DNA of 64,000 nt, taken from Ianthella basta (taxonomy: Eukaryota; Porifera; Demospongiae; Verongiida; Ianthellidae). Position 1 is the first letter of the stretch. Each line of letters opens with the position of its first letter. The position numbers and the translations under genes are program-made. Of this stretch, positions 1-64,000 are shown piece after piece. Location: contig OZ025887.1 of NCBI GenBank assembly GCA_964019415.1, positions 3,938,881-4,002,880 on the forward strand. Direction: 5' to 3'. Below the pieces are notes generated by a model, which was given only the letters and a program-made list of their open reading frames with translations, ran no database searches and was not told the DNA's origin.

Positions 1-69
1 AAGGAACAAAGTGGTGACCGGAACCAAGAAGGGCGTACTTCTGGGTTTTTGCCTTTTCAGCTTGACTGG

Positions 70-1108
70 TCACCAGCCCTGACTGGTCACAAACCCTGCT
101 TCCCTTACAGCGAGGGCTACATGGGAAGGGGGAAATGTGTCTGGGCACGTGGCATCCCAAACTAGGGTCCGACCATTCTTCCAAGGCATCACCAAGATTC
201 CATCTGGCCTCCTTCCGTCTGAGCGAGCAATGCCCGTGGGCTCCAGAAGAGAGGGAATCTTTGATGAGGCCAATGATCTTTTGAGAAGATCATTCACTGC
301 TGCATGTCTTGAGTGCTGTCCCTGACTCTTCCTACAGCTAAGGCCATGCAAACCCAAATGGTCCACTTCAGTGCCGCACTGATGACATTTGTGGGGTCTG
401 CACAGGGCCACCTCTAGGCGGAGCCCCACTGCCACCCGAAGTACTTGTCATCCATTCGAAGTCCTATAGCCGACATTGGAGGTGCCTGTAGCCATTCACC
501 TGACTCCTTCCTCTGAGATGCCAGTAGACGAGCCTGAGCTAACTCATCAGGAGCATTCCTCATGAGGGCTTTTCCTGCTGCTGTCACCAAAGGGCCATCC
601 CAAGCCCTCTGATGAGAAGAGTCAGGGGCATGTGGAGCTGGTTCTTAGTGGCCCTGTTGCCAGACTACCAATGCCTCTGTGGCTGCTGGGAATGAGGAGT
701 GCAGCAGTCTTTGGGGTAAGAACTGCTGGACAAGATGTGCACCACCCACACCCGATGCTAGATAAGCAGAAGATGCAAGCTGGGTTGTGCTTCGAACTCC
801 TAGCCCACCAGTACGGACCAGAAGAGACGCTTGGGTCCATGCCATGTCAGAGAGCTTGACATTTAGAATGGTGCCCAGCAAAGATCTAAGGAGGGAGTCA
901 AATTCATGCAGGGCTGGAACAAGGAAGCATGGTGAGGTGCGCAGTACATACAGCACCTTGGGGATGGCAAGGGCATTACGTAAAGATAGAAGGCATCATG
1001 AGCATGTAAAAGCTGTAGCCTGCTCCCCAGGGTCTGAAGTGCCTTTGTTCTCTTCAGTATGGTGTCTTGAATGTGCAATGGAAGGTACCTCTGAAGCCCC
1101 CTGGGCAC
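70..1108 (-). pseudogene. 3' part of an RLE-type LINE (RT thumb, zinc knuckle, restriction-like endonuclease)
   Basis: Reading leftward from 1108, several frames of the same protein follow one another: 1108-863, 956-645, then 435-70. The first two match the region after the RT palm in R2/NeSL-like non-LTR elements (LLHAHDAFYL, LYVLRTSPCF, WTQASLLVRTGGLGVRS). The last has a Cys/His knuckle (CHQCG then GLHGLSC) followed by RPDG and LVWD, the PD...D layout of the restriction-like endonuclease that sits at the C-terminus of these elements. At least two frameshifts separate the parts and the palm domain is absent, so this is a dead, 5'-truncated copy. It abuts the plus-strand DIRS-like element near 1110, so one was probably inserted beside or into the other. 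Family naming below RLE-LINE is uncertain. Confidence 0.65.
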
Positions 1109-1134
1109 AGAGTTCGGTGACAGAGCAAGGGACG

Positions 1135-2160
1135 ATGGCCTTGCAAGTCGTGCAAGCGGTAGTTGTAGACTCGATGAAGACAGCCTTGTCTAGCCTTTCT
1201 CAGAACTTACTGGACGCGGTCAACAGACAGATTGCAGCATAGTTGGCCCAAGCGACGATGCCAACAAGCAGCAAAACCGGTGAGTCAAGTAGTGGGGTAC
1301 ATAGCCTGCCAGTTAGCGGACAATTGCCAGTTACAGCCAGTTTGTCCAGCATGCCAGTGATTTCAATGGGCGTTCAGCCCACTATGACCAGCAGCTGCAG
1401 CGTTGCTCCAGCTTTGAGCCAGCCCCATGTTACTGATCTGAGTGCTGGGGGTAGCGATACAGGTCTGTCCCCAGAAACCCCCCTCTCTAATCTACTCTCT
1501 CTAGTGGGCCCAACCCCCTTCAGTGAAGCGATTGCAGTGGGGACACACTCCCCTCCAGTGCCTGAGAAGATAGCGGTGAAGACATGGAGTGGCGAGTTTG
1601 TGGAGCTGAGTGAGCTATTACCAAGCAGGCTAAGGGCCCCCGAGCTCACCTTATGCAACCTAGTGGCCAACAAAGACAAACCGAAGGAAACAAAGATCAC
1701 TAACATCCAGCAGTGGGTGGTCTGCTTCAATGCCTACATCAGCGTGATGGCCGTACGCCATCCAGGGCGTGTCCAGGACCTGCTGGCTTACTCGTCAATC
1801 ATTACAAAGGCGAGTTTGGACTACGAAGGCGTACCATGGCTGCTCTATGATGCCCACTTTCGCAGAGCAGCCACAGCGGCGAAATGCACGAACTGGGCAC
1901 AGGTGGATGCCTCAATATGGACCACACCAAGAAGTGCCAAGTCCACTCAACGGGGCAGATACAGTCCTTACGGGCCCCCCTTTCCGATCTGTAAAAACTG
2001 GAATTACAAGAGTTGCACAGACGAGGCATGCAAGTTCAGGCACATCTGTATAGAATGTCGTTCCCCTAACCATCCATGGAAGGACTGCTACAAAGTGTCA
2101 GCTAGCACCAAGGATGACCAGCATGCCAACTCAGGGTCCCTTTCTGAACAATGGCCCTAG
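1135..2160 (+). pseudogene. gag-like ORF of the DIRS-like element
   Basis: The frame opens at 1135 and meets one in-frame TAG at 1240-1242, then stays open from 1243 to 2160. The long part is Ser/Thr/Pro-rich for its first ~110 residues, then has a helical region (NIQQWVVCFNAYISVM) typical of DIRS gag proteins. It ends in a Cys/His cluster at about residues 248-285 (CKNWNYKSCTDEACKFRH, then CIECRSPNHPWKDC) that should bind zinc and nucleic acid. The stop at 1240 could be a nonsense mutation, or the real start could lie downstream of it. The next ORF overlaps its end by a few bases. Confidence 0.6.
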
Positions 2161-3744
2161 AAAGGGTCACCAGTAAGGAGCCAGTATCAGAACATAGCAC
2201 AGAAGAGCTGTCATTTGATTTGAATTCATTAGGGCAAGATATACCTGTTGATTGTAATTTGATAGGGCTCCAGAAGGAGCTAGTGTACATGAATGATGTT
2301 GTGTTAAGCAATCAGAGCCATGTATCTTCGGGTGATTTGTTACAGTTAGAAGCTTGCAAAGTTTTATCCCATAGTAACCCCCCAATTCCCCCAGCAGCGT
2401 TAGTGATTGTGACACCTTTAATTCCTCATCATTGGGAAGAGGCACTGTGCCACCACCCAGACCAGCAGCTGGTATCATATATTGTGTCAGGCCTGACCAA
2501 TGGTTTCTGTGTTGGCTACCAGCGAGCAGGTTCCGCTAGGCAGTCAGCCAGAACCAACATGGTGTCAGCAGTGAGAAATCCAGGCCCAGTCCAGCAGTAC
2601 CTGTCCACAGAATTGGCTGAGGGCAGAATTGCAGGCCCCTTCAGTGAGCAGGATGTGCCGGAGGTACATGTGAGTCGGTTCGGGGTAATCCTGAAGGGCA
2701 ACAAGACTGGGCAATGGCGTTTGATCCTGGACCTACCCACCTCTCTTGAGCGTGAATGATGGAATTGACAGACAACTATGTTACGTGCGCTACCCGACTG
2801 TTGACCAAGCAATAGCCCGCATCCTAGAAGTGGGACAGGGGGCAATGCTGGCAAAAGAAGATGTGGCTCATGCCTTCTGTAACATCCCTGTGCACCCTGA
2901 GGATAGACACTTGCTAGGTATGAGGTGGGGAAATAACATTTTTATTGACATGACCCTTCCATTCAGTCTGCAGTCATCCCCAAAGATTTTTACCTCTGTT
3001 GCAGATGCCTTAGAATGGGTGTTCCGAGGGTGAGGTGTGACATGGAGTACACACTATATTGATGACTTCCTCACGATAGGCAAAACCAACTCCACAGAAT
3101 GCAGGTCTAATCTTGAGGTGATGCTGGAGATATGCAGTTGGCTAGGGGTTCCCCTGAAGGAAGATAAACTGGAAGGCCCTTCAACGGAACTTACTTTTCT
3201 GTGCATCATTTTAGATACCACACGTGGTGAGATCCGGTTGCCAGAGCAGAAGCTAGAAGAACTGAAACAGCTGATTAGTACTTGGAGAGACAAACAGGCA
3301 TGCAAGAAACGGGAGCTACTGTCTCTTATTGGGAAGTTATCCCATGCGTGCAAAGTAGTGCAAGCAGGTCGGATATTCCTCAGGCGGATGATAGACACGT
3401 CAATGAAGGCCAGGAATTCGGACCATTGGGTCAGGTTTTATGCAGAGTTCCAGGCGGACTTGATGTGGTGGGAGGGCTTCCTCTCATCGTGGAATGCCAG
3501 GAGTATGATGGATGTCCACCGTCCACAGTGGATCCCCACCGTTACTTTTGCATTGACGCTTCTGGTTCTTGGGGATGTGTGGCAGTATGGCAACAGATGT
3601 GGCTCCAACAATCTTGGGCTAGTGATTGGGCAAGGGAGAGTATTGCAGCCAAAGAACTGGTTCCGGTTGCACTGGCATGTGCAGTTTGGGGGTCAGAATG
3701 GCGTCATCAGCAGGTATTGGTGTGGTGCGACAACATGGCAGTAG
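2151..3744 (+). pseudogene. reverse transcriptase of the DIRS-like element
   Basis: Three consecutive open stretches (2151-2759, 2746-3033, 3037-3744) make up one RT, separated by a frameshift near 2750 and a TGA at 3031-3033. Visible motifs are GQWRLILDL, then MLAKEDVAHAFCNIPVHPEDRH, then the catalytic YIDDFLTIG box at about 3057-3083, and KLSHACKVVQAGR in the connection region. The YIDDFL form and the following LIGKLSHA segment are typical of DIRS/Ngaro RTs. It copies element RNA into DNA. The breaks make this copy non-functional as it stands. Confidence 0.75.
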
Positions 3745-3968
3745 TCCAAGTAATTACAGCCCAGTCTAGCAGAGACCATACTTTGATGCACCTCCTGAGA
3801 TGCATTCACTTCTTTTGTGCTGCCCATGACTTTGTACTCAGAGCAGAGCACATTCTGGGGCGGCTCAATGTATTAGCAGATGCTGTCTCCCGTAACTACC
3901 TGCAGGTGTTCTTTCAGGAGCTTTCACTAGCCCAGAGCCACCCCTCATCAATCCCAGGACAGTTGTGA
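3500..3968 (+). CDS. RNase H domain of the DIRS-like element
   Basis: The frame that ends at 3968 shows the RNase H acidic residues in order: CIDASGSWG (first Asp), ESIAAKELVPV (Glu), VWCDNMAVV (second Asp) and LNVLADAVSR (last Asp). This is a complete catalytic set. It follows the RT in another frame, so a frameshift lies near 3400-3550. The next ORF (recombinase) starts at the stop codon, with a 4-base overlap at 3965-3968. Confidence 0.7.
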
Positions 3969-4925
3969 ACTTTTCTGACCAGCAGGCAGCTGGAATGGAG
4001 GTCTCCCGCTTGGAAGGAGTGGCTGCAAACCTCATTGCAAACAGCTTGGCCCCAAACACTAAGCAGTCTTACAGCGTTAGACAGACCGAGTACCTTGAGT
4101 TCTGTGCACGCTTGAGCATGTCTCCATTCCCAGCAGAAGAGAGAGTGTTGATTTTGTTTGCAGCACATCTCTCTCTTCGCCTCTCCCATAGTTCAGTGAA
4201 GTCATACCTGTCGGCAGTCCAGTACTTGCAGGTGGCTCAAGGCCATGGGGACCCATTGGTGAAGGCTTTACAACTGCAGCTAGCTCTACAAGGTTTGAAG
4301 AGAACAAACGTGACTACCAATTCTGAGGAGGATGAAATCAGCATTAGACCGCAAACCCAGTAAGCGAGGCAACATCATGCTGTGGGCAGCCTGTTGTCTG
4401 GGCTTGTTCGCCTTTTTGCAGTCAGGAGAGATGACCTCACCAGCAGGAGTCACGTTTGACCCTGATTGGCACCTGACACCTATGGACGTTGCAGTGGACA
4501 GCCTCGAGAGGCTGTCATTTATCCAGGTGACACTGAAAGGGTCCAAAACAGACCAAGCATGCAAAGGCATTAAGCTGTACGTAGGCAGGACTAACAACGA
4601 CCTCTGTCCTGTAGCAGCAATGCTAACGTATCTATCAGTGAGAGGATTTGACTATGGTCCCCTGTTTACAACCGAGCAAGGGCTTCCGCTCACCTGTGCC
4701 AAGTTGGTCACTCTCCTTAGGGCAGCTCTCGTAGCAGCAGGTATTGACCCAATGCAGTATTCAGGTCACTCCTTTCGAACCGGAGCAGCAACAACAGCAG
4801 CTGCAAACGGAGTTAGCGATGCAACTATCCAGACACTTGGACGGTGGGCCAGCGACTCTTATGTGCGGTATATTCACTTGCCACAGCACTCCTTGGCTCA
4901 GCTGTCAACAGTTTTGGGGAAATGA
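3965..4925 (+). pseudogene. tyrosine recombinase of the DIRS-like element
   Basis: Two overlapping frames (3965-4363 and 4332-4925) form one tyrosine recombinase. The N-terminal core-binding part has SLAPNTKQSYSVRQTEYLEFC and LSHSSVKSYLSAVQYL. The catalytic part has the strand SFIQVTLKGSKTDQ, then SGHSFRTGAATTAA (HxxR box) and LGRWASDSYVRYI with the candidate nucleophilic Tyr. This enzyme inserts the circular cDNA in place of an integrase. A single frameshift near 4335-4360 separates the two parts. The catalytic half is open to its stop at 4923-4925. Confidence 0.75.
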
Positions 4926-5548
4926 CCTAACACACTCAGACAGGGTGGATAGAGGTTGTATGGTCAACCAGTAGCACTTAGGCTGCATTGTGACTTATAC
5001 TGTAACACTATATTCCGTTGAGTTATAAAACAATTCTAATAAGTGTCATATCCATGCTCGCAGGGTATCATGCGGGCATGTGCATGCTGAGATGCATGAG
5101 GAGACATTACAGCAATGGGATTGGGCACCTGTTATTGGTATCAGCTGGAATGGTGCTCAGTTGGTGCTCAGTGGTAATGTAGAAGGGTTTAGAAAGCTAG
5201 GATGAACAGGGTACGGTGTTAGTATAGGGTAATCATAAGTTTCTAGCAATGACTTTGGGGATCGAATTCCCTCCTCTGGAATTAAACACGGATATGGGGA
5301 ACCCCAAAGTCCATGCAGGTACAGCTAGGATAGTGTACAGAGTACTCACTAGGTCTCTGACAGAACCAGATGCAATTGACATTGGGAGATCATGGCAGGC
5401 AGCAACATATCAGCATGCAAGGCTAGGCATATATAGCATCAAAGCGAGGCTGCCTGCAGCAACTAGCAGCAGGCAAATAGAGGCTACTAAGTACTGCCTA
5501 GCCTCACGAGCCAGCACAGTTTGCCAAGGGCAACCCAAGAAGCATGCA

Positions 5549-5746
5549 AAGCAGACGCTACCAAGCGGTAACCTCCTAGGGTTTGCCAATGGCAACCCAA
5601 GCAGCAAAGTAGCAAAGCAGAGGCTACCAAGCGGTAACCTCCTAGGGTTTGCCATGGGCAACCCAAGCAGCAAAGTAGCAAAGCAGACGCTACCAAGCGG
5701 TAACCTCCTAGGGTTTGCCATGGGCAACCCAAGCAGCAAGGTAGGG
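5549..5746 (+). repeat. 66-bp tandem repeat, three copies
   Basis: Units start at 5549, 5615 and 5681 with only a few substitutions (for example GCAGACGC against GCAGAGGC). Because 66 is a multiple of 3, frames stay open on both strands across the repeat: on plus the motif LPSGNLLGFAMGNPSSKV recurs, on minus LLLGLPMANPRRLPLGS. It lies in the non-coding 3' part of the DIRS-like element, so these ORFs are probably by-products of the repeat. Confidence 0.9.
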
Positions 5747-5908
5747 TTACCATGAGCTACCCACTTATGGTTAGCCAGTGGCGAACCAAGCAGCTAGCAG
5801 CCTATAGAAAGCATGGCAGTTAGGGCAACCAACACCCTCAGTAGGGTATCCCTTGGTAGATTGTCCTATAATGCATGGCAAGTGGACTCACTTCCACCTG
5901 CCACATGT

Positions 5909-5937
5909 TGGGGGGGCGGGGGGGGGGGGGGGGGGCA
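5909..5937 (+). repeat. G-homopolymer tract
   Basis: Almost uninterrupted G run with one C near its start, at the 3' edge of the DIRS-like element. Its length may be unreliable in the assembly. Confidence 0.9.
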
Positions 5938-6129
5938 TTTGGCTTCCCCCAACCGCATGCAGGCGGGTGTGCCCTTGCCCCAACCGCCACAACTGGTATA
6001 TGATATTATTATTATTTAAGTGCACCGTGTTGTATAATACAAACACTAGGGTGTCAGCCCCATGCAGCACTATAATATAATTGAATGTAAAAGTGTCAAA
6101 AGAATCACAATGGGCATAGTTCTTTAAGG

Positions 6130-9100
6130 GCAGCTTTTCCTTTTCTGCCACACCCTCTGCAGCGCCTTCCGCACTCTTCCATCTTTGCATGCCTCCTCCA
6201 GTACCTATATCACCCTCTCATCATCCTTCATGCTCTCCCATCCCACCACTATCTCATTCATCAGCCTTGCCATTTCTCTCCTCTCTTCTGCCACAAATAC
6301 ACACCAGCACACAAAGTGCTTGACATCTTCCACTTCACCACTGTCACAGTTCTTACAAAGTCATTCGCCCCTACTTAACCCACACCATCTGCCAGTTTCT
6401 ACCCTTAATTCTGCTGTTCCCCCTCGTAGTTTCACCATCATCTTCCTTTGCATCTTACACTCTATCTCCACACACCGCGCCTTGCATTCGGCATCCATTA
6501 AACTCCCAATCACTTCCAGCTTTGGCCGTTCCCTAGCTGCTTCCCTCCATACTTCTCTCACTTCCCTCCATGCTATGTCCTTCAACACCTGCTTTACTTC
6601 TTTCAATGTCAACCCACTCACGGCCTCAGCATCTAACCCCTTCCATTTGAACCTCACCAAACTTTGTTGCAGCGCTTTCACCCACCACACTTTACACCCT
6701 ACTTCCAAGGCTTCAAGCATCACAACTTTCAATAACCTGCCATCAGTCATCCTCATTACCTGTACCCAGAACTCAATACTTCTCTTCATTGCCACCCATT
6801 TCATTGGTAGCATGTTCATCTCAAATTCCAGGGAGACCAAAGGGTGTAGTCTCCCCACCCCTAAAAAGATTCTTGCCGCCCGCATCTGCACATTTTCAAC
6901 TGGCCCGAGTTGTGCTCCACCACCCCATACCTCTGCCCCATACAACAGCACAGATTCAACGAGAGATTCCATCAGCCTCACAAAGGTAGCTCCTCTCACT
7001 TCCCCCACAGTGGCCCTGCACCTTCTGAGCCAGTCACTTAGTGCTCTTGCTCCCGCTTTTCCTCTCTCCTCCACCATTCTCGTACCTTGCAGGTGCTCAT
7101 CAATCACACATCCTAAATACTTGTACTCCTGCACCACTGCAATCTCTTCACCTCCAACATCAAACTTCTCCTCCGTCCTTTTCACACCTGTCCTTCTCAC
7201 ATGCATTACCCCGCATTTTTCCACATTCACTTCAACTGACCATTCATTGCACCATTCTACTAATGTGTTCAACCCATGCTTCATAGATTTTTCATCCTCT
7301 GCAAGAATCACTGCGTCATCTGCATACAACAACACTGAGATTAGCTGACCCCTGCATTTTACCCCCACTCCTGCCTCTTTCAGCTTAGTTATCGGTGAAT
7401 TGATATACAAGGAGAACAACAGTGGCGAAAGGATGCATCCCTGTCTCAACCCACATGTTACTTTGAAAGGTTCACTTCACAACTCACATCCTCATAAACT
7501 GCCTTTAGGAAAGCTGAGAGGCGATCTCCTAACCCCATTCCCTCTAAACACCTACACAACTTCCCTCTGTCCACCCTGTCATATGCCTTCTTAAAGTCAA
7601 TAAAACTGGCAAACATCCCTGTCTTTGTCACTGCTTTCACCTGCCCCAATAATACCAAAGTCATTAACTGATCTCTGCACCCTCTTCCTTTTCTAAACTT
7701 TCCCTGCTCCTCTGCCACCAGCTTCCTTTCTTCAACTACATGCACCAACCTATTCTGAGCAATACTGCACATCGCCTTATAAGCAACTGGCAGTAATGAA
7801 ATGCCCCGGAAATCCTCTGTCTTGCATACCCCACTTCTACTCCTCTTTGGTATGGGGACCACGGTGCTTCTTCACCATTCCGAGGGAACCATCCCATTCT
7901 TCCAGCACCAACTGAAGAGGCTACACCAAAAATCCACCAGGACATCACTGCATACCATTTCAGCCGTTAGCCTATCACTCCCAGGGGCTGCTTTCCACTT
8001 CAAAGTGTCCAAAGCCTGCATCACTTCTTCTCTTGTCACATCTTCATTTAACAATTCATTCCCCCCATTTACCTCTTCTCCCCCTTCATCTCCCTGAACC
8101 TCTGATCTTCCCCCCTCATTCAACACATTTTGAAAGTATCTCTTCCATACCCCTACGGCTTCCTTACCCTGTCTCACCACACCCAGCTCATCATATACCT
8201 TACCAATGTCACTCCTCTTTTTTTACCGTTTGTCAGGCCCAGCTTTCTTGCCACTCTCCACCACTTCTTAGGATTTCTTATCACTCTATCCAGTTCATTT
8301 CGTCTGCTTTCATCAAAACTTCTCTTCGCTCTACTCACTGCTATCTTATATTCCCTTCTCTTCTCAACATAGTCTCTCCTTTTCCCCCTCTTTGCATCAC
8401 TACCAATACACTCCAACCACTCTCTCTCTGCCCTGTGGAAAGCCTTCCTCAGTTTGGCAATCTCTTTGGTGAACCATGGTTGCCCACCTTTACCTCTCTT
8501 CACCTTCATCTCTACCAATCCCTGTCTCATCATCTCTGTCAATTTTCTGTATATTTCATCAATCACTTCCTGGTCATTCCCTGCTGTTTCCACTTTATCC
8601 GTCAACAACCTCACCCTCTCCACCTCACCTTCCAAGTATCCCTCTGGGACCACGTACCGCTTAACCATGCCATCTTCAAGTTCACCTTCCTCCTTACCTT
8701 CTTCCATCCCACTAACCCAGTCAGTTGCAACCTCCCAGCTCATAAGGGAGTGGTCAGGTGTTCTAGTGACCACCCCTCTGCAGTCCATCTCCTCCACACT
8801 CTCTGACATGGTTGTCATCTTGAAATTTTCAATGATGTGAAAATTCTCCTTGCTGACCAGGCAGTAGTCGACCACTGAACATCCCTTGCCAGAGACACAA
8901 GTGAATGCATCCCTTCCCTTCCTCCCATTCACCTCTGTCATACGTACTTGTACTTCGGAGGAAGTCCACCAATGCTTCGCCTTGACTGTTCTTCACCCCA
9001 TCAATCACTTTTCTAGGAGGGATGCCGTCCCTGTCTGTATTAAGTTCCCCACATCTAGCATTGAAATCTCCACAGATTATCAGAGGCCCCTGCGAGCAAA

Positions 9101-9486
9101 ACTTTGTCACCTGTTCAGATAGCAGGTTCAGAGGACTCAGGTGGGATGTAGCATGCTGCCAATATCAGAGTGTCTTCATTCCTTTGACTTAACCTCATCC
9201 ATAGAATATCCTCAACGTCTGCGTCTATGACTTCCACTGCCCACTTCTCCAGCACCTCTTCACGAACCAACAGACCAACCCCACCTGAACCCCTCACTGC
9301 CTTCCTATGGAGGTTTCTTCTATTCCGCCCAAACCACCTATATCCTTCCACAACAATCTCCTCCTCTCCCCTCAACCAAGTCTCCACCAATGCCACCACA
9401 TCTGGCTTGTAGAAATCTATCACCTTTGTCCTCATATCATGCCCTTCCCTCATTTTCTCCATTTCACCACCACCTCTTCCCACTCA
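6130..9486 (-). pseudogene. LINE ORF2: endonuclease-reverse transcriptase
   Basis: Successive minus-strand frames give one ORF2. 9483-9115 and 9110-8829 hold the EEP endonuclease (KPDVVALVETWL; GSGGVGLLVR; PLIICGDFNAR). 8941-8174 continues it (TPDHSLMSWEV) and runs into the linker. 8180-7872 is pre-RT (LDTLKWKAAPGSDRLTAEM). 7862-7458 has EEQGKFRKGRGCRDQL and FIDFKKAYDRVDR. 7449-6361 starts MRQGCILSPLLFSLYIN, has the catalytic LLYADDAVIL and extends through the thumb to a C-terminal Cys/His segment. At least five frame changes break it. The product would nick target DNA and prime reverse transcription there. The closest relative in the window is the fragment at 60955-62805. Confidence 0.8.
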
Positions 9487-9683
9487 CAAACATTCCAACA
9501 CATCATACTCAACCTCCCCTCACCTCTGGTCCCAACATCTGCAAACAATCCCTCTTCTTCCCCTCCCCCTGCCATCTCACCAGTAGCTTTCACCTGTGCC
9601 CCTCAGACACAGGTTCCACCACTAAAAAATCACGCTCTCCTCTTCCAACTTTCTGCCACCGCCAATACTTATGCTTCCACTGC

Positions 9684-10709
9684 TCATCCAACGTCACTAG
9701 ATCCCTCTCTTGGGGCTTTCACAACAAACCACCACACCTTCTTTTCCTTCCACTGACCCACGTGCTTACTAATGAAGAACCTAGAAGACATCTTCCCCAC
9801 TACCCTGACCATCTCCTTCGCAATTTCATTACAGGACTCTCTCTTCCGGGTTCCCCACACTTTTCGCACCCCTGAAACACATTTGGCTGACTTCTCCCTC
9901 CCTACACTCTTTGGCTTGTTCCCCCCACAGTCATTTTGCCTCTCACTACTTTCCTGTCCAGATCTCTGTAGGCATGTTGCCTGTTTCTCTCGCTCACCTG
10001 ACACCATCTTTTCCACCTTATCACCTTTCACCCCTTCACTCTGTGTCATACACTTCAACACCTCCTCTCTCTGGGACCCTCCTAAGCCCAGGCCTCTTAA
10101 TCTCTCATTCTCCACTCTCATTTCATCCATTTCACTCTTCATCATGCTCATCTCTTCCCTCAACCCCCCTACTTCTTTGTGCAACTGCACCAGACAAGCA
10201 GACAAGCAAAAATAGCAAACAAAGGATTTCCCCTCCATCACCCCAGCATCCTCCTTCATTCCCAGGCATCTGATGTGAGACCATCCTTCACAAATCTCGC
10301 AGCACACCATTTCCCCTGACTCTACTTCACGAGTACAGAGACATCTAATTGCTTCGTCCCTGGTCTCCCCTAGGCCTGGCTCACCTTCCTTCACAAGACT
10401 CACTTTGTCATCACCAGTCCTTCCATCGGTCCATTCGTCACTCACATAATCAACCCCTTCTCCAACCACACCATCGACTACTTCCTCCAACTGTCCACCA
10501 ATCTTTCTCGTGATCTTTGTCCCAATCCCGTCTCTGCTCTTTTTCTCGACCCCTTCTGCGGTCCTACCATGGATATTGTGAATAATCTCCTTTCTCTCTT
10601 CTCCTCTTCTCTTCTGAATCACCCTCCCTACTGATCTTTTCTCTCTTCGCTCACAATCGCCCATCAAATCTTTTGTCAATCTATGTGCTCTCACGTTCGA
10701 GGCAGCCAT
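9684..10709 (-). CDS. LINE ORF1 with PHD finger and coiled coil
   Basis: I start at the ATG at 10709 (MAASNV) and not at the upstream in-frame ATG at 10772, because the first 21 residues from the latter are hydrophobic and come from the 5' UTR repeat. The protein of about 341 residues has a basic N-terminus (RREKRSVGRVIQKRR) and a PHD-type finger at about residues 123-165 (CLC, CCEICEGWSHIRC, CYFC). A coiled-coil stretch follows (HKEVGGLREEMSMMKSEMDEMR) and then a basic, Cys-containing C-terminus. ORF1 proteins bind element RNA; PHD-bearing ORF1s are known in CR1-like LINEs. It is intact, unlike ORF2. Confidence 0.7.
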   Translation of the reverse strand: MAASNVRAHRLTKDLMGDCERREKRSVGRVIQKRRGEERKEIIHNIHGRTAEGVEKKSRDGIGTKITRKIGGQLEEVVDGVVGEGVDYVSDEWTDGRTGDDKVSLVKEGEPGLGETRDEAIRCLCTREVESGEMVCCEICEGWSHIRCLGMKEDAGVMEGKSFVCYFCLSACLVQLHKEVGGLREEMSMMKSEMDEMRVENERLRGLGLGGSQREEVLKCMTQSEGVKGDKVEKMVSGEREKQATCLQRSGQESSERQNDCGGNKPKSVGREKSAKCVSGVRKVWGTRKRESCNEIAKEMVRVVGKMSSRFFISKHVGQWKEKKVWWFVVKAPREGSSDVG

Positions 10710-10736
10710 CTTAATCTGTATGATTACGATAGTAAA

Positions 10737-10844
10737 TAGGTATAGATAGGTATATAGAATAAGGTAGGCCAATAATCAGATCACATTAAGTAGGTATAGA
10801 TAGGTATATAGAATAAGGTAGGCCAATAATCAGATCACATTAAG
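10737..10844 (-). repeat. two 54-bp tandem units in LINE 5' UTR
   Basis: The 54-bp unit starting TAGGTATAGATAGG at 10737 is repeated without visible change from 10791 to 10844. It lies just upstream of LINE ORF1, where tandem monomers often act as LINE promoters; that role is inferred. Confidence 0.9.
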
Positions 10845-11407
10845 TAGTGCATGAAGTAGATTAATCAGAGTAGTTAGGATATAGGGCATCGCAAGACGAG
10901 CAAGTTTATAGGGGCACACTGAGTGTTAATTTTATCAAGACTTGCATACCTTCCCAAAGAAGTGCGGTGGGAACTTAGCTAAGCCAGTTGATGCTTGCCA
11001 GGAAGATCTTGTTCACCAACTATCGTAATCACTGTTGCGCATGACTACATGCACGAGTATTAGGCATGCACAGGCGCCCCCTGCATGTCTGCTGGTATGG
11101 AAACCAGCGGCGGCCATTTTACACTGATGATTGACATCATAATGGCGGCCGGTAGCTACCTTCGCGGAATCGATCATGTGCATGGTAGCCATGGCAGCCT
11201 ACCGAAGCTACAAAATAGCGTTGTCATTTTAACTGGGGGCCTATGATCAAGTATAAATTTACCGAAACTACTGTGTAGTTGTTGGCTTATCGTCAGACCA
11301 CCTCCCCCAATTCTGGAAGTGTGTGCAGATTGACCAGCACTAAATGTCTTAGCTAAATGTGTTTCCTGAACAAAAGCCGAAGCCGGATCGCTTGCTACAG
11401 CCCTGTT

Positions 11408-11732
11408 GAAGTGTGGTAGGAGAACATGTGACATGCAGTAGTACAAGGAAGGTGCGTTGCTGGGAACGTACAGTGTGGCGGGTGAGAACGTGAGATGTAC
11501 TGGGAGAGGATGAACTGTGGTTGGAGAAATTATGAGATGGCTGGGAACGTACAGTGTGGTAGGAGAGCAAGTGAGATGCAGTTGGACAGAATGTGAGGTG
11601 TTCTGGGATGAATGTCCCTGCAGTGTGGCAGGATAATAGATTTTGAGGTGTGGTTGTAAAAAAGTGAGGTATGGCATGAGAAAGTGAAATAAATAAAAGT
11701 GTGTGAAAAGTGTGGTGGGAGAGGAATTGAAT
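11408..11732 (+). repeat. degenerate ~30-bp tandem repeat
   Basis: The phrases GTGTGGTAGGAGA, GTGAGATGCAGT and GCTGGGAACGTACAGTGTGG recur about every 30 bases with substitutions and small gaps. It keeps long minus-strand frames open (His/Ser/Pro-rich) that show no protein family signal; these are shadows of the repeat. Confidence 0.65.
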
Positions 11733-12484
11733 TGATTGTGCAATTATAAATTCCATGATAGAGCAACATGTTATTCATGTACTCTTGTTGGTATTCAAAG
11801 ACCTACTTTTCAGAGCTCTTCCTGGGCAGCAGTTGCATGCTATAAACAGCTGTACAGTCACTAGAATAAAATGTCACAGTGCTGCCAGCCAGTTAGCTAG
11901 CTATACAGAAATCATTCCAAAATGTTCAAAGCTCACCAGAGAGCGAGGTGTCATGTACTGTGCTGAAATCTTGTACACATTTGACAATCCATTGTCAGGC
12001 TCAGGACACTGAGCCTTGGAGCACAGCAAGTAAATACAAATACATGTGGATGAGATTGGGATATCAGGAATGCAAGTTGGTTTGGTGTATATTGAGGAAT
12101 CCCTAGCCTTGTCCTACTCCTAGCTCCCCACACACCTCAGGCCACTCAGGGTCAGAAGAGATCTTGCAAACAGACCCCACCCACCCTTACCTAGGGGCAC
12201 TCCTTAAGGGGAGACCTAAGGCAACAAGGTCAGGAGAGAGAATACAAACAGACTCCCACGTGCACTCTCCTTTTTGGGGATAATATATAGGGGTAATGTA
12301 AACAGACTCCCCCACTCAGTCCCCACTCTTCTTTTGAGATTGGTAAAGCAGAAAGGTCAGGAGATGGAATACAAACAGATGGCTGCAGACAAACAGTTGT
12401 ACAATGGTTACCACTGTTAACCAGCAGCTGTTTCATGTGGAATCATGCAAATGTGTACTTAGCAATGGAATGCCATGTTTATTG

Positions 12485-12486
<2 letters not shown>

Positions 12487-12542
<56 letters not shown>
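12487..12542 (+). repeat. (CA)n microsatellite, unit 1
   Basis: About 56 bases of CA in the first array unit. Confidence 0.95.
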
Positions 12543-12544
<2 letters not shown>

Positions 12545-13215
12545 ACTGCAGCTAATTGCTCTGTTATGACTTAGCTACTGTCAGTGACCTTTCTAAGACC
12601 CTCCCAACTGGCCCTGCTGGGGTATCCACTGCCAGCATTAGAATATTTTTAATTTCAAGATTTCAGTGGATTTCACCCTCTGTGTACAGATCATCTGGTC
12701 GAAACGTCGGCAAGGTTTTCAACCCTGTTGTGAAGCTGGTATTAGAGAACCAACCCTTTCTGATGCCTGAGCCAGCTGAGAAGCCCTCACTTCATTGTGT
12801 AGTATCAACTTGCTCAAGTCCATGCCTGTTAGCTAGCTAGCCAAACCCCGGGATCATTTGTACAATGAAACCTGTCTGAGACAACCCACCTATGGGCCAG
12901 TTCTAACTGACCTGTATAGAGAGCTGGCCTACTCAGTGACCATCTTGGACAGGTTTCACTGTACAATGTATTATGATGAGACAGTTGTACAATTAATGTA
13001 GAAACGGCAACTGCAACTGCTTTAAAATCACAATGATGTTCAAGCATTATACCACACACATGCTGAAATTTTAGAATGTCCTTATTAGCCACAGAGTTTG
13101 ATTTCCCAAAAGGGAGTATGGCAAGAAATTCATTCAAAGTGTATGCAGTTGCCAATCAGCCTGTTCTTCATAGTGGACTTGGCTGCACTACCATGTTGAT
13201 GATGACAGCGTATTT

Positions 13216-13346
13216 GGCACAACAACAACAGAAATAGAAACTAATCAGTATTCAAAATATATCTGTTAGTGTGTGTAACAATGTTAACATGCATTGATTT
13301 TGACATTGCATTGATGACAAGTTTCTGTTTCTGTTGTTGCTGTACC
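13216..13346. mobile_element. 131-bp MITE with ~24-bp inverted ends
   Basis: The left end has ACAACAACAGAAATAGAAAC and the right end has GTTTCTGTTTCTGTTGTTGC, close to reverse complements. The element is part of the tandem unit. Confidence 0.7.
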
Positions 13347-14743
13347 TTGTGAAACAGTCAGTGCTATAGCTGCTGCTAAGGTCACAACACAGTAAATTTC
13401 AGAATGGTTGGCCAAAGCAGCAAATAGTAGAGCAGCAAAAGGTGTGATGTCACTATTAATATTAGTTTACTGCTTGCCATCACACCACACCCATGATCCG
13501 TATTGTCTTTCCTTCTTACGTTACACCATTTACCATTTACCTTTAAATTTGTACAACTAATCTGAAATAGGATGCATGCATTACTTTTCCTATTGTATAC
13601 TGTACAGATTATCACCTCACATGGTGCTTACGGGTCTGTACCATGTAAGTTGATATTATTGTATGGTGCTACTTTGGAGGAATGGCAGTCTGCATGCTGC
13701 AACTAGCTGTGTGACCTAGTTCGACCCAGCTAAGAAAGATCCTGGGAAGTCTGTGTACCTCTCCTGACCCTGTTGCCTTATTTATCCCCATAATGAGTGT
13801 ACATATGCGTGTGTGGGGGTGGTTGGGATTTGTTTGCAATACCTCACCTGATCTGAGGCTTAGGACAAGGCCATGGGATTGTGTATATACCATGCTGATT
13901 CTAATAGCACTCTGACATTTTAATCCTTCCCCCCACATATAAGCTCACTGTCTCCAAGTCTTAGTGTTTTTTACCCTGAGTCATTCCAGGGACTTCTACT
14001 TGTTCATGCCCCTGGTATGACCCTTACATATGTAGCTGAGGAGCTGGACTCCATGGGCTTAGCTATTCACCTGCTTTCACAGTTAAGGAGCTATAAGTTA
14101 TGGAATCATTGCTTCAGGATTGCCAGTGCTAAATTTCTGCAAATGTATGAGCTATATACTAGCTAGTTAGCATTGGTAATCCTGTAGAAACATTGTCGTA
14201 AATGATGATGCCTTAACCAAGAAAGTAGTCAAACGGCTAAGCCCAATCCATTGTCAGGCTCAGGACACTGAGCCTTGGAGCACAGCAAGTAAATACAAAT
14301 ACATGTGGATGAGATTGGGATATCAGGAATGCAAGTTGGTTTGGTGTATATTGAGGAATCCCTAGCCTTGTCCTACTCCTAGCTCCCCACACACCTCAGG
14401 CCACTCAGGGTCAGAAGAGATCTTGCAAACAGACCCCACCCACCCTTACCTAGGGGCACTCCTTAAGGGGAGACCTAAGGCAACAAGGTCAGGAGAGAGA
14501 ATACAAACAGACTCCCACGTGCACTCTCCTTTTTGGGGATAATATATAGGGGTAATGTAAACAGACTCCCCCACTCAGTCCCCACTCTTCTTTTGAGATT
14601 GGTAAAGCAGAAAGGTCAGGAGATGGAATACAAACAGATGGCTGCAGACAAACAGTTGTACAATGGTTACCACTGTTAACCAGCAGCTGTTTCATGTGGA
14701 ATCATGCAAATGTGTACTTAGCAATGGAATGCCATGTTTATTG

Positions 14744-14745
<2 letters not shown>

Positions 14746-14809
<64 letters not shown>
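14746..14809 (+). repeat. (CA)n microsatellite, unit 2
   Basis: About 64 bases of CA; 8 bases longer than in unit 1. Confidence 0.95.
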
Positions 14810-14811
<2 letters not shown>

Positions 14812-15482
14812 ACTGCAGCTAATTGCTCTGTTATGACTTAGCTACTGTCAGTGACCTTTCTAAGACCCTCCCAACTGGCCCTGCTGGGGTATCCACTGCC
14901 AGCATTAGAATATTTTTAATTTCAAGATTTCAGTGGATTTCACCCTCTGTGTACAGATCATCTGGTCGAAACGTCGGCAAGGTTTTCAACCCTGTTGTGA
15001 AGCTGGTATTAGAGAACCAACCCTTTCTGATGCCTGAGCCAGCTGAGAAGTCCTCACTTCATTGTGTAGTATCAACTTGCTCAAGTCCATGCCTGTTAGC
15101 TAGCTAGCCAAACCCCGGGATCATTTGTACAATGAAACCTGTCTGAGACAACCCACCTATGGGCCAGTTCTAACTGACCTGTATAGAGAGCTGGCCTACT
15201 CAGTGACCATCTTGGACAGGTTTCACTGTACAATGTATTATGATGAGACAGTTGTACAATTAATGTAGAAACGGCAACTGCAACTGCTTTAAAATCACAA
15301 TGATGTTCAAGCATTATACCACACACATGCTGAAATTTTAGAATGTCCTTATTAGCCACAGAGTTTGATTTCCCAAAAGGGAGTATGGCAAGAAATTCAT
15401 TCAAAGTGTATGCAGTTGCCAATCAGCCTGTTCTTCATAGTGGACTTGGCTGCACTACCATGTTGATGATGACAGCGTATTT

Positions 15483-15613
15483 GGCACAACAACAACAGAA
15501 ATAGAAACTAATCAGTATTCAAAATATATCTGTTAGTGTGTGTAACAATGTTAACATGCATTGATTTTGACATTGCATTGATGACAAGTTTCTGTTTCTG
15601 TTGTTGCTGTACC
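15483..15613. mobile_element. MITE, second copy (in array unit 2)
   Basis: Same inverted-end element as at 13216, displaced by exactly one array unit (2,267 bp). Confidence 0.7.
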
Positions 15614-17010
15614 TTGTGAAACAGTCAGTGCTATAGCTGCTGCTAAGGTCACAACACAGTAAATTTCAGAATGGTTGGCCAAAGCAGCAAATAGTAGAGC
15701 AGCAAAAGGTGTGATGTCACTATTAATATTAGTTTACTGCTTGCCATCACATCACACCCATGATCCGTATTGTCTTTCCTTCTTACGTTACACCATTTAC
15801 CATTTACCTTTAAATTTGTACAACTAATCTGAAATAGGATGCATGCATTACTTTTCCTATTGTATACTGTACAGATTATCACCTCACATGGTGCTTACGG
15901 GTCTGTACCATGTAAGTTGATATTATTGTATGGTGCTACTTTGGAGGAATGGCAGTCTGCATGCTGCAACTAGCTGTGTGACCTAGTTCGACCCAGCTAA
16001 GAAAGATCCTGGGAAGTCTGTGTACCTCTCCTGACCCTGTTGCCTTATTTATCCCCATAATGAGTGTACATATGCGTGTGTGGGGGTGGTTGGGATTTGT
16101 TTGCAATACCTCACCTGATCTGAGGCTTAGGACAAGGCCATGGGATTGTGTATATACCATGCTGATTCTAATAGCACTCTGACATTTTAATCCTTCCCCC
16201 CACATATAAGCTCACTGTCTCCAAGTCTTAGTGTTTTTTACCCTGAGTCATTCCAGGGACTTCTACTTGTTCATGCCCCTGGTATGACCCTTACATATGT
16301 AGCTGAGGAGCTGGACTCCATGGGCTTAGCTATTCACCTGCTTTCACAGTTAAGGAGCTATAAGTTATGGAATCATTGCTTCAGGATTGCCAGTGCTAAA
16401 TTTCTGCAAATGTATGAGCTATATACTAGCTAGTTAGCATTGGTAATCCTGTAGAAACATTGTCGTAAATGATGATGCCTTAACCAAGAAAGTAGTCAAA
16501 CGGCTAAGCCCAATCCATTGTCAGGCTCAGGACACTGAGCCTTGGAGCACAGCAAGTAAATACAAATACATGTGGATGAGATTGGGATATCAGGAATGCA
16601 AGTTGGTTTGGTGTATATTGAGAAATCCCTAGCCTTGTCCTACTCCTAGCTCCCCACACACCTCAGGCCACTCAGGGTCAGAAGAGATCTTGCAAACAGA
16701 CCCCACCCACCCTTACCTAGGGGCACTCCTTAAGGGGAGACCTAAGGCAACAAGGTCAGGAGAGAGAATACAAACAGACTCCCACGTGCACTCTCCTTTT
16801 TGGGGATAATATATAGGGGTAATGTAAACAGACTCCCCCACTCAGTCCCCACTCTTCTTTTGAGATTGGTAAAGCAGAAAGGTCAGGAGATGGAATACAA
16901 ACAGATGGCTGCAGACAAGAAGTTGTACAATGGTTACCACTGTTAACCAGCAGCTGTTTCATGTGGAATCATGCAAATGTGTACTTAGCAATGGAATGCC
17001 ATGTTTATTG

Positions 17011-17134
<124 letters not shown>

Positions 17135-17228
17135 ACTGCAGCTAATTGCTCTGTTATGACTTAGCTACTGTCAGTGACCTTTCTAAGACCCTCCCAACTG
17201 GCCCTGCTGGGGTATCCACTGCCAGCAT

Positions 17229-18204
17229 GGAAGGCTTCATATTTCCCCCCACTCTCCTTTTTGGGCATAATATTTAGGGGTTATGTAAACAGACTCTGCC
17301 ACTCAGTCCCCACTCTTCTTTTGGGATTGGTAAGGCAACAGGGATAGGTGGGGTAAAAGACTCTCTAGGCTCTTAGGGATAGGTCAGACTAGGCCACACA
17401 ACATGCGGAGTCCCATTCCTCCAAAACAGCTAGGTGGGGAGGGAGTATAGCTAATGAAAGTCCACTGCATGCTGTATGCTCATTGATAGCAGGGCTCGTT
17501 TGTATTGCCTGCCATAAGACATGACCAATAAAGGTGAGAATGTTTCTAAGCAGTGTTTGTAGTATATAATATGTATAGCTGAACTGTCATTAACAATATT
17601 GTCTCTGGTATACCACAGTTACTCCAGGACCTTAGAATTTATGGCTATATGCTTGGTAGCACCCTAGAGAATGGTATATACTGTGCTGCATTTGCTCTGC
17701 ATGATGTTTTGTGCAGTAGTACTAAAACATGGGGTCTTCCTGCGCTAGAATGCACTGCATATGTATAGAGATACCCTTTGCGATAGGGACAAAGTAGTGA
17801 TGTTTATGGTTTGTGTCAATCAGATCAGATGTATATAGAGAGAGATGAGTGGAGAAGACGATTGTGTGTGAGTAGTGGTTCTGATCAGGTGGGGCTATTC
17901 TCATGACAGTAGTCATAGTTTGTTCGACCTCTTGGAGTTGGTTCCCTAAAGTGGTTTGGAAGGTACCAGTATTCATTACTAATTGTTGACAAAGCTGTTA
18001 CCCAAGAGAGTTGGCAAAGGTGAATCAGGTCACTAGATCTAACTGACCTCATTGTCAAACAGAGACAAATTACTTTTAAGTCAACCAACTGACCTAATTA
18101 TGTTCAGCACCAGTGTTATCGTCCTCACCTAAGTAATGGTGTATATGTACAATTTTCTCATTTATTTTGTTTTAGAAAAGCCATACGTTACATCATGTGT
18201 GCCT
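17229..18204. other. non-coding stretch, nothing recognised
   Basis: AT-rich intergenic sequence. The first ~120 bases repeat motifs of the array unit (CACTCTCCTTTTTGG, ACTCAGTCCCCACTCTTC), so they look like a diverged older unit. Beyond that I see no gene, RNA or clear repeat. Confidence 0.5.
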
Positions 18205-19012
18205 ATTGTAGAGGGTTGTAAAGATGTTTCCTGCAAAACAAGGACATATGTAGGGATGGCGGCATATATATCTGTAAAGCATGTGTGGGTAGAGAAAACT
18301 CAGGAATGTGAATGGGCCTGTTCCATGCAACAATCCAGGTCAACATTCACTATCTTCAAGGCACTTTGGATACCTTTTCACCAACCCTACATCTGACAAC
18401 ATCATGCAGTGACTGCATAGGCATGCTATACAGTTATACTGAGGAAAGGCAAACTGATAGCATTATGGCATTCATTAGAGCATGAAACTTAGGAAATGAA
18501 ATGCTGCAGCAGAATTAAAGACCTGGAGTTCAAGCAGTGCTATGTCTATATAAATGAGATGAAAGAGTATAGGAGTCCCTAGATTGTCAAGTACACAAAG
18601 GTAGACGAGGAAGCAATTTGCTGGGACCAAGCAGCTGGTAGGGGAAGATATATAGCTAGGATTGTAGAGCATAGCAAAGCAGAGGAAAGGTCAATTTGCA
18701 AGGATCTACCTGGTGGTATACAGAAGAAGATGAATAGCTGGCCAAGGAGTGGGTGTGCAGCAGTAAGAGGCGTGGCAAAACGTTGCAAGATGTAGGGATG
18801 GTAAAAACATGCCCATAGGGTTATGAAGCCAGTGAATGTTGACCTACGTTGTTGCATGGAACACGTCCCTTCCTTGTTCCTAAGATTTTTCCACCACTTG
18901 GTTTTTCCATGTGTGCACACCTGCTTTGCAGAGACACGCATCACCATCTGCACATCTAGCTGTCTTTGTTTTTGTGGAAAATATTTTTACAGCCCTTGTT
19001 TCTGTACCATTT
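18205..19012. mobile_element. foldback element with ~170-bp inverted ends
   Basis: The left arm (about 18205-18370; phrases TTGTAAAGATGTTTCCTGC, TGTTCCATGCAACAAT, GTCAACATTCACT) reappears as its reverse complement in the right arm (about 18825-19012; AGTGAATGTTGACC, GTTGCATGGAAC, TTTTACAGCCCTTG). The middle is unrelated. A single related arm occurs at 24185-24377. No transposase is seen, so it is non-autonomous; the superfamily is unknown. Confidence 0.6.
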
Positions 19013-21477
19013 CTTGAGTACAAGCCGCACAAGCAAGAGTGATCCTTCTTGTAGGGCTGGCAAATACCAGAAGAGGTAATGTGCCCTGAGCAAGGTGGAG
19101 CAGTTCATGCGTAGCTATAGCTAAATGGAAGATGCACCTGTAGAGCAATATTAATTACGTGTAATTAATGAGCGAGGAGCTGTCACTGCCAAATACTGTG
19201 CCAGTGTATATAGAATATGGTGAATAAGAAGCTATTAGTAGCATTCCACAAGTAGCTATCTCCTTCATCAGCACACCCCACACCACTCCCACCTATGGCT
19301 ATACGCATTCCACTGTATAACCCTGCATTCTATCTTCACACACTCCACCTCACCCCGTCCACCCATGTGTATAGCTAGATGGGTAGAAGCAATTTTAGTG
19401 TGTGGACCAACTAGAGACACTGGTGTTGTGGGTGGGGTGAGTGGCATATAGCTATAGGAAAGACTGTGTAGGGGAATGGCAGGGTATGTGACATAATGTG
19501 GAATGTGGGTGGGTGGGCAGCCTAGGGTAGTGTGGGGTGGAGTGTGTGGAGGTAGACTGCTATAATTCATAGCACTTAGGCTCTGTGTGCCAACCCACAA
19601 ACATATACTCAGATACATCAATCGGAACCTAACAGTAATTGACAATGGAGGCCAAGGTTAACCACTGATCTCCTTCGAAATGTCCTACAGGCTAAAGTTT
19701 GTTGACATTTGTCCCGTATGCACCTTTGAACAATCATCTGACTGTGTTATGGGCTATTGGAGGAAGACTATAGGTGGATCAAACCATGTGATTGCATCAA
19801 GGTGTCTTGCTCCTTACCAAGAGAATAGCCGCAGCACATTTATTTTAGCATACCATACATTACCATAATCTTTCAGGCAGGTAGCTAGTTGTACATGACT
19901 GTGGCCTCAATATAGGGATTGAATGTATAGGAGAGACTAAAAATACAACCAGCCCCAAGCCCAACCCTAAAACCCAAGCATGCTAAGCACATTGGCCTAG
20001 CTTGCTAAGCACATTGGCCGAGTGTGCTAACCCCAGTGGGGCAAGCCACACGAGCAGATTCTGAGCAAGCCACCAGCAAGGACAGCAAATGGTAGCCACC
20101 AAATTCAACTGCTCCTGTCCTAATCTATTGCAAAGTGAACCAACTGTATACATGTACCAATGCAACATAACTGAAGAAGCCAGGAAAGGCAGCATGCAAT
20201 TGACCAAACGAACCACCAGAACGAACCTCCAAAACCAACCGCCCACTGTTGAGCAACAGTATTTTGCACTAGTTACTGGTAGTGGTAAAGATAACAGTGC
20301 TTTCAACATGGCAGTATACGCTTGCACCCAGAAGCAAGGCCAACTCTGGTGCTGCACACATGTATACAGACCCTCTTCATGAAATGTGGTTCTTTTGACT
20401 GTTCTTACTTCTGTACAAGGGCAGTGCTACTTCAACTGCCACCATTCTCATGTACTCAGCTGGCTGTACTACTGTGCTGCCTGATATATAATACCTGTAC
20501 AGAGGTGATTCCATAGATGCATCGCAAACATACCCATAAGGCTTGTGGTCATGCATTTGCTGTATTCATAGTTTGTTTGACCTTATGGAGGTGTTGCCAA
20601 AGGCGCATGCTAGCTAGTTCGATCAAGTATAAAAGTAAATCATTTTTTATCGTTTGCACTTGCACTGTGTCCCCGTACAACATGGAAAGGAACCGATCAG
20701 CCCACAAAGGAGAGCTCGAAGCAACACCAAAGCTAAAGGGGATGGTAAGATTATAATAGATGAGAACAGTAAAGTAGTTTCAGTGACTGAGTGTTATGCA
20801 AGCGGAGGCAACAAGATGCAGCGGCTTGATCGCGTTACTAGTGAGTAGACACTGTAGGCGGCTTCCGCAGATTATATAGGACTCCAGGAGGTTTCAGCCA
20901 GCAGATAAAAAGTCCCGCCTCACACTTACTTGGTGGAAGATCAAAGTCCTCTGAAGCGTAGACAAGGTAACCTGCATAGATGCACAGGAAGATCATGAAG
21001 TAATACAACTACCTTTACCCCCGAGAGGGGATATGATTCAGCAATGACCATTTTGCCGAATCGTGTGCGTGGCCGCAAACAGCAAAAATCGCAGCCGAAA
21101 ACGATCTGTTGAGACCGGTTGTAGCCACTGCAGTCAGCACTTCTGTCATGACCACGCGGCGCAAAAGGCGTTTGCTTCAGTCGGGGAATATCGTCATCTC
21201 TCTCACCCTTTTGTAATCCTCCATGGCGCCCAAGACACGCTGATGAAAATTACCACATGATTAGTTGAGGCGTGCCCGCGGGATATTTTGACTTTCATAC
21301 GCTACCATTCTCAGACTGTCGGGGGAGGGAAGTCTCAACATTATTTACCATAGAGAAACGATGCAACCTAGTAAAAGCAACTTTGTTAACCATAAATCAG
21401 TCATAAAATGTTTTATAATGCCGCGAACCCTACTATTCCTTTGCGATATATTGCTATAATACGGGTGTGTCCTGCGA
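19013..21477. other. non-coding stretch with one possible transposase fragment
   Basis: Mostly unremarkable. A short direct repeat (GCTAAGCACATTGGCC, twice) lies at 19980-20035. A CpG-richer patch at 20990-21290 contains a 65-codon frame at 21063-21260 with Cys/His pairs (CSHCSQHFCHDHA). These resemble the zinc-ribbon tail of some DNA transposases, but that match is too short to claim. A small frame at 20682-20848 is of unknown nature. Confidence 0.3.
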
Positions 21478-21635
21478 AAAGTGATCCTGGCCAAAAGCAG
21501 TCGGCCGGGACAGGTTTTGGCTGCCAAAAGTGGCCCGGGGGCTGATTTTGGCAGCCAACTGGTCCACCCAGGACCACTTTTGGCAGCCAAAAGTGGTCTA
21601 CCTTGCCAAAAGTGCAGTCCCAAGTTAACCAGCTT
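21478..21635. repeat. cluster of TTTTGGCNGCCAAAA palindromes
   Basis: Several copies of the near-perfect palindrome CCACTTTTGGCAGCCAAAAG, or halves of it (CAGGTTTTGGCTGCCAAAAG, GATTTTGGCAGCCAAC, TTGCCAAAAGTG), lie within about 150 bp. The cluster could form hairpins. No protein is encoded. Confidence 0.75.
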
Positions 21636-22309
21636 TGGTGTCTGTATAGCTAGCTGTATATCATCAGATGGACCCAGGAAACACTTCAGAGTAACACCAG
21701 GGACTGTCAGACCACATCGTGAATAGCGATAGACATTAGAAGTTTCCATCCATTCCTGTATCAAATGAGACGTTTCCTTCTCCACTGAGGCCTCAGCACC
21801 TGCATGCGAGTCACCAGCTACAGTTTATGCGTGACAGTCTCTGTGTGCTGTGTATGCTCATAGAAACATGCTGTGTGAGCATCTGTGTTGTGAACACTTC
21901 AGGACTTGCAGTGGCGGATCCAGAGATCCAATTAGGGTGGTGCCCAGGTCCCAGGAAATGAAATAATTGGGGGTCTCTGGTGGTGTAATCCCCACCGGAA
22001 ATTTTTGAAAAATGGGGTGCTTTCTGGCAAGTGGTCATCTACTGCCAGAAGTAGTGTATGGATTTAGAAATTAAAATAAATTATCACGACATTTCTGAGA
22101 TATCTCTGCAGATGGATATCATATGATTCTGAAGCTGAGATGCTAAATCATGGGGCATACCAGCTGTAGCTAGTACATAGCTTATAATCGATAGCATTAC
22201 CACCACACCACAGGCTCAAAGGAAGCAACTTTTAATGCTAGTCAGGCCTAGGAAAACTACAGTTTGTAGCATGTTTTGCCTGCTATGGGGTAGCTGGCTA
22301 GTGTGGACT

Positions 22310-22602
22310 AGCACATAAGATAATATCAACTTACCTGGTACAGACCCTTAAGCATCATGTGAAGTGATAATCTGTACAGTATATAATAGGTAAAGTAATG
22401 CAGCCTATTTCAGATTAGTTGTACAAATTTAAAGGTAAATGGCAAATAGTGTAACGTAATAAGGAAAGACATGGGTGTGATGTAATGGCAAACAGTAAAC
22501 TAATATTAATACTGACATCACACCATTTGGCTGCTCTACCATTTGCTGCTTTGGCCAACCATTCTGAAATTGACTGTGTTGTGACCTTAGCAGCAGCTAT
22601 CA
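22310..22602 (-). repeat. inverted copy of array-unit segment 13380-13650
   Basis: Read on the minus strand this matches 13380-13650 throughout (for example CTAAGGTCACAACAC, GGTTGGCCAAAGCAGCAAAT, TTTAAATTTGTACAACTAAT), with moderate divergence. It is older than the near-identical tandem units. Confidence 0.8.
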
Positions 22603-24377
22603 GACAGCACGGTAGTGCTGTCTATGTAGGGATGGTGGTGGTTGGTTGTATGCTGTATTACAATCGAAAAGTCCTGAACAGAAGTAAGAGCCGGCGAAAT
22701 AAACCGTCTATGAAGAAGGAAGGCTATACAGTATTCAGAGCTAACCTTATTTCCAAGCACAAGCGCACCGTCGGGTAGAAATCGTCGTCGTCATTTTCCG
22801 CGTTTCGTCATCTTCTTCTTCTTCTTCTCCGTCAGCTGTAGCTCACGAACGACAAGGAGTACGACAACAATTCATTCGCAGTTCTTCTCGCCCCCTTCAT
22901 GGCTAGTGCCTTTTGTAGGTTAGGGAATGCTGCGACGTACTATGGCATGTGGCGATTCTCCGGTCTAAGGTGCCCATAGCTACGGGCCGCCATTTTCCAT
23001 GACGTAATTGGCAACCGGTTGCAACCGGCCTGCATTGTTTGTTTCTCCGGCCGCCTAATCCTTTCAGTTGCGTTGCAATCATTAGTTGCACAACGCGGTC
23101 AGATGTTCCAGGGTGCATACGGGAAATGCTTCGACCGCCATTCGACCGCGCATCATTTCGGAGGTTCTCCGCAATCGTGCCATTTGGCAGCCATTTTCAG
23201 TTATTGCGCGATTGCTTTCGGCCGCCTTTTCTGCGTTCGTTTGGTTTGTTGGTGCAGAGTTAGCTGTCACTTCCGGTTCCACTCCGCAAGCATCCTGCAT
23301 TCAAGGATGTAGGTATAGTGCAGCTCTTTTGTATGCATGTAGGGGCCACCTGTGATGTGGGTATATACACAGACATGTCAACTCTCACAGATTATCTGTG
23401 AGTCTCACAGATGTGGCCTTGATCTCAAGAACTCAAGAAAAGTAGTAAAAATCTCAAGAATTAGTTCCATGAGTCACTGGCCTATTTTTGAAATGTTGTT
23501 CATCTTTTGATAGGAGTCTAAGGACTATTTCCCTTTCAAAGTAATACACAGTTGATGATGTACTTTAGCAACTGGGTCAAAGTTGCAGCAGTTATGGTTG
23601 ACTGCAACATTCCATTTGCTGCCGCTGATCAGTTGAGCCCACTATTTAAAGAAATATTTCCAGACTCCAAAATGGCATCTGGCCATGCATGCAATATAGG
23701 TACCTCTATATGTGACTGCTAGGCCTCTGGCAGTGCCGAGTGAAGTGTATGGTCTAGCTGATGTGAATGTGAAAATTATTCATATCAAGATTTTGTGCAG
23801 CTGAGGTTGACATCTCTGTATACATAGTCAGAGTGGCAGCGAAATATGATTGGGATTGTGGGTGCTACTCCATGACCTAGTCTTGCCTATCCCCCCCCCC
23901 CCTGTTCTGCTGTCCTAGCCTTATCACAGCTAACCCGGCAACATGATAGCTTATCCAAACAGAAGTAATACATCTTGCACCCACCCACCACAGCTTACCC
24001 TAGGTTGCCCACCCAGCCACATCCCACAATGTGCTACACACCCTAGGCCTGCCATGCATTAAGAGCACATTGATTCCTTTGTTGCCACTGTTGTTTGGAA
24101 GCCTTTCAAGTAGATCAGCCGTTGCCCATCTGAAATTTGCATTCCATAAAAGTCAAGAAACAAGGGTGTGTATTCAAAATGTATTCAAAGTCAGTGAATG
24201 TTAATGATCTGGGTTTGCATGGATAGGCTGGCCCTCCTCTTTGCATGGACCGGCCCTCCTCCTTGTTCCTATGGTTTTTCTGCCAGGTGGTTTGCCATGC
24301 CCTTCAGAGACACACTGCACCATCCCTACACCTGCCCTTGTTTTTGGAGGAAACATTTTTACACACCCTTGTAGCAC
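22603..24377. mobile_element. ~1.8-kb insertion inside the inverted array-unit copy
   Basis: In the tandem units, the bases matching the two sides of this block are directly joined (13370-13390), so the units act as an empty site. Close to both ends of the insertion are inverted matches (TGTAGGGATGGTG at the left, CACCATCCCTACAC at the right). The same end motif occurs in the hairpin MITEs elsewhere in the window. The inside is CpG-rich at 22780-23360 and holds no recognisable transposase. Confidence 0.55.
23050..23260 (+). repeat. CpG-rich dispersed repeat, copy 1
   Basis: Matches 48040-48245 in reverse complement: CACAACGCGGTCAGATG, then TTCCAGGGTGCATAC, then CCGCAATCGTGCCATTTGG, each with a close counterpart in the same order. 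Its high CpG content contrasts with the flanks. Confidence 0.65.
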
Positions 24378-25146
24378 TGACTGTTTCACAAGGTACAGCA
24401 ACAACAGAAATAGAAACTTGTAAGTAATCAAAGCATGCCAACAATGTTACACACACTAACAGACATATTTTGAATACTGATTAGTTTCTATTTCTGTTGT
24501 TGTTGTGCCAAATACGCTGTCATCATCAACATGGTAGTGCAGCCAAATCCACTATGAAGAACAGGCTGATTGGCAACTGCATACACTTTGAATGACTTTC
24601 TTGCCATACTCCCTTTTGGAAAATCAAACTCTTTGGTTAAGGACTCTCCAAAATTTCAGCATGTGTGTGGTATAATGCACGAACATCATTGTGATTTTAA
24701 AGCAGTTGCAGTTGTTGTTTCTACATTAATTGCACAACTGTCTCATCATAATACATTGTACAGTGAAACCTGTCCAAGATGGTCACTGAGTAGGCCACCT
24801 CTCTATACAGGTCAGTTAGAACTGGCCCATAGGTGGGTTGTCTTAGACAGGTTACATTGTACAAATGATCCCGGGGTTTAGCTAGCTAGCTAACAGGCAT
24901 GGACTGGGTGGCCATGGTAGTGGCTTAAATATACACAGTATAGATCATTTATAGATTACTAAGAGATAGCTATAGCTCCGGGCCATGACATCACAGAAAT
25001 GTACTCTGTAGGGTATCATGCATGTTCGAGAGTCAACTGGACCATGATAATAACATGCAACTGCTGCCCAGGAAGAGCTCTGAAAAGTAGATCTTTGGAT
25101 ACAAACAAGAGTACATGAATAACATGTTGCTCTATCATGGAATTTA
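24378..25146 (-). repeat. inverted copy of array-unit and flank segments
   Basis: In reverse complement, 24378-24905 matches 12833-13375 and 25060-25146 matches 11744-11830, the sequence just outside array unit 1. The 0.84 kb containing the CA tract (11990-12830) is missing here. This copy therefore shows an arrangement that predates insertion or expansion of the CA-bearing part. Confidence 0.75.
24392..24509. mobile_element. MITE, third copy, opposite orientation
   Basis: Same element as at 13216 in reverse complement, about 118 bp, within the inverted copy of the array unit at 24378-25146. Confidence 0.65.
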
Positions 25147-27036
25147 AGGGTTAAATTTAATTAGTAAGGTGTTGCTTGGGGGTCAAGCAACACCTGACTT
25201 ATAGCCGTATCACATGTGAATGCAACAAAATGGTGGTATTAGAGTATCTTTAATACATGGGAAAAACTTCAAACAGCACTGTAACAATGGGATTGCCATG
25301 CGGAGCTCAGACCCTTGCCCTTCATGTCTGCATGCAAGTCTTAGTGCATAACTTGGGTCTGTAGTTGCCCTGCATTGTGCTCCAGGAGCACTCAAAATTT
25401 CAGTGGGAAATAGAAGGAAAATATGAAAAGAACAAATGGGGTACAAGCAGCCAATGGCACATGCACTCCAGGCTGGCTTTGACTGTGCTGTTGTCTTCAA
25501 TACGTTGAAGGAAGCCTAACCATGTCCTTCATTAATTTTTGCTGCCACAGTTTGGCTACTTTTATCGAAGTGTGCTAATACATTAAGGAATAGTTTAATG
25601 CTGACCAAGAGCTTGAAGAGGTGTCTCTGCATGAGATTGAGAACATGAGACTCCAGGGTGCAAAGCGCCCAAGTGCCAAGTTATCTAATTTTATCTTCAG
25701 AGACACTGATTGGTCAACATTTAAAGTGTTATAGATCCAAATAATTGGATAGGTGCTGGCAGTGAATCAATTTGTCTGCGGGTCCTCACATTCATCACGA
25801 ATCTTCTGGAAGTAATTTGACACTCCCGACAGTGATCAAGAAAATGTTGTATGCTTTTAATTGGGTCTCAGCATGACTTAGTCATCCCTCAGGAGAAGTT
25901 TTCTCCAGGTAAACAGTAGATATGGTGCATCAGCTTTTCACTGGCAGCCTTGTTGGTCATAGTGTTCTCTGGGTGTCATCGTACCAGAGCCTGTTACCCC
26001 CGTGTGAGCGTTTGGCTGGTTCCTTCTCTGTGCCGAATTGTAGCCGTATTGCTGCTCTTCCCTGCTTTTGGTGTCGGTGAGTTCTTCCTATTGTCTTACA
26101 AACTAGAGGCGAGTCTTCTTCTGGGAACTTGTGACCATGAATTGGGTGCTCTTCAGAGCAGTAGCAGCACTGTAGGCTTACTTCACCATTGTCAAGGCTA
26201 AATTCGTTACCAAGGAGGTGGACGTTATCAAGCGGATGTTGTCAAAAAGACTTGAACTTTCCTAGTAGCGCTGGCATGCATACTGCATGCACTCATTACA
26301 ATTTGCACTGTGTGGTGGTGGGTATGTGTATATGTCATATTCTAGGGAGGAGGATGTTAGCCAGAATACATATGAGGCCATCCTTGATTCCATGATGTAA
26401 TTCATATTATGCTAATCTCCATGGCAATCAGGCAGGAACTGAAACTTTCACACCATAGAGGAATAGGACAATGTGCAGTTTGTTCCTGATTCTGACACAG
26501 ACCAAGTTTCTTCATGCATGAGGAGTCTTCCCAGAACGCTTGACTTTGGTAGATGGCATTTTGTACTCAATGTGCAAATGTTGAAGACACTTTTCATATG
26601 TGTAGAGTACCTGCTGCCCTAAGAATTGCTGAGAATATCAAAGCTTTGCACGACTCAGAGGGATTGGGTTTCACTGCATTCGCAAGTCAAGCATCATTTC
26701 CTGTTTGTAACCGTGTTTTGGCATTTCTGCTGTAGCATGGTGAACTTGATCATGAGCATTCCTGTTTAGCTTTGTGCTCCTCCTGTTGCAATCTGCTTGC
26801 ATGCTGCTCCTCACATGTGCACTGTAAGTGCATGGCTAGTTTGTATATACATGTCATGTATTTGAGATTTCAGGGTTGCTGTGTAAGAGGTGGATAATTG
26901 GTTCACATCCTGATTGAATTTGTGATACAATCTAGATATTACTAGAGGTCTTTTGTATTTGGTCAATGCTCAATCAGTTCTAAATTGATAAATGGAAATG
27001 TCATTTGTTCTGCAGCAGGACCCTTCTTGCAAAAAG
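25147..27036. other. upstream region of the peroxidase-radical enzyme gene
   Basis: No gene recognised. A perfect 11-bp hairpin (AGGTGTTGCTT and its complement) lies at 25167-25195. A segment at 25540-25600 recurs at 55925-55975 (GCGTGCTAATACATTAAG), so it is a dispersed repeat. The bases before the first recognised coding exon (TTTGTTCTGCAG at 27004-27015) look like a splice acceptor. The true transcription start and any 5' exon probably lie here or further upstream, but I cannot place them. Confidence 0.4.
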
Positions 27037-27120
27037 ATGGATGTGAAAACTGCTATTGTGGCAAAAGCACTTGAAATTCCCCTATCACTGCTCCCAGAAG
27101 GAATATCTACAGTTCTTCAA
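27037..27120 (+). CDS. exon 1 of the fusion gene
   Basis: Starts at ATG (MDVKTAIVAKALEIPLSLLP) and ends at a strong donor (GTAAGT), phase 0. The reading frame stays open upstream to the acceptor-like CAG at 27015, so the first coding exon could be earlier. The family of this segment is not recognised. Confidence 0.7.
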
Positions 27121-30100
27121 GTAAGTCATTCGATACATTGATATTTACATAAATTAGAGAATATGGTAGTAGTGTCCTACAATGTAATGGGGCAGGAGGT
27201 GAATGCTGCAGCCAGTACCATAATTGATTTGATGGCTATGGTGCTGTCAATGTAGGGACATATTTACTAAACCAGCACTCTTGTCAAACACATCATCTCC
27301 TGTCAGCACACATTATTTTATGCAGTCTGAGTGTTTCTGCTATTCACTGATGAAGGTGTCTGTAGACACATCAAAAACATCTCAATTTTTGTTTAAACCA
27401 GTGCCTGGTTTAGACAAGAGCTACAACTAATAAGTTTCCTTCCCACTCAGGTCTTTACAAACATATTCACCTAAACAGCACATCTGTATTTTTTCTGAGC
27501 AACCTGGTTAACCCACAGTGCAAGCAGGATCCATTCAAATCTAGTTTATCAGAATTGAGAGCCCATGTCTTGGCCATCTACTCCACCCAGGCCAATCATT
27601 TTAATGCAATCTTTAATTAATACAACATAATGAATGTATACAATGGTGATTAAATGCATCCTGCAAGCTCATTACAGAATATGCGGAATTGTAACTACAG
27701 TGGAACCCCGCCTTGCGGACACCCCAGAAAAGTGGACACCTCGATTATGTGGACACTTTCTAAAGTCCCAATGATTGGCCCTATTCTACCTGTATAAACT
27801 TCCCCTTGAAATGCGGACACTGTTATTTTGTATTGTGGACAGCGCCCTGTGCTCCGCCCTATACAACTCTGTATAAACCTCACCCAATAATCTGGACATT
27901 TAGATCAGCTGCCAGAAAATGGCCACTCCCTGATTTGCACCGCTACCTCTGACAAGTGACAGGAACAGCACAGAAGTTGACAAGTGCTGCAAATCGTCTA
28001 TACTAAGGGTTTTGAAAGTGTCTTTAACATGGGAAAGTTCAGCGCGAACAGCTACCCTTTAGAATCATCTTCAGAAATGGTGCGGGAGTCGAGTACTCGA
28101 GCGAACCACCTCTACCTTTACAAATTTGTCTTATTTTGATACTTTTCATGCATACTAAATGATTGTTTTAACGTATGGACATATAAGCTGTACCTCTGAA
28201 ATGCGGACACCCCTATAATCAGGACACTTTTCTTGTTCCGAAGGGTGTCTGCATTATAGGGGTTCCACTGTAATGAATGCTACTGTAGTAACACATAGCA
28301 ATGCATATGAACCATGATACAGGTCACAAGTTACTGATTCAGATCACAGAAATTTCAATATTCTCACACCTTGGATAGCTGCAAGGTTCATACAAGTTCT
28401 GCACAGATTGTGCATCCACATAGAGAATGATACATAACATCAAGAGCTACCATATAGTACAAATTTTCACGGGACCTTTTTGCAGATTTCGCGAATCTGT
28501 GGAGGTTGGCAGGATGAAAATTGCGAAAATTCTTACAATTTTTCCCCAATATGCAATATGCACGTATGGTAGGCACTAAATGAGTAAGTGTGTAGTAAAC
28601 AAATGTTTCTTTTGTGCGGAATGGCTAAGAAGACAATCAAAGATTATGTTAAGACCATAGACGTCTATACTAAGGACTTGCTAGCATCCATCCAGCACTC
28701 AAGTGTTCAGACTGTAAGGGAGGAGCTGAGAGTCGTCCAGGAGCATGCTGACACGAAGGTGGAGAGTACCAGAAGATCTCTCCTGAGGACAAAGCCAGGA
28801 TCAGACAGTACACTGCCATTGACATTGTCATTGCTGCTTTGTGCCACTTCAGGAGCACTGGAACATTCCCTAGCTTAAAGGAAAGTACTGTTTGTGGCTG
28901 GAAGAATGCATATTGCGGTGAACTGTTGTTGGGATTGAGGAAGAGAGACGCACCTGCCGAAGCCATTAAAGAATGGCCTGAAAAGCATCGGGAGAGACCT
29001 GGCGAGGAGATGGAAGAGCAGGACACTGCTCCTGCTGATGCAGTCCAGACTTCCTTGTAAGCATGATACCTGCAAAAGCAACAACTTAGATGGAACAAAG
29101 ACATCTGTAAATGGTCAGAAATCTTCCTCAAAACACCAATAGAACGAACTAAAGTGTACAGTGATGCCTGAGCCACTCTAAGTGTTGATATCTTGTGTAC
29201 AAAGAGAGCCATTTGTCAAATTTTCAAGGCTTCGCGAAATTAAAATTGTGAACATTGTCAGGTAAGGGGCATTTGTGAAATATACATCCAGCAAAAATTT
29301 GTACGTATACGGTATCTTTAATGCCATATGCTAAAAGAGACTTTGGGATGAGTGTTGTGGCTAATCAGATTTGCTGTTTGCTATAAAATTATGATATTAT
29401 CCATAAATTTAGTGGTTAGACATGGCAAGTATCATTGAGTGCACTGCGACTTCACTTGGGTACACTCTGAAAACAGAGTGAAAACAAGACATATGAGCAA
29501 AATTAACAATGTGAATTTGGGCCCTCCGTACTTCATGTGCCACAGCACTGCACTACAATGACACTGCATGTGCAAGAGTTTTACCACAATTATCCAATAG
29601 TTTGGGCTCGCTCATGCTGACCCCACACTTACATGCAGATAGGGTGTTTCTGTGGCACTAATTGAATCAATTATGGTCCCGACCCACAACCTAAAAGGGA
29701 CCTTTCAAGGCCATGGTGTCTGGTCTTGGCCCCATACGGTGTCAAGTTTTGGCCACATACGGCTGCCAAATCCCAGAGGCCTAGGCCCAGAGGCACTGTC
29801 GGTGTGCCTGCGCCCTGTGAATGGATACAGACCTAGCAGTGTGCCCCCAGCTCACTGACTGCTCCTGCTAGCATCTGTAGAATGTCAAATTTGCCTATGG
29901 CACAGAAGAGCACAAAAACAAGAGCGACGATGAGATATGCTGCAGCGATCAATTATCCCTGCTGCTGTTCATATGCCTACTGTGCCCCCAACTAGCCCTG
30001 CTCATGTGGGTCCAGCTTGCCTGACTGACATTACCCTGCTGTCCCAAGTGCTCCCAACTATGGAGATTGGCATGGATGCAGTAGAACCCATTACCCTGTT

Positions 30101-33100
30101 ATCCCAGGTGTCCCCAACTATGGAAATTGGTGTGGATGAAGAACCTCATGTACCTCCTACTATGGAGATTGGTGTAGATGCAGTAGAACCCATTACCCTG
30201 CTATCCCAGGTGTCCCCAAATATGAAAATTGGTGTGGATGAAGAACCTCATGTACCTCCTACTATGGAGATTGGTGTAGATGCAGTAGAACCCATTACCC
30301 CACTGTCCGAGGTGTCCCCAACTATGGGATTGGTGTGGATACAGTAGAACCTAGTGTACCTCCTACTTGCTCCACTGAAACGACTCTGCTGTCCCAAGTG
30401 CCCCCAACTATGGACTTCATGTGCAATTGAGTACCACGCAGACAAGCTCCGGAGTGGCAACAAGATGTGGTGCAGTGCTTGATTACTCCTGCTATTGCTG
30501 CATGTTCATATGCCAACCATTGTAAGAGTGCCCCCAACTCACCCCGCCCATGTATATGCTTCCTCAAGCTCACCCCCACAATGTTTTCATTTGTTTAGCC
30601 ACACACAGTCTTTAAGTATACAGGTAATCCACGACGTTCCTTCACTACTATTGTGTGTGTCGGTGTTACCTATGTTTAGTATATTAGCATAGAGGTGTAT
30701 TTATGATTACTGGTAGGCTTTGCATTGTGTGACAACTGTTTGATAGAACCCACCTTTTTGGGACATTTTGAGCTCTGTATCATTGTTACTGAAGCCTAAA
30801 TTGAGCTGCATACCTTGTTTGTGCAAAGTGTCATTCTGCTGACACATCCAGTGTTACTAGCTTAGGGAATGTCATCCCTCAATTGCCAATTGACTTGCAG
30901 TTTTGATACATGCTGTGAGGAATAACTTTAGCTCAAGGGTGGCTATTTTGATTCTTCCAAGGCTTCAAATGACCAGGCTGGGTTTGCGGATGATCAGTTT
31001 AATGTGCCTCAATCCTTCTATTAAACAATGCATGTGTTTAATAACACATTTTGGAAGGAATAAATGATTTTAGAATTACATCTATAGAGATGCAGCACAT
31101 TTGTCAGTCATGCAGTTGATCAGTTTCATGAGGCACATTCTTTGTATTTCACATGCAGAAAGGATACAATTACACTGGAAGCCTGGGAGTTCTCAAAGGC
31201 ACACATGAGGGCACAGATGATGAATGGGAAACTGAAATTGGTGCCATCACAGTTGCCTCTGTTCGCAAAGAGGAGAGGCTCCAGGACATTACTGGACAGT
31301 TTCAAGGCCAAGAGCTGGAATTCCCCTTACATGCAGATGTCAGCCTCACACTGGATGAGCAGAGAGCAGCTGTCAGCAAACTTGTACAACGAATGAATGA
31401 TGACAACCAAACGCATGTTCGCCAGGCTGCTCTAGCGATTTATGCTCTAATGAAGTATGCTGAAAGAAGGTTCGATCCAGAGACTGTTAAGAAAATTTCA
31501 GATTCATTCAGGGGTGCACAAAAGAAGTTCCAACTGGATGCTTTTCTGCAGATGATAGAAGTTCAAGTAATGAGTGTTATCGAGTCTCATGTTCAAATTC
31601 CTGGTGCAGAAAAAGGCTTTGTGTATCCTGCCTTTCAGAAGGGTCTCCCCTTCTATCCAGATCATGGTTACCAAGTGACCCTACAGCTAGCTGAAAGACA
31701 AGTATCTGTGAAGTGTGCAAAAGATCTGTTGGCACTGGTTGAAGCTGTTGATGGTAAGTACTTTGTCAATTGTTACTGTCAGTTAAGAATCTAATATATA
31801 AAGCTGAAATTGTCTGTGTGTGTGTGTTTGCGATATGCGCGCATTTCTTGCTCTATCGACCTCAAACTCGCTGTGGTTGCTGGGGGCATCGGGTGTCAGG
31901 TTATAGCGGGATTGTCGTCGCCCGTCTTGCAGTTCGCAGAGAGTTATCCATCCATTTCCGCTTTTTCCTTCGTGGCTACCGCCATTTTCTAATTATCATT
32001 CCCGTTGATTTCCAATTTTTACTGGACTTGATTGGCTGTCGTCTTACATTCGAATTTAAACCAACAATCATCATTTTGAATTGTAGCAGTATAGCAGATT
32101 TATGCCATCTTGCAACAGGTTCTTAAACTGTGGGTAGCGGTTACCTAGGTTACGAACCAAAATTGTACACAACTATGATGTCACACAGTCCATATCCTAG
32201 GTAACGACTGCCCAAGGATTTGGAACCTGTTGCAAGATTGCGTAAATCCGCTGTAACATGGTTGCTGAGGGGATCCGGGGGAAGATGTTGGGCACGTAGC
32301 TCGCCGAAGGCGGGCCACTCTGCTAGTATATCACAAAGCCATTTTAATACCTAGCTATTAGAATGGTTGCAATCAATCCTTTTCCATATTTCATATTTGT
32401 TGATGTTGAACTTGCCCTTGTGGAAGGTAGATGTTCAGAGTGCAGTGTTCAGTCCCTTTGGGTGATTCAATAGCTAATGAAAAGGGAGTTATTTATTCTT
32501 GGGCAAACAGGTAACAGGTTGATAGATAGACAAGTAAGATGTTTCGACCATGAAGGCTTTACTTGTCTTTCTATCAACCTGTGTTGTCAGTAACTCCCTC
32601 TTAGCTATATGCTCCATAGCAATGAGCCTCTATGACATCATGATTCATATATTATATACTTACCTCATAGTATATAACATACCTTGCCTATTTACTAAAT
32701 ATATATAAGTTCTTTTGTTGAGCATACTTTGTAAAGTGATGTTATGCCCTATTGTCATGGGACCAGGCTGGTTAATTATGGAGTGATATATTCAGGATAT
32801 ATGTTAGATTATCAAAATGTGAGAAAAAAATGGCGGATGGCGGCTACCTGCTGCGCTAGGAGAAACTGATCCGCTAGGATGACCTGCCAGCAATATGGGG
32901 ACGCCAGGATGATTGCGCGCTGATTCGAAGAGTAGGAAAACAGATTTAAGGAGCAAGAGTACGAGTAGGAGTAGGGACGCGAGTGCTAGAGTCAGCGACA
33001 ATGGGGAGAGATGTAGTGAGGAATGGGTCAGATTCGGGGCGTGGAATGTACGGTCTCTAAGAGGCAGAGAGGAGGAGCTGCTTGAGGAAATGGATAAGTA

Positions 33101-36100
33101 CAGGTTGGAGATCTTGGGAGTGAGCGAGACTAAGATGAAAGGAAATGGGTCCAAGGCGGTAGGCAAAGGAAGATGCATTTTTGTGGGAATCAAGGAAGGA
33201 AGAGCAAAGGCTGGGGTCGCTATATTTATGTCGGAGCGGGTGAGTCAGTGTCTGAGGGAGTGGAAGTGTGTAAGCGAAAGGATTGTGAAGATAAGGCTGA
33301 GGACTGAGGGTGTGTGGGTATCAGTGATCCAGGTGTATGCCCCAATGGAGGATAGCAAGAATGAGGTTAAGGATAGTTTCTATGAGCAGCTGGAGAGTAC
33401 AGTGAGGGGGTACCCAAGCAGGATAAGTTAGTCGTATTGGGAGACCTCAATGCACGTGTAGGAAGGAATGTGACAGTGTGGGGTGATGTTATTGGGAAGC
33501 ATGGAGAGGCAGTGGAGAATGAAAATGGCATGAGGCTGCTGCAATTCTGTGCTGAGAATGATCTGGGGATCACAAATTCATGGTTTCAGCATAAAGAAAT
33601 CCCTCCTAAAAGTTTACTTGGGAATGTAGAGGTAGGAATCAAAGATCCATTATAGATTATTTTCTGGTGAGGAGAACGATAAAAGGTCAACTGAGGGATG
33701 TAAAAGTGGTAAGAGGGGCAGAGATAGGCAGTGATCACTACCTGTTGTTGATGATAATCAAGCTTAAGATGGATGGAAAGAAGCCTAGCGAAAGCAGAAC
33801 AGGTAGTTGTAACATCAGGGTTAGGAAGCTGAGGAATAGGGAAGTGAGGTGCGAATTTGAGGCCAGGCTGAGAAATAGGTACAGGGTGGATAGAAAACCA
33901 GTGGAAGATGATGTAGAAGCAGCCTGGGCAGAGCTGAAAGAAGGGATCTTGAGATCAGCTGTGGAAGTATGTGGAGTGTCAAGGACCAGTAGGGGAGGAT
34001 GCAGAATGGCTTGGTGGAGTAAGGAGGTACAAGATGCAGTTAGGGCAAAGAAAATAGCATACAGAAGATTGCTGAGTCAACAGTCTGAGGAAGCAAAGCT
34101 AGCCTACCATGAGGCCAAGAAGGAGGCGAAATGCAGAGTCAGAAAGGCCAAGAATGAGGAGTGGATAAGGCTGGGAAAGGAAATGGAGAGGGATGCCAAT
34201 GGAATGCAGAAGAGGTTTTGGTCAAAGGTGAGGGCTAAGGAGAGGGTGACAACCACACACATCAAGGGACTAGATGGAGAGTTAAGATCTGGAGAGGAGG
34301 CACTGAGCAGATGGAGGGAACATTTTGATAATCTCCTCAATGGTAATGCAGGAAGTAGAGAAGAAATTAGAATAGAGGGAAGGGAGGTGCAAGGTGAAGA
34401 GGGAGAGATCGGTGTAGAAGAAGTGAGGAGGGCAGTGAGGAAGATGAAAAGTGGGAAAGCAGGTGGTGTATGTGGTATTCAGGTAGAGATGGTGAAGGCT
34501 GGAGGTTACACAATGGTGCAGTGGTTGAAGGAGGTTTTGAATGTGGTTTGGAGAAGTGGAAAGACCCCTCAAGAGTGGAGGGAGGCTATAATCATACCTA
34601 TTTACAAGAAGGGGTGTAGGACAGAGTGCGGTAACTACAGAGGAATAAGCTTATTAAGTGTGGTGGGGAAGATTTATGCTAGGATTGTCAGTGATAGATT
34701 GAAGGTATTAACAAATGTGCTAGTGATCGATGAACAGGGGGGATTTAGAGCTGGCAGAGGGTGTATCGATCAAGTTTTTGCTGTGAGGCAGGTGTTTGAG
34801 AAGGTGATCGAGAATGACAAGGTGGTATATGCGGCATTCGTAGATTTGGAGAAAGCCTATGATAGTGTAAGCAGAGAGAAGCTGTGGGTGGCTCTGAAAG
34901 ATTATGGTGTGAGTGGAAAGTTGTTAGTAGCAGTTCAGAGTCTGTATGAAGATGGTTGGGTGAGAGTGAGAGTAGGAGGAAGGGAATCATCACGATTTCT
35001 GGTTAAGAGTGGAGTAAGGCAGGGCTGTCCCCTATCCCCATGGCTTTTTAACATCTTTATTGACAGAATAGTGACAAAAGCAAGAAAGAAGTTCTATGGC
35101 AGTGTACAGTTATCTACAGGGCAGTTGGAGGTAATATTATTTGCAGATGACCTGGTGATGCTGGCGGAGACTGAGAAAGCACTACAACACAATTTGCAGG
35201 AGCTGAATGAGAGATTGGATGAATGGGAATGAAGGCGAACTGGCAAAAGACGAGGGTTATGAGAGTTGGAAGAAAGCATGAGGTTTGTAATGTCAAAGTT
35301 AAGGGTGAGAGAGTGGAACAAGTAAAGGAGATGAAGTACTTGGGACAATGATCAGTAGTGATGGGAGTATGGACAGTGAGGTGGAGCAGAGAATAGGAAT
35401 GGCGTCAAGGATGGTGGGTGCAATTGGAAGCACAGCGCTGGGAAGGAAGGAATTGACAAAGGGGACAAAACTGAGGGTGGTGAATGCTACAGTGATTCCC
35501 ACACTGACTTACGGGTGTGAAGCAAAGGCATTGCAGGCAAGACATAATGGAAGAATGCAGGCTACACAAACGAGAGTGTTAAGATGGATAGAGGGGGTAT
35601 CAAGGTTAGAGAGAATAAGGAATGTGGATCTTAGGGGCAGATTGAGGCAGGAGGGAGTTTTGGATCTTGTAAATAGACGGCAGCAGAAGTGGAAGCAAAG
35701 ATTAGAGGAGATGAGCAGCAGTAGAGTGACGAAGATAGTGTATGATGGTGAGGTTCCAGGAAAGCGCCCTCGAGGAAGACCTAGAATGAGGTGGACTAAT
35801 AATATTGTGTAACTTTATATATTATAAACTGAGTTATCATAATGACATTATTTTCTAGGAACTCCTGTTGTATTAGGGCAACCTCCCACATGGGAGATAA
35901 AACCCTCATGTGCATTGATTGATTGATATGTTAGATTATCTAATGGCATGTATTCATAATTCCAAATAGAGCCCACCTAAAGTTTTTCAAGCATGCTGGT
36001 AATCTAATTTTTCAGCACTGGTAAACTTTGTGGTAAGTAGTGAAATTTCCAAGTTTGAAGCCAAAAGCATGTAGCAAGGATGGTGCTACATTCTTGCATG

Positions 36101-39100
36101 TAGGGACCATTGATAATGCTTCACTGTGTAGCAACATATACTTGTTTCTGTCCTTTTTATGCCATCCCTACATCCTTACTATTTTTGTAGATAATTATTA
36201 TTAGTTCTAGTCTGAAAGGAACTTGCATGTATGCTCTGCATATTCACTGGCATGTTTATTTTCAGCAACCTGCAGATCAATCAATGCCAAAGCCAATGAC
36301 CCTCCTAGAAATGGCATGACAGTGAATTATGCTGATTTCAATGTGGGATTTGAACCCACAATCTGGAAGCAGATATGTATGGCAACTGGAAAGCCAGTCT
36401 TCCAGCCTCTAGAGGAGGCTATTGAGCTACTGAAACCAGAGAATAATTTTGTTCACCAGAGCAGCAGGCTGACCTACTCTGAGGGTGACATGTGGTTCTA
36501 CCTGAAAGCAGAGAGCAGCCAGTACTGCCAAGAAATGCTTGAGGTAGGAGGGATGCTTAGCTATAAATTTACTAACTTTTGACTGTTCAGTGAAGTTACA
36601 TGTGTTCAGTAATTGAGTACCCTAGATCCAGTTATTTGTAGATGATGAGTTTGCAATAGCTCTGTTTGTGTCAGTGTGTGAACATACATATGCATTTTGT
36701 GTTCATGTGCTCTATGTGTACCCATGCATGTGTGTGCGGTGTGTGTACTGTGTGCTGTGTGCTGTGTGCTTGCCCACACCTGGTTTCATGTGCGCTTACC
36801 TGTGTACTAAGTAAGCTAGCTATCTGTATGTCTAAACCATAGCAGCAGATATCTACCTATCTTAGTAGTTTTCCAAATGTTACTCCTTAATCTCTACTGT
36901 AGTGCTTGCTTTCAAGTTTAGGAATGGGTGTAGCTTCATCTTGTATAATGTGGATCAGGCAGTGCTGTATCTTATATATAATATGGAGTTAAGCCTGAGT
37001 TTCCAAGTTCCATCTTCTTAGGAGCGTTTAGCGTTTTTCAACACACAAACGATGAGTATTCTTATACAGCACTTTGGCCTACCTCCATTCGACTCAACTG
37101 TGAGGCAAAAACAGCCACACGCAGCACCAGTTCAGAGATAATTGGGGAAAACAGTTGTGGTGGCCATGTTTTCTGGATAATGCTGTCATCTTTGCCAAAA
37201 GTTTCCAAGGCAGCGCCAGGTGGCAGTGCAACAGAATGCAATGGTCTAGGAGAAGCTCAGTGTATGGACACCAGCAACCAGCACATAGAAGCCAACCATG
37301 CCCAAGAGACAGGGACGACACTGTCTACAGTCTTGATGATTTGTGCTGCTTGAATCTAGGGGGGACTGCGAGCAACTCCACAGCAAATGTTTAATATCTA
37401 GATGGTCTAAGACTAATTCTGGAGCATTTCTAGGTACATCAAGACCTCAAACACATGCATGTGAACAACAACCTGAATTGTAACCTTTCTGCTGCAGCAG
37501 GAAAATGGCTATCTTGCATGTGACATAGAATTCTGAGCCAATTATGACACACTGTGACAAGATTGTTACAACAATCATACTTACACTAGCAAGAGCTGTG
37601 AATCCAGTGGAGAGGAAAGCAGAACACATATCACAATGCCTATCAACATTATATGCTTTCCAGAAGCAAGCACAGCATACACATAGCACTCGGCACTCGG
37701 TTCTTTGTGCCTTAATGCCTATGTAACAAGCTGCTGGTAAACACGATAAGACGGAGGCGATGTCCAATGGAGCGCTAGCGTCTCAAGGGCATGCGATACA
37801 CGAGACAAGGTTACAGAGCAGTTACCAACTCAAATCCACAACCCAAGGCAAGCACATGTGTGTGTGTACATCCGTTATTATATAATTAAGCTCATGCAGG
37901 TAAATCACATGCCAATAGTATATGTTATGTAATACAATCAATGTTACAACCTCCCCCCTCAGTTCAGCTTCAAGTCCAGCCAAAACGTTGTACAGGCTTC
38001 ACAACTCTGCCACTACGTGTTGTCACGGTGTTACTCTCAGCAGAAGGTGAACTGTTCTCTGGGTGCTCCGAACTCTCCGAATGTTGTTCCATTGGCAAAG
38101 CCAACTCTTCTGGAGTAGTAGTGGCAGATGCCTGATCACGGGTAAGAGTACTGTCAACGGGGTCAACGGAGTTCTCCATCTCTGATGAGGGAGGGCCCTC
38201 CCCCTCAAAGAACAAGGGAGGTGACCAGTCTCCCGGCACCAACTGGTTCCTACTGTCGGCCTCAAGCAGGGGGCGAACTTGATTGACGTGTACCCCTCTT
38301 ACACTGGTCCCCAACTTTAGGAACACAGTGGACGGTTGCTTCAGATTGACAACAGTCAATGGGCCTGTCCAGCGGGGTTCCAACTTGCCCTTGGAAGGAT
38401 TTCTAGTAGGACCGTTTGTCCAATCTGGAGCTTTGTGCATGTTCCTTCTCCAAGGTATGACAGGCAAAGTCGTTCTGCTGACTCCACAATGTTAGCTTCT
38501 ACTATCTCCCTAAGTTCCAAGATCTTGGATCTGAGGTTTGCACTGTACTCAGAGGGCTCTGGAACTACCATTCCTGGCAATCTAGGGACATTCAGTGAAG
38601 GAGGATTAACCCCAAAGAGAACCTTGTATGGTGACAGTCCTGTGGTTGTGTGCTTTGTATTTCTGTACATATACAGGAGAAGCTGAAGATTCTCCTCCCA
38701 ATCACCTTCTTTCTCCGTGTATGAACGCAGCAAGTTCAGGAGAGAGCGATTCATTCGCTCAACCAGGCCATTACCCATGGGATGATAAGGGGTCATTCTT
38801 GACTTCTTGACACCAAAGGCCCCGCACAGATCTGCTAGGATTTTACTCTCAAAGTTTTTTTCCTTGGTCCGAATGGAGCTTTTCTGGAGGTCCTACCAAG
38901 GAGAACACATTGTCCTTCAGGATCCGTACTATTGTGTCTGCCTTTTGATCTGGTAATGCACAGGCAAATGGCCATTTGGAGAAATAGTCCTGGACCACCA
39001 GCACGTATTGATTTCCTCGGCTTGAGACAGGCACCTTGAGGATATCTACAGCCACCATCTCCCATGGCCGGCTGGCCAATACTGGTTGTAATGAAGCAGG

Positions 39101-42100
39101 CTTGCGGGCAGGAGACTTTGTGACCTGGCATTTCACACAAATCCTACAGTGATATGCAACATCTCGGCCCATCCCCACCCAGTAGGCCACCTCTGCCAGT
39201 TGGGCCATTGTTCGATCACTGCCTTGATGGCCTGCCTCTTCATGTGCATTGCGCAGGAAAGCTTGCTTCAATGATTTGGGTACCACGATCACCAGTTTCT
39301 CTTGTTCCATGGTGGGAGACTTGATCTTGCGACATATCATTGAGTCCTCCAGTGTCAGTTGTGACCATATCTGTTTGTAGTGTTTGAGTGGGTAGGCCCA
39401 CCACTTTCTGGAGGTGGGGGATGGGGCCTTCACTTTCAGCTGCTCTGCAACCTTCACCAGTATGGGGTCCTGCTTCTGAGCTTGTGCAATGTCACGAGTC
39501 TCCAAGGGGGAACACAAGCCCACTAGGTTGACGGGCTTCCTTGAGAGAGCATCGGCATTCTTATTTACCGAACCTGGCTTATGGACAATGTTGAAGTCGT
39601 ATGCCCTCAGCTCTAGGGACCAGCGTTCCAGGCGTTGAGAACGAGCACGGCTGCTTCTGGCTGACTCTAACCATAGCAATGGCTTGTGGTCTGTTTCTAC
39701 GGTGAAGTGAGCTCCCACGAGGTAGTGGCGAAATTTGTTGACAGCCCACACAATTGCCAGACACTCTTTCTCAATTGTGGCATAGTTCTTCTCTGGTGGA
39801 GATAGCATACAGCTTGCATACTCTATGACTGTGCCTCTATTGGTGGACAGGACTGCCCCCAGACCAACGTCTGATGCATCAGTTGTTAGGATGAATTTGT
39901 CTGACTGTCTTGGGTAGTCAAGGATAGGGGCTGAAATCAGGGCATTCTTCAGTGTCTCAAAGGCCTCCTGGTGCCTTTTCTCCCACATGAAGTTCCCCTT
40001 GTTGCTGGTGAGGTTGTGGAGAGGGGCAGCAATGTCAACGAACTTTGGGATGAACCATTGATAGAAGTTAGCCAGGCCCAAGGATTGGACATCTTTCACT
40101 GTGGTTGGTGTCGGCCAGTCCAGTACTGTCTGGACCTTCTCTGCTGCTGGGGAGATTCCTCCACCGGTGTACTCAAATCCGAGATGGCTCACTGTGTTCC
40201 TGCCAAAAAAGCATTTGGAGCCTCTTAACGTCAGACCTGCTGCCATTAGTCTGCCAAGGACACGCCTCAGATCTAAAATGTGTGACTCCATGTCGTCGGA
40301 GAAGACAATGAAGTCGTCCACATAGTTGTCAACACAGTCCCTGCAGTCATTCAGGAGTTCGTCCAGGCCACGCTGACACATTTGGGTGGCCTCTGTTAGT
40401 CCATACGGCATGACTGTGAATTCCCACAGGCCATATCCTGGTCCTGGGGTGAAGGCTGTCTTCTCAATTGATGTTTCATTCATTGGAAACTGCCAATAGG
40501 CACTACGGAGGTCTATCTTTGAAAACACCTTCTTGTTGGCTAGCATCTGCTGTGGACCATCTGTTGGTTGTTGTTTGAGTTGTGCCTTGGTTCATGGTCC
40601 AGTGCGGAACATGATCGTTCGCATCTCTTTGCATTGTCGTTCTCCTGTAAGTTTTCCACGTGCTTCCCTATGTAAATTCCAGAGCAGACCCATTGTGATA
40701 CCCTGTGAACACGTTTTTATGCATCATATGTAAGGTTTAGAGTGTTGAAGGAGTATACTGACACACATTAGCATCAAAACCCATGCATAGTTGGCTTTAT
40801 GTTCTTTGACGTCTATTGTACTGGCAAGGGCGGAAGTAATGCAAAGCTTTTGTTCATCGAATCTAACATCATTTCTGAGCACCTAATATGTCCACATGTA
40901 AGTTTATGCGTGTTCCACATGCTGTAGAATAATTTCCTATTCATTGATCTAGCTGATATGCTCTGCCTCCATGCATAGGTCATTGAAGACCCAGAGAAAC
41001 CTTGGGCTATGCACTTTAGGAAGCCTATCCTGGTAACAATGGCAAACAAGAAGAATGATGGGAGAGTCCTTGGGGGAATGTTTCTTGATGGCATTGGAAG
41101 TGCAGTGGACTGCATGTCCTTGTTGAGGTACAACCATTCATGAACAACTGTGAAGCGACAGTGTATTTCATTACCATGACATAGTATATTATGGCTTGTT
41201 AATTCCATTGTGTATACAACTGAGATTGGGTGAACAATGATGCCATACATCAAAGGTGAAACGATGGGCTTTATATTGACCAGTTTCGGATTCTTTAACT
41301 TGCATAGGAGCACTGGTCTCTCAGTTTGGCCAATGAAAGTTAAAGCTTAGGTCACCTTTGATGTCTTTTTGAACAGTACATCTATTGTTGGCAATAATGA
41401 ATCTTCTACAAATATGTAATACATATAGTACGGTAGGGAGGTCTATAGCTGATATATAGGACCGAGGCACTTACATATTTACCAAGGCACGAAGCGCTGA
41501 GGTAAATATGAGCGCCGAGGTCCTATATAGAGGCTATAGACCGACCTACCATACTATATGTCTTATATAGTAAGGTGAGTGCGCAACAGGAACGAACCTT
41601 CCACAGCAATATCGAGGCTAGACCTCTCCGAGAGACGACGCCATTTGCATTCGATAAGCGCCTGCATTACGTCACTGCTCCTTCTGGGAATGGGCTATGG
41701 CACCATTGCATTCAGTAGACGCGTCCGTGACGTCACAACAGGCTTCAGGGCTGACCAATGAGAATACTGCGCGCCTTTTGGCAGCACGCTGACCAATGAG
41801 ATTACAGGGAACTGAATTCAAAATAATGCACAGTCAGCAGTTTGGTTGTGGCCATGACAGGGTGCTGCACGGAGGGTCTTGAAAACGCTTCTATTCTGGC
41901 GGAACACCGACTTTGATGCGGACTCAGAACTAGAAGGGGCAATTTTAATCACATTTGGGAGCTTTCGACGATATCCAGCTGGACTTTGTTTTTTGTCATC
42001 TGAAGAAGACTTTGTTTTTTGTCATTTGAAGAAGTCGCTCAACATGTCTGCGCGTCTTCCACACCATAGTTTCGCGCAACAGAGCCAGACACACTGCTGG

Positions 42101-45100
42101 GTTCCTAGAATACGTCCCTTTACGCATGTATTTTGGTATCTTGTCCAACTGACTTTCCTTTGTGCGACGATATTTTTGCGATCGCGTTTTTTCTTGGAGC
42201 GTCAAGATCCTCCGCAGCACTGATTGTCTCGGCCACAGTGAAATGGTAAGACTGCTTTGCCTGACAATGTTTAAAACACATATTTGGCTCAGGTTTCTTG
42301 CTATTAGACCTGTTGCACAATCAGAGGCTTGATATCGTGATATCAGACCTCTTTTCACGTCTATATCACATATATAGGACCACCTGCCAATGCTTTACTC
42401 CTATAGTTGCGCAATCACCATACTATATGTAAAAATATTGGCAGAAAGTGCTTGCACTCTGCCAAAATATTCATGTAAACTTTCAGTTGCTAATTAGCGA
42501 TTACAGACATGTATCTGATAATGCATTCTGTACATAAGAGTGCACTTCCACTCCAGAAAACGCTATATCATGCACTATTACACAATAGCTTACATAACAG
42601 ATGGGCCACACTGTCTTTTGAAGATGATTCTGACGTGTAGCTTTGCACAATCCATGCCACATCACTGCTTCCTGTTGCTTGAAAGATGGCTTCCACCAAT
42701 GCAAGTTCGCTTCCTAGCAAGCCATCATATACACTTGTTCTAGTGAGAAGAAGACTGTTTGCACAAACAATGTTGGTATAGGGTGACTACTGTGAGGTGT
42801 AGCTCCGTGCAGAATTGGACTTCACTTTCCAAAACATGGTCTGTAGTAAGAAGAAAAGTGTATTGCCATTTGCACATGGCATATGGTTTGTGATTGATTG
42901 ATTGATAGTCATCACCTTGTGAATCTTCCCATTGGCTGTAGGACATACAGTGTGACATTCTTGTATGTGTATGTATGGACCATGGTTAATGCTCCACTGT
43001 GTAGCAGCCTTCATGTGTTTGCCCTTTTGTGCCATCCCTACATCCTTACTATATTTGTAGAAAATTATACTATATCTAGTAACAAATAAATAGCAAAGTC
43101 GCGGCTGCATGGCTCCTGTGTTGGGTTTCATGTTGTGATTGACAACCTACCAGGGAGACAGCTACAGTACATCAGGGCCTGATTATTTTTAGAGTAGGGG
43201 CCTGGAACTTTCGATCTTTAAGGCATGTAAGAAATGGAGTAGATAGAGGAAGTGAAGAAGTACAGATTACAAGTTCTGGGTCTAAGCAAAACACATTTGA
43301 GAGGCTGTGGTGAGTGAGAGCTTGGTGAGTCAGTGATGATTTATTCTGGTGTGAGTGAAGGCAGGATGATAGGTGGTGTGGCAATGATCATTTAGGTGGA
43401 AGTAGACTGTATGTGAAAGAGTGAGTGTGTGTGAATGAAAGGCTCACGAAGGTTCGGCTATGGGTAGGTCAGGTGTGGATTACATTCATACTGGCTGATG
43501 CTTCTACAGGAGGCAGTGAGGAGGGAGTGAAAGATTGTTTTTATCAGAGCTTAGAGGAGTTGCATGGTAGCTAGGGTGTAAAATGAGAACCAGCTAGTCT
43601 ATGAACTGAATGCCAGAGTGGGGAGAGATGAAAAGTCCTGGAAAGGTACTATAGGAAGTAATGGGTAAGAGACTCTGAACAGAAATGAGTGTAGGTTGTT
43701 GGACTTCTGTACAGTACACAAACTGCTTATTCTAGTGACCATCATTTAGTGTTGATGAATGTGAAACTGAGGGTACAGAGACAGAGGAGGTGCATAGGAG
43801 CAGAAAAATGTAAACTGAGTGTGCACAAACCGGAGAGTAGAGAGGTAAACATACAATTCCAGCAAGAATTGTGGAAAGTAAACAGGCAAATGTAGGAGGT
43901 GGATTATGGTGATGACGATGTGGGAAAGGTATGGAAGGATTAGACTGGCAGTAACCGGGGTGGCAGAGAGAGTAGTGTGGAGGAATAGAGCTAGGCAACA
44001 AAAGAAAGTAACAGCCTGGTGAAATGGGGAGGTGACAGAAGTGGTGAAGTCAAAGTATAGGAAGGCACTAAATGAAAGATAGATGAGGCATGGGAGAAAT
44101 CCAAGAAGGCAAATTTGGAGGCCAAAGAGTGGTGGAAGAAGCTAAAGAGAAGGATTCAATTAGGTGGGGAAGCAGTAGCAGAGGAACTTTGTGGAGAATA
44201 AGTGAGCTTTTTGGAAGAAGGTTAAGACAACAAGGTGTAGCAACTAGTGTAGAGATTGAAAGTAAGGATGGGTCCATGCTGACAGAGAAGAATGAAATAA
44301 AGTACATATGGAGAGAATACTTCAGTGAGCTGCTGGAAGGTGAGCAGATGGAAGAAGTGTAATGGGGGAAGAGCTGAGTAGAGAGGGGATATAGGAGAGG
44401 AGTGAGATGCTCCAAGAAGAGATTATATACAAGAGAGGAAACTAGGAGGGGTGTAGAGGAATTGAAGAAGGGAATTATAGAGGGATCAGCCTCCTAAGTA
44501 TTCCAGGAGGAGTGTTTGGAAGCATTCTGCATAAGTAGATTAGGCATTTGACAGACAACCATTTACTGGAGGAGCAAGATGGTGTTAGATCAGGTATAGG
44601 GTGTAGTGATCAATTTTTTCTGATTAGGCAGTTGGTGGAGAAGTATCTGTAAAGGAAAGATGATGTTTGCAGCATTTATTGATTTGGAAAAGGCATGACA
44701 AGGTACAGAAGGCAGACCTGTGGAGTGTAATGCAGGAGTATGGAATAGGGAGCAGGCTGGAAGGATCCATAGAAGCATTGTACAAAGAGAGCAAGGCCTG
44801 TGTAAGGGTAGATGGAGAGCTGACAAGAGTTTGGTGTGAAACAAGGACTAAGGCTGGGATGCCCACTATTCCTATGGCTATATTTTAATATATTCTTGGA
44901 CAGATAATTGAGGGAGGCTATGGTAGAGTTCCAGGGGGGAGTGGAGCTAGACAGTTGCCTTGTATAGATCTTGCTGTTTGTGGATGATACAGTAGTGATG
45001 GCTCTGACAGAAGAGGACTTGATTAAGAATGTAGAGAGATTGTACAAAGCAATGAAGGAACATGGCTTAGTGATAAACTGGAATAAGTCTAACACTATGT

Positions 45101-48100
45101 TGTTTAGTAAAGAGCACATGAAGTGTAAAGTGGAGGTCGAGGACAACTACAGCAAGCAAGGGAGATGATGTACCTAGGGGTAAGGCTGAGTGAGAATGGT
45201 GGGATGGCAAGTGAAGTGGAGCGGAAGATTGATATGGCAGCCGCTGCAGTAGGGGCATTGACAGAACCAGTGTTTGCAAACAAGGAGTTGCATAAGTAAT
45301 GAGAGTTAACTGGTTACAATGCTGCACCTACCCTAGTGCATGGATGTGAGGCATAGGTAATGAAGGAGAGGGACAAGATGAGACTGCAGGGGATGTAAAT
45401 GTAAATGCTGAGTCATGTGACATGAGTGACCAGATTAGATTGTGTGAGACATGAAGAACTACAGAAAGTACTAAAGTTGAAAGCAGTGGTGACACAGCTA
45501 AAGAGAAGAATAGAATGATGGAAAGACAGAGTGATGGAAAACCATGGCAACCTAAGAGAAAGAATAATTAGAGTACAAGTGGAGAGAAAGAGACCTAGAA
45601 GCAGTCCGAGAAAAAGATGAAGTGACAAGTTTTGAAGTAATACTAAGTAGCTAGAATTGTGTCGTATAATCTAGCAATATTTATAGTCATAATATTATTG
45701 TAGATCAATATTGTCAGTTCCTGCCATAAACATAATTACTGCTGCAAGAACAACCCAGTTTGGGGACATGTTCAACATGGATTGATTGATGATTGATGAG
45801 ACTACTGACCGACATGCTATCCTTGTTCCTGCCACTGACCACTGTCCATCAATTCTTTGAGCAATACTTATATCTGGGGGTGCCTCCACAGTTGCCTGTT
45901 ACAAGTGCAGACTGCTGGTGCACTGTTTTCTGCATTTCCTTTGGCAGAGGTGTTCTTTTGCTGAAAAGCACCCACTTCACGCATGGGCTGTAATTTAGAC
46001 CCTAGTGATTGCCATACTAACATCACAGATGTGAAGGGTCCATGCTATGTGTAAATATATATGCAGTGGCCATGGGTGCCACCCACTCAGGTGGGACTTA
46101 GTACTCAAACTCACCCTGATGATACTGGTTATTCTTTAGAAGTTAGATTGTATAGATTGTATATAGGCATTAAATCTCCATCTGTTTTCTTCTCAATGTT
46201 GTAGAGAGGTGATTGTTTCTGGCATTCCATCTGATGACAGTGGCCACAGCTGTGAAGGTGCCACGTTTGCATTCACTCAGTTTTTCGACTTCGATCTTGA
46301 AGCCCTAGATAATGCTACACAGCCAGACAAAGAACAGATGATTGGCAGGGATGTCTATGGTGATACCATTCCCAGGCTACAAGAGAGATCGCACATTAAG
46401 AGAGCACGAGTTATTCGTAAGAAAGATGGAACCAACACTGAACTCTTGCGCCAGGCACTTCCCTACGCTCGTGCAAAGAGTGCTCTTGGCCCTCAAGAGA
46501 AAGGCCTATTCTTTGTTGCATTTGGAAAGAGCATTGCCACTTTCTTTGAAATTTTGAGCAATCTCTATGGGCAAGCAGAGCCAGTTTTTGTGAAGGATAA
46601 TTTGCTTGCAAATGCCATGGGCAGATTTGGATGCCTTCTGTACTGCCCAAGTGCACTGGAGTTGAACCTGCAACCACTGTTGCACAATGAGGCATATCCA
46701 CCCATTCCATTCTGGATGGAGTTCAAGAGTGCCAATCCACTCCTTTTCTACAACCACATTCAGTACCTGTACACCATGACAACCAATCAGTATGCAGGGA
46801 ATGATCCACCCACTGACAGGGTTCTCTACCTCCTCAGTACTGTCTTCGCTCGCTGGCAATCCACATGGTAAGTTTTTTGAATGTATGATATACTCACATA
46901 GTAAACATAAGCTAAGTTGATTGGAAGTTCACAAATTGCGTGTTTTACATAGTCTCGAAGCTTAAGTATCTGTAGTTTTCTTCCTAATTATTATTGGCTA
47001 ATATTAATTACATGTACATCTATCTATCTTCAGGTTCCATAAATTTGATGTACCTCGCTTGCCTCATCTGCGCACATTTCTGTCACCGGATGATGCTCAT
47101 ATCATGGAACAACCCATTCAGATACGAAAGGGTTACAGCTACAAGAAAATGCTTGGCCAGGTCCTTACTTCAAACAGGTGAGATTTGGAAGCATGCCAGA
47201 ATGAAACTAAATTATCGCAATATAGCTCTTCAAGAATGATTGTTATCATACCTACAGTGCTCCTCCTGGTGAAATTGCTTATGGTACCTCCGAGAATTTC
47301 GACTCGTACAGGCTGGATCCAAAGGCTAGTTGATCTGAATCACCTGGTTAGCATTGGAAAAGTAATAAGATGATTTACCTTGTTTTACTTCACTGATTCA
47401 GGAGCTAATCGTTGGGGTCACTGACCGACTGTCTTTTGGCAGTGGAAAGGAAGTCATGCCATACTTAAAGGAAGACGAAATGAATCTATCTTGGAGCCTT
47501 GGCCTCACAGAGGCAGGAAACATGGGGCACATTGTGCCTGGGCATGAGATCATGCTGACCAAGGTACAGAACATCTTCTATAATGTAACATGCCACTCTG
47601 GATCGAATATATACAGAGTTTTACTACCTTAGCTATATTTACTTCCTTGTGTAGAGAGTCACTGGGATCCTCAACACCCTGAAATGCAAACAAGAAGAAA
47701 AGGACTTGACCCCTGATCAGATTACTTTCTTGCAGGCTGCTATATATGCTTATGAGGTTAGTCATTATGAAGTATATGTTAGTGAATATATATTTCTGTT
47801 CAAAATTTTATGATGCTTATACGCAAAGGTATACGCAAAGCGCATAAGACATGCCTCGTAAATACGTATCATTCATTAATTGTTGTGTAAGATATAATAA
47901 GCTTGATTGATGCAATGATACTGTAGCGCTGGGTATGAATATGATGTTACAGTAAAAGTATCATGTACCAAGAAAATGTACAGCAATGTATGTGGCTATG
48001 AAGATAGTTATGTGAGTATAGATAAAGTTCCAAACTAATGCAGAGATGATGGCTGGAAGCAACCACTCAGTAATCGAGAAAAGCTGTCAAAGGGCACGAC

Positions 48101-51100
48101 TGCAGAAAACCACTGAAAGGGCGCGCGGGTGAAGGTTGGTTGAAGGATGTCCAGTATACACCCTGGAACAGTCATCTGACCACGTTGTGGAAGTATTAAA
48201 TCGCAAGTGACAGAGAATTCGACGGACCACAGCGTCCAAGAAAGTGTAGTTATGTCACCTTTTTTGCAAGGGGTCCCGGCCACGTGGCAGCATGATGTCA
48301 GCAAAATGGAGGATTCACTGGGTAAGCGTGCGCAGAATGGAAAAGTTACAGCAACAGCGACGTAGACCGTGCAACAATTTCGAAGCTTGTTGCAGGTACG
48401 CGAGATTTTGAGTAGATGAGGGTTGCGCCATTGCGGAAATTGCCCCGCTATGGGCGCGCTGCCAGTCCTGATTGACACATGTGCTGCTGGTTGTTGCTCA
48501 ATGACTGTATTTAAGCAGAGCACATGAATACTCCTCCCTAAATTGCTTTGCATTTGTCTAGATAGGGGCCCACTTTGCTTGCCTCTCTATTAAATATGGA
48601 TGGTGTGAAGTTGGAAATACACATGATCCATATTATAACTGTATGTACTTCTAAACTATACATGGATATGTCCACTCTGGAATATGTGGTGCACGTGAGC
48701 AGTTGGCAACAATGAGATATGCCAGACGTGCACATGACCAGTCAGTGATACTGACATCTGCCTGACGTTGCATCATTAATTTTGGAGAAGGCTTTTAAGG
48801 CGCAACAATGAGGTTGGTTTAACATTGTGCCAATGTTTTGCCAATCAAATCAGTGAAGAATTAATGCATTGTGCGTAAGGTGCATGCCTCATATCTGGCT
48901 CAGACATGCTTTGCATACAAAGTGGAAATAAAGGAACCATAGCCAGCAACATGCACATGTCCCAGGCAACTGTGGACACACTCCAGATGTATGCATTGCT
49001 TGCAAGAAACATTTAGACAGAGATAAGTGGCAAGAACGAGAATAGCCTGTTTGTCAGAGTTAGTCACATTTCATGGGCATACCATAAAATGGTACATCCT
49101 AGCTATGTATGTAGCCTCTGACTTCACATCCTTTAAATTTGCTGCAGTAATTGTGTCTTGCATATACTTATCTCAAGGTATACATCACACATGTAACCAC
49201 TGTAACTGCACATGCATGTCCAATTACTTTGCATGCATTTTCTAACTCCTTGTTGTACATGCACACTCACGCTTGCCCACAATAATGCTTTTCATTATCA
49301 TAGTTTCATAATAAACACATAATGGGGGTACGTACTAGTCTGATAAAGTTGTCTCTTACAGTTACTTGTTCATTGGATTTTGATAGTTGTCCACTTTAGT
49401 GTATTGTATTATTGTCTGAAACACATTTCATTTTCATTGTACAGGGAGTGCAGTTGTACCTAATGAGATTTGCCCTTCTAGCATTTGAAACTTGCCGAAA
49501 ACTGGATCCAAAGAGCACCTTAGCAGGGTAAGCGGATGAACAATGATGAAACCTGCTAAGAATACCTGCTTTGATATCTTTACTTATTGCAGAGATCGGA
49601 AGAACCTGCGAGATATTGCCCACCGAATGCTTAAACTGGCTCTACGTGATGGAGACGTCGACCTAACTTTCCAGTAAGCACATGAAACTAATGTATGTAT
49701 ACACTTGTACTTAACACTGGGTTCAAGGCTAAAACAAGTAATGAGTTTGCAGCCAGTAAACATTTCTTTGACATTTTGTTGGTATGCAAAATGAAGATTC
49801 AATAATATGTTTGATATTTAAGACTGCAAACAGACAGTTATCAAATTACCATAATAAGGCGGCAGTCACTCTACAGTATATAAAATGCATGTCAGCGGTA
49901 AAGGTGACATTCGCGGTGATGTTTACAAAACGTGAACTATCAGTCACACAACTGCAAATGGCTGATGTCATGTTTTACGTAACTAGCTTGTCTAGCTGTT
50001 TTAGCCTCCTGTTCTTTCCAGCAAGATTGAGAATCTCCTTAACATCTTCCAGTATGTGTATTTTTGCCAAGGATGTTTTGCATTGGAGTGCACAGTCCAG
50101 GTCATTTTATGTGGCTACGAACTATGTCTACAATTGGCTAGATAGGTAGATTGCTTCCTTCAACATTAGCCTTCCACTCAGTGCTAGGTTGCTGGTCTCG
50201 TGGCACCATCGCACTCAGTTTTTGCTTCCATATTATTTCCCTATTACTCCTTCAGATTGTGTTTGGTATCGACATAAACACTATCCTTCTACTACAATCA
50301 TATGTTTACAGTTTCTGAATAAGCGGTCTTTTACAAGAAAAATGTCACACTCAACTAACCTAGTAGAATAGCACATATCATTGGTGTGGATAGCATGGTG
50401 CAGAGGCTGAGCATGAAACGGAGCACATAGCACAATACACAATCATGTTCTAACTTTCATGTGAGTGAAGTTTGCAAACTCTACTACTAAGTTAAATCAA
50501 GAAACTACTCCCCCTACTCTTGTTGCAACTTATGCAATTTATAGTTCCACACAGGACATCATAGAACAAACACTAACATGGAAACACTAGAGCACTGTCT
50601 TGGCTTTCAAAATCAACCCTCTCCATGTCTTCATCTTGCAAGACTGCTATCCAATGAATGATTTACTACTAGTGGTAGCCATACTGAACAGCCATTGTCA
50701 TGACAGTCTCTTGACTTTCTGCTGAAATGTCATATTACATTCAAATATAGCCCCAAAAATGACTGTGTATAAGCTCCTTCAAGCTGCATGCATATTGCTG
50801 CAAACAGGAAAACTTATCTTCGCAACTGTTTCAGATTGGAATGACAAGTACAACATTTTTTATAGCTTGGCCTCTCAAATTACATGCACATCACATGCAG
50901 TCATGTGCGTAACCATTGCAACATAGAAGAATGTCCAAGCAGTGGCAGTAAAACATGAATGGGTGGGGGGGTTCTTGGTGGCAGAGCCAATCAGGCCTGT
51001 AGCCACTATTTTCTGGATCAAGGATAGTTGGGGAGCTACAGCCCCCTAACCCCATCCCATTCTGCTGCGCTTGCTTCCAAATGTTGCTCAATGTGGTGTA

Positions 51101-54100
51101 CAGATGGCTTCTGCCTTATCAAACTGTGAAACATGCTCCCAAGGTACTTCTGGTTGATAGGCTTACAGAAACGTAATTTGATAGTATTCAATAGGTCGCC
51201 GACTTATGTAATTCCCATGTAATCGTCAACAATGGTCTACTACCTTGAAGACTTTCAATCTGCTGCCTCAGAGAAGTGACAGGGGCCACGTAGAGAACCC
51301 CTATAATGCGGACACCCTTCAGAACAAGAGAAGTGTCCTGACTGTAGGGGTGTCTGCATTTCAGAGGTATGGCTTATATGCCCACATGTTAAAATAATAA
51401 TGTAGTATGCATGGTAAAGTATCAAAATAAGATGAATTTGTAAAGGTAGAGGTGGTTCACTCGAGTATTCGGCTCATGCACCATTTCTGAAGACGATTCT
51501 AAAGTGTAGCTGTTTGCACTGAACTTTCCCATGTCAAAGACACTTTCAAAACCCTTAGTTTAGACAATTTGTGGCACTCGTCAACTTCTGTGCTATTCCT
51601 GTCACTAGTCAGAGGTAGCGGTGCAAATCAGGGAGTGGCCATTTTCTGGCAGCTGATCGAAATGTCCGGATTATCGGGTGAGGTTTATACAGAGTTGTAT
51701 AGGGCGGTGCACAGGGTGCTGACTGCAATACGGAGTAACGGGGTGTCTGCATTTCAAGGGGAAGTTTATACAGGTAGAATAGGGTCAATCGTTGGGACTT
51801 TAGAAAGTGTCCACATAATCAAGGTGTCCACTTTTCAGGGGTGTCTGCAAGGCGGGGTTCCACTGTATTGTGTGTCATATTGTGTGTGTGTTCTATGTAT
51901 ATGTTGTCCTTAATACACTATAAAAATTTAACATACTATGCCAGGACTATGCCTGTAGCCATTGCCATGGTAGGCTGTAGCTGCAGTCACAATATGCCAA
52001 TAGCTGTAGCTACATCTACATGTAGCCCTCTGAGGTAGCCTGCACCTTGAAAACAAGTGCTTGTGCCAAGTGGGAAAGTGTTTTCACCTAGAGAATGAGC
52101 ACTCACAGCATTGTACATATGTGGGAGTGCCTTGAGAATGAGTGTTCTCACCTCGAAGGGGAGTACCTACACCCTCAGGAGTGCCCACACCCTGAGGGAG
52201 AGTGCTTGCCTTCAAGAGGAGTGTGCGTGCCGTTGAGGAAGATTGCACACACCTTGCACTGCAGACATCTTCCCATCACTGTTTTCCGTGATGCTGCTTC
52301 ATATGGGCACCAAACAAAGACCAGTAGAAAGCCCTTTGAAAGAACTGCACAAGTGTACAGTATGCAATCCATGGCTCATCAATGCATTGTATCGATATCT
52401 TTTGAAAAATTCAGACACCATTTCCTGAGAATCCTCAGAATCAACTTGTGTCAACTTAATGTTCACCGCATACATAATGCATAACACAAACACTGCCCTA
52501 TGTATGCTACTGGTGTGCACAACAGACATTTTATTATCATTCGGTGGTGAAATTATGTGCATGTTTGATGCCAACATCTGCAGTGATGCTGCTCAGATGA
52601 TCTTCAGTATGCACTGCTGCCTGCATCTTGTGGGCCAGCCTGTGTCAGTGGGCAGGTTAGATCAACTGCTCATTGGCTACTATCAAAGAGACCTGAAGGA
52701 GAAGAGGATCACTCCAGAAAGGGTATGACCTGAGTAATCCCCTTTAGCATGACCTAAATGAATTTCTATGTTTGCTGTTACATCCAAGTGCACTTCGATC
52801 TCTCTGACTAGGCCCAGGAAATCATTGATGCCTTCTTCATCAAGTTTGATGAACATGTTCTCCTGAATCGATACAACATTCCTTATGGCCATGTGACATA
52901 TGGCTCTACTGCTGTCACTGGCCGTGGTGGTCCCTTCCCAACTGGTGACTCTCTCAATCAGTGGATTCAACAGGTAAGAATACAAAATTGCACACAGTTA
53001 TTGGCACTGTTCTTATTAATGTTTCTATGACCTACAGGTGACAGTTGGTGGGTATACCCGAGAAGGTGCTGAAGGGTACAATGATGTTACCTTGATGTGC
53101 CTCAAAGCATGCCGCAGGCTTCCGCTGAATGCCCCCTGTGTGTCACTGCGTCTCACAACCAACCCACCAAAACTGGTAGTTGAGGAAGCCGCCAAGGCTC
53201 TGCTGAGTGGAGGAGCCCACCCTATTCTCTACAATGATGACAAGATGGTGGAAGGTCTGTCAATTCTTTGGCTAACTAGAACCATAATTCAAGTGCATAG
53301 TGTATGTTGCCTCTCCCAAACTCATGTTGTATAGGGCTCCATAAGGTACTGTGCTCTTCTTATGACAAGCTGAATTTGCCAGTGCCTCCCAACTTGCTGA
53401 AAGATGCTAGGGACTATTCATGCGATGGTTGCTATGAGCCAATGTTCACGGGAGCAAGTGAATTCAAGTTTGCATATGTTGATCTGCTGAAGGTAGGTAG
53501 ACCATGGGTATGCTATCTAAGAAGGGGATGTTTCACATAGTCAATTCCTTACACTGCATGTACAGGCTGTGATGTATGCACTGAACTCTGGTGGAGATTA
53601 CCAGGCAGCTGGTCCACTGCATTTGGCAGGTGATGCTAGTTCATGGAGGACCCCACTGGCAAAGGATATCACAACATTCAAAGAGTTTCAGGTCAGCTGA
53701 GTGTATACTGTCAAACTAATAGACTGACATACCACCAAGGAAGACTATTGTATGCTGAGTCACAGTAGGCCAAGGTACTCCAATGAGTGTCTTTAAAGAT
53801 ATGTTCATGGAGGCCTCTGAACCAAATCTGGGGTTGGAGCATCACACTAAATATGTATTGATTTTGATCTGGATCAAATCTGGTTTTAACCGAGGCCATC
53901 TCCACTAGTTTACACTGGAATTGATTTGCTGCTGGATGGCAAAGAGCACAAGCATATAGAGAACACAATATACTATATCAAATAGCAACCATACGAAGCA
54001 CGAATGGCAGCAATTTGGCATCTTGGTTCACTAAAAATAACTGATGAAGCTTCACTACCAAGGTGGAGCATTGGTTGAAATAAAGTTCAAACCGTAGCAG

Positions 54101-57100
54101 TGACCAGTTTGAAGAACAATTAAACCAATCCAAGGTCCAGAGAAAATCCAACTGGAAGATGGCAATCATGTGCCATCTTCCAATCATGATTTTTGTGACA
54201 ATGAATGTTAGGGCATGTTTCTTCATTAAGTATTTTAACCTAGGAGATTTCAATGTAGTGTGAACATGGCCAATACACATTTGATCCAGATTCAAGTATG
54301 AACACACTATTTCTGTTGCCATGCATAGCTATGTCACATGTTTCACATAAACATACACAAAGTACTAGGCATCTCATCACCTACAGCTAGACACAAAGCA
54401 GACAGTGTACTGGCCACTCAAGTATTGACAATTCATATTTGTAAAGCAGTGCAAAGAATTCCTACTGGAGAACAATAAAGATTTCTGAACACGTAGTAGA
54501 GATGTTCTGCATTTGAACTATAGCCAGGACACTATATACCTATGTACATGCAATGGTGTGTAGCAAAGAGATAAACAAGTATCATATTTTTAGGACTACT
54601 AGCTGAATGCCTGCCCTTCGGGTGGGTTCTCAGTCTACAGTTGGTAATTTGAGCGTTGAACCAATCAAGACTGTCCATTTGATTGGTAGCATCCGTAGAC
54701 TCGCTCCGTAAAACTCCGTACATACAGAATTTACTCATGTTAATCCATTTTGGGTAAAGGAGTTCAGTGACAAGACGCTACCCACTTTAGGTCACCCCCG
54801 TATTGCCATAATATACTCTTCCAAGTTTGGCGAAGATTGGTGGAAAAGTGAAGGAGGAGTTTCTGGAAAACGAAACACGATCTTTCCCCAATCTCTTAGA
54901 TATGGCGGTGACCATAAAAGTGGCAAGAACTCGGGCAGAACGACCTTAAACCAAATTTCGGCTTGGCGAGGTTACTCACAGTCCCCCTCTTCGTAATCTT
55001 ACCTAGTTTCGTGGCGCTTCGTCCAGAATTGAAGGAGATTATCCCGAACAACGAAAATGTGCGTTACATTTATTATAATAAGATATGGAGCTACACCCTT
55101 GTATATGCAGGGCCATGGCTGCAGGGTTCCAATGTGTAACATCCTTCCTTATTTCTGTACCCCTACATCTCTAACTAATTTATATCTTGAATTCTTTTCT
55201 CTAATAGAAATTCTGCTTTCACTGCTCTCAAGTAGTATACAATAATTCTGTACTGGCTAGTGCATTCCCTGCTTTGCATCTAGCTCTGTGATAATTGCAA
55301 TCTGTCATCTATTGCCATACAGAGAGGGGTACCAGGCTATGACTGCATCGTAAATGACACATTGACATAATGACTTATGAGTAATGTGTGTACTCCATTT
55401 TAACACTTTCTGTGAGCAGGACATCTTTTTGACTCACCTGCGTCTCTTGGTTGAGAACCTGTTTGGATTGATCCTATCATCATACGGTAACCCATGGAAG
55501 ATTTGTCCCTCACCTATGCTGTCCTGTCTGCTGGCCAACTGCTTGGAGCGGGCAACTGATATGACCAATGGAGGGTCAAGGTCAGACATTTCTCACACTT
55601 CTGCAATAATAACAGTTTGCTTTTGTAGTTACCACTCATTGTAAAGAAATAGAAACTTCAACAAACATGGTAAGGATGTAGGGATGGCATTAAAAGGACA
55701 GAAACAAGTAAAGGCTCTTACACAGTGGAGCATTAACCATAGTTCCTACATGCAAGAATGTTGCATCATATAGTCCTACACCCTTGAATGTAATGACGAT
55801 GGTTAATGCTCCACTGTGTAAGAGCCTTTACTTGTTTCTGTCCTTTTATGCCATCCCTACATCCTTACTATTTTGTAGAAAATTTGTATATAGAATCCCA
55901 TCCATGGCATATAATTGTTCTTTGCTGCTGCCATTTGGCTACTTTCGTTGAAGCGTGCTAATACATTAAGATAGGAGTGGCCATTTTTATCGGGCACATT
56001 CCTAAATAGATGTCACGAGCGTGATGTCTGATATACCTCCCTCAAGCTTTGTGGCAAAGACTACAGCCAGCATAGGCTATTGTAATATCTTGACAACCAG
56101 GCAAGCTATGTATCACTTCCATTCATACTATTGTGTGAATAAGGGTGTGCATAGCCATTTCAGTCTTGCCTTTTTGAAACTATAATTATAATGTGCGTCA
56201 CACAGAAAGTTCACACATGTCTATTTCAGTACAATACCCAATGAAGTACCCATGGTGACTGAGGAATATACTCCAAATGTGACACTATGCACTATAACAA
56301 ATGCAATTGCATACCTTAATTAGGTCATACGCAAAGAGTAGTTCTGATGTATTTTCTTTTCAACCAGGTTTCACATCATGGCCCCCATGTATGTTGGGTT
56401 TGCAAACACAGTGAACAGCTTGTACAATGTCAAGCAAATGGTCTTTGATGATGTTGACAATGTTGCCACTCTTGAGACATTGACCATGGCCCTCATTAAC
56501 AACTGGGGACACAGGTAATTTTACAGTATGCAGTTAAGATAAGTTTGTTCTACTGTAAGATGTATATTATAGGTAACACTGAAGTTAGAATGGGATGGAA
56601 AATGGACAGCAGTTTAAGTTCCAATATGATTCTGGGTATTGACTTAGGCATAAACGGTCATCTAAGACTATGTATGTCATGCTATTGCTTTCTCATGACA
56701 TATGACACCATCCCAAGATTGTACTGATACAGTATATCCACTCAACTGAATGTGTAAAGTGTACCTGACAAGGATGAGTTACAAGTGAATGATAGTGAAC
56801 TCTACAGTTACTATGGCTTTGGTCAGTTTGATGTAACCAAGAGTAGTTGCAGATCCAGTCATTCGGTAGACCAAAAGGCTGCTCTACCATTGTGCTTGAT
56901 CTCAGTGATCTTTTCACCTCATTTAAAGAACTTCAGTACCTCACTCAAACTCCACCACCTCCTGTCTTAGATTATAGCAGTGCTCAGTCTAAATTTACAG
57001 TGATGGCGACAGTGAACCATCAGTCACACTGCTTGCATTATGCATGGTATTGTTTGAACCATCAAACCACCATGGCGCTTCAAGCACTATTTCCAATTTC

Positions 57101-59636
57101 ACATGTACACTAGCACTATATGTCTCTCTTGCCCACTGTCTGAGTTTCTTGCTTGGTCTTCAATAGAGATGGCTCTACTGCAATATTTAAGCTTACATAC
57201 AAGTAGAATACTGGTTTACAGAGTCTGACTACTTCAGATTAAGTACAATTCTATGTTGATCTCTTTCACTTGCATGCATGACTGCGAATATAGCATGTGT
57301 GAACCCTTCTTTGACACCACTGGATCTGGTGTGATACTAACGGACATGTTAAAGCAGAAGTTCTTGGATCTTCGTGAGGTTGCCTTACAGCTTCCAAAGT
57401 TTGGCACAGATACTGCAAATGATGAGGTAAGTGCTGAAGGTAATGCTTCACGTGGTCACTGGGTGACATTCATTTTTTGGACACCTGCCCAAATGTAGTT
57501 GAATGCTCTTGCTCTGTGGCTTGCGGAAGAAATGGACACCATCACCCATGATGTACTTTACAATGGACCACTTGCCGCAGTCTATGATGAACTGAGAAGA
57601 AAATTTAGCACTGATGACCATCCATTTGTCTTCCAGGTGAGATACCGGTTATTCTGTTACAAATAGGAACACATGCAGCTACTTGTTTAATAGCCTTCCT
57701 AAATTCTGCAGAATTGCACCTGCTGAGTCTGCATTTGTAGTAATTCTGTCATATTGCTACAGAGACTGCAGGCATATAGGCCTGCCTATTGCTGTACTGT
57801 GACACTGCTATATTAAAACAATTGTTTCAAGCCAAGGATGTGATTTCATATGTCATTTACCACAAAACAGTTAATCTGAAATGTGAGCTGTGTATAAAGA
57901 CATTTCCATAGTATTCTCTCATGCCTATAGTTATGGTAGGGTCAAACTACAAACATGTGAATATAATATTACCTATGTCTGTATACTAGATGCTCACAGA
58001 AGTGATGGTCTACCAGGATATGTCAAATTACACTAGCCACAGTTATAGTGTATTATATTATATAGGTGCTTCAATACAAGATGGTGAATAAAGCACTCCT
58101 ATATTAATACTCTTTTAATTATAAAATGACTGGACATGTTGTCAACATCTAACAAGTGATTGGGGATTATGATTTTTCCCATATATAGCTTATACAAAAT
58201 GCAGGCTATAGAGATAACTGTGTGTTTGCATTACCTGTGCCCACAGGTCATGACAGGAAGTGGCACTTTTGAGAGTTATGTCAGTGTTGGTTCTTCTACT
58301 GGAGCTACACCAGATGGTCGATTGAGTGGCCAGCCAATAGCTTCTGACTGCAGTCCTCAGCCTTTCCCTCAGGTTAAGGCAATATATGATGCATTGTGAA
58401 TGTGCATGTTCTTAAACACTCACCATTGATTCACATTTTAGGATAAACCTGTTCCACACATCCCCCCAGAGAAGCAATTGGATATCATTGACACCCTGAA
58501 ACCCTACAGTGGTTTGAGCAAGTATGCATCTTGTATCTTGTAGACTTTGTTTTGTGGCTGGTTAGAGTTGCTCCAAGTAAATGAGTCCATTTCCTATAGG
58601 TGGAGCTCAAAGCAGTGGTCATCCATGTGTCTGATATGTTAGGTTCAAAACTAGTAATCTGCAAATTCAGACCTGATAAGTTATTGGGTGGAGGTGCACG
58701 TGCACATGTCCAGTTAGTGATTACTGATTGTCAAGTTCAACAGTATGGCTTTGTATGCATTACCCTATGGCTTCTCAACACTACACCATGCATATGGTGG
58801 GCAATGTATACCCAGCAGCTGAAGCACTGAGAAGCGATGAGTTGGCCTATTTGTGGTCATCAAAAGAGTTAGTATAATTTTCCCAACAATCAGGTTGACA
58901 ACCATTGAGATAGTGGAACAGCACGACGCACTTCAGGAATTCATGGCACTGAAGTGTGCAATGATTAGTACACTTAGAGGAATCAAAGTTACACTATGGA
59001 CAGGTAACATGTACTGAAATGTTCCTCAGTCTATTTGCAACAGACATTGCTAGCTAACGCTCTCTGTCTACCCTCTCTCTCTCTGATTGGGCAAGTAGTT
59101 CGAGTTCAGGGGTGCCCCACAAGTTTTTTAATTCAAAATAGTTGTTCCAGTTGCACATAACAGATGTACTACATTGTTGTGCTCCATGATGCAGTGAAAT
59201 ATATAGAGATGTTGTGAATTAATTTAACATTATAATAGTACATTGTCTAAAAATTGTTTCATTAATAGGTTCATTCCCAATGGCTGTGAGGTTGACATCA
59301 GAATCCCTGAGTCGTTTCCTGATAAAGATCTTGAGGAATTCATTGTTGCATTTGCCAAGGTCAGCTTGCAGCATTGTTGTACAAGGGTGTTTTGTCTCAC
59401 AATAAGGCAATACTTATCATTCCCTCACACAGGGCGAGACTGGGAGCAACTTGGTCACTGTAACTTGTGCCGACAACTGGACATATGAGCAGGCTTACAA
59501 TCGCTCCCAGCAGTTTGACTTGGTCCGCAACCGCATGGGGGGCTGGTCAAATTTCTTTGTGGCCATGTTCACAGAGCATCAGAAGCAACACGAGCGTCGG
59601 CCACTATTCCAACCACACAAAAGTGAAGACCACTGA
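27037..59636 (+). CDS. DyP-type peroxidase / glycyl radical enzyme fusion, 24 coding exons
   Basis: Exons: 27037-27120, 31159-31753, 36266-36543, 40979-41127, 46205-46867, 47034-47177, 47258-47324, 47402-47563, 47655-47756, 49445-49527, 49593-49673, 52584-52722, 52812-52973, 53038-53254, 53335-53492, 53566-53691, 55420-55580, 56368-56514, 57294-57426, 57499-57636, 58247-58372, 58442-58521, 59269-59359, 59433-59636. Together they make 4,290 bases, one frame of 1,429 codons plus stop, and every junction phase agrees. Residues 1-180 are unrecognised. About 185-480 are a DyP-type haem peroxidase (DG at 356-357, His432, Arg451). About 655-1429 are a glycyl radical enzyme (Cys1008, Glu1010, Gly1399). 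The active-site form suggests a radical eliminase, not pyruvate formate-lyase; the substrate is unknown. There is no signal peptide or membrane segment, so it is probably cytosolic. The start is the first ATG of exon 1, but an acceptor-like site precedes it, so an upstream exon is possible. Confidence 0.88.
27696..28272 (+). mobile_element. pogo/Tigger-like non-autonomous element, copy 1 (intron 1)
   Basis: 577 bp from TACAGTGGAACCCCGCC to its imperfect complement GGGGTTCCACTGTA, with TA at both ends as expected for a Tc1/mariner-type target duplication. Inside are repeated GCGGACAC and GTGGACAC phrases. No transposase remains. A second copy of identical length lies at 51291-51867 in the opposite orientation. 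Confidence 0.8.
28448..29314 (+). mobile_element. pogo-like DNA transposon relic with transposase N-terminus (intron 1)
   Basis: The ends are imperfect inverted repeats: TACCATATAGTACAAATTTT at the left, and AAATTTGTACGTATACGGTA at the right. Inside, plus-strand frames at 28621-28820 and 28770-29060 (one frameshift apart) give a helix-turn-helix-like N-terminal domain (TFPSLKESTVCGWKNAY, then WPEKHRERPG). This resembles the DNA-binding part of pogo/CENP-B-type transposases. The DDE catalytic domain is missing, so it is a deletion derivative. Confidence 0.65.
29315..31158. other. rest of intron 1
   Basis: Apart from the minisatellite I see nothing recognisable here. Confidence 0.5.
29937..30350 (+). 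repeat. 102-bp minisatellite with an open frame (intron 1)
   Basis: GTAGAACCCATTACCC recurs at 30081, 30183 and 30285. Inside each unit a sub-repeat (CCAACTATGGAGATTGG) occurs about twice. Both lengths are multiples of 3, so a 136-codon frame stays open (VEPITLLSQVSPTMEIGVDE repeated). No family is recognised; it lies in intron 1. Confidence 0.85.
31159..31753 (+). CDS. exon 2: N-terminal domain and start of the DyP domain
   Basis: 198 codons from acceptor ATGCAG to donor GTAAGT, phase 1 at its end. The first ~150 residues (GYNYTGSLGVLKGTHEG; then a helical, charged part with MKYAERRFDPETVKKI) match nothing I know. The end (GYQVTLQLAERQVSVKCAKDLLALV) has the strand-helix pattern of the first ferredoxin-like half of a DyP peroxidase. 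Confidence 0.8.
31790..32326 (+). mobile_element. non-autonomous Helitron (intron 2)
   Basis: Starts with TCTAATATATAAAGCTGAA followed by a TG-repeat stretch, a classic Helitron 5' end. It ends with a short hairpin (TCGCCGAAGGCGGG) a few bases before CTAG. It is flanked by A on the left and T on the right, as expected for insertion between A and T. There is no Rep/helicase ORF. A palindrome lies inside at 32100-32260. Confidence 0.85.
32100..32260. repeat. imperfect palindrome nested in the Helitron
   Basis: TTGCAACAGGTTC and GGTTACCTAGG on the left face CCTAGGTAACG and GGAACCTGTTGCAA on the right; probably a small foldback element carried by the Helitron. Confidence 0.7.
32515..32582. repeat. 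hairpin repeat in intron 2
   Basis: GGTTGATAGATAGACAAGTAA is followed about 25 bases later by TTACTTGTCTTTCTATCAACC, an almost perfect inverted repeat. Confidence 0.75.
32814..35925 (+). mobile_element. RTE-like LINE, near full length, with 15-bp target duplication (intron 2)
   Basis: Identical 15-bp direct repeats (ATATGTTAGATTATC) at 32799-32813 and 35926-35940 bracket a 3,112-bp insert. The insert ends in (ATTG)n and encodes an endonuclease-RT. A single ORF with EEP endonuclease and RT plus a short tandem tail suits RTE-like elements. The insert has the same orientation as the host gene. The clean duplication argues for a fairly recent insertion although the ORF is broken. Confidence 0.9.
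32913..35812 (+). pseudogene. endonuclease-reverse transcriptase of the RTE-like LINE
   Basis: Frames 32913-33431, 33437-33655, 33667-35232 and 35348-35812 are parts of one protein. The endonuclease shows FGAWNVRSLRG, ILGVSETKM, VIQVYAPMED, VLGDLNARVG and GSDHYLL. The RT shows EWREAIIIPIYKKG, EQGGFRAGRGCIDQVF, FVDLEKAYDSV, VRQGCPLSPWLFNIFID and the catalytic ILFADDLVML. The C-terminal part has GCEAKALQ and RVLRWIEGVSRLERIRN. At least three frame breaks disable it. Confidence 0.85.
35941..36265. other. 3' end of intron 2 with a partial hairpin-MITE copy
   Basis: Sequence at about 36078-36190 (ATTCTTGCATGTAGGGACCAT, then TGCCATCCCTACATCCTTAC) is one arm of the MITE that is complete at 55670-55869. 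Confidence 0.7.
36266..36543 (+). CDS. exon 3: DyP N-terminal half
   Basis: Encodes NGMTVNYADFNVGFEPTIW, MATGKPVFQPLEEAI and SEGDMWFYLKAESSQYCQEM. These align in order with the VGFG...W, PxxLxPFP and GDLLxxI blocks of P-type DyP peroxidases (YfeX-like). Enters in phase 1 and leaves in phase 0. Confidence 0.82.
36544..37721. other. 5' part of intron 3
   Basis: A TGTGTGC-rich microsatellite lies at 36725-36770. Otherwise I see nothing recognisable. Confidence 0.5.
37722..37948 (-). repeat. LTR of the Gypsy-like element
   Basis: On the plus strand it runs from TGTAACAAG to CAATGTTACA, giving the TG...CA ends and short inverted repeat of an LTR. It is directly preceded on the minus strand by a polypurine tract (GAGGGGGGAGGT, 37949-37960). 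Confidence 0.75.
37970..40546 (-). pseudogene. Gypsy-like pol: RT, RNase H, integrase
   Basis: The long frame 40546-38849 begins inside RT (FSKIDLRSAYWQFPM; catalytic YVDDFIVFSD). It continues through RNase H (FILTTDASDVGLGAVL, DHKPLLWL, NADALSRKP), the H2C2 integrase finger (HEEAGHQGSDRT...CRICVKC) and the integrase core (VAVDILKV, LHSDQG). A shift at an A-run near 38857-38863 moves the rest to 38796-38356 (HPMGNGLVERMNRSL) and a further shift to 38467-37970, which ends in an integrase tail (RWTGPLTVVN). The DDE residues are all present but split by the shift. The N-terminal RT is truncated. Confidence 0.85.
40979..41127 (+). CDS. exon 4: DyP catalytic DG motif
   Basis: Encodes GRVLGGMFLDGIGSAVD, the counterpart of the DyP GFxDGT segment; Asp356 is the expected distal acid for peroxide cleavage. 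Spacing in the motif is one residue off the usual GxxDG. Ends in phase 2. Confidence 0.8.
41420..42431. mobile_element. ~1-kb element with TACATATAGTA ends (intron 4)
   Basis: TACATATAGTACGGT at the left end matches the complement of ACCATACTATATGTA at the right end, and the same motif occurs once more inside at 41549-41563. The left 150 bp folds back on itself (41420-41567). The inside (41580-42300) is CpG-richer than its surroundings and contains short frames (one starting MTGCCTEGLENASILAEHR at 41857) with no known family. It is non-autonomous; the class is unknown. Confidence 0.5.
42887..43072 (+). repeat. LINE-tail remnant and partial hairpin MITE (intron 4)
   Basis: (TGAT)n-like run at 42887-42904, followed at 42955-43065 by one arm of the MITE found complete at 55670-55869 (GGTTAATGCTCCACTGTGTA, GCCATCCCTACATCCTTAC). 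Confidence 0.65.
43175..45800 (+). mobile_element. second RTE-like LINE, heavily decayed (intron 4)
   Basis: Conceptual pieces on the plus strand line up in order with the element at 32814-35925: GAWNFRSL near 43200, a middle region at 44090-44362 (EIESKDGSMLTEKNEIKYIWREYFSE), FIDLEKA near 44680, an ARL-type segment at 44750-44830 (RLEGSIEALYKESKACVRVDGE), FVDDTVVMAL near 44975 and a (TTGA)n tail at 45780-45800. Stops and frameshifts are frequent throughout, so it is much older than the intron 2 copy. Confidence 0.75.
46205..46867 (+). CDS. exon 5: DyP haem-binding half and linker
   Basis: The largest exon, 221 codons. GATFAFTQFFDFDLEALD and QMIGRDVYGDTIP match the DyP block around the 'IGR' motif. 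ERSHIKRARV holds the proximal haem ligand His432, LLRQALPYA holds the distal Arg451, and KGLFFVAFGKSIATFFEILS is the closing DyP strand-helix. From about residue 480 on (CLLYCPSALELNLQ, FARWQSTW) it is a linker of unknown fold. Confidence 0.85.
47034..47756 (+). CDS. exons 6-9: linker and start of the glycyl radical domain
   Basis: Four short exons (47034-47177, 47258-47324, 47402-47563, 47655-47756) separated by introns of 77-91 bp. DPKELIVGVTDRLSFGSG, EAGNMGHIVPGHEIMLTK and VTGILNTLKCK match the N-terminal block of PFL-family radical enzymes (ELIVGN..., GHxVPDYE..., GxxGI). The intron after exon 7 starts with GC, a GC-AG intron. Confidence 0.82.
48040..48245 (-). repeat. CpG-rich dispersed repeat, copy 2 (intron 9)
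   Basis: Reverse-complement relative of 23050-23260 (see there). It explains a 172-codon minus-strand frame at 48553-48035, which shows no protein family and is probably not coding. Confidence 0.6.
49445..49673 (+). CDS. exons 10-11: glycyl radical domain
   Basis: 49445-49527 and 49593-49673, split by a 65-bp intron. Encodes GVQLYLMRFALLAFETCRKL and RKNLRDIAHRMLKLALRDGDVDLTF, which match the helical block before the TFxEA segment of radical enzymes. Confidence 0.8.
49674..51290. other. 5' part of intron 11
   Basis: No feature recognised. An acceptor- and donor-bounded open segment at 50022-50101 was considered as an exon and rejected on phase. Confidence 0.4.
51291..51867 (-). mobile_element. 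pogo/Tigger-like non-autonomous element, copy 2 (intron 11)
   Basis: 577 bp, reverse complement of the copy at 27696-28272. The end GGCGGGGTTCCACTGTA is well kept and the other end (TAGAGAACCCCTATAATGCG) is diverged. Confidence 0.8.
52090..52255 (+). repeat. degenerate GAGTG-type tandem repeat (intron 11)
   Basis: Phrases such as GAGTGCCCACACCCTGAGG, GAGTGCTTGCC and GAGTGTGCGTGCCGTTGAGG recur about every 25-33 bases. Confidence 0.6.
52584..52973 (+). CDS. exons 12-13: glycyl radical barrel
   Basis: 52584-52722 and 52812-52973. HLVGQPVSVGRLDQLLIGYY is a highly conserved block of the family (SxGRxDQxLxPYY). It is followed by AQEIIDAFFIKFDEH and TGRGGPFPTGDSLNQWIQQ. Phase 2 at entry agrees with exon 11. 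Confidence 0.88.
53038..53254 (+). CDS. exon 14: glycyl radical barrel
   Basis: VTVGGYTREGAEGYNDVTLMCL is the family block before the active site (xxxGGxxxxGxDxxNxLTxLxL). It is followed by APCVSLRLTTNPPKLVVEEA and GGAHPILYNDDKMVE, again typical. Confidence 0.9.
53335..53492 (+). CDS. exon 15: catalytic cysteine loop
   Basis: Encodes ARDYSCDGCYEPMFTGASEF. Cys1008 (codon 53430-53432) is the thiyl-radical residue and Glu1010 the general base, in the GCxEP form seen in radical eliminases. The neighbouring cysteine of pyruvate formate-lyase is absent (Gly1007 precedes Cys1008). Another Cys (1005) lies three residues upstream. Confidence 0.9.
53566..53691 (+). CDS. exon 16: glycyl radical barrel
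   Basis: VMYALNSGG and GPLHLAGDASSW follow the catalytic loop as in other family members (xxLxNG....G). Phase 0 at both ends. Confidence 0.85.
53692..54598. other. 5' part of intron 16
   Basis: No gene, RNA or clear repeat seen. Confidence 0.4.
54599..55083 (-). mobile_element. non-autonomous Helitron, minus orientation (intron 16)
   Basis: On the minus strand it starts TCTTATTATAATAAATG and ends with a hairpin (ACCCGAAGGGC) about 10 bases before CTAG. Flanks are A and T in the expected order. The body differs from the Helitron at 31790, so it is another family. Confidence 0.8.
55420..57636 (+). CDS. exons 17-20: glycyl radical domain, helical part
   Basis: 55420-55580, 56368-56514, 57294-57426 and 57499-57636. 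FHIMAPMYVGFANTVNSLYNVKQMV matches the conserved block where family members read xGxxxxADSLAAIKxxVF. LETLTMALINNWGH and LNALALWLAEEMDTIT correspond to later helices. The exon 19 acceptor (TATAG at 57289-57293) is chosen by phase; exon 19 is the least certain of the four. Confidence 0.8.
55670..55869. mobile_element. 200-bp hairpin MITE, complete (intron 17)
   Basis: Left arm GTAAGGATGTAGGGATGGCA...TGGAGCATTAACCAT is the near-perfect complement of the right arm ATGGTTAATGCTCCACTGTG...TGCCATCCCTACATCCTTAC, with arms of about 80 bases. Single or degraded copies lie at 36078-36190, 42955-43065 and 60050-60175. Confidence 0.85.
58247..58521 (+). CDS. exons 21-22: conserved substrate-loop region
   Basis: 58247-58372 and 58442-58521. 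YVSVGSSTGATPDGRLSGQP is the near-invariant 'G..TGATPDGRxxGxPxADG' block of glycyl radical eliminases. SDCSPQP follows in the place of 'ADGxSP'. Ends in phase 2, matching the exon at 59269 directly. Confidence 0.9.
59269..59636 (+). CDS. exons 23-24: C-terminal glycyl radical loop
   Basis: 59269-59359 and 59433-59636. FIPNGCEVDIRI matches the NG...N.xF strand; NLVTVTCADNWTYEQAYN and FDLVRNRMGGWSNFF are the family C-terminus. Gly1399 is the radical-bearing residue, in RMGGW where many relatives have RVSGY or RVAGY. Thirty residues follow it, ending at TGA 59634-59636. Confidence 0.9.
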
Positions 59637-59931
59637 CACTAGTATACTGTATTCCTCGTAACTTTAAGTTAGCCTAGGCCTATTGGTATAGAACATTAGT
59701 AAAGGTTAGTCGAGTTCTGTACGGCTATGTACGTAGCTCTGTAGGTTACTGAACCACTCATGCATAATAGGTCACAGTAACTTCTTATGGTGGCAGACAA
59801 CCCACCCATGCACATCACAGCAACTTTTATTGCTGCTATGTGAGTGTGTAGAATAGAGTTCAGTTCAATTTGCTAACACTAGCTCCAAGGATCACAACAT
59901 TCCAGACATTTTGGTAGTTACTTTGTCAGTG

Positions 59932-59937
59932 AATAAA
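59932..59937 (+). terminator. candidate polyadenylation signal
   Basis: AATAAA about 295 bases after the fusion gene's stop codon; the first good match downstream. Confidence 0.5.
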
Positions 59938-60049
59938 ATGGCAAAAGGAGAGCACCCAGTACTCACTATATGCATGAGAGGGCAGAATGCAGGTATGTAT
60001 AATTGTAATAATATTAGAAATATTAATTTCTACAAGAATTACAATTAAG

Positions 60050-60175
60050 GAGGTAGGGTGGCACAAAAGGACAGAAACAAGCAAAGTTTGATACGAAGTG
60101 GAGCATTAATCAAGGTCGACCTCTACATGCAAGAATGTCACACTGTATAGTCCCCTACATCCTTGAAAGTAGGGC
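60050..60175. mobile_element. degraded copy of the hairpin MITE
   Basis: GGTAGGGTGGCACAAAAGGACAG, AAACAAGCAAAG and CTACATGCAAGAATGTCAC match one arm and the loop of the 55670 element, with substitutions. Confidence 0.7.
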
Positions 60176-60244
60176 AATGAAGTCAACATGTCTAATGTGT
60201 CCTAGGTTGGATGTGTTTCCTTTAGAATGTTACAGGATATGTAT

Positions 60245-60700
60245 ATTTACATTTCACCATGCATCACACCCAATCCCCGGCCAGATATCTTAGCCTAGAA
60301 TTGATATCAATGTGTTTCATTCAGTAATATCATAGCAGCACATCCATCAATATATACACATGTATCTCATGCACAAACCATCCAGAGAATTCAGCTTGCA
60401 GCCTAGGATTAGATGTCTTACAATAGTTCAAAACACCACATCCATCCATACTGTCACTTGATTATGGATCACACCCACGTATGGTCACAGAAAGGCAATC
60501 ATCTACGTACATTCATTCTTGATCTGGAATTGCGTGCACTATATACCCAGCCAGAGATCCCATGTAACAGCAGCATATCCATCTATATACACAAATGACC
60601 AGGGATCACATGCACTACCTAACCAGAGATCCCAGACTTGTTTGAATAGGATGCCTCTAGTATGTCATGACTGCAGATCCATCTAGATTCACACATGGAT
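60245..60700 (+). repeat. very degenerate tandem repeat 3' of the fusion gene
   Basis: Phrases AGCAGCACATCCATC, ATATACACA, GATCACATGCACTA and CCAGAGATCCCA recur in the same order with variable spacing near 100 bases. Confidence 0.45.
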
Positions 60701-60954
60701 ATGGACCTATGCTGTACACACTCTTGGTTCCTTAGTGTACTTGCACATGGTGGTGTGAACACCATACATCCGTTAGGTTGCTAGTTCACCAGTTGAGCCA
60801 GATTGCATATGTCACTGGAGATTGTGTCAGCGCAGTTAGATTTACCTATCCACTAATGCACCCTGATCCGAGCTTTCTGGTAGAGAATGTAACCGTTCCA
60901 CTTCTTAGGCATGTGTGCAGGAGGAGGACTATTGCTAAAGGCTGTTTGACGTAT

Positions 60955-62805
60955 GGGTGGCTCTGTTTGAGGCGTGTTGCGAGCATGGTATTGTGCCTTC
61001 CTTGTGGAGAGAGAGTATTGTTGCTCCAGTGCCCAAGAAGCAAAAAGGGGAGTGTGTGATGTGCACACTTTCTGGGGCACTACTTTGACTTCTCTAGTCA
61101 GCAAGGTGTTATACAAGATACTTGAAAACAGACTGTCTTGTATGGCGGAAGAGAAGGGTCTAATAGCAGAAGAACAGGGTGATTTCCGTAAAGGGAGGGG
61201 ATGTAGGGACCATCTACTGTCTCTGGTGTTATTAGGTCAAACAGAGTTGGTTAAGAAACCTGACGGTATGCTAGTAGCATTCATTGACTTTACTAAGGCC
61301 TATGATAAGGTGAATCGGGAGAAGCTTTGGGTGTGAAGTGCAGGTGTCTGCGGTTTATACAGGCTCTGTATGAAGGAAGTGTGTGCAGAGTGAAAGTGGA
61401 AGGTCAGGTCAGTGGAGATTTTGAGGTGAACTCTGGTCTACGACAGGGATGTGTCTTATCCCCACTGCTCTTCTCGTTGTACATTAACGGTGTTGTTAAG
61501 AGGTTGAAGGAGGAGAAATGTGGAGTGGAATGTGGTGGTGAGACCATTACTGGTCTGCTGTTTGCAGATGATATGTGCTTGGTAGCCTCAGAGGCATTGG
61601 GGCTGAAGAAGAGTTTGGATGTACTGGTGGAGTGGTGTATGGAATGGGGAGTGAAGATTAACGTGATGAAGTCTGGGATTATGCACATCCGCAGGAAGAA
61701 GGCAGAAAGAAGTCATGTGTCATATATGTTGGATGGAGAGACAATTCCAATGGTCTCTTCATACAAGTACTTAGGAAGTGTTGTGGATGAGTTTCTGGAG
61801 CTGAAAGAGATGGTGAAGGACAAAACAGAGGCAGGGAGAAGAGCTCTGGGTGCTTGTTTTCAGAGATGTCGGGCAGAGATGGGTGATGTTACAGTTGGGA
61901 TTTTCAGGAAGCTGATGGAATCTCTAGTGGAGTCAGTCATGATGTATGAAGCAGAGATATGGGGCTGCAGTAGGCACTTGGTATCCATTGAGCAAGTCCA
62001 GCTGTGTGCTCTCAGAATCTTTTTTGGAGTAGGCACACTTCACCCCAAGGCGTCCTTATTGCTAGAAATCAACTCACTACCTGTTGTGTGGGAGGCAGAG
62101 ATGTGCTGTGTGAAATTCAGGTTGAAGGTGTTGACTAGCAGGTGTGGCAATGGAGTCTGGATAAGGAACAAGGCTGACTTTGAGTTGCAGAGTGTGGGAG
62201 GAGATGCAATTGCGAACCTAACTGATTCAGAGATTGGAGCTATGTTGTCTTGTGCTGCATAGAGAAAGGCGAGGAGCATACTGATGAAGGAAGTGGAGGA
62301 GACACCAAAGCTGAGGATGATGAAGTCAAGCTGCGCAATGGTGAAGAGGAAGAAAGAGAGGACAATGTTGATGAAGCTGAGAGGGGGAACAGCACCATTT
62401 CAGATAGAGGTTGCAATTGGAAGGTGGCAAGGAGTGAACAGGGAGGAGAGAGTATGCATAGAATGCCTGGGACCACCTCAGGCAGCCTTTGATGACAGAA
62501 GCCAACCGTTGGGATAGATTTAAAGAGCAGAGTCATAGTGAACAGACTGCCATTGTACTGTCTCTAGCATGTGCTGATCCTAGTATTCTAAAGCATCTTA
62601 GCTCTATGTGGTGTGCCCATTTTGGTGTGTAAGCACATGCTTTTTTGTCCACGTTCCCAACTGTGTTCCTTTTTCTCCTGTTGAACTATCCCTTGTAGCT
62701 ATTCTTGTGTTCTAGTACTGCATTGGACCTTTTGTGTCCTAGCACCATTTGGTGCGGTGCACTCTATTAATAATAATGATTGATTGATGATTGATTGATT
62801 GCTGT
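60955..62805 (+). mobile_element. 5'-truncated CR1-like LINE inserted in the satellite
   Basis: The satellite sequence ...GGACTATTGCT at its left resumes as ATTGCTGTACAT at its right, so ATTGCT is a likely target duplication. The insert ends in a (TGATTGAT)n-type tail at 62775-62805. It begins inside the RT region, with ORF2 upstream parts missing, which is the usual form of a truncated LINE insertion. Confidence 0.85.
60970..62517 (+). pseudogene. reverse transcriptase of the truncated LINE
   Basis: Frames 60974-61336, 61327-62262 and 62284-62517 follow one another. Motifs: EEQGDFRKGRGCRDHLLSLV, FIDFTKAYDKVNREKLW, LRQGCVLSPLLFSLYINGVV, catalytic LLFADDMCLVA, then YKYLGSVVDE, RKLMESLVESVMMYEAEIWG and VGTLHPKASLL. 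The C-terminal piece (MKLRGGTAPFQIEVAIGRW...CIEC) matches the 6-10 kb LINE, so both belong to one family. Two frame breaks; otherwise well kept. Confidence 0.85.
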
Positions 62806-63236
62806 ACATATGCCAGGTTACTGTTACACAGGCCATCATCTTACATTCGTGATGCTGTTAATTTACCAGCAGAGGCACACTAGCTCGGTGGAGGGTAAGC
62901 GCAGTTAGATTTACCCATCCACTGATCCACCCAGATCGGAGCTTTCCGGTAGAGAATCTAATCGTTCCATTTCTTAGGCATGCATGCAGGATGAGGACAA
63001 TTGCTTTACATAGGCCAGGTTACTGTTGCACTGCCATCAGGCATCTTACATCCGTCAGGCTGTTAATTACCAGCAGAGGCACACTAATTCAGTGGAGGGT
63101 TAGCGCAGTTAGATTCACCTATCCACTTGTGCACCTGGATCGGGGCTTTCTGTTAGAGAAGTTGACCTTCCCAACCTTTAGGCATGCGCACGAAACCAAG
63201 ACAATTGCTTTACATACGTCAGGTCACTGTTGCACT

Positions 63237-63668
63237 TGGTCGGCGGGCGTGTAACTCACATAAATCGCACTGCAAACCCTTCTGATTGGATTTCACAGGT
63301 TTTTCACACCTCGCGCAGGGGAACTTGAACGTGGGCCCAGGATTTAGTTCAACGTCTCCACAGAGTAACAGGCAGGTGGTAAGAACGGGTAACAGATACT
63401 GCGACCTCTGGTGACGGAAGATACAGCTACCAGACTGCTTGAGTAAACGAGTCCTTTGCCGACTTTCACGTCTGGTGATGGCAGGTAACGGCAATCCCCG
63501 CTGAGTGATCGCTACGTACGATTCCAAGTTAGTGGGCTCACAGGGATGTCTTGAGGTCAGGGTGTGTAGAGACAATCGCTGAGCGTTCTGACCACGGGAC
63601 TCGCAAGAGGATAAACAGCCAGATCAAAACTAGTACACTCACCACCGCCATCTTTAATCTGTCTCCCT
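63237..63668 (-). mobile_element. 5' fragment of a LINE with a 2A-like motif, inside the satellite
   Basis: The satellite unit breaks off at CACTGTTGCAC (63236) and resumes at GCAGTTAGATT (63671). The block between is a foreign minus-strand segment beginning (at 63660) with CAGATTAAAGATGGCGG, similar to the start of the 6-10 kb LINE. About 75-90 bases of the satellite unit are missing at the site, so insertion came with a deletion, or the fragment was captured during repair. Confidence 0.65.
63250..63575 (-). pseudogene. LINE ORF fragment: 2A-like peptide followed by half a PHD finger
   Basis: After the start at 63575 the frame runs through a hydrophobic stretch (YLLPVLTTCLLL) into CGDVELNPGP (63333-63362). 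This is a full match to the D[VI]ExNPGP consensus of 2A ribosome-skipping peptides. It is followed by FPCARCEKPVKSNQKGLQC, the first Cys pairs of a PHD finger, and the finger is cut off at the junction near 63245. 2A-like motifs at the N-terminus of CR1-type LINE ORFs are known from several invertebrates. A second start in another frame lies at 63648 next to the AAGATGGCGG motif. Confidence 0.75.
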
Positions 63669-64000
63669 GAGCAGTTAGATTCACCTATCCGCTGGTGCAC
63701 CCGGATCAGGGGCTTTCTGTCACAGACGTTGACCATCGCAATCCTTAGGCATGCGCACGGAAGCAAGACAATTGCTGTACATCCGTCAGGTTACTGTTGC
63801 ACGCCATTAAGCATCTTACATGCGTCAGGCTGTTAATTTACCGGCAGATGCAGACTAGCCCAGTGGAGGGTCAACGCAGTTAGATTCACCTATCCGCTAA
63901 TGCATCTGGATCGGGGCTTTCTGTCAGAGAAGTTGACCATCCCAATCCTTAGGCATGCGCACGGAAGCAGGACAATTGCTTTACATCCGTCAGGTTACTG

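Follow-up and report, generated by a model that had tools for sequence, protein, structure and literature searches.

A sponge gene predicted to fuse a DyP-type peroxidase to a glycyl radical enzyme belongs to a conserved family whose tested bacterial hosts are mostly without a recognised activase

The 64,000-nucleotide stretch of Ianthella basta DNA analysed here (the window) carries a gene for a protein predicted to consist of an N-terminal extension, a DyP-type peroxidase that would bind haem, and a complete glycyl radical enzyme (GRE) barrel of the eliminase type. GREs are taught as anaerobic enzymes that are destroyed by oxygen and depend on oxygen-sensitive radical-SAM activases. We favour, at a probability of roughly 0.4, the reading that in this fusion the protein radical is generated by the haem domain from peroxide, in place of the radical-SAM activase; the family would then be an oxygen-era equivalent of enzymes that depend on an activase. 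The wider proposition, that installation of the GRE radical from H2O2 by the DyP domain is independent of radical-SAM chemistry, compatible with oxygen, widespread in bacteria and carried from there into fungi and animals, we put forward a shade more tentatively.

The gene was modelled as 24 exons on the forward strand (27037..59636; Table 1). Joining them rebuilt exactly the single open frame of 1,429 residues, followed by a stop, that an earlier sequence-only reading of the window had proposed. Of the 23 introns, 22 were GT-AG and one, after exon 7, was GC-AG. Introns 1–4 were long (4.0–5.1 kb), and introns 2 and 3 contained transposon-like frames. Exons 3 to 24 each matched relatives in the alignment, with 74–100% of cells filled. 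No aligned relative had a counterpart to exon 1 or to the opening ~145 residues of exon 2, and the start codon and residues 1 to ~175 of the predicted protein are therefore provisional.

Table 1. Exons of the predicted fusion gene and other frames, in window coordinates
Feature	Position	Strand	Remark
Exon 1, residues 1-28	27037..27120	+	putative start; covered by no relative
Exon 2, residues 29-227	31159..31753	+	N-terminal extension to ~residue 175, then DyP start
N-terminal extension within exon 2	31159-31597	+	about 145 residues, without counterpart in relatives
Exon 3, residues 227-319	36266..36543	+	N-terminal half of DyP domain
Exon 4, residues 320-369	40979..41127	+	motif GMFLDG with distal Asp356
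Exon 5, residues 369-590	46205..46867	+	DyP C-terminal half: His432 (haem ligand), Arg451; linker Trp586, Trp590
Exon 6, residues 590-638	47034..47177	+	GRE domain begins
Exon 7, residues 638-660	47258..47324	+	GC donor instead of GT
Exon 8, residues 661-714	47402..47563	+	active-site His703, invariant
Exon 9, residues 715-748	47655..47756	+	joined frame, relatives' alignment
Exon 10, residues 749-776	49445..49527	+	joined frame, relatives' alignment
Exon 11, residues 776-803	49593..49673	+	joined frame, relatives' alignment
Exon 12, residues 803-849	52584..52722	+	joined frame, relatives' alignment
Exon 13, residues 850-903	52812..52973	+	joined frame, relatives' alignment
Exon 14, residues 904-976	53038..53254	+	joined frame, relatives' alignment
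Exon 15, residues 976-1028	53335..53492	+	DGCYEP with catalytic Cys1008, Glu1010
Exon 16, residues 1029-1070	53566..53691	+	joined frame, relatives' alignment
Exon 17, residues 1071-1124	55420..55580	+	joined frame, relatives' alignment
Exon 18, residues 1124-1173	56368..56514	+	joined frame, relatives' alignment
Exon 19, residues 1173-1217	57294..57426	+	joined frame, relatives' alignment
Exon 20, residues 1218-1263	57499..57636	+	joined frame, relatives' alignment
Exon 21, residues 1264-1305	58247..58372	+	joined frame, relatives' alignment
Exon 22, residues 1306-1332	58442..58521	+	joined frame, relatives' alignment
Exon 23, residues 1332-1362	59269..59359	+	joined frame, relatives' alignment
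Exon 24, residues 1363-1429 and stop	59433..59636	+	R-M-G-Gly1399-W radical loop
Frame	6361-7476	-	presumably non-LTR reverse transcriptase (by motif)
Frame in intron 2	33610-35232	+	presumably non-LTR reverse transcriptase (by motif)
Frame in intron 3, 580 residues	38849-40591	-	presumably a partial gypsy-type polyprotein (by motif)
Frame	61309-62262	+	presumably non-LTR reverse transcriptase (by motif)

In the sequence-only reading, a peroxidase of the DyP type was followed by a complete GRE, and Pfam, NCBIfam, solved structures and a predicted fold agreed on this arrangement. Pfam matched PFL-like to residues 692–1228 (4e-82) and Dyp_perox_C to residues 373–519 (1.4e-14) of the window protein, and the NCBIfam Dyp superfamily model scored 100.4 bits (1.1e-28), with its cut-off at 100.5. 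Gly_radical (PF01228), one of the models that this reading had proposed as a check, had no match on the window protein in the Pfam search; its cut-off was exceeded by four bacterial fusion frames (22.3–26.5 bits), and the other frames stayed below. The glycine loop was recovered by comparing a family profile with solved GRE structures, where it aligned to RVAGY/RVAGW. Both halves agreed with solved structures by sequence and by the confident predicted fold of a bacterial relative. The DyP half of this fold matched solved DyPs (VIA-align), the barrel matched solved GREs, and at least 50 of the Foldseek matches listed were GRE chains. All six residues named earlier were found at the positions given: distal Asp356, proximal His432 and distal Arg451 in the DyP half, and catalytic Cys1008, Glu1010 two residues after it, and Gly1399 in the C-terminal loop. 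An upstream His703 is also present. This Glu and His, shared by the fusion family, are the residues of diol-dehydratase-type eliminases.

Both active sites were almost perfectly conserved in a set of 246 rows (the window protein, 194 proteins and 51 loci, not de-duplicated). The haem-ligand His432, the barrel His703 and Glu1010 were kept in every row, Cys1008 in 245, Gly1399 and the Trp next to it in 244, and the distal Arg451 in 238, with Asp or Glu at position 356 in 236. Linker Trp586 was kept in 246/246 rows and Trp590 in 99.6%; position 400 is Leu in the window protein versus Trp in 98.8% of rows. The two rows departing at Gly1399 were a shrimp entry with a garbled C-terminus (P0087) and a locus whose frame is broken ahead of the loop (L041). 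The latter gene, in a Ca. Albibeggiatoa bin (L041:8001-11393), also has Tyr for the catalytic Cys, and it represents either decay or an assembly error.

Eight rows retained the proximal His and the GRE residues but were substituted at both distal positions, Asp to His and Arg to Gly, Asn, Pro or Ser (L008, L009, L010, L024, L044, P0064, P0088 and P0174), and P0073 had the Asp-to-His change with the Arg retained. Ordinary DyP peroxide chemistry is thus not universal in the family. The five loci among the eight, with Arg changed to Gly or Ser, formed one tree clade (support value 97; P0064, P0088 and P0174 are absent from this tree of 81 rows). Within the clade were Scalindua and Desulfobacca bins, which we take to be anaerobic groups, and the oxidant of these five fusions may differ from peroxide.

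Both the DyP and the PFL-like Pfam domains were present in all of the 120 relatives listed (of 213), which by record name came from bacteria, ascomycetes, amphioxus (Branchiostoma), a sea star and shrimps. The bacterial fusion loci belonged to Bacteroidota, Myxococcota, Actinomycetota, Cyanobacteriota, Pseudomonadota and others. When a bacterial GRE half was used alone as query, 113 of the 120 matches listed (of 483) were fused; the remaining seven had no DyP domain but looked truncated, and we rejected them as standalone GRE relatives. The statement of the sequence-only reading that it knew of no described animal protein with this layout was not borne out: database entries of Branchiostoma (e.g. 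P0044, P0046), Patiria miniata (LOC119729731, P0037), Macrobrachium rosenbergii (P0030) and Halocaridina rubra (P0087) have it, and a fungal case was described in 2016 (PMC5041501). These animal entries are 37–38% identical to the window protein, which differs from them in its extra N-terminal extension of ~175 residues and its very long branch.

The 81-row tree was built by a quick method, which warned of odd composition and long branches. All 13 fungi grouped in one clade (support value 99), next to eight rows of mostly betaproteobacterial origin, in keeping with the transfer that PMC5041501 proposes. Eight animal rows likewise formed one clade (99). The window row lay on a long branch (1.35) without a fixed place, so a single animal acquisition is not proven. 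We regard the family as mainly bacterial and the fusion as a probable acquisition in animals and fungi.

For 46 of the 57 bacterial loci the source genome (in 17 cases a bin) was searched with the models TIGR02493, TIGR02494, Gly_radical and PFL-like, and PFL-type but not NrdG-type activases were counted. Each model scored above its cut-off in 3 of 14 well-known control genomes. A PFL-type radical-SAM activase exceeded the curated cut-off in five fusion-bearing genomes (G005, G006, G008, G025 and G039), and ordinary PFL-like GREs were found in the same five only. These ordinary GREs scored >500 bits, compared to 193–384 bits for each genome's best fusion match, and each had an activase ≤3.2 kb away (Fisher p 7e-7 for co-occurrence over the 46 genomes, uncorrected for kinship). 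No PFL-type activase exceeded the cut-off, which can miss divergent activases, in the other 41 genomes, 25 of which are isolates by title. Around the fusion itself, no recurrent radical-SAM gene was found across the 57 loci (mean 17 kb). The canonical activase motif occurred at one locus, whose genome has an ordinary PFL beside the same activase, and other CX3CX2C frames, of unlike types by motif, occurred at three. In the window's own genome TIGR02494 had no match and TIGR02493 only a 16.8-bit stretch crossing a stop, in an exon-wise search that may miss a split gene; the general Radical_SAM model matched exons closest to lipoyl synthase and MiaB-type enzymes. Because an activase above cut-off appeared only where there was a second, ordinary PFL-like GRE, and none was found in the animal's own genome, we do not file the fusion as a canonical activase-dependent PFL-like GRE system.

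Below the cut-offs, TIGR02494 matched in 37 of the 46 genomes (E ≤ 0.001) and TIGR02493 in 22 (E ≤ 1e-12). Four of these matches were identified. Three, at ~60 bits in three genomes (L063, L066 and L068), were rejected as hidden activases, being AmmeMemoRadiSam proteins (TIGR04337 at >630 bits), and the fourth, at ~80 bits, was NrdG2 (L085, genome G038). Since only these four were identified, a divergent activase may still exist. Two further Gly_radical proteins that are not PFL-like (G030:C3:119575-119889 and G039:C162:49707-50021) are, at a guess, probably anaerobic ribonucleotide reductases with their own activase.

Two further radical-SAM genes with long frames were found in the animal genome. 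Their best matches in NCBIfam were to bacterial types, one tungsten-maturase-like (L086, G000:C9:7148740-7149150) and one KedN5-like B12 (L087, G000:C1:12666743-12667252), each far below cut-off; these are possibly further bacterial acquisitions.

From the fusion, the folds, the conserved residues and the lack of recognised PFL-type activases among most tested genomes, we infer haem binding and the following peroxide chemistry, radical transfer, elimination and substrate. H2O2 or a peracid would oxidise the DyP haem to Compound I, and the oxidising equivalent would move via protein side chains, for which the conserved linker tryptophans are candidates, to the barrel. There it would directly generate a radical on Gly1399 or a thiyl radical on Cys1008, and this radical would then start elimination on a small polar substrate. 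That substrate is probably something other than glycerol or propanediol, since the Asp that follows Cys-x-Glu in glycerol dehydratase, and presumably has a functional role there, was unconserved in the profile alignment of the family. In this way the DyP domain would stand in for the radical-SAM activase, making a GRE-type reaction possible in aerobic cells. That the barrel does radical chemistry is suggested by the strong conservation of the complete GRE residue set, and ferryl haem would be the most economical oxidant, as a haem peroxidase in the same chain is the one constant partner. As the strengths of glycyl C-H, tyrosyl O-H and thiol S-H bonds are comparable, radical transfer to Gly1399 or Cys1008 would be thermodynamically reasonable. 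Many of the fusion hosts are aerobes, in genera such as Massilia, Corallococcus and Saccharopolyspora, and in most the usual activase was not recognised.

Several observations weigh against self-activation. The strongest in print is the putative PFL activase reported for the Chaetomium genome in PMC5041501. To this are added the sub-cut-off matches in 37 and 22 of the 46 genomes, the NrdG2 and the extra Gly_radical proteins, and the rows that have lost distal DyP residues. Retention of the Gly would be needless if the haem fed the Cys directly, and the window protein itself has Leu in place of the common Trp at position 400. H2O2 raises expression of the Chaetomium fusion gene 3-fold and peroxyacetic acid 18.5-fold (PMC5041501, section 17), a response compatible with self-activation and with shielding alike.

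A distinct possibility is that an unrecognised or shared radical-SAM activase activates the GRE and that the DyP half is a shield, clearing peroxide from around the radical, or an aid to radical repair. Dependence on such activases is general among characterised GREs, and besides the fungal putative activase, which may be of the AmmeMemoRadiSam-like kind, there are the many radical-SAM matches below cut-off; three scanned were of the AmmeMemoRadiSam type, which looks PFL-activase-like at ~60 bits. A peroxidase, however, gives a glycyl radical no protection from O2 itself by established chemistry, the fusion loci have no recurrent radical-SAM neighbour, and activases above cut-off were confined to genomes owning an ordinary PFL-like GRE. 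The built-in radical protection offered by the sequence-only reading is thus possible, but we rank it below self-activation because 41 of the 46 bacterial genomes have no PFL-type activase above cut-off and the search of the animal's own genome found none.

It is improbable, in our estimate, that the two halves merely catalyse consecutive steps, the DyP domain oxidising or cleaving the GRE product or preparing its substrate and the fusion serving for channelling only. Conservation of both active sites suits such a pathway, and so do the genes flanking the fusion: among the 57 bacterial loci, a PF04185-type phosphoesterase was found at nine, a DUF2608 gene at seven and a PLD-like gene at three, together at 14 (ten neighbour proteins, including two phosphoesterase and two DUF2608 members, were Pfam-scanned and the others counted by sequence cluster). 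This gives a weak hint of a substrate released from phosphoesters. Such neighbours are not common to the whole family, though, and were too patchy for us to name a substrate from them; moreover, a two-step scheme leaves the missing activase without explanation, and we know of no pathway combining DyP and GRE chemistries.

Downstream of the fusion, three loci carry a gene of ~420 residues with a signal-peptide-like start (L005:11391-12647, L006:11290-12600 and L036:11660-12943); the L005 and L036 proteins had no Pfam match at E 0.01.

Still less probable is a barrel without radical chemistry, with the GRE half reused as a scaffold and catalysis confined to the peroxidase. The 41 genomes without a PFL-type activase over cut-off and the unmatched PF01228 in the window protein would accord with it, but loss of the radical reaction would free the GRE residues to change, whereas bacteria, fungi and animals alike have kept them: Cys in 245, Glu and His in 246 and Gly in 244 of the 246 rows. 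It is highly improbable that two adjacent genes, a pseudogene or bacterial contamination has been taken for one gene: long early introns, their transposon-like frames and the absence of relatives for residues 1 to ~175 speak for an artefact, but exons 3 to 24 align, with no internal stop in the 24 exons, with relatives fused in one frame, bacterial ones among them. A 6.65 Mb contig encloses the gene, and the genome is that of an animal, in which 34 Wnt matches were found against zero in 14 prokaryote controls; contamination, which the sequence-only reading had argued against, is unlikely. Each half of the fusion was found once in this genome by six-frame searches.

The fusion architecture is not new, being in print since 2016 and present in animal database entries. 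In PMC5041501, the one paper among those listed to describe the fusion, a fungal DyP-PFL fusion is reported from Chaetomium cochliodes and other genomes, its significance is called elusive, and its occurrence in distantly related prokaryotes and eukaryotes is noted; the legend of a DyP-superfamily tree names Deuterostomia and Mollusca without stating a fusion there. The Chaetomium protein has the same domain order and families as the window protein but is fungal and comes with a reported putative activase, and a peroxidase-made radical is not proposed in section 17 of that paper. Haem activation of a GRE was proposed in none of the literature titles or abstract openings found, and a term search of PMC4420034 and PMC8230527 found no 'formate', 'glycyl' or 'PFL'. 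As far as the literature was searched, the activase analysis and its consequence are new.

Among known systems, the GRE eliminases (glycerol and 1,2-propanediol dehydratases, choline TMA-lyase and PflD) show 20–25% identity in the VIA-align alignments. They have no DyP domain, and the fusion family is mostly without their usual activase. DyPs of the DypB/YfeX/DtpB group are not fused to a GRE, and the loss of both distal Arg and Asp in 8 of 246 rows sets the fusion family apart from them. Class I ribonucleotide reductase resembles the proposed scheme in its working: a metal-based radical generator that needs oxygen supplies a Cys of a related barrel, whereas the class III enzyme uses an activase-made Gly radical instead. 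Class I differs in its two subunits and diiron-tyrosyl cofactor, and we claim no kinship.

A conserved peroxidase-GRE family whose tested bacterial hosts are mostly without a recognised activase raises the question of whether haem and peroxide can make a glycyl or thiyl radical. If they can, there would be a second route to start GRE chemistry, in parallel to the split between class I and class III ribonucleotide reductases. Such enzymes would offer aerobic radical biocatalysts, and animals would own an unstudied radical enzyme.
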